DNA of 64,000 bases, from positions 7,780,001-7,844,000 of the forward strand of contig NC_092579.1 in NCBI RefSeq assembly GCF_037975245.1. The letters are read 5' to 3'. Within the stretch, counting starts at the first letter, position 1. Every line of letters starts with the position of its first letter. The notes below the pieces were generated by a model. The model made no database searches. It was not told where the DNA came from and saw only the letters and a program-made list of their open reading frames with translations. Shown in pieces: positions 1 to 64,000 of this stretch. The stretch comes from Apostichopus japonicus. Its lineage: Eukaryota; Echinodermata; Holothuroidea; Aspidochirotida; Stichopodidae. The position numbers were made by a program, and so were the translations under genes.

Positions 1-2409
1 GCTTTCATCAGCTGCTGCCTGCTGATCGGTGCACGGACATGGCGGTAGATCACCAATGTTAGCAGATCGCAACCAGGAGGAACACATTGTGCTGTCAATC
101 ACGTTGTCGTCAGAACGTTTTGAGGTACCACCAATGCCCCCAGGATCATAGGCATCAACGGTCCCGCCTCCGGGAGATCCAACGAGTATATTACCATCGG
201 ATCCATAACAACACTGTTGTCTACTTCCTCCTGATCCTGATCGATAACACGACGAAGCTCCCGGGTGATAATATTCAAGAGATGGGTTTTCGTCAGGTTC
301 AAAGCCTCCATAAGCTTCTGCCTGCTGATCGGTGCAAGGACATGGCGGTAGATCATCAACGTTAGTAGATTGCAACCAGGAGGAACACATTGTGCTGTCA
401 ATCAATTTCAAATGTACGCTGGATAGAAGGTGATACAGAAGCTTGTCATTTGATCGCAAGGTAATCACTGCCGACGATAGACCAAACGAACTAAGTCCAT
501 CCAAACTTTCCGTTGGTATTTCCGATGGCATGAAACTAAAAATACCTACGTTTTTAACCCTGCCTGAAATTTTAATATCATCTGACCAAATAAGTCCTTG
601 GTCTTGACCGATTCCTTCAATGGCGACTTGAATTGAAATAGCAACGTATTTCACTTCAAACAGGTTGGTTGGATCCCAATCAATGATAATTTCTTTTTCT
701 TTTGTAAAATCAATGTTACCTTCAATTTCATCTGATTGCAAAACATTGACTGTAGCAGGAAGGACATCTTGGGGAAGAATGTAAACATTTCCCCTGAAAG
801 GAAAAGTTTCTTTGTTGTCAACGGACACGTCCACGGTAACGTATGATAGCTGTTGAAACCTCGGAGTAGTGCAAATAATAGTGTAGGCATCAATTACATA
901 ACCGCGTACTTCAATCTCTCTGTTATCTTCATTGAATCGGCAAAATACATTTGTAGTATGTACTTCATTACTTTCAAGACATGGAAGCGTGACAGTGAGT
1001 TGTTCTCCGCCAACCTCTCGCAAAAAGAAGGGTTCAATGTTTAGGAGGCGTTCGTCATTTGGAAGGAAGAGTCCAGCTGAATAGCCATAAGTCTCGGCTT
1101 GTTCATATCCATAAACTACAACAGAAAACGGAGATCCATCGATGTACGAGCTTTGTTCTACGAAAAAGACCCCTTCTCCCTTTGGAACCTCTACCGTATA
1201 TACATCATATGGTGTACCGGCTATGCTATGATGGATATGACTGCTATCTTGTAAAATAGGTTCACCGTTCACAAGAATGGTCTCCGACTCATTAGATTTG
1301 ACTATTATATTGAGAAAATTAAAGAATCCTTCACTGTCTCCGCCAGATTTTGGAGGAGTAGAAAATCCAAAGATGTAGCTGAATTGTTCTTCAGAAGGAA
1401 CCTGAATGATTGAAGGGTCAACAATATTTTGGTTAATTGTTCTTAAAAGCTGCAAGACAGAAATTGGCTGATTTGAGGTGATGACCCCACTCCCATGAAG
1501 CTCGCCTTGCCAAAATTCCCCGACTTGCATTGTTACCGGTTCGATACCGGGAATGGTTACTTCTGAATTTTCGTAATAGGTGTGAATAACATACACTGAT
1601 CGGTCATCAGCGGATCCTGTTGCAGTGTAAATATATGAGCTACTCCAGCTTTCCACCGGTACCACTTGCTCCGAAAGCGTATCACAATTTGATCCCTGCG
1701 TAGATGCACATATGTGACCAGTAAAGAGTGCAAGTGGCTTATCGCTTTCAATTACACTGCCCCCAATATATTCGGCATTGGAATCGCTCACTAGTTGTAT
1801 TACTTCATGTTCGTGGATCGTCAGTTGAATCGTTTCGCCACTCAGGTAAGAGGTGTCACCGATAGTGACTCCTGCGGTAAGGACGATCCTTACGGCAGTT
1901 TCATCTTCCACGCCTACAATAGCAAAGAGACTCGGCCAGATATTGTTACTATCATGGCTCATTGCTACGTAAGATAGTCCAAGATTGTTCACTGGAATAG
2001 CCAAGAAAGCATCAGTTGTGAACGGCGCGTAGTTAAGACCGTAAACAGACACATCGCTGGTAGCAATCACTTCAATGACTTTGTCACTATGTTCTGAGGT
2101 TACACCTAGTAGTAATTCGGTCGGAATATTGATTCGCTTCGAGCTTCTCGCATCCAGAACAAATGTTGTTAGGTACGGCCCATCAATGCCAGAATACTTG
2201 CTGCTTATCGTGACTGATGTTGATTGATCGCTGAATGCAACAACGATCAGAGAGAGTTCAGTCGTTAATGGGCTGTTATCATAGTTGCCTGTAAATGCTA
2301 TCACAAAATGGCGTCCTCGGGTGATACCAGCACAAATGGCTGCATTCCCATCAACTTGGAAGACTAGGTTGACAAGAATGAATATGATAATGACAAGTCT
2401 GTTCGCCAT
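1..2409 (-). CDS. Gene 1: IgGFc-binding-domain / AMOP membrane receptor, partial (3' end beyond window)
   Basis: I read an open frame of 803 codons on the minus strand from ATG at 2409 to the window edge with no stop. It begins with a hydrophobic signal peptide (MANRLVIIIFILVNLVFQVDG), followed by a Cys-containing IgGFc-binding N-terminal region (TRGRHFV, then LSLIVVAFSDQ) to about residue 600. An AMOP domain follows from about residue 675 (CSSWLQS, PPCPCTDQQA, QQCCYGSDGN). By comparison with gene 3 the missing part should be VWD, sushi and a transmembrane helix. The ATG lies just after a good 3' splice site (pyrimidine tract plus ACAG ending at 2415), so a separate leader exon is expected. 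It is much closer to gene 3 than to gene 2. The AMOP segment is repeated in frame after 101 residues (second copy from about residue 776), and the first copy lacks its C-terminal half. Probable role: extracellular or cell-surface recognition; ligand unknown. Confidence 0.85.
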   Translation of the reverse strand, partial: MANRLVIIIFILVNLVFQVDGNAAICAGITRGRHFVIAFTGNYDNSPLTTELSLIVVAFSDQSTSVTISSKYSGIDGPYLTTFVLDARSSKRINIPTELLLGVTSEHSDKVIEVIATSDVSVYGLNYAPFTTDAFLAIPVNNLGLSYVAMSHDSNNIWPSLFAIVGVEDETAVRIVLTAGVTIGDTSYLSGETIQLTIHEHEVIQLVSDSNAEYIGGSVIESDKPLALFTGHICASTQGSNCDTLSEQVVPVESWSSSYIYTATGSADDRSVYVIHTYYENSEVTIPGIEPVTMQVGEFWQGELHGSGVITSNQPISVLQLLRTINQNIVDPSIIQVPSEEQFSYIFGFSTPPKSGGDSEGFFNFLNIIVKSNESETILVNGEPILQDSSHIHHSIAGTPYDVYTVEVPKGEGVFFVEQSSYIDGSPFSVVVYGYEQAETYGYSAGLFLPNDERLLNIEPFFLREVGGEQLTVTLPCLESNEVHTTNVFCRFNEDNREIEVRGYVIDAYTIICTTPRFQQLSYVTVDVSVDNKETFPFRGNVYILPQDVLPATVNVLQSDEIEGNIDFTKEKEIIIDWDPTNLFEVKYVAISIQVAIEGIGQDQGLIWSDDIKISGRVKNVGIFSFMPSEIPTESLDGLSSFGLSSAVITLRSNDKLLYHLLSSVHLKLIDSTMCSSWLQSTNVDDLPPCPCTDQQAEAYGGFEPDENPSLEYYHPGASSCYRSGSGGSRQQCCYGSDGNILVGSPGGGTVDAYDPGGIGGTSKRSDDNVIDSTMCSSWLRSANIGDLPPCPCTDQQAAADES
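82..387 (-). repeat. 303-bp in-frame tandem duplication inside the AMOP region of gene 1
   Basis: The minus-strand segment coding CSSWLQSTNVDDLPPCPCTD starts at 387, and a near copy coding CSSWLRSANIGDLPPCPCTD starts at 84. The offset is 303 bp (101 codons), so frame is kept. The first copy runs through the CCYGSDGN part and then jumps to IDSTMCSSW before reaching the FWFDVLPFIACC half that genes 2 and 3 have. The copies differ at a few bases, so they are not identical. Confidence 0.8.
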
Positions 2410-3138
<729 letters not shown>

Positions 3139-3228
3139 ACGAAAATCCACGTTTACTCCAAAAGAAAATATTATTATTAGAGAAAACCAGAGAAATAAGA
3201 TATGACTCATAATTGACAAATAAGGAGT

Positions 3229-3287
3229 AAGTTTTAGAAAATATATTGGAATTTTCGGTCCCCCTGGGACCTTCGTCAGCAATACTT
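3229..3287 (-). ncRNA. Hammerhead-ribozyme-like sequence, left Penelope copy
   Basis: This is the mirror image of the motif at 6090-6148 and lies downstream of the ORF stop on the minus strand. It shows CTGACGA, a 6-bp hairpin (GGTCCC/GGGACC) and GAAA, with flanks able to form a stem I. See the right copy for details and weaknesses. Confidence 0.45.
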
Positions 3288-3419
3288 GGCAGTCGAATGA
3301 GAAGTACAAAATGTGACACAATGAAAGTATGACGCTAGATAAGTGTAAGTTGCAATGATGGAATTAAAACCAAATAAACCATGACTATACAGGAAGCGGA
3401 TTAAGGAGCAAAGAACGGA

Positions 3420-4697
3420 TTACATATGCTTGTAGAACTGGTAGTTGTTAAGGGGTCCCAAGTCTTTGTTGAGGCCGGTGATGTGAGACTTAATACGAAA
3501 GATCCAATCGATTTCTTTACGTTTACGTTCAGTAGTTGATTTGAAGTTCGAGGCAATTAAAATACATTTTAGGTTTTTTAGAGAATGACCATGAAGATTG
3601 AAATGTTCGGACACTGGGAATCCTGCAAAATTATCACGAACAGATTTTTTGTGATTATTAAAACGTAAGCGGAATCGGGAGCCTGTTTCACCTACATAAT
3701 TGCCCTCTTTGCAAAGTACACAATAGAAAATGTAAATAACATTAATAGAATCACAAGAGAGGGAAGGGGGTCTAAGACTAAAGTCAACATTGGGAATCTT
3801 GACCACGGTGCCTGGGGTAATATGGGGGCATATTTGGCATCTAGGTTTACCGCAAGGAAAATTGCCTGCGGAGGTGGAAACTGAGCGGGGGAGTCTGGGG
3901 GAAGTGAGAAGAAATTTAAGGTTGGGGGGTTGACGAAATGCTAGCATGGGGGGTACCTTAAACGATTCTCCTACAGACTGATCGTCTTGAAATACAGCAA
4001 AATCCTGTTTGATGGAGCGAATGAAAGATTTGATGAGGGGGTTGTAACTGGTAACGAACGGAATGCGTGTGTTGGGACTTTTAGACTTGTATTTTAATAA
4101 GTCCTTACGGCTCAACTTGTCGGCCCTGGAAATACCCTGTCTAATTAAGTGAAGGGGGTATCCGACGTTCAAGAAATAACCAGTTAATATGGATACCTGG
4201 TGTTTAAAATCACATGGGTTGGAGCAAATGCGTTTAAGTCTAAGGCATTGGCTGTAAACAATAGAACTCTTGAGATTATGTGGGTGAAAACTATTAAAGT
4301 GTAAATACATATGAATATCAGTGGGCTTATAATAGACTGAAGTGGTTAAGGAATTGCCATCCAACTTGACCAGAACATCTAGGAATGAAATTTGATGTTT
4401 GGAAACTTCGACAGAAAATTTAATGCTGTCATGAAAAGAATTAACATGATCAAAGAAAGACTTAAGAGATTCTTCACCATGTGGCCAGACAAAAAATATA
4501 TCGTCAATATATCTATAATAATGTGATGGCTTAAGAGGAGAAGTGGATAGCATTTCCTGTTCTAATTCGTGCATAAATATGTTGGCGTAACAAGGTGCCA
4601 TCTTAGTGCCCATAGCGGTACCATTGATTTGTAGATAATATTTCCCGTTAAAAGAGAAATAATTATTACTTAATATGAAACGTAAAATGGGACCAAG
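3420..4697 (-). CDS. Penelope-like RT / GIY-YIG endonuclease fragment (left copy)
   Basis: The frame is open from the palindrome centre and reads LGPILRFIL, then NNYFSFNGKYYLQING, TAMGTKMAPCYANIFM and YIDDIFFVW. YIDD is the RT catalytic motif C, at residues 35-38 counted from the Met at 4613. A Cys-rich CGKPRCQIC motif precedes the endonuclease. The GIY-YIG nuclease starts near residue 290 (INVIYIFYC) with NYVGETGSR near 305. Family knowledge: Penelope-like elements combine exactly this RT with a GIY-YIG nuclease and copy themselves by target-primed reverse transcription. The Met is internal; the true N terminus (RT fingers) is absent, so the fragment should be inactive on its own. Confidence 0.88.
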   Translation of the reverse strand, partial: LGPILRFILSNNYFSFNGKYYLQINGTAMGTKMAPCYANIFMHELEQEMLSTSPLKPSHYYRYIDDIFFVWPHGEESLKSFFDHVNSFHDSIKFSVEVSKHQISFLDVLVKLDGNSLTTSVYYKPTDIHMYLHFNSFHPHNLKSSIVYSQCLRLKRICSNPCDFKHQVSILTGYFLNVGYPLHLIRQGISRADKLSRKDLLKYKSKSPNTRIPFVTSYNPLIKSFIRSIKQDFAVFQDDQSVGESFKVPPMLAFRQPPNLKFLLTSPRLPRSVSTSAGNFPCGKPRCQICPHITPGTVVKIPNVDFSLRPPSLSCDSINVIYIFYCVLCKEGNYVGETGSRFRLRFNNHKKSVRDNFAGFPVSEHFNLHGHSLKNLKCILIASNFKSTTERKRKEIDWIFRIKSHITGLNKDLGPLNNYQFYKHM

Positions 4698-4700
4698 ATC

Positions 4701-5957
4701 ATATTAAGTAATAATTATTTCTCTTTTAACGGGAAATATTATCTACAAATCAATGGTACCGCTATGGGCACTAAGATGGCACCTTGTTACGCCAACATAT
4801 TTATGCACGAATTAGAACAGGAAATGCTATCCACTTCTCCTCTTAAGCCATCACATTATTATAGATATATTGACGATATATTTTTTGTCTGGCCACATGG
4901 TGAAGAATCTCTTAAGTCTTTCTTTGATCATGTTAATTCTTTTCATGACAGCATTAAATTTTCTGTCGAAGTTTCCAAACATCAAATTTCATTCCTAGAT
5001 GTTCTGGTCAAGTTGGATGGCAATTCCTTAACCACTTCAGTCTATTATAAGCCCACTGATATTCATATGTATTTACACTTTAATAGTTTTCACCCACATA
5101 ATCTCAAGAGTTCTATTGTTTACAGCCAATGCCTTAGACTTAAACGCATTTGCTCCAACCCATGTGATTTTAAACACCAGGTATCCATATTAACTGGTTA
5201 TTTCTTGAACGTCGGATACCCCCTTCACTTAATTAGACAGGGTATTTCCAGGGCCGACAAGTTGAGCCGTAAGGACTTATTAAAATACAAGTCTAAAAGT
5301 CCCAACACACGCATTCCGTTCGTTACCAGTTACAACCCCCTCATCAAATCTTTCATTCGCTCCATCAAACAGGATTTTGCTGTATTTCAAGACGATCAGT
5401 CTGTAGGAGAATCGTTTAAGGTACCCCCCATGCTAGCATTTCGTCAACCCCCCAACCTTAAATTTCTTCTCACTTCCCCCAGACTCCCCCGCTCAGTTTC
5501 CACCTCCGCAGGCAATTTTCCTTGCGGTAAACCTAGATGCCAAATATGCCCCCATATTACCCCAGGCACCGTGGTCAAGATTCCCAATGTTGACTTTAGT
5601 CTTAGACCCCCTTCCCTCTCTTGTGATTCTATTAATGTTATTTACATTTTCTATTGTGTACTTTGCAAAGAGGGCAATTATGTAGGTGAAACAGGCTCCC
5701 GATTCCGCTTACGTTTTAATAATCACAAAAAATCTGTTCGTGATAATTTTGCAGGATTCCCAGTGTCCGAACATTTCAATCTTCATGGTCATTCTCTAAA
5801 AAACCTAAAATGTATTTTAATTGCCTCGAACTTCAAATCAACTACTGAACGTAAACGTAAAGAAATCGATTGGATCTTTCGTATTAAGTCTCACATCACC
5901 GGCCTCAACAAAGACTTGGGACCCCTTAACAACTACCAGTTCTACAAGCATATGTAA
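4701..5957 (+). CDS. Penelope-like RT / GIY-YIG endonuclease fragment (right copy)
   Basis: Same protein as the left copy, on the plus strand. The first in-frame codons (ILSNNYFSFNG) begin one base after the arm boundary, so this copy has seven codons fewer than the left one. YIDD and GIY-YIG/YVGET motifs are intact and there is no frameshift or stop up to 5957. A complete lesion-free frame in both copies points to recent insertion. The missing N-terminal RT part makes an autonomous role unlikely. Confidence 0.88.
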   Translation: MLSNNYFSFNGKYYLQINGTAMGTKMAPCYANIFMHELEQEMLSTSPLKPSHYYRYIDDIFFVWPHGEESLKSFFDHVNSFHDSIKFSVEVSKHQISFLDVLVKLDGNSLTTSVYYKPTDIHMYLHFNSFHPHNLKSSIVYSQCLRLKRICSNPCDFKHQVSILTGYFLNVGYPLHLIRQGISRADKLSRKDLLKYKSKSPNTRIPFVTSYNPLIKSFIRSIKQDFAVFQDDQSVGESFKVPPMLAFRQPPNLKFLLTSPRLPRSVSTSAGNFPCGKPRCQICPHITPGTVVKIPNVDFSLRPPSLSCDSINVIYIFYCVLCKEGNYVGETGSRFRLRFNNHKKSVRDNFAGFPVSEHFNLHGHSLKNLKCILIASNFKSTTERKRKEIDWIFRIKSHITGLNKDLGPLNNYQFYKHM

Positions 5958-6089
5958 TCCGTTCTTTGCTCCTTAATCCGCTTCCTGTATAGTCATGGTT
6001 TATTTGGTTTTAATTCCATCATTGCAACTTACACTTATCTAGCGTCATACTTTCATTGTGTCACATTTTGTACTTCTCATTCGACTGCC

Positions 6090-6148
6090 AAGTATTGCTG
6101 ACGAAGGTCCCAGGGGGACCGAAAATTCCAATATATTTTCTAAAACTT
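6090..6148 (+). ncRNA. Hammerhead-ribozyme-like sequence, right Penelope copy
   Basis: Conserved core residues are present in order: CTGACGA (6098-6104), a 6-bp hairpin GGTCCC-AGG-GGGACC (6106-6120), GAAA (6121-6124) and a possible TC cleavage dinucleotide ending at 6140. The flanks AAGTATTG (6090-6097) and TAAAACTT (6141-6148) pair over 8 positions with one A/A mismatch and one G-U, giving stem I. Weak points: an extra A (6105) between the core and stem II, and a stem III of only about two pairs with a large loop. Hammerhead ribozymes are known in the terminal repeats of Penelope-like elements, often with a minimal stem III, so the position 130 bp after the ORF fits. Confidence 0.5.
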
Positions 6149-7340
6149 ACTCCTTATTTGTCAATTATGAGTCATATCTTATTTCTCTGGTTTTCTCTAA
6201 TAATAATATATATATATATATATATACTGCCGATTCAACAATATAAAATGCCGATTCATCACCTTTAGTTTAGTTTACGTCCGGTTATTTTACAAAACGG
6301 GTATTGAACGATTAACAAAGTCGATGAATGCACAATGCTAAACATATCTCATTTTGAAGCCTTAATACACTATTACATTGTACAAGCGGCGTACCACAGT
6401 AATATTAGGTCAATATTTCACCTCTAATTTACGTTTTTCTAACAGCCTAAAGGGGTTACCACAAACCTGCACGCCGTTGCTGTTAAGAGAGAGAGAGTGC
6501 ATGAACCTGCTTAGCCTTTCCTTTCTGAATCATTTAAAGTTCACGAGAAAGCAAAATCGATAGAAATTAGCAACCGCCATGTTGTAAATGACTGAGCCTA
6601 CTTGGTTTTCCTTCCGCCATGGACGGCGGTGTTAGTGAATCTACACGACAGTCAATGCTTAGCAAAGAACAACTGAAATCGCTTGGTTACAGTGTACTGA
6701 TACTGTGTCACAACTTAATTGCTAACAATATGCACATGCTAGTCATAAACATAACCCTTGTCACATGTGTATGTGAAAACATAACATTTTGAAGCCCTAT
6801 CATACATTTCATTACAGACACGACGTAGTCGATCTCTCGATGGCTCGTTTTTGTTACTATTGTATAGGGATTGATCACACAACCATTACGATTTAGTTTA
6901 CATCCAAACTTAAATTCGCATTCGCTGAGGTCGAGCGAATGAAAAACTACAAAAAAAAAACACAAAACAAACATCCAAACAAACAAACAAACCATAAAGC
7001 AAATGAGAAACTCATCAAGAAATCTAGGAAAGAAACAAGTAAGAATCCGATTAATGTTTGAAATCAATACAATAACAAAGATGGGGACAAATTTGTTTAC
7101 TGGAAAAGATTGTTTAGGCCATCGAGATTGAACGCATAGGCCTAATGGGTTTTTTCTTCATTTGTTCACTGTAGCATATAACCTTCTCCCTAGTTACAAT
7201 CTGTAACAACATTAATTTAATATAAATAGTTTTGCCTCTCATTTGTTTACGTTTATGACTGCATTCAGATAATGATGAATGTGAAACATCAGAAGTTTAT
7301 ATAATGGATACTATACACTAATTTTCGATTGCAAGCTTAC

Positions 7341-7412
7341 CTGAGATGTGAACACGATAGGATTGGTAGACAGTTTCCTTTTCACCGATGTTGTACCTTA
7401 GACAACCTGATG
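7341..7412 (-). other. Candidate non-coding leader exon of gene 1
   Basis: On the minus strand an exon-like stretch ends in CATCTCAG followed by GTAAGC at 7340, a consensus 5' splice site. Its body (AGGTTGTC, then GGTACAACATCGGTG) resembles the leader exons proposed for the pseudogene (21287-21358) and gene 3 (27861-27937). The implied intron is 2415-7340, and the Penelope pair lies inside it. The 5' boundary is a guess. No transcript evidence. Confidence 0.4.
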
Positions 7413-10400
7413 TGCGTGATAGTTTTCGTCAGCTCAAAAAGACAGTTGGGCGTAATAAAGAAAGGACTGGCATTTGCACAGTACTCCTAGATGCATCAGC
7501 TTATGTATCACACTCGAACTATTTTAATGTCACACTTGGTTTGCTTGTCTCGCTGTTGCGAAAGACTCGAAGAGTATGCCCCTGGTTCTTCGACAATGAT
7601 GGCACCAGGCCAAGATAACCAACAATTTAAGCATACCCTGGGTATCAAAAAAATATATTTGCAAAGTGATCCACTCTCATTATTAGCCTCCTACGAATTG
7701 GAACTGATTATATGAACATGAAGAGGGTGCATAGACAAACATGGGACAGATGTATCTATCTTATAGTTGCTGGTATAGGTGTATCAATGTTTGTATTTAC
7801 AGTGTGCATATTTGAGACGTATGTTGTTTCATGTGAGTAACATTAACATGATCAATTTTTGGAATTGATTGAGCTGAGACATTTAACATAATATCTAAAA
7901 TTCACTCATCCCCTTGAGATCTATCATATCAACGTCCGAGTTAAATGCACCGAGCCGTCTACATGTGACGAGAACTGCAACTAACAAGGATAAAAAAGCG
8001 GCAGTTATTTGAAAATTTCGCTGTGACGGAATCAGTTTTGCTGGACATTATTACGCGCACTTAGATGCATGCTATATTCATTTTAATTTTGCGAACGTCA
8101 TCGTGTGCATTACTTTGTGTGCTAAGTGAGCAAGATACTGATAAGACTTGGATAAGCTCAAACAAGCACTGATGATTATAAGAGGCAGTTAAGAAATTGG
8201 TTAATGAACGTACTGCGGAGTATATTATTTGATTTCATTCATCGTCAGTATAGAGTATTAAAGTTCACCCCGTTCATTCACTTATCTTGCATTGGAACTA
8301 CCCCTTGTTAGATAAAATAACCGATTTAAATTTATGTACCATAATCATGTAAAGGGAATAAAGAAATAATTCATTGGTATATCAGTAATATTTTTATTTA
8401 GCTTTTTCGCCTTTTCTAGGAGTACAAAGTTTGTTGCAATTAAGATGTTGTTCGAACCTTCCGCACCGAATTTATGCAATTCTTTCTCATTTCGCGACTA
8501 TTCTGTTGTCTGGTACTGTCAGATCACATTTTAAAGTAGTGGACTGCATGAACAGTGTGAAGTTAGAAACTATTTCTTATTGATGTCCAGTACGTCTGTT
8601 ATGATGCTCCACCTTAATTTAATTTGATAATAGCATTCTAATATGGGTAGAATATAGATATAAATAAACACTTTCACTTTGCGTGTTATGGTACACCTCA
8701 CATGGTGATAGTGCAACTGCTACTCGTACATTGAAACATACTAATATGTGTAATTAAAGTATGTTGTGGCGAGTTAAAAGTATATAAAATATCAAATGCG
8801 CATGTTCTCTAACTTTGGGTAAATCATGACTAGAACTGTTTGCTGAAAGTGTAACCTTTAATGTGATCTCGATATTCCCACTTGTAGTCAAACACTTATT
8901 AATTTCGTCAGGGTAAACTGCACAGCACATTTGTTTACAATATGGCAATTCTGACACAGATATAGAAGGGAGACTAAGTGACAGAAAGTTTAGTCTTTTT
9001 ATGCAATAACACAAAAGAAAAGAAGTCTTTGAGAGTCAGTGATGAGTCTTTAATTATTTCGGTTCTTCTAAGGTATAATTGAGCTTTAAAATATGATAGA
9101 TTTATGGAAAGTTCCTTTTACACTAAACTGATGAGACGAAGGCTCCTCAGTGGAAGCCTAAAGTTTAATGTTAATCCTTTGTTTTGGAAACTTCTAATAA
9201 CTGACCTCTTTTGTTTTCATAGAGCACACTTGTATGAAATTCAATTTGTCTTTGAATGTGTGTTATATATTATACACATATTCTTTGAGAACATAAAAGT
9301 CGTAAGTTTTCTTATTGACTTTTGCGATGCATCTGCGTAATTGACTTCCAAAGTTAGACTAAGTAGTTCAGCCACTTAATGTATGAGTATTAGATGTTTA
9401 AAGGGACATCCAAAACATGAAAGAGGTACAGTATTACAACCAGCACTAACTATTATTGGCTTTTAAATGGTATACAATATATCAACACTATATAAAACTT
9501 AATTGTGTGCTTAAAATCATACCTTAAGTAAACCACGTAAACAAAAAACAAAATGGTTCTATGTTAAATTGTAAAATGGTTCCCCAAACAAAAACAAAAC
9601 AAGGAAACAAATACAGAAACCTAAACATATTACAGTCACAGCTTACGATATTTGAACTTATAGTGCATATTTAGGTAAAAGTCTCACAAACCAGAGTTTT
9701 CTAACAGCTGAGAGAGACATATGTACTCATCATGTGATATTTTGCGTAATATATTTCTACCTCACGATAATTGCATGCCTCTTAATGTGATGGGCTATGT
9801 TTTGATATGATGCAGTTATAAGTTCATTTAAATGCACAACTCAATCGATAATTTCAAGATTCAGTTTACATATATAGGGGATTTCATAGTTTACTTTAGA
9901 TTGTTATCGTTCAAAGTGACCGTAGTACCAAGATCAGCACACATACCTGTGAAAAATCACACCAGGAGAACAGAGAAAGAAATATAATGATACTGGATTT
10001 CATTTTATTCTTTGGTGACCTACACATAAGTATATTGCCTGTCTGAGTAATCATAAACCAACGTCATAATCATATCACATGTTTCTGCCATCATATTGTT
10101 GTTTGAGAAATTGGTTGGAAGATTTGTAAGTTGATGTTTATGATGTCTCAGTCTGATGTTGTCATAATATAGTCCGTGACATGATTTAAAGATAAGGTAC
10201 CTGAAAACATACCCCCTTAATATTCCCCCCACCCCAGATGCCATTAAACTTATACCATAGGAGTAAGAGTATATATCTCCATGATGAGATTGAGGGGAAA
10301 TATTTCAATTGTCTGTCTTGCGGATTACGCTATTGAACAACCCAAAATGCATTAACCAGAGCTGTTGTTCTTTGTGCACATACACGGATAAAAAAGAAGA

Positions 10401-10590
10401 AGGATAATGCAACTGTTACCGAATTTATATATAGATACACTAATATGTGAATAGTTGCTATAAAAGTCGAGTTGAAGTGAAAGTACTTGAATAATTGATA
10501 CTGCATTTCTACCTATCTCTATTTTGTGGACGATGAGAGTGATCAACTAGTGACATGAAGGACATTTAATCATGATTATTAATTTTAGAG
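7413..10590. other. Intergenic, between gene 1 leader and gene 2
   Basis: About 3.2 kb of AT-rich DNA with only short chance frames. TTTATT at 10004-10009 (AATAAA on the minus strand, about 580 bases after the gene 2 stop) is a possible polyadenylation signal for gene 2. I see no other gene, repeat or RNA here. Confidence 0.4.
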
Positions 10591-13500
10591 TTAGTCATAC
10601 ACATTTTGAGAGTAAGTTAAATGGTTATCTGGATCAAATGTTGCCATTTGTTGATTAACGTCAGATGTTTGTTTCTTCTCAGATCTTTGTTTATTAAAAA
10701 AACATGAAATAATTATAACAATGGTCAAAATTAATAAGCAAGAAAGGATCACAACCACGGCTATCATAACCGCTGTTTTTATTCCAGTTGACTCTTTGAC
10801 CGTTGTACACGTCGGTAGGTCAGCTGACCATGTGCCATTCAATTGACATGTCAAAACCGATTGGCCAAATAAGATGAAGCCATCGTTGCAAGAAATATTC
10901 AATGCTGAACCAACAAGGTATGTATCGCCATTAACAACGCCATTTTCAACTGTTCCAGGTACATCACATCTAATAAGAATGCATTCTGGAAGCTGTTGAG
11001 ACCAAGTGCCATTAGGCTGACAATGCAACTCTCCGTCACCGTAGCTTAAAAATGATACTTCATTGCATATTACCACCACAGTATAACCGACTAGATAAAC
11101 GCTTCCATTTACGTATCCATTAACAACTTCTCCAGGGAAACCGCAGCTAACGATTTTAACCGACTGTTCCGTTATTGTTTCAAATTCGTGAACATCTTGC
11201 AAAGAATCATTTGCAAAACTTGTACTCCCGGTTGTGACGGCATCAAAGATACAAATAGTCGAATCTCCGCAAACCGATTTGATATCTTCGCTTACGTCAG
11301 TTGTATTCGGAAATTCCAAAGTAGGAACAAAGTTAACATCGCGGAACGAAAAAAAATCAGTAGGTGGCAGATAACTGAAAATCGAAGTATTTACATTTAA
11401 CATCCATGAAAGTCCAAAATCGTAATGGATGATATCAATCGTCGAGTTTGGTGATAAGGTTGATCCATCTGGTAACATCAAGTCATCTTCGGGATGGTCG
11501 TTGAAGTTCCCTAACAAACCCTCTGTCTTTTCTTTAAATTCGTCTGGTAATTGTAAAATGAAAGACATCATCTCTGGTGTTATACGAATCAATAATGTCG
11601 CCCCTGTGCTAAGAGAAATCCTGACCTTTGACAAGTCTGGGTTAATCGCTAGCCTCATCCCAGGAAAGGTTTGTTCTCGGATAAGATGCCCTTCGAAGAA
11701 CAAATCAATCTGAACCATATCCATCAAAATCATTAAGGAATCATCCAATTGTGACCTCTGAACTTGAATAACTGGAGAAAGATTGGACGAAAGAACAAAT
11801 GCCGTATAGACACTTGCATTAGTACCAGGAAGAGCTTCCATTCTTGCTTGAAAAGTTAGATTATGTAAAGTAGATTTTAGAAGAAGAAATTCTCCTGCAC
11901 CATTAAATGTAAATTCTTTTCCGTCGAGACTCAAAAAGTGAGGATCTCCAGTGCCGCGAGTTGGACGTGGAGGTTGGTACTGTGAACAATCATCTGAGGG
12001 GCGAAACTCGTAGTAAAAGCTACACAAGTGACTTTCTTGCTTACAGCAAGACAACCAAGGTAAGATGTCATACCAAAAATGCCAGATGGTACCAATGTGT
12101 AAAGCATAAGCATCAGCAGTTCCGCCCGCCGGAGGTCCCACTAAGATGTTTCCGTCACTCCCGTAACAACACTGCTGTCCAGAGCTACCTGATGTAACAC
12201 TAGAACGAAAGCACAAAACGGCACCCTCGTGGACGAAAGTTAGATCCGACGAGTCATCTTCCTTGAAATTACCGTCAACGAATGCTTGATCATCGGTACA
12301 GGGACAAGATGGAACGTTGCTAAGTCCATCAGGCATAAAGTTAGCTAGCCGATTGTCAGACCATTCGTTACAAGATGTCGAACCAAGCACCTTCAAAAAT
12401 CCACTAGAGAGATGATACAATATTGACTCTGATCGTGGTTTAACAATAAATACCGCTACAGACGTACCAAACGGGGCTATGTTTAAAGGGAAATTTTCAT
12501 GCATTAAATTGAAACTGCCAGTATTTTCCACCTGTTTGATGTCGATGTCCAATGACCAGCCAAATCCTGGACTCCCAAAGTTCGGAAAACTTACCCTAAC
12601 GGAAATATCTACCCATTCTACAGCGAAGAAGTCATCGGATATCCAATTAATAAAAATTGTTCCATTTTCGTTGAAATTGATGTAGCCAAACGTTTGCCCT
12701 GACTGTTCTACAACAACCTTTGGAGGGAGAACGTGCTGAGGGAGAACATGGATATTTCCTCTGAACAGGAATGTCCTTCCATCATCTACAGAAACATCAA
12801 CTGTGACATAAGATATCAAATGAAACACTGGCGTGATGCAGACAATATTGTAGAGGTCAATAGGCGTCCCTGTTACTTCTTCCGTAGCTTCTGTGCTTGT
12901 GGTAAACCTACATTTTATGCTGTGAGTTTCAGCAACATTTTCTTCAAGACAAGGTAACGTCAGAGCCAGTTGTTCTCCTCCAACCTCTCTCACAAAATAA
13001 GGTTCGATGTTAAGGAGACGTTCATCAGTAGGAAGAAATAGTCCAGCCGAGTATCCATACGTCTCATCATCTTCGTAGCCATACACAATGACCGTAAACG
13101 CGGACGTGTTGTTTAAAGAACTCTGTTCTACGTAATACGTTCCTTCTCCTTTCGGGATCTCTAATGTATATACGACATAGTCTGTTTGTGGAATGTTGTG
13201 GTGGGTGACAGTGTCATCTGTTAGAATGATCTCTCCGTTCATTAGTATTGTCGAAGATTCGTTGGCTTTGACAACAATATTCAGGAAATTGAAGAAGCCG
13301 TCATCATCTCCACCGGATGAATAAGGTGTAGAAAATCCGAAAATGAAACTATATTGGTCTTTGGCAGGAACCTGAATAATAGATGGATCCACTATTACCT
13401 GGTTTATTGTTCTCAGCAGTTGAAGAACAGAGATAGGTTTATTTGACTTAATTATCCCACTTCCAACTAGTTCGCCCTGCCAGAATTGCCCAGTTTGTAA

Positions 13501-14376
13501 AGTAATTTCTCCCACAGTCGGGACGCTTACCACTGTATCGCTATAATGAACGTGAATGGTGTAAACTGACCTATCGTTGGGCGTCCCTGTTGCTGTGTAA
13601 ATGTATTGTGTACCCCAACTCTCTACTGGAACAAGTTGCTCCGAAAGGGTGTCACAGTAAGATCCTGGAGTTGATGCACACAAATGACCTGTGAATACGG
13701 CTATTGGGTTGTCACTTTCAATCGTACTACCTCCAATATATTCAGCGTTTGAATCTGCAACGAGCTGCACTACTTCATACCTGTTGATATTAATCTCTAA
13801 AGAATCTCCTCCTTGATAAGAAACACCATCAAGGGTTACTCCAGCAGTGAGAACGATACTTACCGAAGTATCATCCTCTACACCAACAATAGCAAAAAGG
13901 GAAGAATCATCGTTGTCACCATCATTTTGATAACTCATTGCCACGTGCGAAACGCCAAGGTTATCCACAGGGATGCCCAAAAATGCATCGGTTGTGAATG
14001 GAGCATAATTAAGGCCATAGATAGATACATCACTGTCAGCATCAACAGCGATAACTCTGTTGCTGCGTTCTGATGACATACCAAGCAATAATTCGGAGGG
14101 AAGAGTTGCTCGAAGAGATCCCCTTGCTTCAATCTCAAACGTTTTCTCATACGGAAGTTGGTTGATAAGGTATCGGCTGCTTATAGTAACAGTCGTTAAT
14201 TGGTCACTAAATGCTACCACGATCAGCGACAGTTCTGTTACATCATAATTTGATACATGGTTACCTGTAAATGCCAATACAAAATGGCGTCCCCGTGTAA
14301 TACCTGAACACGATCCATCTCCTGTTGCAACTTGCACTTGAGCCACTATGAAAGCAGCTGCTAATGCGACCCACAT
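10591..14376 (-). CDS. Gene 2: IgGFc-binding-domain / AMOP / VWD / two sushi domains / transmembrane receptor
   Basis: Intact 1261-residue protein. I start it at the ATG at 14376 (MWVALAAAFIVAQV, a signal peptide) because a 3' splice site (TTTCTCTGTCAG, ending at 14386) lies just upstream; in-frame codons before that are intronic. Order: signal peptide; IgGFc-binding N-terminal region (TRGRHFVLAF) to about residue 560; beta-rich linker; AMOP about 669-795 (CNEWSDN, CPCTDDQA, QQCCYGSDGN, HFWYDILPWLSCC); VWD from 808 (GTGDPHFLSLDGKEFTFNG); two sushi/CCP domains at about 1078-1135 and 1137-1190; transmembrane helix about 1201-1227; 34-residue tail with Tyr near the end (TYSQNVYD). The AMOP-VWD-CCP-TM half resembles the layout of SUSD2. 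Genes 1 and 3 are closer to each other than to this one. Function is inferred only as a cell-surface adhesion or recognition protein. Confidence 0.9.
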   Translation of the reverse strand: MWVALAAAFIVAQVQVATGDGSCSGITRGRHFVLAFTGNHVSNYDVTELSLIVVAFSDQLTTVTISSRYLINQLPYEKTFEIEARGSLRATLPSELLLGMSSERSNRVIAVDADSDVSIYGLNYAPFTTDAFLGIPVDNLGVSHVAMSYQNDGDNDDSSLFAIVGVEDDTSVSIVLTAGVTLDGVSYQGGDSLEININRYEVVQLVADSNAEYIGGSTIESDNPIAVFTGHLCASTPGSYCDTLSEQLVPVESWGTQYIYTATGTPNDRSVYTIHVHYSDTVVSVPTVGEITLQTGQFWQGELVGSGIIKSNKPISVLQLLRTINQVIVDPSIIQVPAKDQYSFIFGFSTPYSSGGDDDGFFNFLNIVVKANESSTILMNGEIILTDDTVTHHNIPQTDYVVYTLEIPKGEGTYYVEQSSLNNTSAFTVIVYGYEDDETYGYSAGLFLPTDERLLNIEPYFVREVGGEQLALTLPCLEENVAETHSIKCRFTTSTEATEEVTGTPIDLYNIVCITPVFHLISYVTVDVSVDDGRTFLFRGNIHVLPQHVLPPKVVVEQSGQTFGYINFNENGTIFINWISDDFFAVEWVDISVRVSFPNFGSPGFGWSLDIDIKQVENTGSFNLMHENFPLNIAPFGTSVAVFIVKPRSESILYHLSSGFLKVLGSTSCNEWSDNRLANFMPDGLSNVPSCPCTDDQAFVDGNFKEDDSSDLTFVHEGAVLCFRSSVTSGSSGQQCCYGSDGNILVGPPAGGTADAYALHIGTIWHFWYDILPWLSCCKQESHLCSFYYEFRPSDDCSQYQPPRPTRGTGDPHFLSLDGKEFTFNGAGEFLLLKSTLHNLTFQARMEALPGTNASVYTAFVLSSNLSPVIQVQRSQLDDSLMILMDMVQIDLFFEGHLIREQTFPGMRLAINPDLSKVRISLSTGATLLIRITPEMMSFILQLPDEFKEKTEGLLGNFNDHPEDDLMLPDGSTLSPNSTIDIIHYDFGLSWMLNVNTSIFSYLPPTDFFSFRDVNFVPTLEFPNTTDVSEDIKSVCGDSTICIFDAVTTGSTSFANDSLQDVHEFETITEQSVKIVSCGFPGEVVNGYVNGSVYLVGYTVVVICNEVSFLSYGDGELHCQPNGTWSQQLPECILIRCDVPGTVENGVVNGDTYLVGSALNISCNDGFILFGQSVLTCQLNGTWSADLPTCTTVKESTGIKTAVMIAVVVILSCLLILTIVIIISCFFNKQRSEKKQTSDVNQQMATFDPDNHLTYSQNVYD

Positions 14377-19289
<4,913 letters not shown>

Positions 19290-19590
19290 GTAAAGTAACC
19301 CGGACCGATTCTCGAACTTCGAACTCCTTCGAGGAAATAACCAAATCGGATTATTATATCAAAGACAAACAGTACCAGTCAACTGCTTTGGACTGTAAGC
19401 AAAGACGAATTAAGATAACATCAATAAAAGTCCAAAGAACTCTCTATCAAACCTTAGTTAGGTAGTGAATGATAACGTGATAATGTCATAATGACTATAT
19501 AGTTACCACAGATTAGGTTGTAGCAGGTACTCCATCGTCATAACATAGTTGTTCTTTTTACCAATCACAGTTTTGTATTTTTTTCTTTTG
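19290..19590 (+). repeat. Orphan copy of the receptor-gene 5' region
   Basis: The stretch AGCAGGTACTCCATCGTCATAACA (broken here: AGCAGGTACTCC, ATCGTCATAACA) near 19520-19546 matches the leader-exon candidates at 21287 and 27861, and the DNA before it (AGACAAACA, then AAAAGTCCAAAGAACTC) matches 21080-21190. The splice donor is lost (GGCAAGTCTAATC here, AGGTAAGTCTAATC at 21357). No receptor coding region follows directly, so this is a duplicated promoter/leader segment. Confidence 0.5.
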
Positions 19591-19649
19591 GCAAGTCTAA
19601 TCTATTAGTAAAACAAGAACATACATTTCGAATAATACAATTTCCCCCT

Positions 19650-19970
19650 TCTCATCTCTCATCTGTCTTCTTCTTCCATAGAGGCAATTAAGACCTCAAC
19701 AGAGCGTCTCCATTCGTCTCGGTCGGCAGCTGTATTTCTGGCCTCATTCCAGGATCTCCAACCAGCCCTCTCTCTCTCTTTGTCCACTGTCCTGCGCCAT
19801 GTTGTTTTTGGTCGCCCTCTCTTGCTTCTGCCCTCCGGTGCCCATGTCATGCTGATGTTGCTGTCTTTGTTTGGGTTTTGGCGCAATATTTGCCCAATAA
19901 ATTTCCACTAGTGGCCTAGTCGGCTTGTCCTCTCGGCTTTGGCTCAGATGCGTCATACTTCTCTCTCAAC
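19650..19970 (-). mobile_element. RTE-like LINE 3' fragment (C terminus of ORF2)
   Basis: The minus strand encodes a Trp-Arg-rich tail: MTWAPEGRSKRGRPKTTWRR, then VDKERERAGWRSWNEA and AADRDEWRRSVEVL. This RGRPKTTWRR...DR..WR pattern is typical of the extreme C terminus of RTE-type endonuclease/RT polyproteins in invertebrates. The rest of the element is absent, so it is a 5'-truncated relic. The GC-rich stretch at 20040-20115 next to it may belong to the same or another repeat. Confidence 0.65.
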
Positions 19971-20623
19971 GAGAGCTGCCACTGTGTCCCCAAGATTTAA
20001 TAAATTTGATCTGTTAAAGGTTCCGTAGCAAGAGTTTTTTTTACAGGGTGGGGTTGCTAGCCCCACGCCAACCCTTCTCGTTTTGTATCCGGGCTTGGGA
20101 CCGGCATAGCCAGAGTTCTTTCCCCCCTTAAAGAACCGTAAATTCTTTCAAATTCTTCCAAGTGTTTCTCCAAACGAGATGACAGTCGACCAAATTATGT
20201 GAATTTCCTACACATACTTCTTAAATAAGCGAACATAAATAAATCAGTACTGAGTGAAATTTGTCGCCCATACACTTGTTCATAACAGTTTTAAATGCCA
20301 AATGAAGAGCAATCCTGATTTTTCGCAATTTGTAATTTTTTTCTTCATTGTGATAACTATATATCGAACTAATGCACTACCGTGGGTTTGGCATATTATT
20401 GAATCCAGTCGAAAATTTGTCAAAACAATAATAGTTATCATAACAATACTGTGTGATTTCACAATAAGCCAGTTCGGAGATTTCATCTGCTCTTGGGTGT
20501 TTCCTGTCTGTGTCTTTTCTGTACAGGTCAATCGGTAACCATTCATTGCAAAGTTATTACCACCGTACAAAACATTCAGTATGATCAGTGAAGGAGTGTC
20601 TCTTTTGTGTCTCTTTTGTTTCT

Positions 20624-20762
20624 ATGTGTCATCGTCATCGTCGTCGTCGTCGCCGTCGTCGCCGTCGTCGCGTCGTCGTCGTCGCGTCGTCGCCATCGCC
20701 ATCGCCATCGCCATCGCCATCGCCATCGTCATCATCATTATCATCATCATCCTCATCATCAA
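20624..20762. repeat. Compound trinucleotide/hexanucleotide microsatellite (TCG, CCATCG, TCA)
   Basis: Runs of TCGTCG, GCCATC and ATCATC units in sequence over about 140 bases. Poly-Ser and Ala-Ile frames through it are artefacts. Confidence 0.95.
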
Positions 20763-20959
20763 GTCACATTTAAAATTTAACCGCTGTATCGCCTGATTTT
20801 GAGCAAATTGTTTTCAATATCTTTTGCCAGCCTATGAATCATATAGAGATTTTTCTTTGAAATGCGATTTGAACACCCTAAGTTTGCAATGCAAATTATC
20901 ATTAACACGCCTCAACATGCAAATCGTGCTCTACATAAACCGACCAGTTCAAACTGCAA

Positions 20960-21358
20960 AACATTTCTGCGTCAACAGGTCACTCTAGAGAGTCTAGACA
21001 CCACCAATTGCATCTCTTCGGTAGATGGCAAACACCTTAACTCATCGTTGGGAAAATCCCAAGTTGCATTCTTTTATCAGAGACAAACAAACCACTCAAC
21101 TGCCTTTGACTAAATAAAAAATGATACATTCCGACCTAGTTATCAAGTTGACATACCATGGATAAAAAAGTCCAATGAACTCGTTACATATTATACGGTA
21201 ATTACTAACCATGTAAGGATTTGAACTTTGTATATTAAGGATTGACTTGTAAGGAGATCATATCATACTGATATAATTTGATCACTGAGCAGGTTGTCAC
21301 AGATACTCCATCGTCATAACACATAAAATTCTACCAGTCAGACTTTTGTAATTTTCAG
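20960..21358 (+). promoter_or_regulatory. 5' flank and leader exon of the receptor pseudogene
   Basis: Leader-exon candidate 21287-21358 ends in ATTTTCAG followed by GTAAGT, a consensus 5' splice site. It matches the gene 3 leader (CAG, then TACTC, ATCGTCATAACACA). The preceding 300 bases share words with 19290-19510. The matching 3' splice site is at 22774. Confidence 0.45.
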
Positions 21359-22774
21359 GTAAGTCTAATCTCAAACTTAGACCATAACACATTCATTTGA
21401 AGTTCCCTTTTTTCCCTAATAGCTCTGTACATCATCGTAATATATGAAATATATTCACGTCGATAATATGGGTTTGAGCCAGATACTTTAATTCACTCTC
21501 TTCTCCATTCGGTTGTCAAACGTTTATATTTTATAATTAAACGATCACGTCAACAGAGATTAAAAACAAGTTTGTTCTTCTGAAGAATACCATAATCTTT
21601 TTTCTGTTAGAATTGTTACTAATCTAAACGGCAAATCAGAGATATCGAAATTTGCCATATAAGTATATTTAAAAAAAGGTTTTGTCGTAAGATTCCTGTA
21701 TTGAATAATAATCATAATACTAAATTGAGAACTATCAAAACGAAAAACTGATTGATGTTCTCATACTTTATCATAGAAATGGATGCAACCAACAAAAAAG
21801 GATGGTAAAAGTAGTCAGCAAGATATGCAAAATCAAATTTAGTTTCATCGCCCATTGAATAGATATTTATTGATTAGTTGTGTGTAAAAACCTGAGACGT
21901 ATTGCAAGTATGGCTAGGAGATCGTAATTGCTATTCATTGACAAAGGTGATGAACGGCATTTTTTGTTATAATGTAGAACGACGTCCGTAGACAACAGGT
22001 GAAATAGATCCTCGACCCTACCTTGCACAATATAATGAAATAATTTCTCATGATTTTATAGTGAAATAAAAATCTCTTAATATCATTGTCAATAGAAACG
22101 GATTGGAAAATTGTTTCTGATGAATGAGTTTTCAAATACTGCCGATAATGTATATTTATATATGAAAGTTTTCATTTTTGTAAAGAACACTCACAGTTCA
22201 TAAATTTTGAAAATTCAAATGCTGAAGGCTGCAAAAAAAGCTGGACATGTGACGTGATTGTCCTCGTGACCGGACCTGGCGCTCGACACCCTTCTCTGTA
22301 TCTGTCAGGGATTGCGTACACAAACCCGGACTAATCCTCCAACTTGGAACTCTTTGGAGGGATATACCCAAACTGGATTCCTTTTATCAAAAATAAAATA
22401 AAAGGGTACATTATTTGCTGAAAACTAGTGTAATGTCTCCGAATTTCCATCTTGCAATATGAGAACAGCTTCCTACATGCATGCATGATTCAGGTATCGA
22501 TCCAACCTCAAGTATATCAGATTCTGCATGATGCATACACTATAATGATAATATCTATCATAACCATAAGAGCTTTTTGCACATTATCTGGCGAGAATTG
22601 GACAAATGTCATTTGGAATTTGGCAAAGGCCAAAGTAACTAATATTTCAATTTATATTAAAGAATACGGGTTCTCTGAATTTTTGTACGGTGTATCACGT
22701 GATAAAAAGTACAATGTTTCAGATGCTAATAGCCATAGAATGTTAAGACTTATGTGCTTTCTCTTTATCGATAG
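21359..22774. other. Former intron 1 of the receptor pseudogene
   Basis: AT-rich sequence between the leader-exon candidate and the 3' splice site (CTTTATCGATAG ending at 22774). No other feature seen. Confidence 0.4.
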
Positions 22775-25690
22775 GATTGTGAGCAGGCTTGTATTAATCA
22801 TCTTCATCCTGGTTCACATGGTGGTTCAAGTTGATGGGAGTACAGACACCTGTGCCGTTGTTACCTGAGGACGTAAATTTTGTGATAGCCTATACATGTA
22901 ATCGATTTTGTGGGAGCAGCCAACTCTTGCTGATCGTTGTTGCATTCACCGATCAACCAACAACAGTCACGATAACTTGCAGCAAACATTCTGGCGTTGA
23001 TGAGCTGTACCCAACAACATTTGTGCTAGATGTGAGGGACTCTAAGCGAATCAATATTCCAAGATAATTATGCTTGACACAACGTCAAAACATAGTGACA
23101 AAGTCATTGAAGTAAATGCAAACAGTGATGTATCTGTCCACGGTTTTAATTACGCACCTTATTCACCCGATGCTTTTTTGGTTACTCCAGTGAATAATAT
23201 TGGCGTATCGTAGGTAGCAGCGAGCTATGCAAACGACGGCAATGTATGTCGGGGAGACTTTATTCGCTGTCGTCGGGGTAGAGGATGAGACAATCCTTAG
23301 AAATATCCTTACAGCAGGAGTTACGATTGACGAAAATTCTTATCTAAGTGGCGATACAATTCCACTGATGATTCACAAACATGAACTAATATAACTAGTG
23401 AGCGATTCAATCTTAAAATGTGTGGGTTTAATGAAAAGCGATAAGCCAGTTGTCTTTTTTACTGGTAATTTGTGTGCATCTACGACGGGTTCGTATTGCG
23501 ATGCTCTTGCAGAACAATTGTTACCGGTAGAAAGCTGGAGTAATACGTACATTTACAGTGCCACAGGATCAGTTGATGACCAATCAGTGTATGTGATTCA
23601 CAGCTATTACGAGAATTCAGGGGTAACCAAGCAGTTACAGGATCAGTGACACTGCAACTCGGAGAATTTTGGCAAGGTGAGCTTCAAGGAAGTGGGGCAA
23701 TTGCCTCAAATCAACCGATTTCTGTGATGCAAATTTTATCAACGATAAAAAAATAAAAAATCGGTGGCCCCTCTATCACCTAGGTCTCATCTGAGGAACA
23801 ATTGAGCTTCTTATTTGGATTTTCTACTCCTCCAAAGTCTGCTGGAGACATGGAAGGAGGGTTCTTTTTGTCTAATTTTCTGAATATTGTGGTAAAATCA
23901 AATAAATCGGAGACGATTTTGCTGAACAGTGAACCTATTTTACAAACAGCAGTCACAGCAATCACAGTATACCTGATACATAATATGATGTAAGGTAAAA
24001 GTTCTAAAATGAGGTGTCTATTTCGTAGAACAGAGCCCATCTCCTTTTTTTTTGTTATGGTTTATGGGTATGAACATGACGAGAGTTATGGTTAGTCAGC
24101 CGGACTCTTTCTCCTAAATGACGGAGACGGGTGTTGGCGGAGAGCAAATTAATGGCACGCTCTCGTGCATTGAACATAGTGTAGTTCACTCTGACAATGC
24201 GTTTTGTCGATTCAACGCCATATAATAGAGTGATTGACGTCCCCGGCCATGTTCTTGATGCGTAAACCATTGTCTTCACTACTCCGAGGTTTCAACAACT
24301 ATAATATGTTACTGTGGACATGTCCATTGGCGGCAAAGAGACTTTCCTTTCAGAGGGAATGTTCATATTCTTCCCCAAGATGTGTTGCAATCAGGTGAAA
24401 TTGAAGGTAACATAGATTTTACAAAAGGCAACGAAATTATCCCTGAGTGGAATCCAAGCGAACTGTGTGGCATAGGATACATCGATATTTCAATTCAAGT
24501 CGCCATTGGATTTATTTGGTACAAGTGATATAAAAATTGCAAGCAGGATCGAAATCCTAGGCAGATTTAATTTCACGTCATCGGATATACCAACGTAAAG
24601 TTTGAATCTACTTAGTTCATTTGGTCTATCGTCGGTAATTACATTCCAATCATACGACAAGCTACTAATTAGCGTACATTTGAAATTGATTTACAGCACA
24701 ATCTGCTCCTTCTGGCTGCAATCTGCTAACGCTGGCGATCTACCGCCATGTCCGTGCACCGATCAGCAGGCAGAAGCTGATGGTAGACTTGAACCTGACG
24801 AAAATCCATCTCTTGAATATTATCACCCAGGAGCTTCGTCGTGTTATCGATCAGGATCAGGAGGAAGTGAACAACGGAAGCGGGACGGTTGATAGCTATG
24901 CCCTTAGGGACATTGGGGGCATTTACTGTACCGTAAACCATTTTTGGTTCGACGTCCTACCATTTATAGCCTGCTGCAAATTGACAAGTTAGTGTGAAAT
25001 TTAATATTAATTTCGTCCTTCAGATAATTGTTCGGATTATCAGCCACCACGACCAACTACTGACACAGGACATCCGCATTTCATCAGTCTGGACGGGAAA
25101 GAGTTCACCTTTAAATGGTGCCGGTGATTTTGTTTTGGTCAAATCTTCTCTGCATAACTTCACATTCCAAACCAGAATGGAGGTTTTAGCTGGTACTGAT
25201 GCAAGCGTCTACACATCCTTTGTACTTTCTTCCGACATACCTCATACAATTCAAGTTCAGAGGTCACAGTCAAATGGAACACTCATTCTCTTGAATGGTG
25301 AACCAATTGATCTCTATTTCGATGGATATCTGATCCGAAAGCAAGACTTCCGTGGACTAAGGTTAACCGTTAACCCTGACGTGTCTGAAATCACGGTACG
25401 CCTACATATTAGAGCAGAATATTTAATTAGGATCACAAGAGAAATGATTTGCTTCTATGTTACAATTGTCGGATGCGTTGAAGGGAGGGACTACTGGGCA
25501 ATGTTAGTTATATCCGCGATGATGACTTTACTTTATCAAACGGGTCTTTACTGTTAGCTAACTCACTATTTAATGACCCTCTTCAAGAAACTAGAAATTA
25601 CGGAACAGTTAATGAGAATTTAGTCAAAATTGTCAGTTGTGGTCAACCAGGTAAAATTGAAAATGGGACAATGAGTTTTCACAATTCAAG
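22775..25690 (+). pseudogene. Decayed receptor copy (IgGFc-binding-N / AMOP / VWD), many lesions
   Basis: Homologous to gene 3 along most of its length but split among short frames: signal peptide (LVLIIFILVHMVVQVDGST), IgGFc-binding region (23100-24000), AMOP (CTDQQAEADGRLEPDENPS near 24760, FWFDVLPFIACCKL near 24950), VWD (MEVLAGTDASVYTSFVLSS near 25180) and the start of a sushi domain (KIVSCGQPGKIENGTM near 25630). Lesions I can see: the start codon region reads GATTGTGAGC instead of GAATGGCGAGC, Arg to TGA soon after the signal peptide, numerous frameshifts, an internal deletion after the VWD GNFND region near 25555, and loss of the end of the sushi domain, the transmembrane helix and the tail. 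Not expected to be functional. Confidence 0.9.
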
Positions 25691-27629
25691 AGTAATTCGT
25701 CTTTTTTATGTCTGCCTTAACTTTGCTACTAAAAAGGGAAATATCCGAAAACATGCACTGGACCCCAGACTATGGACATGTGCTTTTGTGCTGCAAAATC
25801 GCTACGAAATTTAAAATATATATCTGGAAAACTGTAGCTTTAACCCACCAAAGCTCTAATGATACATTTCTGAGATATGTCCAGACTATATTTTTTTCTT
25901 GTGACATTTTGGTTCTTACTGACCACAAGACAAGCATTGGTTGAAAATGCTTTAATCAGCAACAGCCAAAGCCAATCTCACTCCTGCACGATAACTGATG
26001 TATTTATGTAGGCACCGCATTAAATAGCTGGGAATATTTATTCGTTACCAAACTTTCACTTTTTTTCGGTTGATAATGTCACATTTCAAACGCTTTTTAT
26101 GTGAGTTGTTGGTATCCTTCTGCGATTCAAATAACGTCAAATGAGATTTATATCCCTGCTATACCCCTATTATTCAACATAGTTAGTAAGTTCTACAGTG
26201 AGTTGTAGGACGAAAAAACTAACTGAACGAATACAATGTCTCTTCTCTTAGTTTAAATAGGCTTTTTAATTTTGTAGCAATACATTATAATCATTATTCA
26301 TTCCATATCTCTTTAATTAATCAGTGAATGGTCTGATTGCCTTTCTCAAGAATTAACCGTTTTTCGTTGAACCTATACCTTACATTACGTTTATAAGTGT
26401 AATGTATGTAACAATTATCTTTAAAAGCACTCAAAGTATGGTAGGCTCGTTTTCTGAAAACGTTGATGGATTGGTATCCCTTCCAATAGCATACATTTCC
26501 TTAAGATTTGTGCGATGCTTCCCTTAACATTATAACCCGTGTGTGGTATGCCTTATCTTGCAAGATGGTCGGACATTGTTATCCAAAACTTTTCAAACAC
26601 AATGTGCATTTATGCATAGATAGACGGAATATTTAAATATTACTGAAGAATATACGCTCGTCCAGATGTTTCCACGAAGACAATATTTCTACATGTTTAA
26701 TGCAGTAGCGCCACTATATATCACAGTGCAAGTGTTTGTTTCTTTGTAGTTTTTACATAATCGCTGCCTCGATAAGAAGCAGCTGTGTGTTCAATAGCAT
26801 GTATATGTTACCATGACTGTTGAATTGCAATTACCCAACAGTTACCCAACTCAACACGACTACGGATATGAAAGTTGAAGCTGGTCTATAGGAGAACATA
26901 TTGAAACTTTGCGATGCCTTGCAATAGCTTACCATAGGCCATGTTAAGTTTGATGTTTACTTCTTATTAAAAAAAAATAAAGTTAATTTGTTCGAAATGT
27001 TCCTAACACAGTTTTAGTTAACACGATCCAGAAAATACCAATTCGCAGCCTTAAACTTTTAATAGATTTAAGGAAATAAAGTACTATTTTGCCAGAGGCG
27101 TTCCATAAAGGTTCATACCAGCTCAAGCGTAAATCTCATGCACACTTTAAACAAATGCTATCAAAAAACAAACAAGCAAAAACTACATGTCAGCTATATA
27201 GTCCACATGGAAGATCGGTTACGTGAGGGGTAAGGCATTTGCCACGACATTGTATATTTGCATGACAGTGACGAGTTGTAAGGGGTGGAGGAGGTTAGTG
27301 ACGGTAGCGCAATTGGAAGAAAATCTACAGCATACATTTCTATTCACGTAATCTCCTCATGATATGATGTTGAGTTGGAGTGGTGGGGGGGGGGGGGGGG
27401 AGGACCCTTGAAATCAATTGCTTTCCCTGAGAATAAAGCAAAATAAGTTCAGTCTTTACGTATAAACTTTAAATTGAATTAATTCATGTTTGGTTAACTT
27501 CAAAATCTACTCCGGAATAAAAACAAAATTTGATAAACGGAGACGTTTATACAGATCAATTTGTTTGTACATATTTATGCCGCATTTGAATCCGTGGTTA
27601 ACTAATCACGAGACTTACATCCCTTTGAT
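25691..27629. other. Intergenic; start matches the 3' flank of gene 3
   Basis: 25725-25785 (AAGGGAAATATCCG, then GGACC and CTATGGA) resembles 34150-34200 after gene 3, so the duplicated unit included 3' flank. The rest, with a G run near 27390, holds nothing I recognise and is extra relative to the gene 3 flank. Confidence 0.4.
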
Positions 27630-27937
27630 ACACTACAGACACACAGACTAAACTTTGGATTGCGAATGCCCAAGTTGGATTCTGTAACAGAGATACAAAC
27701 AAGCTCTTAACAACTGTAAGGTATACGACGACAGGCACATTATTGACTTAGCATCGCTAATACTTAAATTAGCCATTTACGTAGAACTACCATACACTTC
27801 AACTGTGTATAGGGAGTGGACGATAAGAAGATCAGATTAGACTGAATTTATTCTAGCAAAGAGCAGTTTGTCACAGGTACTCTATCGTCATAACACAAAA
27901 TATCCTAACAGACTGAGTCAGACGTTACAGCTTTCAG
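27630..27937 (+). promoter_or_regulatory. 5' flank and leader exon candidate of gene 3
   Basis: Leader-exon candidate 27861-27937 (GAGCAG, TTGTCACAGGTACTC, ATCGTCATAACAC) ends in CTTTCAG followed by GTAAGA. It is shared with 21287-21358 and 19512-19590. With the 3' splice site at 30190 the intron would be 2253 bp. Promoter elements themselves were not identified. Confidence 0.45.
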
Positions 27938-28145
27938 GTAAGAAAAATGTCTACATAAAACAAGCACAAAATCAGTTTGACTTATATTTGTATTTATTCT
28001 TACATTTCTTCCAATTATTCTAAATTAAATATTTTCGTTAAAAATAGGATGTTTAACGAACGATTCCAGGTCAATTGTTTGCCCGTCTCCATTCGGTTGT
28101 CTCTTTTCAAAGTTTTATATAGGATAGAACATTCTGCACATTTGG

Positions 28146-28640
28146 CATAGCGGTATCACACTTCGTTTTCTTTCCTAGTTGTTTACATATTTTAGCATTG
28201 AATTTCATGAATATACAATCATCTATCACGCTATCGAAGTTGTAAAACTTTTAGTTCTAAAGAAGTTTGCGTTCTTTCCTTATGTTTCGGTTAATTTTGT
28301 TATGTTAAATATTTCCCAGTTGGATAAATTTCGTATAGTATGTTTTTCAAATTCATTTGTTCGAACTAAGTGAATAAATTGATCGAATCGACTAAAGTTC
28401 AGACGGCTTGCAGTAGGTTGTCAATTTCTGGTAATTTTAGCAAACCTTGCCCAGCAGCTTTTCTCGAGTACGAGATGAGAGTTGACCAAACTAAGATAGC
28501 CTTTTAGATGTATTACCCTAATAAACGAGGGTTAACAAACCAGTACTCAGAGTTATGACATTCAACTCTAAAATAATATTCAAGTATTAATCTCATAGAA
28601 AATGTAAAAGCAGGACGTTTAAAAATTATCAAATAATCTT
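28146..28640 (+). repeat. Diverged duplicate of 34206-34640 (copy 1)
   Basis: Long collinear similarity: GTATCACACTTCGTTTT, TGATCGAATCGACTAAAGTT, TTTTAGCAAACCTTGCCCA and CCTTTTAGATGTATT all recur in the same order about 6060 bp downstream. The two copies flank gene 3, as expected from tandem duplication of a unit that included 3' flank. Confidence 0.8.
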
Positions 28641-30190
28641 TCATTAGTTGAAACAAATGATTACTGAAGGTAATGAACCGCTTGATATTTTAGTATTAGA
28701 TCCATTCGAAACTTAATCAATACAAGAAAAGTAATAATAGGTTAATACTAATAAAAAGTATCCAAACGAAAACTTATTTAATTAAATTTTCATATTTTAT
28801 CATCAAAATGTAAACTCCTTAACGTATGTAAAGAATTCCAAATACTAACAGTGATAAAGTAGCTCAAACACTTCGCTCTTTTACCGTTTGTGTAAAGCAC
28901 GTCGTCGTCTGTAACATCATTAGTATTTCTCCTGGCTCGGCATCGTAAGTGCTATTTATAGAAAGTTACAATCAAATTTATGGAATTTGTTTGTATAATA
29001 TTTAAAACGGCGTTCGTTGGCTACTCCATAATATTGCAATATTTGGTGGTTCTATGCTAATAATAGATGTGAATGATTTCGTTCCATTTTTTTTTTGTAA
29101 CTGCGACAAGTAGGTTCATAATATGAGATTTTTTTTTCAATAAAGTACAAAGCACACCAATTCTCGGTTCAAATTGTAGCAATCTTTGCAACAGCCGAAC
29201 ATTAGATAACCAGATAAAAATAGAGATTAAAGAAAGTATTTTGCTATATTATAATATTTGATAAATTTGAGGTAAAGTATAAATATATGTTCTTTCTATC
29301 TTCCGAAATGAGAACAGTACACTATGAATTAGATTTTGACTCAACTTTAATAATCATACTAAGACATTAGAATGCCTACGCAATGATAAAAATTCTAAAC
29401 AGTGTCATTTGATGTATTTCTATTATAAAAATGTTGCAGAATGTGCTATTCATTTAAGAGACAGCCGAACATTATGTTGTTATTTTGGTGGGGCTATCCG
29501 AAACATTAAACTAGTGGACAATCAAAGGAGTAGCAGATTTTATCGCAAAATGTGGGCATGTGACCGCTGTGAAGTCATCACTATGGTAGCATAAAACATT
29601 GAACTCACGTACCTCATGACAAAACCAAAAAAGAAACGTTTCGTCACCTGACCAAAAATATAAATAAACTTCTACCACTTATTGACCATGATTGACCTCC
29701 TGTTACCCGTAAATATTACACACCATGTTTTCATATAACACACCATGTATTTCATTTTAAACACCATGTATTTCTGTAACAACTGTTGCAATGACAACCA
29801 AAATAGCTCTAAAAGGCTGCAACAGTCAACTGACCTGTATATTACAAGTATAGGGAGGAACTGCTGTTCCTCATATCAACTTTTCCTCTGAAGTAGAATG
29901 AAACATATCATACCGTACTCTTCATTCATCTTTAACATGGAAAACTGCCACTCTATTGAAAAAGGTTAACCATCCACTAAATTGTGACATGATTATAACA
30001 GATATTTGCAACATTAAAGGAACTGGGCAGTGAACATTGCAATAAAGCTACATTTGTTATTCAAGTGGCTTAGATTATATCCCTCTATATACTTTGGAAG
30101 CAATTGATAAAAAGAGTTAACAAAAAATACCATAATGTCAATACACGTATACACAGAACTAGATTTTGTGTTTCCTTTATATCCCAATAG
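28641..30190. other. Intron 1 of gene 3, 3' part
   Basis: AT-rich non-coding DNA ending in the 3' splice site TATATCCCAATAG. No other feature seen. Confidence 0.4.
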
Positions 30191-30192
30191 GA

Positions 30193-33100
30193 ATGGCGAG
30201 CAGGCAGGTCTTCATCGTCGTCATCCTAGTCATCCTGGTGTTTCAAGTTGACGGGAGTGCAGACACTTGTGCTGGTATCACCAGAGGACGCCATTTTGTG
30301 GTAGCATTTACAGGCAACTATGATAATAACCCCACGACGACTGAACTCTCTCTGATCGTTGTTGCATTCAGCGATCAACCAACATCAGTCACGATAAGCA
30401 GCAAGTATTCTGGCATTGATGGGCCGTACCTAACAACTTTTGTGCTCGATGCGAGAAACTCGAAGCGAGTCACTATTCCGACCGAATTAATACTTGATAC
30501 GACCTCAGAACATAGTGACAAAGTCATTGAAGTGATTGCAAACAGCGATGTATCTGTTTACGGTCTTAATTACGCACCTTATACGACCGATGCTTTCTTG
30601 GCTATTCCAGTGAACAATCTTGGAGTATCCAATGTAGCAATGAGCTATGATAGTAACGATTTCCGGCCCAGTCTCTTTGCCATTGTAGGCGTGGAGGATG
30701 AAACTGCCGTAAGGATCGTCCTAACCGCAGGAGTCACTATCGATGGCACCTCTTACTCGAGTGGCGATACGATGCAACTGACGATCCACGAACATGAAGT
30801 AATACAACTAGTGAGCGATTCCGACGCCGAATATATTGGGGGCAGTGTAGTTGAAAGCGATAAGCCAGTTGCACTCTTTACGGGTCACTTATGTGCATCT
30901 ACGCCAGGATCAGCTTGCGATACGCTTTCGGAACAAGCGGTACCGGTGGAAAGCTGGAGTAGTACCTATATTTATACGGCCACCGGAACATTTCTTGACC
31001 GATCAGTGTATGTAATTCACACCTATTACGAGAATTCAGAGATAACCATTCCAGGTATCGAACCGGTGACATTGCAAGTCGGAGAATTTTGGCAAGGCGA
31101 GCTTCAAGGAAGTGGGGTCATCACCTCAAATCAACCAATTTCCGTCTTGCAGCTTTTAAGAACAATAAATCAATATACCGTTGACCCATCTATCATTCAA
31201 GTTCCCTCTGAAGAACAATTCAGCTACATCTTTGGATTTTCTACTCCTCCAAAATCTGGTAGAGACAGTGAAGGATTCTTTAATTATCTCAATATTATAG
31301 TCAAATCAAATGAGTCGGATACCATTCTTGTGAACGGTGAACCTATTTTACAAGATAGCAGTCACAGCCATCATAGCATAGCCGGTACACCATATGATGT
31401 ATATACGGTAAAAGTTCCAAAAGGAGAAGGGGTCTTCTACGTAGAACAGAGCTCATTCGTCGATGCTTCCCCATTTTCTGTTATTGTTTATGGATTTGAA
31501 AGTTCCGAGAGTTATGGTTATTCAGCTGGACTCTTACTTCAAAGTGACGAACGTCTTCTTAACATTGAACCCTTCTTTGTGCGGGAAATTGGCGGAGAAC
31601 AACTCACTGTCACCCTCCCGTGTCTTGAAAACATTGAAGGGCATACTGAAAATGTGTTTTGTCGATTTAATGAAGATAACAGAGTAATTGACGTCCCCGG
31701 ACATGTTCTTGATGTCTACACCATTATTTGCACTACTCCGAGGTTTCAACAACTATCGTATGTAACTGTGGACGTAACCGTTAACGACAAAGAATCTTTT
31801 CCTTTCAGAGGGAATGTTTACATTCTTCCCCAAGATGTTCTTCCTGCTACACTCAATGTGTTGCAATCAGATGAAATTGAAGGTAACATTGATTTTACAG
31901 TAGAAAAAGAAATTATCCTTAAGTGGGATCCAACCAAACTGTTTGCAGTGGAATACATCGATATTTCAATTCAAGTCGCCATTGAAGGAATCGGTCAAGA
32001 CCAAGGACTTATTTGGTCAAATGATATCAAAATTGCAAGCAGTGTTGAGAACTTAGGTACATTTAGTTTCATACCATCGGATGTACCAACGGAAAGTTTG
32101 AATGCACTTAGTTCGTTTGGTTTATCGTCGGCAGTGATTACCTTGCAAGCAAATGACAAGCGCCTATTTCACGTTCTATCTAGCGTACATTTGAAATTGA
32201 TTGACAGCACAATCTGTTCCTCCTGGCTGCAATCTGCTAACGTTGGCGATCTACCGCCATGTCCGTGCACCGATCAGCAGGCAGAAGCTGATGGAAGCTT
32301 TGAACCTGACGAAAATCCATCTCTTGAATATTATCACCCGGGAGCTTCGTCATGTTATCGATCAGGATTAGGAGGAAGTGGACAACAGTGCTGTTATGGA
32401 TCCGATGGTAATATACTCGTTGGACCTCCCGGAGGCGGGACGGCTGATGCCTATGCTCCTGGGGGTATTGGGGGCACCTTAAAACATTTTTGGTTCGATG
32501 TCCTTCCATTTATAGCCTGCTGCAAGTTGACAAGTCAATGTGAAACTTACTATGAATTTCGTCCATCAGATGACTGTTCAGATTATCAGCCACCACGACC
32601 AACTATTGGCACAGGAGATCCTCATTTCATCAGTCTGGACGGGAGAGAGTTCACCTTTAATGGTGCCGGTGAATTTGTTTTGGTCAAATCTTCTCTGCAT
32701 AACTTCACATTCCAAACCAGAATGGAGGTTTTAGCTGGTACTGATGCAAGCGTCTACACATCCTTTGTACTTTCTTCCGACATATCTGATACAATTCAAG
32801 TTCAAAGGTCACCTTTAAATGGAACACTCATTCTCTTGAACGGTGAACCAATTGATCTCTATTTCGATGGATATCTGATCCGAAAGCAAGACTTCCGTGG
32901 ACTGAGGTTAACAGTTAACCCTGATGTGTCTGAAATCACGGTACGCCTACATATTGGAGCAACAGCATTAATAAGGATCACAACAGAAATGATGTCTTTC
33001 AGCTTACAATTACCGGATGCGTTAAAGGGAAAGACGGAGGGACTATTGGGCAATTTTAATGACAACGCCGATGATGATTTTATTTTACGAAATGGGTCTT

Positions 33101-33798
33101 CTTTGCTACATAATTCAACATTGGAAGCAATCCATTTTGACTTTGGACTTGGATGGATCCTTGAAACAAATACTTCCAAATTCACTTATTTACCACCATC
33201 TGACTTTTCGACATTTTTCCACCCAGACTTTATTCCTAATTTAGTGTACCCGGATGTTAATTCCGTCAGCGAGGAAGTCAAGCTCATTTGTGGCGACTCT
33301 ATAACGTGCTTATATGATGCCGTCACAACAAACAGCACGACTTTTGCTAATGACTCTCTTCAAGACATTAAAACGTACGAAACAGTTAATGAGAATTTAG
33401 TCAAAATTGTCAGCTGTGGTCAACCAGGTAAAATTGAAAATGGGACAATTAATGGTAGTGTTTTTCTAGTGGGCTACACTGTAGTTGCCTCCTGCAATGA
33501 AGGTTTCTATCTGGACGGTAATAGTGAGTTACTTTGTTATTCAAATGGCACATGGTCGGGAAACTTACCAATTTGTATAGAAATTCCGATTGCAAACAAC
33601 ACACCGCCGTCGGTTTTGGGTAGCCTTATTATAATTGTAATTACATCAGTCATTGGTAGTTTAGTGTTAATTGCCATTATTGTGGTTATTATAAAGAAGT
33701 TCTGCTTATATTCAAGTAAGATAAGAAAAGGTCATGGCCCAACTAATGAGAACATTCCGTCTGAAAACAAGGCATTCGAACATGACGAGTATCAATGA
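30193..33798 (+). CDS. Gene 3: IgGFc-binding-domain / AMOP / VWD / one sushi domain / transmembrane receptor
   Basis: Intact 1201-residue protein. I use the ATG at 30193 because a 3' splice site ends at 30190 and the following MASRQVFIVVILVILVFQVD is a clear signal peptide. Order: IgGFc-binding N-terminal region (TRGRHFVVAFTGNY) to about residue 560; linker; AMOP about 675-795 (CSSWLQS, PPCPCTDQQA, QQCCYGSDGN, HFWFDVLPFIACC, RPSDDC); VWD about 806-975 (GTGDPHFISLDGREFTFNG, LLGNFND); one CCP 1075-1128; transmembrane helix about 1141-1170; 31-residue tail ending FEHDEYQ. Known: AMOP, VWD and CCP occur together in SUSD2-like membrane proteins, and the IgGFc-binding N-terminal domain occurs in mucin-like FCGBP. 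The combination suggests a surface receptor for glycoprotein or microbial ligands (inference). It has one CCP where gene 2 has two, and an unrelated tail. Confidence 0.92.
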   Translation: MASRQVFIVVILVILVFQVDGSADTCAGITRGRHFVVAFTGNYDNNPTTTELSLIVVAFSDQPTSVTISSKYSGIDGPYLTTFVLDARNSKRVTIPTELILDTTSEHSDKVIEVIANSDVSVYGLNYAPYTTDAFLAIPVNNLGVSNVAMSYDSNDFRPSLFAIVGVEDETAVRIVLTAGVTIDGTSYSSGDTMQLTIHEHEVIQLVSDSDAEYIGGSVVESDKPVALFTGHLCASTPGSACDTLSEQAVPVESWSSTYIYTATGTFLDRSVYVIHTYYENSEITIPGIEPVTLQVGEFWQGELQGSGVITSNQPISVLQLLRTINQYTVDPSIIQVPSEEQFSYIFGFSTPPKSGRDSEGFFNYLNIIVKSNESDTILVNGEPILQDSSHSHHSIAGTPYDVYTVKVPKGEGVFYVEQSSFVDASPFSVIVYGFESSESYGYSAGLLLQSDERLLNIEPFFVREIGGEQLTVTLPCLENIEGHTENVFCRFNEDNRVIDVPGHVLDVYTIICTTPRFQQLSYVTVDVTVNDKESFPFRGNVYILPQDVLPATLNVLQSDEIEGNIDFTVEKEIILKWDPTKLFAVEYIDISIQVAIEGIGQDQGLIWSNDIKIASSVENLGTFSFIPSDVPTESLNALSSFGLSSAVITLQANDKRLFHVLSSVHLKLIDSTICSSWLQSANVGDLPPCPCTDQQAEADGSFEPDENPSLEYYHPGASSCYRSGLGGSGQQCCYGSDGNILVGPPGGGTADAYAPGGIGGTLKHFWFDVLPFIACCKLTSQCETYYEFRPSDDCSDYQPPRPTIGTGDPHFISLDGREFTFNGAGEFVLVKSSLHNFTFQTRMEVLAGTDASVYTSFVLSSDISDTIQVQRSPLNGTLILLNGEPIDLYFDGYLIRKQDFRGLRLTVNPDVSEITVRLHIGATALIRITTEMMSFSLQLPDALKGKTEGLLGNFNDNADDDFILRNGSSLLHNSTLEAIHFDFGLGWILETNTSKFTYLPPSDFSTFFHPDFIPNLVYPDVNSVSEEVKLICGDSITCLYDAVTTNSTTFANDSLQDIKTYETVNENLVKIVSCGQPGKIENGTINGSVFLVGYTVVASCNEGFYLDGNSELLCYSNGTWSGNLPICIEIPIANNTPPSVLGSLIIIVITSVIGSLVLIAIIVVIIKKFCLYSSKIRKGHGPTNENIPSENKAFEHDEYQ

Positions 33799-34205
33799 TA
33801 GCTACACAAGATTGAAGAGAAATTGTATTTTATTTAACAACCAAAGAAGAGTGATATATAACCAGAAAAATATTGTAACATCCCCATCACCTGTTCTTTC
33901 CCCTTGCGTTTACAATCCCACTTTAGTTTCATTTAAGGACAATAATTACAGCTAGTTTCATCTCCTGATTGTGTTCACGAATATCAACTAGAAAATATGT
34001 TGGAGAGTGCATAGGATAAGGGATAAACGGCAAGTCAATAATTTGGAACAAAATGAATTTGAAGGTGAAGGAGATATATTCCATACCTTCCAAATTTTCA
34101 TAAATCCAAAGTAACTCGTTTTTTTTACGTTTGCCTCAAATTAGCTACTAGAAAAAGGGAACTATCCGTAAACCTGTAATGGACCCAATTATGGAGTTCC
34201 AGGGC
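33799..34205. other. 3' flank of gene 3
   Basis: Non-coding. I see no canonical AATAAA within the first 150 bases. 34150-34200 resembles the flank after the pseudogene. Confidence 0.4.
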
Positions 34206-34640
34206 GTATCACACTTCGTTTTATTTCCTCGTTGTTTACTTTTAGCATTATATTTTATGATAATATCGATCACGCTATCGCAGTTTGAAACTTGTTAGTT
34301 ATGTTGTTTTCTTATATTTTCGGTAAATTATGTTGTTAAATTTTCCAGTGGGGTCTATTTCTTATCGTATCTTCTGCAATCCTTCTGTGGAACGAAATTA
34401 CTAAATTGATCGAATCGACTAAAGTTCAAACGGCTTGCGGTAGGTGGTCAATTTCTGGTTATTTTAGCAAACCTTGCCCATCCGATTTTCTCGAGAATGA
34501 GATGAAAGTCGACCAAACTAACATAGCCTTTTAGATGTATTGCCCTACTAAACGAGGTTAAACAAACCAGTACTGAAAGTTATGATATTCAATTCTAAAA
34601 AATATATATATTCAAGTATTAAATCTCATAAAAATGAAAA
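34206..34640 (+). repeat. Diverged duplicate of 28146-28640 (copy 2)
   Basis: Collinear with copy 1 with scattered substitutions and small indels, for example CAAACCAGTACT and TTCAAGTATTAA near the ends of both copies. Confidence 0.8.
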
Positions 34641-37416
34641 AAAAACGGAAAGTTAAAAACTGTATCGAATATTCTTCCATTGTTTTAAACACAAATGATT
34701 ACTGAAGGAAATACAATTTTAGTATTAGATCCAGTCGCCTGTTTTTGGTACTGGAAAATAACATTTTTTCCATTGGTGTAATTAAAAGTGTCTTTTTGGT
34801 TTCTAGAAAGTGCCATGCATGTCGTTGAACAAAATTACATTAAAGATACTGGCATTTCTGTTACGAAATCAACAGAGGGTCCTTTTTGAGCAGAAATTGG
34901 GAAGAAATTTTGTAGGTTCCCGTCAAATCACAGATGTATATGTCCAACTGTCCCTCGAAGTGTATCTCCCTGCCCCAATATTGAACCATCTTCCACCGCC
35001 ATTAGTAATAGTTTCAAAACGAGAGATGTTTACATTTACGTCTTGTTTGCTTGTTCGCAGTCATCTGGTCATTATGTATTCTAGTCCGTATAAGTAAAAT
35101 ACGATATAGGTATTTGAAACGAAGGCAGCGGCACTCTCTACCGCCTGTGTACACAATAGAATGTGGTATTACATCCAACCATCTAGCACACCCGGGTTTG
35201 TATTAGGCAAGCGAATAAGCCATAACATTTTATGTCAAGGCTACTAAACCCTGATGATTGTAAGTAGTTTGTCGTTAAATGTATTTCTTTGTGTGGTTTT
35301 GAATTCCTTCTTGTATGTTTCCAGAGAACTTACATATGGTTAGCTCCATGGCACTAAATGCATGAGAATACTGACAAATATCATCAAGCGATTACATTTT
35401 GAAGGTATAGTCCGTCTGTATTTTTATTATCAGAACACTTTCATAGAAGGTTGCAAAATATAACAACCGTCCGAAAATAGAGAAAGGATAAGGTATGCTG
35501 ACTTCTTAGTCACGCTCAGTCACAGAAGACGAGAAGGGAATTATAGGAAGGGGAGGGGGAGGAGGGAGGGACGAAATGAGGGAGAGGGGCCGGGTGGGTT
35601 TTTGGTGGTGATTACTTCCCGTGCTAATCACAAGAATGATAGTACTGGAAATGGCTAAACAGCTGAACTGAACACATTTACATTTAAAATATGACAGAAT
35701 ATACGCAATTGTGTTACGAATAACCCTTCCCACAAAAGTCAGTTTGCTTGTCTTTGTATAAGCCTATTAATATATGGAAAAAATAAATTTCTTTATTCTT
35801 GTCTATGTAACGTTGCAACGTACTGGGTGGTACGACAAGAAATAAACTAATATTCTTGGACTTAATTGGACTTTGGTCTTGTAGTATTCTTTGAGTAGGC
35901 TTAGTGTGACGTGAACGATTATGGTTGACGGAACAGGTGTGGATATTTATCGATATCGTTTACTACACGTTCGTTCAATAAAGAATTACCAGGAAAGATT
36001 ACAAGGCAAATGAAACTGTTTAACATTCACTGTTTACGTACACCTGAGGACCAAACTTGTCTACATCACTTTAATAAGTATTAGCTATCATGAAAATAGC
36101 TTCAACTCCCATCAAAATCCATCAAAAATTCACCATTTTACAAGTCATTTCTTACTTCTAGTTTTATATAAGAAGGAACATTGAGCTAATTATGTACATT
36201 GACGATGTACCTAATTTTCTGTTATGTTATTCCTTGTGTTTACAACCTTCGTTCCAAGGTCACTGAATACATGCAGGTTTGTGGCTTAAGGCGTTTTAAA
36301 ATTTTTTTTTTTATTGTCTTCTTTGAAAAGAGGAGCGACACATGATTCAAATTATATATGTGGGCGTGTTATTAGGGCTTTAACTTATTGAGGGCTAAAA
36401 TAAGACATTTTGATGAGCACTCTACGTCATAGTTTGGACATATTTAATGAGTTTCCCAGATTTATCAAAACTTCAAATGTGTATATCTTGGAAACGAAAA
36501 AGAGCTTTTCGAAACATTTCAACAGATTTTAAATGTGATTATGACACACACAACACATGTATCGAACATGGGGCAAATTGGCTAGGTGTCAGTAGTACAT
36601 TAAATACCACCACCATTGTATAACTGCATGGGAAAAGTATTCTCCTTGATACACTGTACACTCTATAACTATCATAATCTTATCGATTGACGAACATCAT
36701 TGTCTTTGTACCACTGGCGTTACAAGCGACCGAAAGCTTGTAGGGAAATCCTCCAGAAGAATCCCATTGTGCAGTTATTAGGTCCCTGTAATCTATATTC
36801 TGCGCTGAATACCTCAAACCCCTCAGTTGCAATCCATGGTACGTGCAGCTTGTTGAACCCAGTTGGACCGTTTTTTGAACCCAATTTTTTACATACTGAA
36901 GGTTGTTACAAGTTGGATGATCATTTTTTTATTGCAAATTCTGCCCCTCACCAGTGCCAACGAGTAGGAGGTCAGGCGGGGATACAGCTCCTGTGGACGG
37001 GCAAAGTTGGGTTACAGAATATATTATCAAACACCCAGGAACGTACAATGAATATATGATGAGTTTAAAAAATAAGGGGGACCAAGTGACATAATTGTCC
37101 GAGTATAATCATGTAAGTACCTACAAAGTGATGGCGCCTGTGAGCGCCGCGAGAGGCTCAGAATAAGTTGGCTACGCAGCTAGCCTCTGAAACTGCAAAT
37201 GTACAGACTCTGAGACTATATGAAACTTTAACTTTCAACGTCCAGTCATATAGGTATCGTTCACTTGGCCAGCAATGCCAATGTTGTAACGCGCACGCGC
37301 ATTACAATAAATATAACAATGTTACGTCAAGAGAAATATCACGAGTCGTTTCGATAGGAAACATAGGCCTATGTACTGCTAATGATCGATCTATATACAA
37401 ACTCTGCACTGCAGTC
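34641..37416. other. Intergenic, no gene recognised
   Basis: AT-rich DNA with poly-purine stretches near 35550 and unrecognised short frames, the longest being 119 codons at 36700-37059 with no known motif. I see no supported feature. Confidence 0.35.
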
Positions 37417-37442
37417 TATATGTACAGTACACATATTCTACT

Positions 37443-37540
37443 CATGGCAGATTTAGCCAATGATGCCCAGAAGCAGAAGGTTGTAGCTAACTTTTTGTTA
37501 AAATTGGTGAATTCACTGTCAAGTTCCGCTATTAAAGGTA
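37443..37540 (+). other. Speculative short coding exon
   Basis: A short frame starting MADLANDAQKQKVVANFLLK has ordinary protein composition and ends near AAAGGTAGTT, a possible splice donor. A second coding-like stretch (HRDYQRINHGKFNEYYESLK) follows at 37638-37730, but the two do not join in frame at the splice sites I can see. The family was not recognised. It could equally be a relic. Confidence 0.2.
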
Positions 37541-37730
37541 GTTGGCATGAATCTTAATTGGAACGTGCATTGACTATTCCGTGTATTTCTGATCAAACAA
37601 CTTGATCCACCCTCAGCCCAGTCCCCTTACATCGAGACTATCAGCGTATTAATCATGGTAAGTTCAATGAGTATTACGAGTCCCTTAAAACGGAAAAAGA
37701 TACTGTATATGATCAGGTTAAAGGTTGGTG

Positions 37731-39182
37731 AGCCATCTCCTTAATTACTACTATTTTATCAAGTGCTGTAGTAAACACGCAGGGCTGAGAAGATCTGCAA
37801 ATATTTAAACGAATTATATGCTGAATACAACCAATAAACTTATCTAGTAGACAATCTTATTTCAGGGATACGGAATTCCCCCAAAAGTTTGCTCTATTTA
37901 CTTGTCCAAATAATTGATCAGAAACTATTTAGAACAACTACGTAATAGGGGAGGAGTGTGCAAGTTTTTCCAATCCAATGGCCATAACTTATAAGTGCAC
38001 ATTCTCAAAATGGGCGCTTTTTGGGGTGGGGGGAGGGGGTAGGGACAATGAGAACTGTAAGTGTGTTCTGTTGCGTTTGGTTGATTATCTGTTGTGCCGT
38101 ATGCATATGTAATTCAATATTTACCTATGTTTAATATACGTTATGCTCGACATTTAAAAAAATGTTGAACTGTGAAGTTGATAATGATTTTTGGTTTCGA
38201 TGATAATCTTAACCTTTGTAGTCATGCAAGCGGATCAGTGTGTATGTGTGTATGTATGTGACGCCTTGCTTGTGAACACGATAACTCAAAAGGGGAAGCT
38301 TGGACCAATCTCATATTTGGTGTGGCATGCAGGAGTACCACATTGAGCAGAAGAAGCCTATTGTTTTTGGGAGGTTAAAAAACATTTGGGGTCACCAGGG
38401 GTCAAATTGTGGAAACCTTGTTTCATAATGTACTAATCACCCACAGACCACCCTATTAGATAACATGTGCGATTCGCCTCATATGAATAGGAGAGGATGT
38501 TGGCAATTGCGCATCCGTAGATAAGAATCAGAAGTCTCCACCAAATCTCCTTTGACTTAAGTATGTCGGTAACTTTTGGAGTTGCCATGTACGTCGCTGC
38601 ATACAACCATGTGCACAAAGGTGTTTAACGAACGTTGTGTACTGTTGTCTGTGATAGAGATCAATATGTATGCTGAATACAAGAAAGTTTCCATGTTGGT
38701 CATCAGTTAGCAATGTCAATGTTGTTTGTCATATCTCAATTTATGGGCTATACTACTTAGTATGAAGTATGTAGTTCATCCTGGTTATACCCTACAGCCT
38801 ATAGTGTGTCACATTCACATACGATTATTCACGTAGCATCATCGAAATCATCGAAACACTGCAGTTTGCTGTCTGGTTATTGTTGTACAGCTGACTTCCG
38901 GTTCAAAGTTGACTGATTCCCTTGAACCTTCTCAGACTCAGTGTTGACTCAATCAGTTACAAGTGATTTACTCTGCCGCTTGCGTGATGTCGAATTGGAG
39001 CCATGTACGTCAACAATTGAGCTGGTTATATCAAATTTACAATAGGCATTGTCGTGGCTATATGGTGTAATGAGTCGCTAAAACGAAACAAGGAAACAAT
39101 GAATCGACAGCATGCACCGGAAGAGAAGGACTCCTCTCAATGTGTTGGATATTAAATGACATTGATATACAAACTAAACCAT
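37731..39182. other. Intergenic, no gene recognised
   Basis: No supported gene or repeat; a G-rich run near 38020. Confidence 0.35.
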
Positions 39183-39190
39183 TATGTATT

Positions 39191-40206
39191 CAGGGACGTA
39201 GCCAGGGGAGGGGGGTCAGTGGGAGCAACTGCTCCCCCCTTTCAGTGACGAAGAAATTTTTAAAACTGTTAATTTTTTTTGCATGACATTTTGTCAGTGC
39301 TCTTTTGATCTTGAATACTGGTCAGCTCCGTTAACTCGATTATAATCGTAGTAACATTCAGGCCTACTAATTCAAGTACTTAATTTGGCAGATAAAATCA
39401 GCTAAATTTAGCCTACAGCCTATTACAAGCCTACAGTTGGCCACTGCGTAATATTTTTAAACTTTGATTCAAAGCTCAAAATACGATATTTTGATCATCG
39501 ATTTAATAATTGTTATAAGCTAATTTGAAAGGTAGTGTATTACATCCACCGGGGCGGAATATTTGAACGAGAATCATTCATTTGGACCGGGGTGTCACAC
39601 AAGCTCACATACTAAGCCTAACCATATACATTCTGGCTCTGCATTGTTTTAAACATAACCAAATATATTTGAAATTGCAACATTCTATGAGTGCCACTCA
39701 CTTTTAATATATGCCCGGTAAACCTACATGAAGGGCACTAGGTCTATGTCAGCAATGCAGGACGCAAAATTATTCTTAATGAATTGATACATTTTTACTT
39801 CTCTCTAAACATTAGAAACCGTATAATCTGATAATAATGATGTGTAATTCTGCTACAAAATATGAAAGTTTATATTTTCCATCAGTTAAGTTCGTCAAAT
39901 GTATTCAAGTCCAGACATTGGACAATAAACAAGAATCATCCTACTGGAAAAATTGTAAAAGAGCACAATGTTTGTCTTTCTGATATAATATGTTAAAACA
40001 ACATGTAAAAGAATTCAAACAGGAAACAAAATCTGCTGATAATATGATATCATATAATGATGAAACTGGCAAAACATTGCACCAGATCGCATCTAAGGAC
40101 CTTCAATTGTTAATAAACACCCCCTCCCCTTAAACCCATTCCCCCATATCAATCGCAAAATGTGCTGCCCCCCCCCCCCCTTTGCGAATTCCTGGCTACG
40201 TCGTTG
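39191..40206. mobile_element. hAT-like MITE with 8-bp target duplication
   Basis: Terminal inverted repeats: left CAGGGACGTAGCCAGG, right end reverse-complements to CAACGACGTAGCCAGG. Flanking 8-mers TATGTATT (39183-39190) and AATGTAAT (40207-40214) agree at 6 of 8 positions, as an old hAT target duplication would. C-rich runs lie near the right end. No transposase frame inside, so it is non-autonomous. Confidence 0.7.
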
Positions 40207-40774
40207 AATGTAATTACTTACAATGACCATCAAACATATTGTGCTTTTATGTAAACTTAGATCAACTAAGTTCGAGTCACTCCCAGATTAATGTATGTCG
40301 TCCAGTTACAGAGTTGTTGACAATTAACAATTCATGGACGTTAAATATGAATGTGAGAGACTAAATTCTATTCGGTCAGCTTGCGGCTCTGATAAGCCAA
40401 TTGGGCTTCTTCGCGAGTTCCTGCTTGCAGGAGGATCTAATATACATACAAACATACATACTAAACAGTACCTACGATTTTGCTGTCCGGGAATTCCCGA
40501 TGATGCTATTTGAGTATCGAATTTCGTGGCAGCAAAGAACAAATATTAACCATTTTATCACTCCACCATTCAAACGCAATTGAGCTCTAGAATGAGCCTA
40601 GCGCCATCCGATACGTTAGTTACACACACTCACCGGAAGGCTGTCAAAGGAAGACTGCCATCAGTCAATAATGCCTTTCTATACCACTTATCTGTGTCTT
40701 GTTTTGTTTTTGAGAATCGACCACTATTTAATTAAAGATATAAGGCTCAAGTCAACTACATACCAGTTACGGAC

Positions 40775-41498
40775 AACGAAGAAAAATTCCCAACAAACTG
40801 ACCTAGCTTCCTCGATAATATCAGAGTTCTTAAATGGTGAGGAATTCAAATCAATTATTCAAACATGTATTGAGAAGGCAATAGAAGCAAAGTTTGACAA
40901 ATTTATGAGACAAAATGATATGATTGAGGCATGATATGATTGAGGTCAGCTGCATGATGTACAGTGCAGGTTGGATGAAGTTGTATCGCAAAATAATCAC
41001 TTGAATCCAAAAGTAACCGATCTAGAGGAGAAATGTAAAAAGATGGAGAATGCTTTGAATGAAATGGAACGATATTCCCGACGTAATTGTTTGAGATTCA
41101 TGGGAGTAGCAGAGACAAAGGATGAGGACACCAACGCCGTAATTAAACCTCTTGCAGCTACAAAACTTGGAGTAACCATTCGGGACGAGGATCTTGACCG
41201 TTCCCACCGCATTGGAAAACTTAATCAAGATGGTAAACCAAGGATCATTATTGCCAAATTTACTCGCCACGATGAGAGGGGACCAAGTGGTACGCTCCCA
41301 GAGAAAATTAAAAGGGATGAAATGGCCATCCAGGAAGACCTAACGGCCGGTAATTTGGACTTACTTAAGAAAGATGAAAAACATCAGAAAGTGAAGGCAG
41401 TTTGGACGGTGGATGGAAGAATCATGGCTATTGTTAACAATGGACAATCTGAATCTAAAATGAGGATAAGATCACTTGGTGATCTTCGAAAAATTTGA
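40775..41498 (+). pseudogene. LINE ORF1 relic (L1-ORF1-like RNA-binding protein)
   Basis: N-terminal part SIISEFLNGEEFKSIIQTCI, then a coiled coil (VTDLEEKCKKMENALNEMER) followed by YSRRNCLRFMGV, DLDRSHRIG, KPRIIIAKF and AVWTVDGRI. This is the RRM-like pattern of LINE ORF1 proteins (nucleic-acid chaperones of the RNP). A tandem copy of ATGATATGATTGAGGC near 40916-40947 breaks the frame, and at least one further frameshift precedes 40950. Non-functional as it stands. Confidence 0.75.
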
Positions 41499-41747
41499 TC
41501 TTTTGGAACTTTCTCGTGAACCATCACTGTATAACTTTAAAATTTATGGACACTCATTTCAAGCGATCAAGTGTAAAGCTGTGCATTTTTGTTTATATGT
41601 ATTGTTAAAGGATCCAAGCTGCCACTTCAGCTCTTGCGTTCCGATAATCCTGTGAGATTTTCGTTTTTCATTGTACGTTATCTTTAAGCCTCTTTACTTT
41701 ACCTTTATTTTTTTCCTTCCCTTTTTCTTTTTTGTAAATTTCTATTC

Positions 41748-44700
41748 ATGCCCGGTAAAGAAGAACTTAACTATCCCGCCTTTAGTGAACCTGATAGTAA
41801 TTACCATACAAATGAGGTTAACCCTACTCATGAGAATATTGATCACGATGCCAACTTTTATGATTCTTTAACTGCCCAAAACACGTGTAGCTATTATGAC
41901 GTCAATGAACTTAACTCAAAGTCCGGCAACAATTTCTTTTCGCTTCTCCACATTAGTTCAAGAAGCTTAGGAATTTTTTTGGACAATTTGTTTACCTTAG
42001 TTCAATCACTCCATAACACTTTCACTTGTATCGGTGTGTCTGAAACGTGGATAAAAGAAGATACCCCCATTCATCTCCTTCAACTCCCTGGTTATTCATT
42101 TTTATCAAGGTCACGTTCAAATATGAAAGGTGGGGGTGTGGGCTTTTATGTTAATGATTCATGCGTTTATAAAGTCAGGGATGACTTAACTGTTTTTAAA
42201 GAGGGTTGTTGCGAGTCACTTTTTATTGAAGTTGAAAACCCGTGTGATACCAGTAGAACCTTGATAGGAATTATTTATCGTCCTCCTCATGACAGTAATT
42301 TTATTGATTTTATGGATAATTTTGAAAATACTACTATTAATATATGCAATGAGGGTAAACCATGTTACATTCTTGTGGACTTTAATTTAAACTTACTTGA
42401 GTCACGTAATTATAATGTTGCGCAGTTTGTTAATACTGCTGCAGCTTCATTCTTCAGACCTTTAATTAACTGTCCGACAAGAACTTCAAAAAATTCAAAC
42501 TCTTCATTGCTTGACAATATATTTACAAATGTTACTGATAAGATTTCTATTAGTGGTGTTATATTGCAGGGGCGTATCCAGGGGGCGCAACAGGTGCGCG
42601 CCCCCCCTATTGGCCGTCACCAAAAAAAAAAAAAAAGTTTAGCAAAAAAAAATAAAATTGATGACGACCTTTATGTGAGATGTCGGTGATCGCTCAACCC
42701 CACTCCCCCCTCCCGTATGCTTTATTTTTTGTTTGCCAAAAAAAAAGGTTCTGGCGAAGTTCGGCGGCATAATAGCTTTAGAAACATAGATGGTAATTGT
42801 GTTTGTATTATCACTATAAACACTAAGTGACATGCCAGCCATACTAAATTGTGCATTTTGTGTCCATATTTACTGGAAATGTTGCTTATTATTAAGGTCG
42901 AAAAATGGATCACATATGGCCATGGGCGGCGATCCTGGGGGGAAGGGAGGATATATCCCCCCATGAAAATGGGTGGACGGGATGTTATACACCATATCCC
43001 CTCCCCCCCCACCAAATGCCAGGTATAAGAATATTTTCATGCCTACATTAATGCATCATCGTGAATGTACGGCTCTTTTTTAGCTTCATTTCTCGCCTAC
43101 CATAAACGCAGTGCGATCTTTTCAAATAAAGCGTCTTTATAAAGCAAGAATAGTTGACTGTAGGCTTCATTGGCCCTATAACAACAAAATGTATTATTGC
43201 GCCCACGGTATTGATATAGTACATATATGCACCCTCATAGTATTCATATAGGCCCTATAGTAGGCCTACACACGTACATGTTCCCTCGAACAGCTGAGAA
43301 TCTCATGTTACCAGGGTAATGCTTAATACACGTTTCACCTGGATGCCCTAGCAATCGGTACCTAGGAATGTAACTATGTGTAATTGTGTATTGCATGTGT
43401 ATAGGCCTATAATAGCCTGCATGAGGCCATTTTCTTCATCGAATAATATAAAAGAGCTCTCGAACATTCTAACGTTGCGCCTGAAACAAGATTGACAGGG
43501 GCAATTTTCCCAAAATAACACCCGAAATTAAAAAAAAAGTATTTTGGATCATGATTATGAGATATTTCGGACATGACATCCCTCTTTTAAAGTTGGGTAT
43601 ATGCCGCTTGGAAACCTCGGGAAGTGCCGTTTCCGGCCATCTAGAGGGTTTGTTAATCCCAAAATTTTCTTGTACGCTTCGCGCCAACTCATGGTGGCGC
43701 TACGCTTAGATAGTCAACAAGGTCATATCCCCCCCCTCCTTACTCGGAAGTACCGATCGCCGCCCATGCATATGGCACCATTTTGCATTTCAGCCCTTCT
43801 TCGAAAGCAAAAATTGTCCACCCCTCCCCTTAGACCCATCCCCCAGGACGGCGATCATTCATGCCTGACGCCCCCCCCCCTATTGGAAAATCTTGGATAC
43901 GCCCCTGTATTGCATGATATTTCCGATCATTTTCCTGTGTTTTGCTTAACGTCATAAAAAATTACTCCACAAAATGATAGAACCAACAAATTTAAGCGTA
44001 ATATGTCCCCGATTAATTTAGATAAGTTTGTACACAATCTTTCTATGGAACCTTGGAGAGGTGTTTTTGATAGTAACGATCCTGACACTGCATATCGTAC
44101 TTTTATTTCTATTTATTCTAAGCATTATAACAATAGTTTTCCTTTAGTAAAAGTTAATAAACGCACTCCTAGAAAAGACTGGTGTACTTCTGGCATTGTA
44201 AATTCATGTCATACTAAAGACAAACTTTATAAAAAAGTATATCAAAAAGCCTAGTGAAGAAAATCGTGAGAATTACATTAGATTTAGGAATAAGCTAAGC
44301 AGTGTTATTAAAATTGCTAAGAAACATTTTTATTTCGATACATTTACATCATCTAATCACAAAAGAACGTGGGACTGCATTAATTCTCTCATCAAGAACA
44401 AAACCTCCACTTCTTCTGTCACTTCGTTGAAATTGGATGAAAATTGTGTTTCTAATCCTGTGATATTTCTAATGCATTTAACGATTACTTTACCGTATAT
44501 TGGTCCAAATTTAGCCCGTGATATTCCGGTTGGTATACAGAACCCCCTAGACTATATGTGCCAAGCTAATCCCATGAATTCTTTCTTTTGAATCCTACAG
44601 ACGAAGTGGGAGGTTTTAGATTGTATTTCAAATTTAAAAAATTCAAGCTGCGGTTATGACGACATTAGTCCTAAAGTTGTTAAATTATCTAGTTCTGCTA

Positions 44701-46119
44701 TTTGCACACCTCTCGTGCATATCATTAATTGTTTTTTTTTCCAAGGTATTGTTCCGTCTGATTTGAAAATAGCTCGTGTAGTTCCGGTATTCAAAAGTGG
44801 CATGCGAGAGAGCGTCAATAATTCTAGGCCTATATCTGTCTTACCTTCGTTTTCAAAGATCTTTGAAGAACTTGTATTTAATCGTTTATATTCCTTTTTA
44901 ATGAAACATGATCTATTATATGATTATCAGTTTGGCTTTATGCCTCACCGTAACACGTCCCAGGCTATTTTAAGTCTTGTTGATTATATTATTGAATCTT
45001 TTGAAAGTAAATGTCTAGTTGGGGGGATTTTTTTAGATCTCTCCAAGGCTTTTGATACGCTTGACCATTCAATTCTGTTAAAAAAGCTTGATTAATATGG
45101 CACAAGGGGGGCTGCATTATCTTGGTTTAATAGCTACATTCATAATAGATTCCAATATGTTTCTTTATCTGTCGCTAATTCTTCGAAGCAGGCAATTCAT
45201 TGTGGTGTTCCCCAGGGCTCTATTCCTGGACCCTTATTGTTCCTCATCTATATAAACGACCTTCCTAATGTCACTCCAAAATTTCACTTTATTTTGTATA
45301 CAGATGATACTAATTTACTATATAAAGGTCGTGATATAAATACTCTTGTTAACGATATCAATGCTGAAATCCCCAAAATTACTGCCTGGTTCAGATCCAA
45401 TAAACTTCACTTAAATGCTATAAAAACTACCACCATTATTTTCATCCAAATTAGTGACAAATAGTTTCTTCCAACCTTGCGATTATAATTGATAGAACGC
45501 CAGTACCTTTCTCCCATTCCACAAATTTTCTTGGCATTACCCTAGATGAAAATCTCAGTTTGATCCAACATATTCAGAACTTAAAAAGAAAAGTGTCCAA
45601 AGCCATTGGCATTATCAATCGTTATAAACAATTGTCCACTTTAAAACTCTGTTAACTTTATACAATATTCTTATCTTGCCTTTTTTATCGTATTGTTGTA
45701 TTGTGTGGGGTTACACTTATCCTAGTCATATTAATAAGCTCTATATTCTACAAAAGAAAGTGTTGCGTGCAATTTATGATGTTCCTTACAATAGTCACTC
45801 GTACAGCCTCTTCTGTGACAGTAAACTCTTAACCATATTTGAATTAGTCAAGTACTACACCTTAATCTTTGTATATAACTTTTTTTCACGACAATCTACC
45901 AAGAAGCTTCTCCTATTTTTTTTGTATCAAATAATTGTTTTCATACTTACAATACCCGCAATGCAAATTTACTTTCCGTTCACCATTATTCTCTTGCAAG
46001 TAGTCAACATTTTGTCAAATACTCTGCTATTTCTTATTGGAATTCCGTACCAACTGCATTGCATTCAATTAATAATGTATCCTCATTCAAACGTAATAGC
46101 GTTACCTTCTTTCGAATAG
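41748..46119 (+). pseudogene. LINE ORF2 relic: AP-type endonuclease and reverse transcriptase
   Basis: Endonuclease: FTCIGVSETWI, GGGVGFYV, LIGIIYRPP, then after the nested MITE HDISDHFPVF. RT: ARVVPVFKSG, RPISVLPSFSKIFEELV, FGFMPHRNTS, FLDLSKAFDTLDH, HCGVPQGSIPGPLLFLIY, and YTDDT where FADDT or YADDT is usual. C terminus: YWNSVPT in a shifted frame. Lesions include stop/frameshift after 44254, stop at 45093-45095 (KLD*YGTRG), frameshift near 45464 and VDFN where GDFN is expected in the endonuclease. Dead copy. Assignment to CR1/L2/Jockey-like RTs is from motif spacing and the 3' tail. Confidence 0.8.
42567..43907. mobile_element. MITE nested in the LINE endonuclease, 5-bp target duplication TATTG
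   Basis: Ends are CAGGGGCGTATCCAGG and the complement of CAGGGGCGTATCCAAG. TATTG flanks both sides (42562-42566 and 43908-43912). Removing the element and one TATTG restores the endonuclease frame through GVILHDISDHFPVF, so the boundaries are exact. The CAGGGGCG termini look hAT-like, but the 5-bp duplication is shorter than the usual 8 bp (some hAT groups have 5-6). No transposase inside. Confidence 0.88.
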
Positions 46120-46411
46120 AATTTTATGTTTTAGTTTAAAATTCGGGCCACGTCTTTGTTAAAGTTTTTTTTCTTCTCCCCCCACACTTTTTCTTATTAT
46201 TATTATTCATTTTCTTGTAACATTTTGTTGTTGTCATACTTTGTACCTTTGTTATACTTTGTCAGTTTGTATTTTGGGGATACCTCACTTACAAGTTCTT
46301 ATGAACTTTTCGAGGATCCCCACAACCATATACTTTGCATACGTATATACTTGAATTATGTAAAATGTTGATAACGTTGATGGTTGAAATATAGTTGAAC
46401 AAACAAACAAA

Positions 46412-48160
46412 CAATAAAAGTGGCTGGACCATCAATTCTAATACAGACACCAGTAGGTCAGTTTCTCAGATTCATCACACAACTCATTGACACTAAACTT
46501 TCAAAACTTTCCGATAACATGTTTGAAAATGCATTGCACATTATTTTGTCTAGAACAAATTGTGTTACCTGGCATCCGTTAAGGACGCTCTGTTATTTAT
46601 ATCAAGTTAAAAGAAGTTAACAATAACATATAGACCTGCTTTGAGGAACCGACGTCATTATCAATTTAATCTTATAAGCGAGCATTCCAGCGAGTTTGCA
46701 TACTTACGTTAATTTAAGTTGAAATATCTTAAAACCAGGAATAGCTATTTAGACACATTAATTTGTGCCTCTCAAAATGTTCTTTCTTATTGAACAATGA
46801 CATATCAAGACTCTAGATCATCCTTTAATTGATCCTCATATGTTATCGCTGTAGTGATAAGAAGATTTACCGACATAGGAGTAAAATAGATGAAACAACA
46901 ACAATATACGAAAAAGAGTAAGGATGCGTTGTGTACTTCAGTTGTGTTCAACAGTCTGTGACACTATCCCCCCCCCCCCACAAAAAAAAGAACGAAAAGA
47001 AAAAGACGTTAAAATGCATTTTTCACATCTTTGTGTAGTTTTGTTCAAGACCCGTTCCCGTTCAAGAGCTTGTTCTTGGTGAGAAACCTTGAGGAACTTG
47101 GAAACTCCTTTAAACTTTTCCCCCCTCCATTATTCCAACCCATGTACCTTAACCTTAAAGGGTGTGAAGACTCGCGCACAAAGAAACGTCTCATGCCGGT
47201 AATCTGACCTAGTTTCGAATGACGTGTAACAGAAGTGTTAGACACCACCATCGATCCCAGAAAATGCACACACTGCTTGCTACCATCGGTAATTAGACAC
47301 TAGTTTACAGTCAGTACATACAGCTGCGGTCAATACCCACAACACAGTGTACAAACTATACAGCGATGGACATCTCAGGTCCAGCTTCATTACTGTACTG
47401 TCTGCATCTTGTAGCGACACGAACAAAACGTCACTTGCAAGCAACGGAAAGTTAACTTTTTTTCAGATGGCCGCACGCGGTTTGGGGCGAGTCTTCAATG
47501 CCTTTAAGGAGTAACGAGTTTAGTTTCATACGTAATATTGTTTGACAATAAAGTTATTGTATGATTTGATTACTATATTTTACATGAGAAAGTGAATGAT
47601 ACCGTCTAGTAAGTGCTCATTATTTTAATTTTTATTAATTTCCTTTGTTCTTGTTCTCTTAACCATTCATTCTACATATCTGTAAATACTGGTATATGGT
47701 GAAGCAGTGCCTTTACTATCAAATAAAAGAGAGAGAGATAGATAGATGGTTCAATTACAGGTCAATGTATTTTAAACTATAAAGAATTTGTTCTTAAAAG
47801 TGATTAAAACTACTATGTAAAGGTATTAATATTATTTACTTAGGTCTACTTAATTGCTCCTTTACCTTCACTGGGTAACCAAATCTATGAGCCTGGGGTG
47901 ACGAATAGCACCCTTATTTTCTCAATTTGACTATGTTTTGGGGGAAAAAACTCCACTACAGCTGGTGAAAGTGTTAATTCATACGTTGTAATGGGAAGTC
48001 ATACAACAGGGAAAGCGAACTGAATAACAACACCTGTTATAGCTAATATGGTGACCTCACTACATACGTGAAAGTGATAAGGACTTTGGATCTTGAGTTA
48101 CACAGAAGTAAGCGTGATCCTTACGATTTAAATTGTATATTCATATCGTAAATGTATACT
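46412..48160. other. Intergenic, no gene recognised
   Basis: AT-rich DNA with a C/A run near 46968 and a GAGA/GATA tract at about 47727-47748. Nothing else supported. Confidence 0.35.
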
Positions 48161-48232
48161 GCGTTGGTGGTGTAGTGGTTAGCATTGATGCCTTCCAAGC
48201 ATTAGGCCTGGGTTCAATTCCCGGCCAACGCA
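48161..48232 (+). tRNA. tRNA-Gly (anticodon UCC)
   Basis: Full cloverleaf in 72 bases. Acceptor stem GCGTTGG/CCAACGC with discriminator A; D arm GTGTAGTGGTTAGCA; anticodon stem ATGC/GCAT around CTTCCAA, so the anticodon is TCC and it reads GGA (and probably GGG) glycine codons; T arm CTGGG-TTCAATT-CCCGG. Internal pol III promoter: A box TGGTGTAGTGG and B box GGTTCAATTCC. A TTTT terminator lies at 48238-48241. No intron, no encoded CCA. The intact stems argue against a SINE-derived pseudogene. Confidence 0.95.
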
Positions 48233-49818
48233 GATTATTTTCTTGTTTTTCCGCGCCCGTTGTTTTTAAGATTAAGTTCGTTTGGTACACATTTTTTTAT
48301 TTTATTTTGATAACAATTTTACGACCTCATGCAATGTTGCAAGTACAGAAGAAAGATTACCGAATTGATAGATTTTAAGTTTTACAGAGAACTTGGTTTA
48401 ATTATATTCCGAGATGACCAATCACTAGATGATCAATCACATGATTTAACAATCGTGTATACAATCCCGTCTTGAAAAGAGTCCCGCCGCACAGAACCGT
48501 ATATATATATTATAACCGCGTCACGCATCGACGGAACAGGTACCATTAGTTCGATCGATCAATGCAACTATATAGTAGGCTATAAAACATGAGGATTAAA
48601 TTATAATAAACTGTCAGTTTTAAGTGATTTAATGTGATAGTCCAACAAACCTGATAAGTCATTGCCTATTGTGCTGGAGGGGTGGGGGGTATTTTTTTAC
48701 TTTACCAATGCACAATGGCCGGCATTTCTGTTACTAACATTGACGATCAAATGTTCTGACAGGTCTCGCAGAAATGTTTTCCATGTTATTTGTATACATG
48801 ACGAAATATCCTTTAACAATATAATTCTTCTGCAGACGGGGTGATTCTCTTCGACTGATGTCTGAGGACTTGGAATTCCTTTGCTCAAGCCTTCAGTCAG
48901 CATATATACAAAACAACGCACGCACACCCAAGCTTACCACATCTGCATTGGAAGCCCAACGCTACACATTGGCACCAGACTGGTTCCGGAGGCACCCAAA
49001 AAACTATCCCCTTTTCACCTATCTCCTTAAAACCATAATCAAAAATGTTTTAATCTCAGAATCCAGTAATTATCCAAACGATACTCTGCGCTTACCATGT
49101 GGGCGGTCAAAAAAGCAAAAAAAAAATATATATAAAAATAAATTCATTAAATTACACCAAATATAAATTTAATTGTTCAGTCGTCCAGGCTGTTCAGTCT
49201 TTAATATAAAAGAAATTAAAAACATTATAAAAAGAACTGTCGAGGAAGTTAATATCGTAGCTGAGAATTGAGGTTGGTAGGAACGAAAGTGGGCTAGTTT
49301 GGTGACATGGTAGTATGGGCGGCCATTACCGCAGAAACAAAACATAAAGATTTATTCAATAAATTACACCAAAAATAAATTTAACATGAGAAAAATTAAA
49401 TTTTCTCCATCAAAAATTGAATTACTCCATCGGGTCTTTGGGCTGCGAATTTGCATATCTTTATCGGCAACATGGATGGATCACATTCACAACAGACTGT
49501 ACAAGATTTTTACCAGCAGGCAGTGTCCCATTTACAGTCTGCTGTTGACATCGTGCAGAGGGCCCTTGGTACCAACCTGGATTTGCCTCGACCAGTAGTC
49601 GCGCATTGGCCAACCAGCAGTTCCATCGTTAGGCCTACGGTTTAGCATCTATACATCTAGAACCAGTGAATATGCCAAGTACTATATAGTACTGGGCCTG
49701 GATACCATAGTACCAGTGACAGACCTGTTACTTGACTACTGTACTGTACATGTTTTCGAGCGGTCTGCTCCTATTCCTGCTTCTCCTTTGACTTTTACTG
49801 CATAACGTTCGCTTATAG
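48233..49818. other. Intergenic, with a short direct repeat
   Basis: A segment around TAAATTACACCAAATATAAATTTAA (words TAAATTACACCAAA and ATAAATTTAA) at about 49139-49177 recurs at 49350-49385. No gene recognised. Confidence 0.4.
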
Positions 49819-50198
49819 TACCAGGGGTGGGCAACCTTTTTTGCATAAATGGGCCAGATATAAGGAGTGAAAAATTGACTGGGCTGCACCTAACCAACGA
49901 CCTGCTGTTGATTTCAAACCTTTGATTCCGAGGACTTTCAAGCAATAGCTGTGTGTACTTAATCTGTATTCACAAAAACATAATGTCAATACTTAACAGT
50001 TGATAATTAATGGGGATAATAGGCCTCCCTGACAGCATCATTAGTGCCCATTAATTCTGAGCAGCTAGCTGGGTTTTTTTTTGTGATGATGTAAAATATA
50101 TTGATTTTTATCTTTCTCTTGAGACATCTCACGGGCCGCCAAAAAAAATATCACTGGCGGGCCGCATGGGCCCGCGGGCCGTAGGTTGCCCACCCCAG
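49819..50198. mobile_element. hAT-like MITE
   Basis: Left end CAGGGGTGGGCAACCT (from 49822), right end the complement of CTGGGGTGGGCAACCT, i.e. inverted repeats with one mismatch. Flanks GCTTATAG (49811-49818) and GCTTATAT (50199-50206) agree at 7 of 8, consistent with a hAT target duplication. Only about 380 bp, no transposase. Confidence 0.78.
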
Positions 50199-50253
50199 GC
50201 TTATATTAACCAACAAACTTTGCCGAAGACGAGAGACGAGATGCTGCCATTTT

Positions 50254-50284
50254 GTATGTACTCACAGGACGTGTGAGTACATAC
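50254..50284. repeat. Perfect 12-bp hairpin
   Basis: GTATGTACTCAC, a 7-base loop, then GTGAGTACATAC. Function unknown; may be chance or a relic of a transposon end. Confidence 0.7.
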
Positions 50285-50689
50285 AAACATTACGTGTTGC
50301 TGACACTAGCCACAAAAAAAAAAAAAAATGGCGTGCTAGACATCGCTGGGAAATAACCAAGTTTGTGGTTTACTCCACTGGAGCATTTATTTTTGACGGG
50401 ATTTGTTTCCGCGGGTATTTTGTTTGGTTAGAACCTGATGTGGGATGATATCGGAAGGGGCAGATTTAATATGTGCGGGTGAACTTACTTCGACCATGCT
50501 TTGACAGAGTAATCTTAATTTCGATGAATAAAATCAATATTTGATGTGATTTAGTAAATTATTTTTGATGGATTAAATTTATTTTTGATGAAGAAAATTT
50601 GTCTTTGATGGAGTAAAAATCTGTTGATATAAAGCATTCCTTGGATGATTCGCTCGCTTTGTGAAACCTTTCCTTTATGATTTTTTATT

Positions 50690-51145
50690 TTTTATTTATT
50701 ATAATTATTATTGTTATTATTAACCTTTAAAAGGGTGACTCGGCTCGACCACAGCTAATCTTCCCCGAGGCCCTAACATACAATCAATATAAAAAGAATA
50801 ATATTATAAAATAATAAACAAAGAGTAAGACTATAAACATACAAATATACAACAGTAAATCACAAAACTGTAAAAATGAGTATAGAACATAAAAGCGTAA
50901 TGAGATGATTAAGACTTGAAAAATTCATTGACTAAACGTTTAAAAATAGGTAAAGATTTGGCATGCTTGCATTCAGCTGGCAAACTATTCCATTCTTTGG
51001 CAGCTATGAAGGAAAATCTACGCTTGTGATATTCCGTTTTACCATCTTTCAGGTATAAGTTACTTTGAGTCGTGGATCTCAAATTGTGATAATGAATTTC
51101 GTGTGTAAAGTTGAATAACTGGGTTAGATAATTTAATAATACCAC
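50690..51145 (-). mobile_element. LINE 3' fragment (CR1/L2/Jockey-like ORF2 C terminus)
   Basis: The minus strand from 51145 encodes a tail with HNLRSTTQSNLYL, RRFSFIAAKEWNSLPAE and SLPIFKRLVNEFF to a stop at 50909. The SF...WNSLP...F pattern is the conserved C terminus of these LINE RT proteins. An AT-rich 3' untranslated part with TAAATAAAAA-like sequence follows towards 50690. The rest of the element is missing (5' truncation). Confidence 0.75.
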
Positions 51146-52777
51146 AGGAACGGAGACACTCTAGTAAAACAACAAAGTGAAACCGCGCCATCTTATACGA
51201 TTGCAGGGCAGCAACGATAGTTTTGATTTACACTGCCCAGTGACACGAAAGTCTTGACGTGTACTAGGGAGTTGTTCCATAACAACTCCCAGCGTGTACT
51301 AAAAGAGAGATTAGTAGCCTGAATAATACTACGGTAGCCTCAACGCAACTTTCCAGACCTACCTGTTCTGATCATATATCAATTATTCCTGCTTAAATGA
51401 ACGACCTCAACAAATGTTGGTACAGAATTAATTTAAACAAAAGTTTAAATTACGTAACGTTTTGACCCTTTATACCATCCAAACTGTAAGAACAACTGTG
51501 GTATGGAGTGGGGAGAGGGGGGGGGGTAGAGTTCTTTAAGACATATATACACATTTTTTCCTTCCTGTTTCTGTTTTTTTTTTTAAGGTAATCCCTTTTA
51601 TTTTTAGCTCAACATTATGGTATATCCACGGACGTATGCAGAGGGGAGCAGGCACAGCTCGATTTTTCATTAACCGGTTCAAAGAATTTACCAGCCTTTA
51701 CAAAAAAAAAAAGAATTAATCAGTTAACCATTAAACTTGAACGGCTTTTGTTTTATATCTTGGACTGGAGGAGCTGGTGGCGTAGCAAGGAGCGGAGCAG
51801 CACTGTTAATGTCATCCTCTCGATACTTGCCACGCTGCTGCTTGGGGGTCTTTCTCCATATTTTAGATCAGTGCCGTAACCATATTTTGTCTTTTTATAT
51901 ATTTTTTTATTGATGCCCCGATTTCGCCAATTTTCCCTCAAATATGGAAGATGAAGCCATTTAATTGCAACCTAGCAACTTGGGCAGATCATCTCTCAGA
52001 GGGGGTGGGGGGGGGGGGCAGTAGATCTAGTTGTGAGACCAACAAGCTTTTAAGACCGATTGCGGTAACTTTAGCGCACGCCCGAAGATACATGTCAGAG
52101 TGGGCAGTTCTGTTTCTCCGGAATGTCTATTCTAAGCCCTGTTGGGAGTCCTGCATGTGAGCTTCTGGCTGTGAAATTTTCACTTTTCAGATTTTTCAAC
52201 TGTAAGCACAAAGATACATTTGTGAGAAGACTTCAATCATTCATTAGAATGTATTCAAAAGCACCAGTGGTATATTATTACTAAATTATTTTTTTTGTAG
52301 GGGGGGTGGGCAAGTTCCCCATCATCGTAACTTCCACTAATATCCTCGTAATAACGTCTTTTTCATATCGATCTCTCCTCCCCCCCCCCCCCTCCCGAAA
52401 TTACGACTTTGTATCACAGTTCAAATATTTATAATTACTCTCCAAACATCTTTTTGTGACATCATTAAGGATGAAAGTGACACTAAGTAAGATCGGATGG
52501 TACTACAAATTTCGAAGCCATTATCACTTCCATCAACCTTGGTGGTGAAATCAGGAATTTATCGAAATTTTTAGCAAAAGGACGGTACATTCGACGGATT
52601 AAAGCGCATATAGCAAAGATCAAGCTGCACGCCTGTAATTTTAAACAAGTTTTGGAAAATATAGTATTTAATATATGTCCACCGACATTGGTGGGGCAAA
52701 TCATACTTTCTTTGGAAAATAAACCTAATAAACTTGTGACGTATCACGTGTAAGAGAGGTTTCCTTTTTCGAAGTGA
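51146..52777. other. Intergenic, no gene recognised
   Basis: Contains a hairpin (GGGAGTTGTT-CCAT-AACAACTCCC, 51267-51290), a single transposon-end-like GGACGTATGCAGAGGGGAGC at about 51629, and G and C runs near 51516, 52000, 52304 and 52380. No supported coding region. Confidence 0.4.
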
Positions 52778-53410
52778 TTATTCGCAGGGCAGCCCGGCGA
52801 ATAACGTACACAGACACCTTATTCGCAGGGCTGTGACGATTTTGAAAATAGGTTTATTATTAGGTTTTGCTATTGATACCAGTCAGTTTAGGGGCCTTGA
52901 AAAAGCCAACCTTTTGGGCCCAAATAGTCTTAGCCACTTCATAAGCTAATTTTTGGAACCCCAGCAATTCAATTTTAAAAGCTTATTTTAAGGGAGCTTA
53001 TCTTGGGATTCCCCAAAAGCCGATATTGCCTGAAAGCCAATATGGTCAAGGGTGTGACACCCCCCCCCCTCCCACACCTTTACATGCAAATGAGCAGTCA
53101 CTCTGCAAAACCAAAGGTGAAAATGAGGGATGACATTTTTTATGTTGGCGGTACTAATGCTAGACTGGTTCAATCTTAAGGCCCTAGGCTCCCAAAACCA
53201 ATCCTAACAGCATTAAGATATATGAATCCCAAAGGCCAATAAATTCCTCAAAATATAGAGGCTCCCAATTAAGACTCTCAAAAAGATAGCTGGTGCCCAA
53301 AAGCAAACTCGAATAACCCCAAAAGTTATTGAGCCCGTTAACCCAATCTAAGTCTGCCCTGTGAATAAGGTGTATGTGTCTGGCTATTCGCAGGGCTGCC
53401 CTGCGAATAA
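52778..53410. mobile_element. Non-autonomous element with 55-bp inverted repeats that are themselves palindromic
   Basis: The left terminus (52778-52832) and right terminus (53356-53410) are inverted repeats of about 55 bp. Each terminus begins TTATTCGCAGGGC and continues GCCCGGCGAATAA or GCCCTGCGAATAA, so each end is also an imperfect palindrome, and TTATTCGCAGGGC recurs again at its inner edge. The interior has no protein frame. I could not see a clear target duplication. The superfamily was not assigned. Confidence 0.75.
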
Positions 53411-54441
53411 GCCCCACCTTCCTTTTTTGATTGTTAGCATGCAATGATATATATGTTTAATTTGTAAATTTCATGTCGTGTATAGGGTACCGTATATTCT
53501 TGTCACTACTTTTGCTTTCTTATTCACTAAGTTAATTATGACTGAACGAGACGCAGCCTGGAGTACAGTCAATGAAGGTGAAATACCTTCGGTATAACAG
53601 TACAGGCTCGACGGAGAACATGGTGAACTAAGTTTTCTGCATTCCTTTGAACTTATCTGTTACTTCGTAAGGAGAAGTTGAACCATTCCTGATGTGAGTT
53701 GCATTTTTAATTTGTGTAGATTTAATATAAAAAGAAGAATAAGACAAATCGCTCTGAATTACTCGGAAGGATTAATTAAGAATATTGTGAGGACCTAACT
53801 TGGTTATCCATAGGCCTAGACTAAGTAAGGCCAAGGGATGGATTTCCGGGCCATATCTAACGAAACTAACGGTAGGCTCGATAACTTAGGCCAAATGTAG
53901 GCTTTACTTGGCCAAACTATGCATTTCTTAACAGTTTTTCTTAAACCAATGACATGTGTTGTAAATAATCTCTGCACGCACACAACAGGCCCATTGCCTT
54001 TCCCATATGATGCACCAATCGTTCTCATAATCCATTACTGTCAGTCTGTATGCAAGGTGACCACGATGCCAGTAATATTTTTAAAAGGTGTCTCCCAAGT
54101 TGCGGTGTATTCAGCAGTTAAAATAATTCTCAAATCGGTCACCAATGTATCGCAGAGTGTCATCAATTATTTTACTGAAATCTAACGCCACTTACCATGC
54201 ATTGACTACTGAAGGGTGAAGTCGTTGCGCTTTATTGGTGTCCATAACTTCCATAAGCATCACAACTCTGTATGTCTTGCACTCTCTAGGCCCACTATCA
54301 ACACACTTTCAACCCCCTCCCCTCTATAACCCCCCAAAAAATCAAGACCCCTTGACACTTGTGCTGGGTATCAGTGATGTCTTCACTTCTATTATTATAG
54401 CAATATTTGATTGATACTTCAGTTGTTATCGTTGAGTATGA
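53411..54441. other. Intergenic with a small transposase-like scrap
   Basis: 54133-54172 (TCGGTCACCAATGTAT, CGCAGAGTGTCATCAA) nearly repeats 55302-55341, part of the transposase relic downstream. Otherwise nothing recognised. Confidence 0.4.
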
Positions 54442-54449
54442 ATCAAGAT

Positions 54450-54897
54450 CATAGGCGCTGGGGGCAGCAGCCCCCCAACCAAACCTTTTTGGTGAAAATT
54501 AGGGCAATATGCTGAGAATTTTTTGGGCACCTACTGAAAGAAGAATAATTTGTAGACATGTTTTTCCATTTTTTTGGTGAAAATTTGGGCAATATGTAGA
54601 GAATATTTCGGGCACCTACTGAAAGAAGAATAATTTGCAATGTGTTTTTCAATGGTTAAACTTATAATATTAGATCATTATTGTTGTAACGACTTCCCCA
54701 ATAATTCTAACCAATATGGAAGGGTAATAACACGGAAAAAGATTGTATGTTATTGGCATGTGATGTAATAACCGATGAATGCCATATTATATGCACATTA
54801 ACATGTTGAACGCGTGCGGAGAGCGAAAAAAGTTGGTTATATTTTTCGGGCAAGTCGTTACAACCTCCCCAAAACAAATTAGGCTCCTATGCCTATG
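54450..54897. mobile_element. hAT-like MITE with perfect 8-bp target duplication ATCAAGAT
   Basis: ATCAAGAT flanks both sides (54442-54449 and 54898-54905). Ends are CATAGGCGC and GCCTATG, short inverted repeats. Inside, an 85-bp unit (GGTGAAAATT to AGAATAATTTG) is tandemly duplicated at about 54487-54656. No transposase. Confidence 0.85.
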
Positions 54898-55149
54898 ATC
54901 AAGATTACGATGACTTTGCCAAAGTAATCAAATTGCATTACAATTAGTTTGCATTTTGATTAGGATTATTTCAAAAATGTGATCGTCTGATCATTTACAG
55001 TACGATTACTGAATACAATTACACCAAACCTGTTTGAAAATATCTCCCAAATTATCTAAACCTTGATGTAGCATTGGCCACCATGGCAGATGAGTTAATA
55101 AGATATTTAAATTTCAACCAAAGTCTTATAGTGTCTGCCTCATCAGTTT

Positions 55150-56930
55150 TGCAAGTCGACAATCAAAATACCTTTATAATGTGAGTTCTTTAATGTCGTT
55201 TTCACTGACTCTATGAGCTTTTTGATTTTCGGAGGTAAGAGGCTGCTGTCGTAAGTCAAACACTCCTGAAATTGAATGGCGAAGTTACCCTGGCAGACAG
55301 ATTCTCCAATCGGTCACCAATGTATTGCAGAGTGTCATCAAACAAAGGTGACTCTGCCATGTCCTCTACAAGTTTGAGGTGACTACTCTACCATGTCCTC
55401 TACATCTTCGAGGTGACTCCTTACCATGTCCTCTACATCTTTGAGGTGACTATTCTACCATGTCCTCTACATCTTTGAGGTGACTACTCTACCATGTCCT
55501 GCACATCTTTAAGGTGACCACTCTACCATGTCCTATACATCTTTGAGGTGACTATTCTACCATGTCCTCTACATCTTTGAGTTAACTCCTCTACCATGTC
55601 CTATACATCTTTGAGGTGACTACTCTACCATATCCTCTACATCTTTGAGGTGACTATTCTACCATGTCCTCTACATCTTTGAGGTGACTACTCTACCATG
55701 TCCTCAACATCTTTGAGGTAACTTCTCTACCATGTTCGTATACGTCTTTAAGGTGACCACTCTACCATGGACTCTACATTTTTGAGGTGACTACTCTACC
55801 ATGTCCTCTACATCTTTGAGGTGACTCCTCTACCATGTCCTCTATATCTTTGAGGTTACTACTCTACCATATCCTCTACATCTTTGAGGTGACTACTCTA
55901 CCACGTCCTCTACATCTTTGAAGTGACTACTATACCATGTCCTCTACATCTTTGAGGTGACTATTCTACCGTGTCCTCTACATCTTTGCTTTGAGGTGAC
56001 TACTCTACCATGTCCTCTACATCTTTGAGGTGACTTCTCTAACATGTCCTCTACATACATATTTGAGGTGACTCCTCTACCATGTCCTATACATCTTTGA
56101 GGTGATTACTCTAACATGTCCTCTACATCTTTGAGGTAACTCCTCTACCATGTCCTCTACGTCTTTGTGGTGACTACTCTACCATGTCCTCTACATCTTT
56201 GAGGTAACTCCTCTACCATGTCCTATAAATCTTTGAGGTGACTACTCTATAATATCTTTTACATTTTTGGGTTATCTCCTCTACCATGTCCTGTACATCT
56301 TTGAGGTGACTATTCTACCATGTCCTCGACATCTTGAGGTAACTCTCTACCATGTCCTTGACATCTTTGGGTAATTCCTCTACCATTTTGAGGTAACTTC
56401 TCTCTTTCACAACATCCAGTGCTGTTAGTTCCAACCTATCAGCTACACAGTGTATTTCTACAAGACATGAAACATTCTTTTTGCAAGGGCTGCTACACCG
56501 TTCTTTGCACCCATAATCACTGAAGAGCCATTGAAACAAACTGAAACTGCTCTAATATCTATAGTTTCCAGACGAACTACCGACAGACCAATGTGACCAT
56601 CTCTCTGTATTCCAGTGGCAGATTTTTGTGTCATCTTTAGCTCAACCAAAGGCACCAACTTAGTATAACATCACTCAGCATCTTCATCATGTAACCTGAT
56701 CTAAACAAGTACTTGTTCCTTGTGCGAGACATCGGTAGACCCATCTGAGAAAAGTGCTGAGTTGCTTGTTTCCTCTTTGAGCTCACCATTCATTTGATGT
56801 GCAGTTGCCATAATAAAAGAAGCAGCCCCCATTGTCATTGATATACATGCTCCCAAGTCAAGGTCATTACACACTCCTAAAGTACAAAGTTCTGTAAACT
56901 TAGAGAATGGAAACCTTTTGCCACAAAGTA
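55150..56930 (-). pseudogene. hAT-like (ZNF862/KIAA1586-type) transposase relic
   Basis: Minus-strand pieces in different frames read like the middle of this transposase family: ALFSDGSTDVSHKEQVLV (near 56740), AVSVCFNGSSVIMGAKNGVA (near 56520) and VEIHCVADRLELTALDVVKE (near 56440), matching the family patterns SDGSTD, GAKNGVA and IHCVAHRLELA. Beyond the minisatellite, LVEDMAESPLFDDTLQYIGD (near 55350) and KKLIESVKTTLKN (near 55210) look like its continuation. Stops, frameshifts and the 34-bp array destroy it. His of CVAHR is Asp here. Related to exapted vertebrate genes, but this copy is dead. Confidence 0.7.
55346..56401. repeat. 34-bp minisatellite, about 30 copies
   Basis: Unit of 34 bases, with words GAGGTGACTACTCTACCATG and TCCTCTACATCTTT, repeated head to tail with substitutions and occasional small indels over about 1.05 kb. 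The unit is not a multiple of three. It lies inside the transposase relic and the unit matches coding for KDVEDMVE-like residues on the minus strand, so it grew from that coding sequence. Confidence 0.95.
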
Positions 56931-56989
56931 TGCAGTTTCTTGAGACAAATGATATGATATACTTATATACATATATGGTAACCTATAGC

Positions 56990-57927
56990 CTAGGTTCTCA
57001 ACCTTTTTCTATCAAGGGACCCCTTGAGATAAACTGAAATATTTGGAGGACCCCCGGACAGTGACCGTCGGCCTGGGGGAGGGGTATAAGGGAAGGGGGT
57101 GTCCCCCTCCCCTGTTTGATTTTTTTCAATATTTGAGGGTTAGATGCGAAATGATGCATTATTTTGTGACTTTTGAAGTAAATTTATGTTCAAGAATTTA
57201 TGTTTAGAAATGCATTTTTCTGGGCCTGTAATGCAGTTTTCCTAGACCTGCAATTATTGCTAGGCATAGGCCTACTTGGAAATTCTTACTTTCAAATTAC
57301 ATATTTCCCAATTAAATTTTAATTTGGAAGCGATGAGTTGTCAGATACAAACTGGTTGATTCTGCGTGAGGTCAGGAGAATTATGGGTTTTCTTTGTCAG
57401 AGATAGCTGCAAATGGCACCATTTTTTGTGTCAAATCCAAGTTAGTTATAACTTTTCCTCCACCAAAGCCTTATAACTACCGCGCTTCGCTGTGTCAACA
57501 GTGAGCAACGCATCATAGTTATTGCTCTGCATATTAGGATGTATAGTGTGCAGTTAAGTTGTACACAACACTCGGGTGGCATGTTATCCATACCTCACCG
57601 AATGTATACCAATGAGAAACTATATTACTTGTTTTCATTGGGGGAACGCACGATTCAACATTTATCGACTACTGACGATACGGTCTGATCATCAGGGTCC
57701 GACGTATTAACGGCTAGCCTAGATTTCTAGAGGCATACATACTTATTCCTTCGACTATATCTCTCATTCCATTTTTCACGAACCTCTTCGGCTTTCGCGG
57801 ACCCTTATCTTTTTCACTGACCCCTATATTTTCACGGACCCCCTGCGGACCCCTTTGCCCTCACGGACCCCCAAATAAATTTCACGGACCCCCTAGGGGT
57901 CCGCGGACCCCAGGTTGAGTAACCTGG
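56990..57927. mobile_element. hAT-like MITE with perfect 8-bp target duplication ACCTATAG
   Basis: ACCTATAG at 56982-56989 and 57928-57935. Ends CCTAGGTTCTCAACC and the complement of CCAGGTTACTCAACC. The interior right half has repeated CACGGACCCC words. No transposase frame. Confidence 0.87.
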
Positions 57928-57950
57928 ACCTATAGCATGTTGTGACTCAA

Positions 57951-57977
57951 GTTTCACCCCTGTGCGGTGATCATCAG
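57951..57977 (-). ncRNA. Hammerhead-core-like motif (a)
   Basis: Minus strand: CTGATGA, then TCACC-GCACAGG-GGT, then GAAAC. Core words are spaced as in a hammerhead, but stem I and III partners were not found. Very tentative. Confidence 0.25.
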
Positions 57978-57982
57978 CAGGA

Positions 57983-58280
57983 AGTATTGAATTGAATTGA
58001 ATTTGAATTTATTGTCCACAATCGGAAATTCGGCTTACATAGGTCGTAAACGAAAGAAAACAAAATAGCAATAGTTTAAGTCAATAAACTGCGATACACA
58101 TACAGCAAGTCCTACAAATAAGAAACTTATCTTCTCACAGTTTGTGAATTAATTATGAATAGAGTTAGGCACAAATGAGTATCTGAAGCGGCCCCTAAGT
58201 GTACGTGGTGGGCATAAACGGAGTCCAGAGCGGTTGTAAATATAGTGCTGAAACAAAGGGTGTGTCGAGTCTTGCATGAT
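57983..58280 (-). mobile_element. LINE 3' fragment with GAATT tail
   Basis: The minus strand encodes FQHYIYNRSGLRLCPPRTLR, then GRFRYSFVPNSIHN and a stop, like the C terminus of CR1/Jockey-type LINE proteins. The 3' end is GGACAATAAATTCAAATTCA followed by ATTCAATTCAAT repeats, the typical short-unit tail. 5'-truncated. Confidence 0.65.
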
Positions 58281-58348
58281 ATGTTTCAAAACATATATAT
58301 ATATACATATGTATACATACATATGTATATATATATGTTTTGAAACAT
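58281..58348. repeat. Long AT-rich hairpin
   Basis: ATGTTTCAAAACATATATAT continuing to about 58316 is followed immediately by its near-exact inverse (58317-58348, ending ATGTTTTGAAACAT), about 32 paired positions with a 2-base length difference in the AT run. Confidence 0.85.
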
Positions 58349-58419
58349 ATATGTATACATCTGTATGTATATATGTATATATGTATATATGCATAAACAT
58401 GCTATTCCATTGCGCTGCA

Positions 58420-58470
58420 ACTCAGAGTTTCACACACACATTGAGTTCTTTGCACTGTGGCGATCATCAG
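58420..58470 (-). ncRNA. Hammerhead-core-like motif (b)
   Basis: Minus strand: CTGATGATCGCC, 27 intervening bases, then GTGTGAAACTCTGAGTTG. It shares CTGATGATCRC and GAAACTC with motifs (a) and (d). Stem II is poor. Tentative. Confidence 0.22.
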
Positions 58471-58640
58471 GATTTATATGGCAGATACATGTTAAATTAA
58501 TAAAGATGAACTTTTGCTTTTGAATCTGACAATTTTCATAGAATTACCACTTTATATATAGGCAAGCCAAGCCATAAATAAGATATAAATGTGGAGCAAG
58601 TGGTATGACAGGTATATAATAAATTATTAAAGATCAACAC

Positions 58641-58690
58641 ACCAGAAAAATTCACTTCATGACTGGTTTCGTCCTTTTTGAACTCATCAG
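58641..58690 (-). ncRNA. Hammerhead-ribozyme-like motif (c), best core
   Basis: Minus strand: CTGATGA, GTTC, AAAAA, GGAC, GAAAC. This is the canonical core with a 4-bp stem II (G-C at the core as expected, one U-G). ACCAG/CTGGT can form stem III (58663-58667 with 58641-58645). The base at the cleavage position would be G, which is not permitted in hammerheads, and stem I pairs poorly, so this is probably a decayed ribozyme. Confidence 0.4.
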
Positions 58691-58730
58691 GCGTATGGCG
58701 GGCCATCAGTCTCAAATCGTGGGGAATCTA

Positions 58731-59090
58731 CATATATACCGATTTAAATCAACATGTACCACTTTCCTTCGACTTATACCAGTTTCTAGCAGCTTAAATT
58801 GACTCCTACCGATTTAAATTGACATATATACCAGTTTAATTCGACATATCGTCGATTTAAATCAACATATTTACCAATTTAAATTAATGATAAGTAAAAT
58901 AAATCGGTATATGTCATTTTAAATTGACATATACCAGTTTAAATCGATGATATGTCAAATTAAATCGGTATATGTCATTTTAAATTGACGTATACCAATT
59001 TAATTCGACATATACCAGTTTAAATCGACATATACCGATTTAAATCGACATATATATATATACCAATTTAAATCGATAATATGTAAGCAG
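58731..59090. repeat. Minisatellite of palindromic CGATTTAAATCG-containing units
   Basis: Units of about 20-24 bases alternate CATATACC with GATTTAAATC or ATTTAAATT-like cores. Since CGATTTAAATCG is its own reverse complement, units appear in both orientations (GGTATATG also occurs). Similar units resume at 59213-59420. Confidence 0.85.
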
Positions 59091-59213
59091 TGCTCACACT
59101 TTGTTGCCTTGGGCTTCGGGCAAAAAATCGAGCGTAGGGTTCATGCGGCCCCCTCCTTCATCATAATCATTCCATGTGGCCCTCCTCTGCAAAAGGTTGG
59201 ACAACCCTGATTT
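59091..59213. mobile_element. Short MITE-like insertion in the minisatellite
   Basis: GC-richer 123 bp beginning CAGTGCTCACACTTTG and ending GGTTGGACAACCCTG, reminiscent of hAT ends (CAGGGTTGTCCAACC inverted), but the left end is degraded and I see no target duplication. Confidence 0.45.
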
Positions 59214-59419
59214 AAATAGATATACCAGTTTAAATGGATGATATGTTGAAATATATCGGTAGTTCAAGTCAATTTCCTTGGACTTATACCAGTTGCTAGC
59301 AACTTAAATACATGTGATGTATCTCCACATGTCAATCATCACCGAAATCGGGATTTGGAATATATGTTAATGAGCTAAAGCTATGATATGTCGATTTAAA
59401 TAGGTATATGTCAATTACA
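59213..59419. repeat. Continuation of the palindromic minisatellite, degenerate
   Basis: TTTAAATAGATATACCAGTT and similar words recur at lower density up to the inverted repeat at 59420. Confidence 0.6.
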
Positions 59420-59512
59420 ACTAGTGGAACACTAGACTTTCTTACTGAGTTGTCTGATGATCGCTCAATGCATGAAACTCTAAGACTTAACAACTACTAG
59501 TGTTCCACTAGT
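59420..59512 (+). ncRNA. Inverted repeat enclosing a hammerhead-core-like motif (d)
   Basis: Outer arms ACTAGTGGAACACTAG (59420-59435) and CTAGTGTTCCACTAGT (59497-59512) are perfect inverses. Inside, GTTGT (59449-59453) pairs with ACAAC (59490-59494), directly flanking CTGATGA (59454-59460) and a segment with GAAA (59474-59477) ending TTA, a permitted hammerhead cleavage triplet. Stem II (TCGC with GCATGA) and stem III are weak. It could be a ribozyme relic or a tiny foldback element. Confidence 0.35.
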
Positions 59513-60222
59513 CTCAACTTATTCTCATCTATATACTTCGCTCCGTCCAACGGGCATCTAGAGCATTCTGCGCCAAGATAGAGGCCAATCAACCGAAAAA
59601 TATATATTTATATGTTTATATATCTAGATACATTCAATTGAATTTAACACTGCATAAAGGAAGAGGGAATATATCTTTTATCAGTTGTGACAAAGAGGTT
59701 ACTAGTATGCCTTAATTTACATCCTATTGAATTGTACACTTTATGATAGAGGAGCCAGGACAGAGGACAGCAATCCGTTAGGCGGTCAGGCTGCAGTAAG
59801 GATTGTACTCTGACATTTGAAATTCAAACCTATCACCCTGGCTGTGTATGAAGTCACCACACTGTATATAATACAGTAACTGCCAGCTTTAATTAGTTCC
59901 AGTCATATGCACTACCTAGTCATTTGGAGAAGTTAGAATATTACCACTGTCTTCAGGAGCTGATTAAATGTGCAAACTTTTTTGCTTGCCTCGTAATTCC
60001 CCCGACTCTTGTCGAATAGCACAGTGTGCTTCCACATTCATCGCATGGCTAGGGTTTCAACCGAGCATCAGCTCGTTTCCTAACTCCTTTAGACTCTGGG
60101 ATGCAATAAAAATAACCTATTAAATGAATGGCTCACAGTCCAAAGAAACCAAAATCGTTGGTTGGCAAGACCCATTTCAGATGTCTTCTTTAGCTTGCAT
60201 TTTTGCTTTTCGTATTTTTCAG
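59513..60222. other. Upstream region of the GT31 gene
   Basis: Non-coding, ending in a 3' splice site (CGTATTTTTCAG, ending at 60222). No promoter element was identified. Confidence 0.45.
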
Positions 60223-60353
60223 ATTCAGTCTGCTACAGAAGGAGAACGACACAAGCCTCAGATTGAGAGTTGCACAGTTCATCACCCATCCAGCAGAAGA
60301 ACGACGACGACGTATGAAATTGGGACGTGACACCTTTATCGAGAAGGAACAAG
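60223..60353 (+). other. 5' untranslated part of the GT31 coding exon
   Basis: Follows the 3' splice site at 60222 and precedes the ATG at 60354 (AACAAGATGAGG, A at -3). In-frame codons from 60327 have no ATG. Confidence 0.5.
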
Positions 60354-61865
60354 ATGAGGGTGGTAATCCGTCTGCCTTTAGTCGGTTTGTTTCTCTTCTG
60401 TACGGTTCAGCTGCTTGCTCTTTACGTATGGTTTATACCGCATACTTTCATAAAGAGTTCTATCCCTAGCAGATGTTGTACAGCTCAGAATGAAACGAAC
60501 TTGGACAACTTAGGTAACCTGGAAAGCTGTATTATCCGGTTAGTGTATTTTGCTAGGAGGAGAGGACTCTCGGACAGGGATCTGATGGTTTTGCTGTTGC
60601 AAGCTCTGGGTTCTACGAGTCAAGAAGATGCCAAACCAAATGTCAGAGAGAAGTTACCTTCTTCTATAGTTCAAGTTTACAATATTAGCAATGAAAGTCG
60701 TCATAAAGATTCTGTGGCGGAGGAGACCTTTGCTGGGAAGCTCTCGATTGCAGTCGAACCTGGACAAATATTTCAAGTTTTGACAGATAACGATGATATA
60801 CAAAAGAAAAATGAAAAGGTAGAAACAAAACAGATTGCTCATGCCGTTAAAGAAAAACAAGCCGGTCAAGCAGGATTAAAAAAAGAAGAAGCCAAAGTCG
60901 ATGACACAAAGCTGGAAATTCATACAGAACCCAAGAATGTAGCCAATAAATCCAATGATATTAACAAAAAAGATCCTCACAGACAACTTTCAGATCAACA
61001 GACAGATTCTTCCACGAAACACCAGTGGAATAACGTTTCAAATCCAGTGAATCCCCACAACTATAATCTAGTGATCAACCAGCCTTATTTCTGCCAGCCC
61101 AGTGGATCTCAACTAGAAGTATTCCTTTTGATTGTGATGATTTCATCTCCTAAAGCGTTCAAACAACGTGACATCCAGAGGAATTCCTCGCTGAGTGTCT
61201 CACAGGTGTCTGGCAAAATAATCAGAAGCATATTCCTGCTCGGAGACTCGGGCGACCAAACAGTGACTTCCAAGGTCCGCAACGAAGCTGACAAGTACGG
61301 CGAAATTTTGATGGAAGATTTCCACGACTCTTACCGTAATCTGACGTTGAAAACTCTGATGGGGCTGAAGTGGGCCAGTCTCTATTGTCCTAAGGCTAAG
61401 TACGTCTTGAAGACAGACGACGATGTCTTTCTTGAATTGACAAATTTGATCCATCTGTTGGAAGGTGCCCCACGCCAGTCCTTCATGACTGGCTTCGTCT
61501 ACAAGGGGACGAAGCCAATACGTGACAAACGTTCAAAGTGGTACATTTTAGAGGAGGCTTACCCCAGAGACATTTATCCGCCATATTGCTTCGGTATAGG
61601 TTATGTCATTTCCGGGGATCTGCCTGGAAAGATCCTAGAGATGTCTTTCAAGATTCCTTACATATTTTTAGAAGATGCCTATGTTGGCCTTTGTATAGAA
61701 AAGTTAAATGTCGTCCCAACAGTAAATCCCGGGTTCTTCACGTACAGAGAGGAGTACAGTTACTGTAAATTTAAAGGTGCCTATGTCGTCCATTTGAAGA
61801 CACCTCCAAAAATCGGTGAGTATTGGATAAAACAACAAACAAAGCCAGCCAATGTAACTTGCTAA
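60354..61865 (+). CDS. GT31 beta-1,3-galactosyltransferase/N-acetylglucosaminyltransferase-like enzyme
   Basis: 503-residue type II Golgi membrane protein in one exon. Short cytoplasmic start, signal-anchor helix about 7-26 (RLPLVGLFLFCTVQLLALYV), a long Lys/Glu/Gln-rich stem to about residue 245, then the GT31 catalytic domain. Motifs: FLLG; EILMEDFHDSYRNLTLKT; KTDDDVF with the metal/UDP-binding DDD at 355-357; PPYCFGIGYVISGDL; EDAYVGLC at 440-447 (usually EDVYVG). The family moves Gal, GlcNAc or GalNAc from UDP-sugar to beta-1,3 linkage on glycoprotein or glycolipid acceptors; the exact sugar cannot be told from sequence. The N-terminal RxIRxTW motif is poorly conserved (QRDIQRNSS). I chose the ATG at 60354 for its context and because no ATG precedes it. 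Intact, so probably functional. Confidence 0.9.
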   Translation: MRVVIRLPLVGLFLFCTVQLLALYVWFIPHTFIKSSIPSRCCTAQNETNLDNLGNLESCIIRLVYFARRRGLSDRDLMVLLLQALGSTSQEDAKPNVREKLPSSIVQVYNISNESRHKDSVAEETFAGKLSIAVEPGQIFQVLTDNDDIQKKNEKVETKQIAHAVKEKQAGQAGLKKEEAKVDDTKLEIHTEPKNVANKSNDINKKDPHRQLSDQQTDSSTKHQWNNVSNPVNPHNYNLVINQPYFCQPSGSQLEVFLLIVMISSPKAFKQRDIQRNSSLSVSQVSGKIIRSIFLLGDSGDQTVTSKVRNEADKYGEILMEDFHDSYRNLTLKTLMGLKWASLYCPKAKYVLKTDDDVFLELTNLIHLLEGAPRQSFMTGFVYKGTKPIRDKRSKWYILEEAYPRDIYPPYCFGIGYVISGDLPGKILEMSFKIPYIFLEDAYVGLCIEKLNVVPTVNPGFFTYREEYSYCKFKGAYVVHLKTPPKIGEYWIKQQTKPANVTC

Positions 61866-63535
61866 GTCTGTTCACATCTAGATATTTGAAAGTAAGAGGG
61901 CTTGATGTTTCATCCACCCAAGAGGCTTACTGCTACTGTACCGTCGGATACAAAAACGTCAGGCCATCTAACTTTTACTATGGACCTATGCATACGTTTC
62001 GCGATAGATAAGAAACTTTTGAACAGCTCCATATTTTTTCTTTCTTACTTTTTAACAGAAATGTTCACCAAAACCTGATATAATTTGATAAACTATTAGA
62101 AAGGCTGTATTCCATTAATTATCAAAATGTTGATTTTTTATGGTTACATCTGGTCAATGGAAACCATTTTGGCAAGCTCCCAAACTTCAGCTAAACTTTT
62201 GAGCTAAAGTATTAGCAATATTTAAGTAAAACATTTTATGATTACCACCGATGGTTTTGAACAATAGCAATGACGCTGTTCAGACATTTAGCAATGTGTG
62301 ATTTACCTTGATTAATTTCCTGCTGTGATTTTTCCATTAGAAACCGACTTCCTTGAAGTATATAGTGTAACAATTTTAAATGTAAAAATGAGCGATCATG
62401 AAGTCTAGTGCGGTTTTGTAGTGGCAGGCTCGTAACAGCGCTCCTTATCTCTGGAAAATATGTGATAGTACTTATGAAGGACCCGTTATATGTCAGACCC
62501 TGCCCATCCCACCACCCCCTCCCTCAGACCCTGCCCATCCCACCACCCCCTCCCTCAAGCACGGTGTTGGACAGCACTTTGAGGATCTGATTTGTAGCAT
62601 AAACACGGATCAGAATCCACGATTTGAGCCCCGCCATAGATCAGAATCACGGAGAATCAGAACTTCCCGGTCGCTGTTAAATCTGTAATTATGTTAACAA
62701 AGAGCTCCGTCCGGGTTGACACCTGATCAGTGTTGACCTTAAACTTTTGTCTGTTGTCCATTACGAGCGTAATTTGAAATGTAGGCATTGATAGCAGTGA
62801 CTAGTACTGTACTGTACATCATATGACCTTAGTACGGTAATGGTTTAACCAACCTTTCCTCCTAGTACACAACACGTACTCGACCTCCTGTCCATTAATG
62901 GCGAGCATGAAGTGTAAACTGTGTTGATGTAAATGCAGAGGCTCACAATCAATATATCTTTATTTTAATGCTGAACACTGAGTGCAGGGCCTGAGTGTCA
63001 AAACGGAGAAGACTTACCGTAGTAAACTGAGAGTAGAAAGCCAGGGAAAGATAGTATCTCTGTCTCTATATATATGAGAGGGAAGTACTGTAAATAGAAC
63101 AGATATATATATATATCAAGTGCCTTTTAGCATCGTTCTTTCAACTTGCATCCAGGCTGTGTTATTTTTCAATGAAGTGGAGAATTCATAATTTTATCTA
63201 TACTTTGCTAATTACTTACTGTTTCACCGGTGTTGAATTCATTCAGCCGAACTTTGTGATATTATCAAGCAGCTCGCTGGAGTACACCTCTGCCTCAAAC
63301 AGTAAAACTTTACAATGAAAGGTGTTTGTTGTAGGTTCTTTTGAAGCCTATTCATGTCCTTAAAATCTCTCTTCCTTAATAGGCACGTTATTAGTTGTAG
63401 GCAGATCAGAAGCAGGAATAGACCAGTTTGAATAGGTGTGTTGATTTGGTGTAGTGATAAGGTAGTATTGCCCTCAATGATTAATAAACCCAGTCAGCTC
63501 TTTGCTACATTTTCTAATTTCTATCACCAATTTGT
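61866..63535. other. 3' flank of the GT31 gene
   Basis: Non-coding. Contains a 31-bp tandem duplication (62494-62555, unit beginning CAGACCCTGCCCATCC). No gene recognised. Confidence 0.4.
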
Positions 63536-64000
63536 TGTCATCCTTGTGAAATCCTTCAGTTACTTCAGCACATCTCTGTCCTCTTTCATCATAAATTTTA
63601 TAGTTCTGCTGCATCTAACTTTCAAGGTTAATTTATTACAAAATTTTGAGACCCAAACTTTCATGCTTTAAATACTCAGAGGCCAGGTTTTTGTAACCAT
63701 TTTACACCGAAACGTTAAATTATGATAACATTATAGCTTGTTACAACTTTAACAAAAAAGCAGTTTCAATTCTAATTTCTAAACTTATTTTCTATCATGC
63801 CAGAGAAAAATTTTCAGACCGTAACAGTTTATGCAGTTCAAATTGTTTTGAATAGAGAAAGATGAATTGCCTTTTTAAAAATGTCATCCTTGTGAAATCC
63901 TTCAGTTACTTCAGCACATCTCTGTCCTCTTTCATCATAAATTTTATAGTTCTGCTGCATCTAACTTTCAAGGTTAATTTATTACAAAATTTTGAGACCC
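63536..64000. repeat. Direct repeat, 346-bp period
   Basis: The stretch from TGTCATCCTTGTGAAATCC at 63536 recurs from 63882 and matches for the remaining 119 bases to the window edge without a visible difference. It may be the start of a longer tandem array beyond the window. Confidence 0.9.

Follow-up and report, generated by a model that had tools for sequence, protein, structure and literature searches.

How did a locus of the holothuroid Apostichopus japonicus come to encode receptors in which the halves of two apparently unrelated proteins are read from one unbroken exon? The window that we analyzed (64,000 nucleotides of contig NC_092579.1, positions 7,780,001 to 7,844,000) had been described, from its letters alone, as holding a local family of genes that join an FCGBP-like N-terminal domain to a SUSD2-like AMOP-VWD-CCP-TM half. 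That order, IgGFc_binding, AMOP, VWD, sushi and transmembrane (TM) helix, is real, with Pfam profiles above their cut-offs in genes B and C (Table 1). The initial annotation had staked its reading on profile matches in the N-terminal half, and IgGFc_binding (PF17517) does not fail there: genes A, B and C score 160-174 bits, and the copies D, E, x, y and z 165-180 bits, against a curated cut-off of 25.6. We consider it probable that the family consists of clustered single-coding-exon type I membrane proteins that arose through an RNA step, multiplied by duplication, and exchanged segments between copies; their products may be cleaved at a GDPH motif.

Genes B and C are complete within the window, each in a single open reading frame. 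In the frames scanned (B, 10591-14448 on the minus strand; C, 30163-33798 on the plus strand), all five Pfam profiles exceeded their cut-offs: IgGFc_binding (5e-51 in B, 8e-47 in C), AMOP (3e-13, 4e-13), VWD (2e-14, 1.5e-15), C8-3_MUC4 (4e-11, 2e-10) and Sushi (2e-18 over two stretches in B, 2e-9 over one in C). Both proteins run from a hydrophobic, signal-peptide-like N-terminus (judged from hydropathy only) through IgGFc_binding, a TIG-like stretch, AMOP, VWD with GDPH, a MUC4-type C8-3 domain and one or two sushi domains to one TM helix. The C8-3 domain, the TIG-like stretch and the lack of coding introns go beyond what had been annotated. All five Pfam domains, the GDPH motif and 22 conserved cysteines recur in each of the seven complete copies in the genome. 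On its own, the TIG-like stretch of C has no Pfam match above cut-off (TIG_plexin, 0.14). It aligns to a frame of a related gene on C14 that is itself TIG at 7e-5, over 81-82 columns at 32-33% (E-values 1.4e-7 to 9.3e-7 for genes B, C and E; 5.5e-5 for a copy on C8). For the N-terminal half, no solved structure matched by sequence up to E 10, and a structure prediction from a three-sequence alignment was unusable (mean pLDDT 34).

Table 1. Features of the receptor genes in the window, in window coordinates
Feature	Position	Strand	Evidence
Gene A coding exon, ATG (2409) to window edge	1..2409	-	IgGFc_binding 9.6e-48, AMOP 6e-12
Presumed 5' intron end, just upstream of gene A	2412..3023	-	homologous to gene E flank, 623 columns at 88.9%
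Insertion in 5' flank of A, absent from E	3024..6316	.	E contiguous across site
Gene B, complete coding exon, 1261 aa, two sushi, GDPH at aa 810	10591..14376	-	Pfam profiles, hydropathy
Acceptor-like sequence just upstream of B ATG	14377..14421	-	16/17 pyrimidines before CAG
Relic R, decayed tandem copy of C	22750..25673	+	frameshifts, stops, flank homology to C
Acceptor-like sequence just upstream of C ATG	30148..30192	+	13/17 pyrimidines before TAG
Gene C, complete coding exon, 1201 aa, one sushi, GDPH at aa 808	30193..33798	+	Pfam profiles, hydropathy
IgGFc_binding domain of C	30589..31494	+	ORF residues 143-444
TIG-like stretch of C	31495..32211	+	matches TIG exon of C14 gene
AMOP domain of C, unsplit by intron	32212..32550	+	Pfam profile
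VWD domain of C, starts one residue before GDPH	32611..33096	+	Pfam profile
C8-3_MUC4 domain of C, directly following or overlapping two Cys six apart (aa 1033, 1039)	33262..33393	+	Pfam, cysteine map
Sushi domain of C	33415..33576	+	Pfam profile
TM helix and short cytoplasmic tail of C	33598..33795	+	hydropathy

Three apparently intact genes and one relic had been reported, two pointing each way. The orientations hold (two minus, two plus), and so does the relic; of the three genes, B and C are complete but A is cut by the window edge, and its end is not readable because the adjoining 5000 bases (C19:7775001-7780000) read N. A 2513-aa frame for gene A arises from reading N and was discarded as an artefact. 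The visible part of A comprises a hydrophobic start, IgGFc_binding, the TIG-like stretch and an AMOP start in tandem repeat, in which the first half of AMOP is followed by an in-frame 101-codon repeat of the AMOP start (window positions 402 and 99). In relic R, 19 of the 32 indels against C in the aligned span are not multiples of three and 16 stops interrupt the frame of C, of which a few indels and two stops beyond ~33463 are unsafe because the alignment is poor there (0.38-0.45 identity). R has no ATG at its start, shows a 225-base gap after the VWD part and has mostly lost its sushi and TM end.

The family reaches beyond the window on both sides, and its description as a local family stands: the best candidates scored across the genome comprise seven complete genes, of which C19 has four and C8 three, together with A and two relics. 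A single-copy gene, the other outcome on which the reading had been made to depend, is not what the A. japonicus genome holds. A genome search with the PF17517 profile listed 38 matches, eight of them in the family with open frames >1200 aa (including A read through N), and a protein search (38 matches listed, the best 39 of 169 candidates scored) recovered the seven complete copies, A and pieces of the two relics.

By sequence likeness, the C-terminal half would be a stalk of Mesh/SUSD2 type (TIG-like stretch, AMOP, VWD, C8-3, sushi and TM), and the N-terminal head an IgGFc_binding module of FCGBP type, placed where Mesh has NIDO and SUSD2 somatomedin B. We did not find this combination of IgGFc_binding with AMOP-VWD-sushi-TM described in the open-access literature. 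FCGBP shares the IgGFc_binding module, which sits N-terminally there too, and VWD with GDPH. In contrast to the family, which has one VWD plus AMOP, sushi and one TM helix and no TIL match at E 0.01 that would indicate VWD-C8-TIL repeats, FCGBP is described as secreted, with 13 VWD domains (PMC10880436). Mesh, the insect smooth septate junction protein, has TIG, AMOP, VWD, sushi and TM in the same order, as described for rootworm Mesh (PMC4964579). The family carries AMOP, VWD and sushi, and its stretch in the TIG position falls below the profile cut-off and aligns to a TIG frame. Unlike Mesh, which starts with NIDO, the family has IgGFc_binding there, with no NIDO match at E 0.01 in the seven complete copies, and a junction role for it is putative. 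Vertebrate SUSD2 has AMOP, VWD with GDPH, sushi and a single TM helix, as does the family, its TM helix being read from hydropathy in B and C. Copy C also has six cysteines between GDPH and the TM helix, including a pair spaced by six, and the C-terminal fragment of human SUSD2 is reported to have six, with C683 and C689 so spaced (PMC6696261). SUSD2 differs in carrying somatomedin B (PMC11788884), a domain without a Pfam match at E 0.01 in B, C, D, E, x, y and z. With IgGFc_binding beside NIDO and somatomedin B, the locus illustrates how the module that heads an AMOP-VWD-sushi stalk can be swapped. MUC4 resembles the family in AMOP, VWD and the MUC4-type C8-3 profile, and the family differs from it in the lack of a NIDO match and of any mucin repeat seen. 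A separate gene on C4 holds NIDO, VWD and a Ser/Thr-rich repeat.

Among the matches listed, every instance of the joined architecture lacks coding introns. SUSD2 has many coding introns, and the related TIG-AMOP-VWD-sushi gene on C14 spreads its C-terminal half over at least seven frames: TIG, two AMOP, two VWD (the first with GEPH), C8-3 and sushi match in seven separate collinear frames. AMOP is split into two frames at six places (four on C12, and on C14 and C16), near profile positions 61-83, and is unsplit in the family. In the lists of IgGFc and AMOP matches, every IgGFc match from outside the family is more than 1 Mb away from any AMOP match. Because the introns of related genes are absent from the family, its source was probably an mRNA, chimeric or spliced, that was copied into DNA. 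The pattern suggests that the chimera passed through RNA: a transcript of IgGFc_binding and Mesh/SUSD2-type genes would have been reverse-copied, founding the family, with the C14 gene a relative rather than a proven parent. A 5'UTR intron is likely before the single coding exon, as predicted from the acceptor-like sequence that precedes the ATG: 13-16 of 17 positions are pyrimidines in eight of the nine copies examined (D is weak at 11, and F was left out), and 58 of the 2585 ATGs in the window reach 13.

The lack of introns could also go back to a DNA-level fusion of the head with a stalk that had already lost its own, a course that we regard as less probable while giving it real weight. The head itself needs no RNA step, because the IgGFc domain sits nearly whole in one open frame in 24 of the 28 matches listed outside the family, and C22 has two lone unsplit AMOP frames that are ~50% alike to the family. 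Against it, the 65 matches listed (the best 59 of 164 candidates scored) include no intronless stalk-only AMOP-VWD-sushi gene. Reverse transcription, for its part, is not the sole route by which introns can be lost. We prefer the passage through RNA, which would make this a likely case of an RNA step in the making of a large chimeric receptor.

Once founded, the family grew by block and tandem duplication, as shown by the clusters on C19 (gene A and two relics beside four complete genes) and on C8 (three genes). Separate retroposition of each copy was rejected, since the acceptor-like sequence and the flanks are common to the copies and point to duplication at the DNA level. The two C19 blocks, of which copy 1 (C19:7766346-7844735) directly abuts copy 2 (7844743-7886329), may have arisen by tandem duplication or may represent a second haplotype that was retained. 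If the assembler kept the other haplotype, D-A-B-R-C would lie on one chromosome and E-F on the other, which the adjoining blocks, their collinear matching stretches (~85-98%, with large indels, and including a neighbouring glycosyltransferase stretch) and the 96.2% likeness of B and F would fit. This we judge somewhat improbable: the flanks differ by ~6% in substitutions, which is large for alleles although not impossible in marine invertebrates, and the copies on C8, being three, are too many to be the two haplotypes of a single gene. Tandem duplication is our preferred reading of the blocks, and we think that exchange between copies is needed on either reading, because D would still have had to exchange with E or A.

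The evidence for that exchange lies in the coding exons of A, C, D and E, whose informative sites fall in blocks. Among 110 such sites (classes of 59, 27 and 24), 82 neighbours share a class against 42.5 expected, a value reached in 0 of 10,000 shuffles, and third positions alone also gave 0 of 10,000. Max-chi was exceeded in 0 of 2000 shuffles for seven of eight triples (126 of 2000 for the eighth); its break near 730 is suspect because A aligns reliably only to ~aa 760. As a whole, the coding exon of E is nearest to D. As a pattern, then, these four copies are shown to be mosaics of exchanged coding-exon pieces, for which gene conversion along an unbroken stretch of 3.6 kb is the simplest explanation. 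In principle the blocks could also come from uneven constraint or convergent selection, for third-position differences between A and C are uneven along the gene and amino-acid change varies between domains. We find this explanation very improbable, since the blocks persist in codons that encode one amino acid in all four copies (42 sites; 26 against 13.2 expected; 0 of 10,000 shuffles) and since, in four of the seven coding segments, third positions differ more between A and E than the flanks of these two genes do (0.15-0.24; p 1.4e-4 to 3.4e-7; p 0.0068, 0.025 and 0.82 in the other three). The flanks of A and E differ at 164 of 2760 sites (0.059); the B/F exon accounts for 131 of these sites. 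When A is set against C by itself, unbroken identity at third positions is of ordinary length (longest run, 421 of 2000 shuffles), and in the wider windows the first and second positions combined show no clustering (542 and 276 of 2000). Exchange between copies remains our reading, and the cluster offers a tractable setting for dating segment exchange among receptor genes and tracing it between individuals.

A receptor cluster had been called fast-evolving, which is borne out for turnover (relics, copy gain and segment exchange) and only weakly for substitution rate, with Ka/Ks of 0.29-0.45 in the nine pairs with Ks <0.4. Positive selection on the N-terminal region was not robust, with amino-acid changes in excess there in one of the six pairs tested (p = 0.022, uncorrected).

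By analogy with known proteins, the family may be cleaved at GDPH. Its members would fold in the ER with their 22 conserved cysteines, a cut between Asp and Pro of GDPH would follow, and at the cell surface the two fragments, linked by disulphides, would expose the IgGFc head to mucus, microbes or a soluble lectin. Self-cleavage has been described for FCGBP (PMC10880436), and a serine protease has been proposed for the cleavage of SUSD2 (PMC6696261). The part in surface recognition or mucosal defence that the initial annotation inferred is a putative one. Could the family instead be an epithelial junction or adhesion protein, a relative of Mesh rather than an immune receptor? Its C-terminal half has the TIG-AMOP-VWD-sushi-TM likeness to Mesh and SUSD2 (PMC4964579), and the tails of B and C, the two complete window copies, have no YxxL/I, NPxY or YxxPhi motif. 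We think it unlikely, as an intron-containing Mesh/SUSD2-type gene is likely already present on C14, and the family forms multi-copy clusters with relics and segment exchange. Such clusters are unusual for junction proteins. If a receptor of this kind were expressed in the immune cells or gut of an invertebrate, it would parallel the mucus protein FCGBP in membrane-bound form. Invertebrates are, to our knowledge, animals without antibodies, and this would bear on the original binding partner of the IgGFc_binding module.

The swapping of coding pieces between neighbouring copies resembles that proposed for some known immune gene families. For instance, the Sp185/333 (SpTransformer) genes of sea urchins are described as clustered few-exon genes with segmental duplications and proposed gene conversion (PMC3091723), although they are small genes of <2 kb with two exons, and the likeness is one of gene organization as described. 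Tentatively, and at somewhat short of an even chance, we propose that the uninterrupted exon of an RNA-derived chimera acts as a recombination cassette, through which neighbours, including those that point in opposite directions, swap parts of head and stalk, giving rise to new surface receptors on a self-cleaved two-fragment scaffold.

The insertion in the 5' flank of A, judged against gene E (a copy outside the window), consists of a 3.0-kb palindrome (3168-6209) and an AT repeat (2987-3138). The palindrome, whose arms are 99.5% alike, is made of two inverted reverse-transcriptase copies (RVT_1 1.5e-9), presumably Penelope-like.

Pfam searches confirmed, in genes B and C of the window, the domain order proposed by the initial annotation (IgGFc_binding, AMOP, VWD, Sushi) and placed between VWD and sushi a further domain, C8-3 of the MUC4 type, which that annotation had not named. 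Each gene is a single open frame (1261 residues in B and 1201 in C, from the chosen starts) with a hydrophobic N-terminus and one transmembrane (TM) helix by hydropathy. Three genes had been called intact: B and C are complete, and A runs out of the window, where the adjoining 5000 bases are N. Up to the window edge A encodes IgGFc_binding, then the N-terminal half of AMOP, and then an in-frame repeat of the AMOP start, 101 residues on. The relic status of R holds. Against C, 19 of 32 indels in the aligned span shift the frame and 16 stops fall in the frame of C, the last few of these indels and stops lying at the poorly aligned end, and R has no ATG at its start.

Positions of the family copies and other features (window coordinates unless a contig, C, or fetched stretch, L, is named)
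Feature	Position	Strand	Description
A	1-2409	-	family gene, cut by the window edge
B	10591-14376	-	family gene
R	22750-25673	+	relic
C	30193-33798	+	family gene
D	C19, 7756 kb		family gene
E	C19, 7849 kb		family gene
F	C19, 7855-7858 kb		second relic
C8 copies	C8, 20.82-20.90 Mb		three family genes
A/B block	~C19:7766346-7844735		first block
E/F block	C19:7844743-7886329		shorter second copy, adjoining
Palindrome	3024-6316		3.0 kb; two inverted reverse-transcriptase copies (presumably Penelope-like), 99.5% identical, beside an AT repeat
Retroelement pieces	41688-46119		broken, presumably LINE-like; one with a reverse-transcriptase match (1e-10), another with an endonuclease-like match (0.033, sub-cut-off)
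tRNA-Gly	48160-48233		anticodon tcc; sole match when the window was scanned for tRNAs and with Rfam
Tandem array	55351-56386		34-base unit, ~30 copies; also in the second block
Open frame	60318-61865		515 residues, galactosyltransferase domain (Pfam 1.5e-46); its stretch also matches the second block
Direct repeat	63536-64000		exact, near the border of the two blocks; 119 bases inside the window, 349 with adjoining sequence
Lone AMOP frames	C22, L018:8389-8967 and L020:8653-9249		~50% alike to the family

We searched the genome (671.6 Mb, 35 contigs), in which the window is C19:7780001-7844000; for large families the match counts are minimum values. The profile search listed at least 38 IgGFc_binding matches, and the protein search with C listed 38 matches, with the best 39 of 169 candidates scored. 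Among the matches listed, the full-length relatives are B, C, D and E on C19, where A is truncated, and three copies on C8; pieces of R and F were also matched. All seven complete genes passed all five Pfam cut-offs. At the protein level, A, C, D and E are 81-89% identical among themselves and 56-59% identical to B, and the C8 copies are 92-95% identical mutually and 40-44% identical to the C19 copies. The frame upstream of each lone AMOP on C22 is one we take to be paraoxonase-like. On C4 (L022, L023) lies an intron-containing gene, which we name MUC4-like; it has a Ser/Thr-rich repeat of some length, matches part of NIDO (1e-14) and includes a VWD start with GDPH (5e-4, under the score cut-off).

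The frame is uninterrupted from the hydrophobic start to the tail in all seven complete copies. Directly 5' of the ATG stands a pyrimidine run plus YAG, with 13 to 16 of 17 pyrimidines in eight of the nine copies examined (R included, F left out) and a weaker 11 of 17 in D. As background, of the 2585 ATGs in the window 58 have at least 13 pyrimidines. The nine sites belong to related copies and are not independent observations, but at the comparison threshold used no upstream sequence was shared between B, the C19 group (A, C, D, E and R) and the C8 group. The simplest reading of this acceptor-like site would be an intron in the 5'UTR.

Among the matches listed, AMOP is split over two frames at six places (four on C12, one each on C14 and C16), with the junction of the two pieces at about profile positions 61-83, and only its second half is found at four further places (C19, 8.6-9.2 Mb). 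In the IgGFc-AMOP family it is unsplit, as it also is at one further C8 place and at two on C22. Seven separate frames on C14 match the C-terminal half of the family collinearly over ~9 kb: TIG (Pfam 7e-5), the first part of AMOP (weakly, E 0.09 with a C8 copy; Pfam 2e-5), the second part of AMOP, the VWD start (GEPH in place of GDPH), the VWD end (E 0.008 with a C8 copy), C8-3 (a Pfam match of 3e-5, narrowly under the score cut-off) and sushi. The sushi frame is followed by another frame with a run that is TM-like, judged solely from its composition. Among the matches listed, every IgGFc match outside the family is more than 1 Mb from any AMOP match (the nearest pair, on C14, is ~1.27 Mb apart), and so the fusion of head and stalk was observed here only in genes that lack coding introns. 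The explanation that best fits this joined architecture is a spliced-RNA step, though it is not a proven one. The IgGFc domain is nearly whole in one frame in 24 of the 28 listed matches outside the family, and such a step would therefore be required for the stalk only.

Mesh has the order NIDO-TIG-AMOP-VWD-sushi-TM in a passage of PMC4964579, and SUSD2 pairs somatomedin B with AMOP in one of PMC11788884. The family keeps a Mesh/SUSD2-like stalk, and its head is IgGFc_binding instead of NIDO (Mesh) or somatomedin B (SUSD2). Our searches of open-access papers found no description of IgGFc_binding combined with AMOP/VWD/sushi; the same combination may well occur elsewhere as an unnamed predicted protein.

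The second C19 block has E and F and lacks R and C. Corresponding stretches of the two blocks are ~85-98% alike, and F, 96.2% alike to B, is a damaged version of it. The pair of blocks could have arisen by tandem duplication, or could represent both haplotypes, each kept by the assembler. R and C form an older tandem pair, 77% alike with flanks in common. The palindrome is inserted in the 5' flank of A, and the corresponding place at E lacks it.

Sites dividing A, C, D and E two-and-two are expected to follow one tree. Instead, three classes (59, 27 and 24) are seen among the 110 such sites, lying in long blocks along the exon, with 82 same-class neighbours against 42.5 expected (reached in 0 of 10,000 shuffles). 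The blocks persist at third positions only (58 sites) and in codons whose amino acid is the same throughout the four (42 sites), each with 0 of 10,000. We read the blocks as segment exchange between copies. Max-chi gave 0 of 2000 in seven of eight triples and no support in the eighth (126 of 2000); the alignment of A is unsafe past ~aa 760, and a max-chi break at 730 is not to be trusted. Between A and C, third-position differences are clustered at four window sizes (1 to 20 of 2000 shuffles), and first-plus-second positions in the smallest window only (18 of 2000, versus 101, 542 and 276 in the others); the longest stretch of identical third positions between the two is unremarkable (421 of 2000). 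The C8 trio is also clustered (0 of 10,000 by shuffles, 6 of 2000 by max-chi).

The aligned upstream flanks of A and E show 164 differences in 2760 sites (0.059); 131 of these sites fall within the exon of the adjacent gene (B/F). Four of the seven coding segments exceed this flank, with 0.15-0.24 of third positions different (p 1.4e-4 to 3.4e-7), and the remaining three give p 0.0068, 0.025 and 0.82. D and E are 90.9% alike over the whole coding exon; counted from coordinates, their match ends ~27-29 bases 5' of the ATG and ~15 past the stop, and the upstream sequence of D is only 72.6% alike to that of E, and displaced. A, D and E are in opposite orientation to C, and exchange therefore also crosses orientations.

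All seven complete copies have GDPH and share 22 cysteines. In a passage of PMC10880436, FCGBP is cut at GDPH between Asp and Pro, and a change of Asp or His abolishes the cut. SUSD2 is cut at GDPH into two disulphide-held fragments, a serine protease being suggested, and its C-terminal fragment has six cysteines including 683 and 689 (passages of PMC6696261); PMC10880436 argues that the SUSD2 deletion mutant is explained by a failure to traffic owing to misfolding. In C, the stretch from GDPH to the TM helix likewise contains six cysteines, with a pair at 1033 and 1039. By analogy, the protein would consist of two joined fragments at the cell surface, the IgGFc head facing out.

Similarly named entries, which need not belong to this family, are an 'IgGFc-binding protein' transcript with positive values in a differential-expression table for diseased sea cucumbers (in part of PMC4906609), FCGBP as one of a cluster's top genes in a coelomocyte section (of PMC11925454), and an IgGFc-binding protein in an adhesion-related module of sea stars (passage of PMC10320347).

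For the nine pairs whose Ks is under 0.4, Ka/Ks ranges from 0.29 to 0.45, and VWD has the lowest Ka among domains in five of the six pairs where comparable. An excess of amino-acid change over residues 25-132 is significant in one of six pairs, uncorrected. Lineages differ most in the signal peptide, the TM and the tail. Gln-Val-Val or Gln-Ile-Val ends five of the seven complete copies (L009, L011, L013-L015), and the tails of B and C differ.
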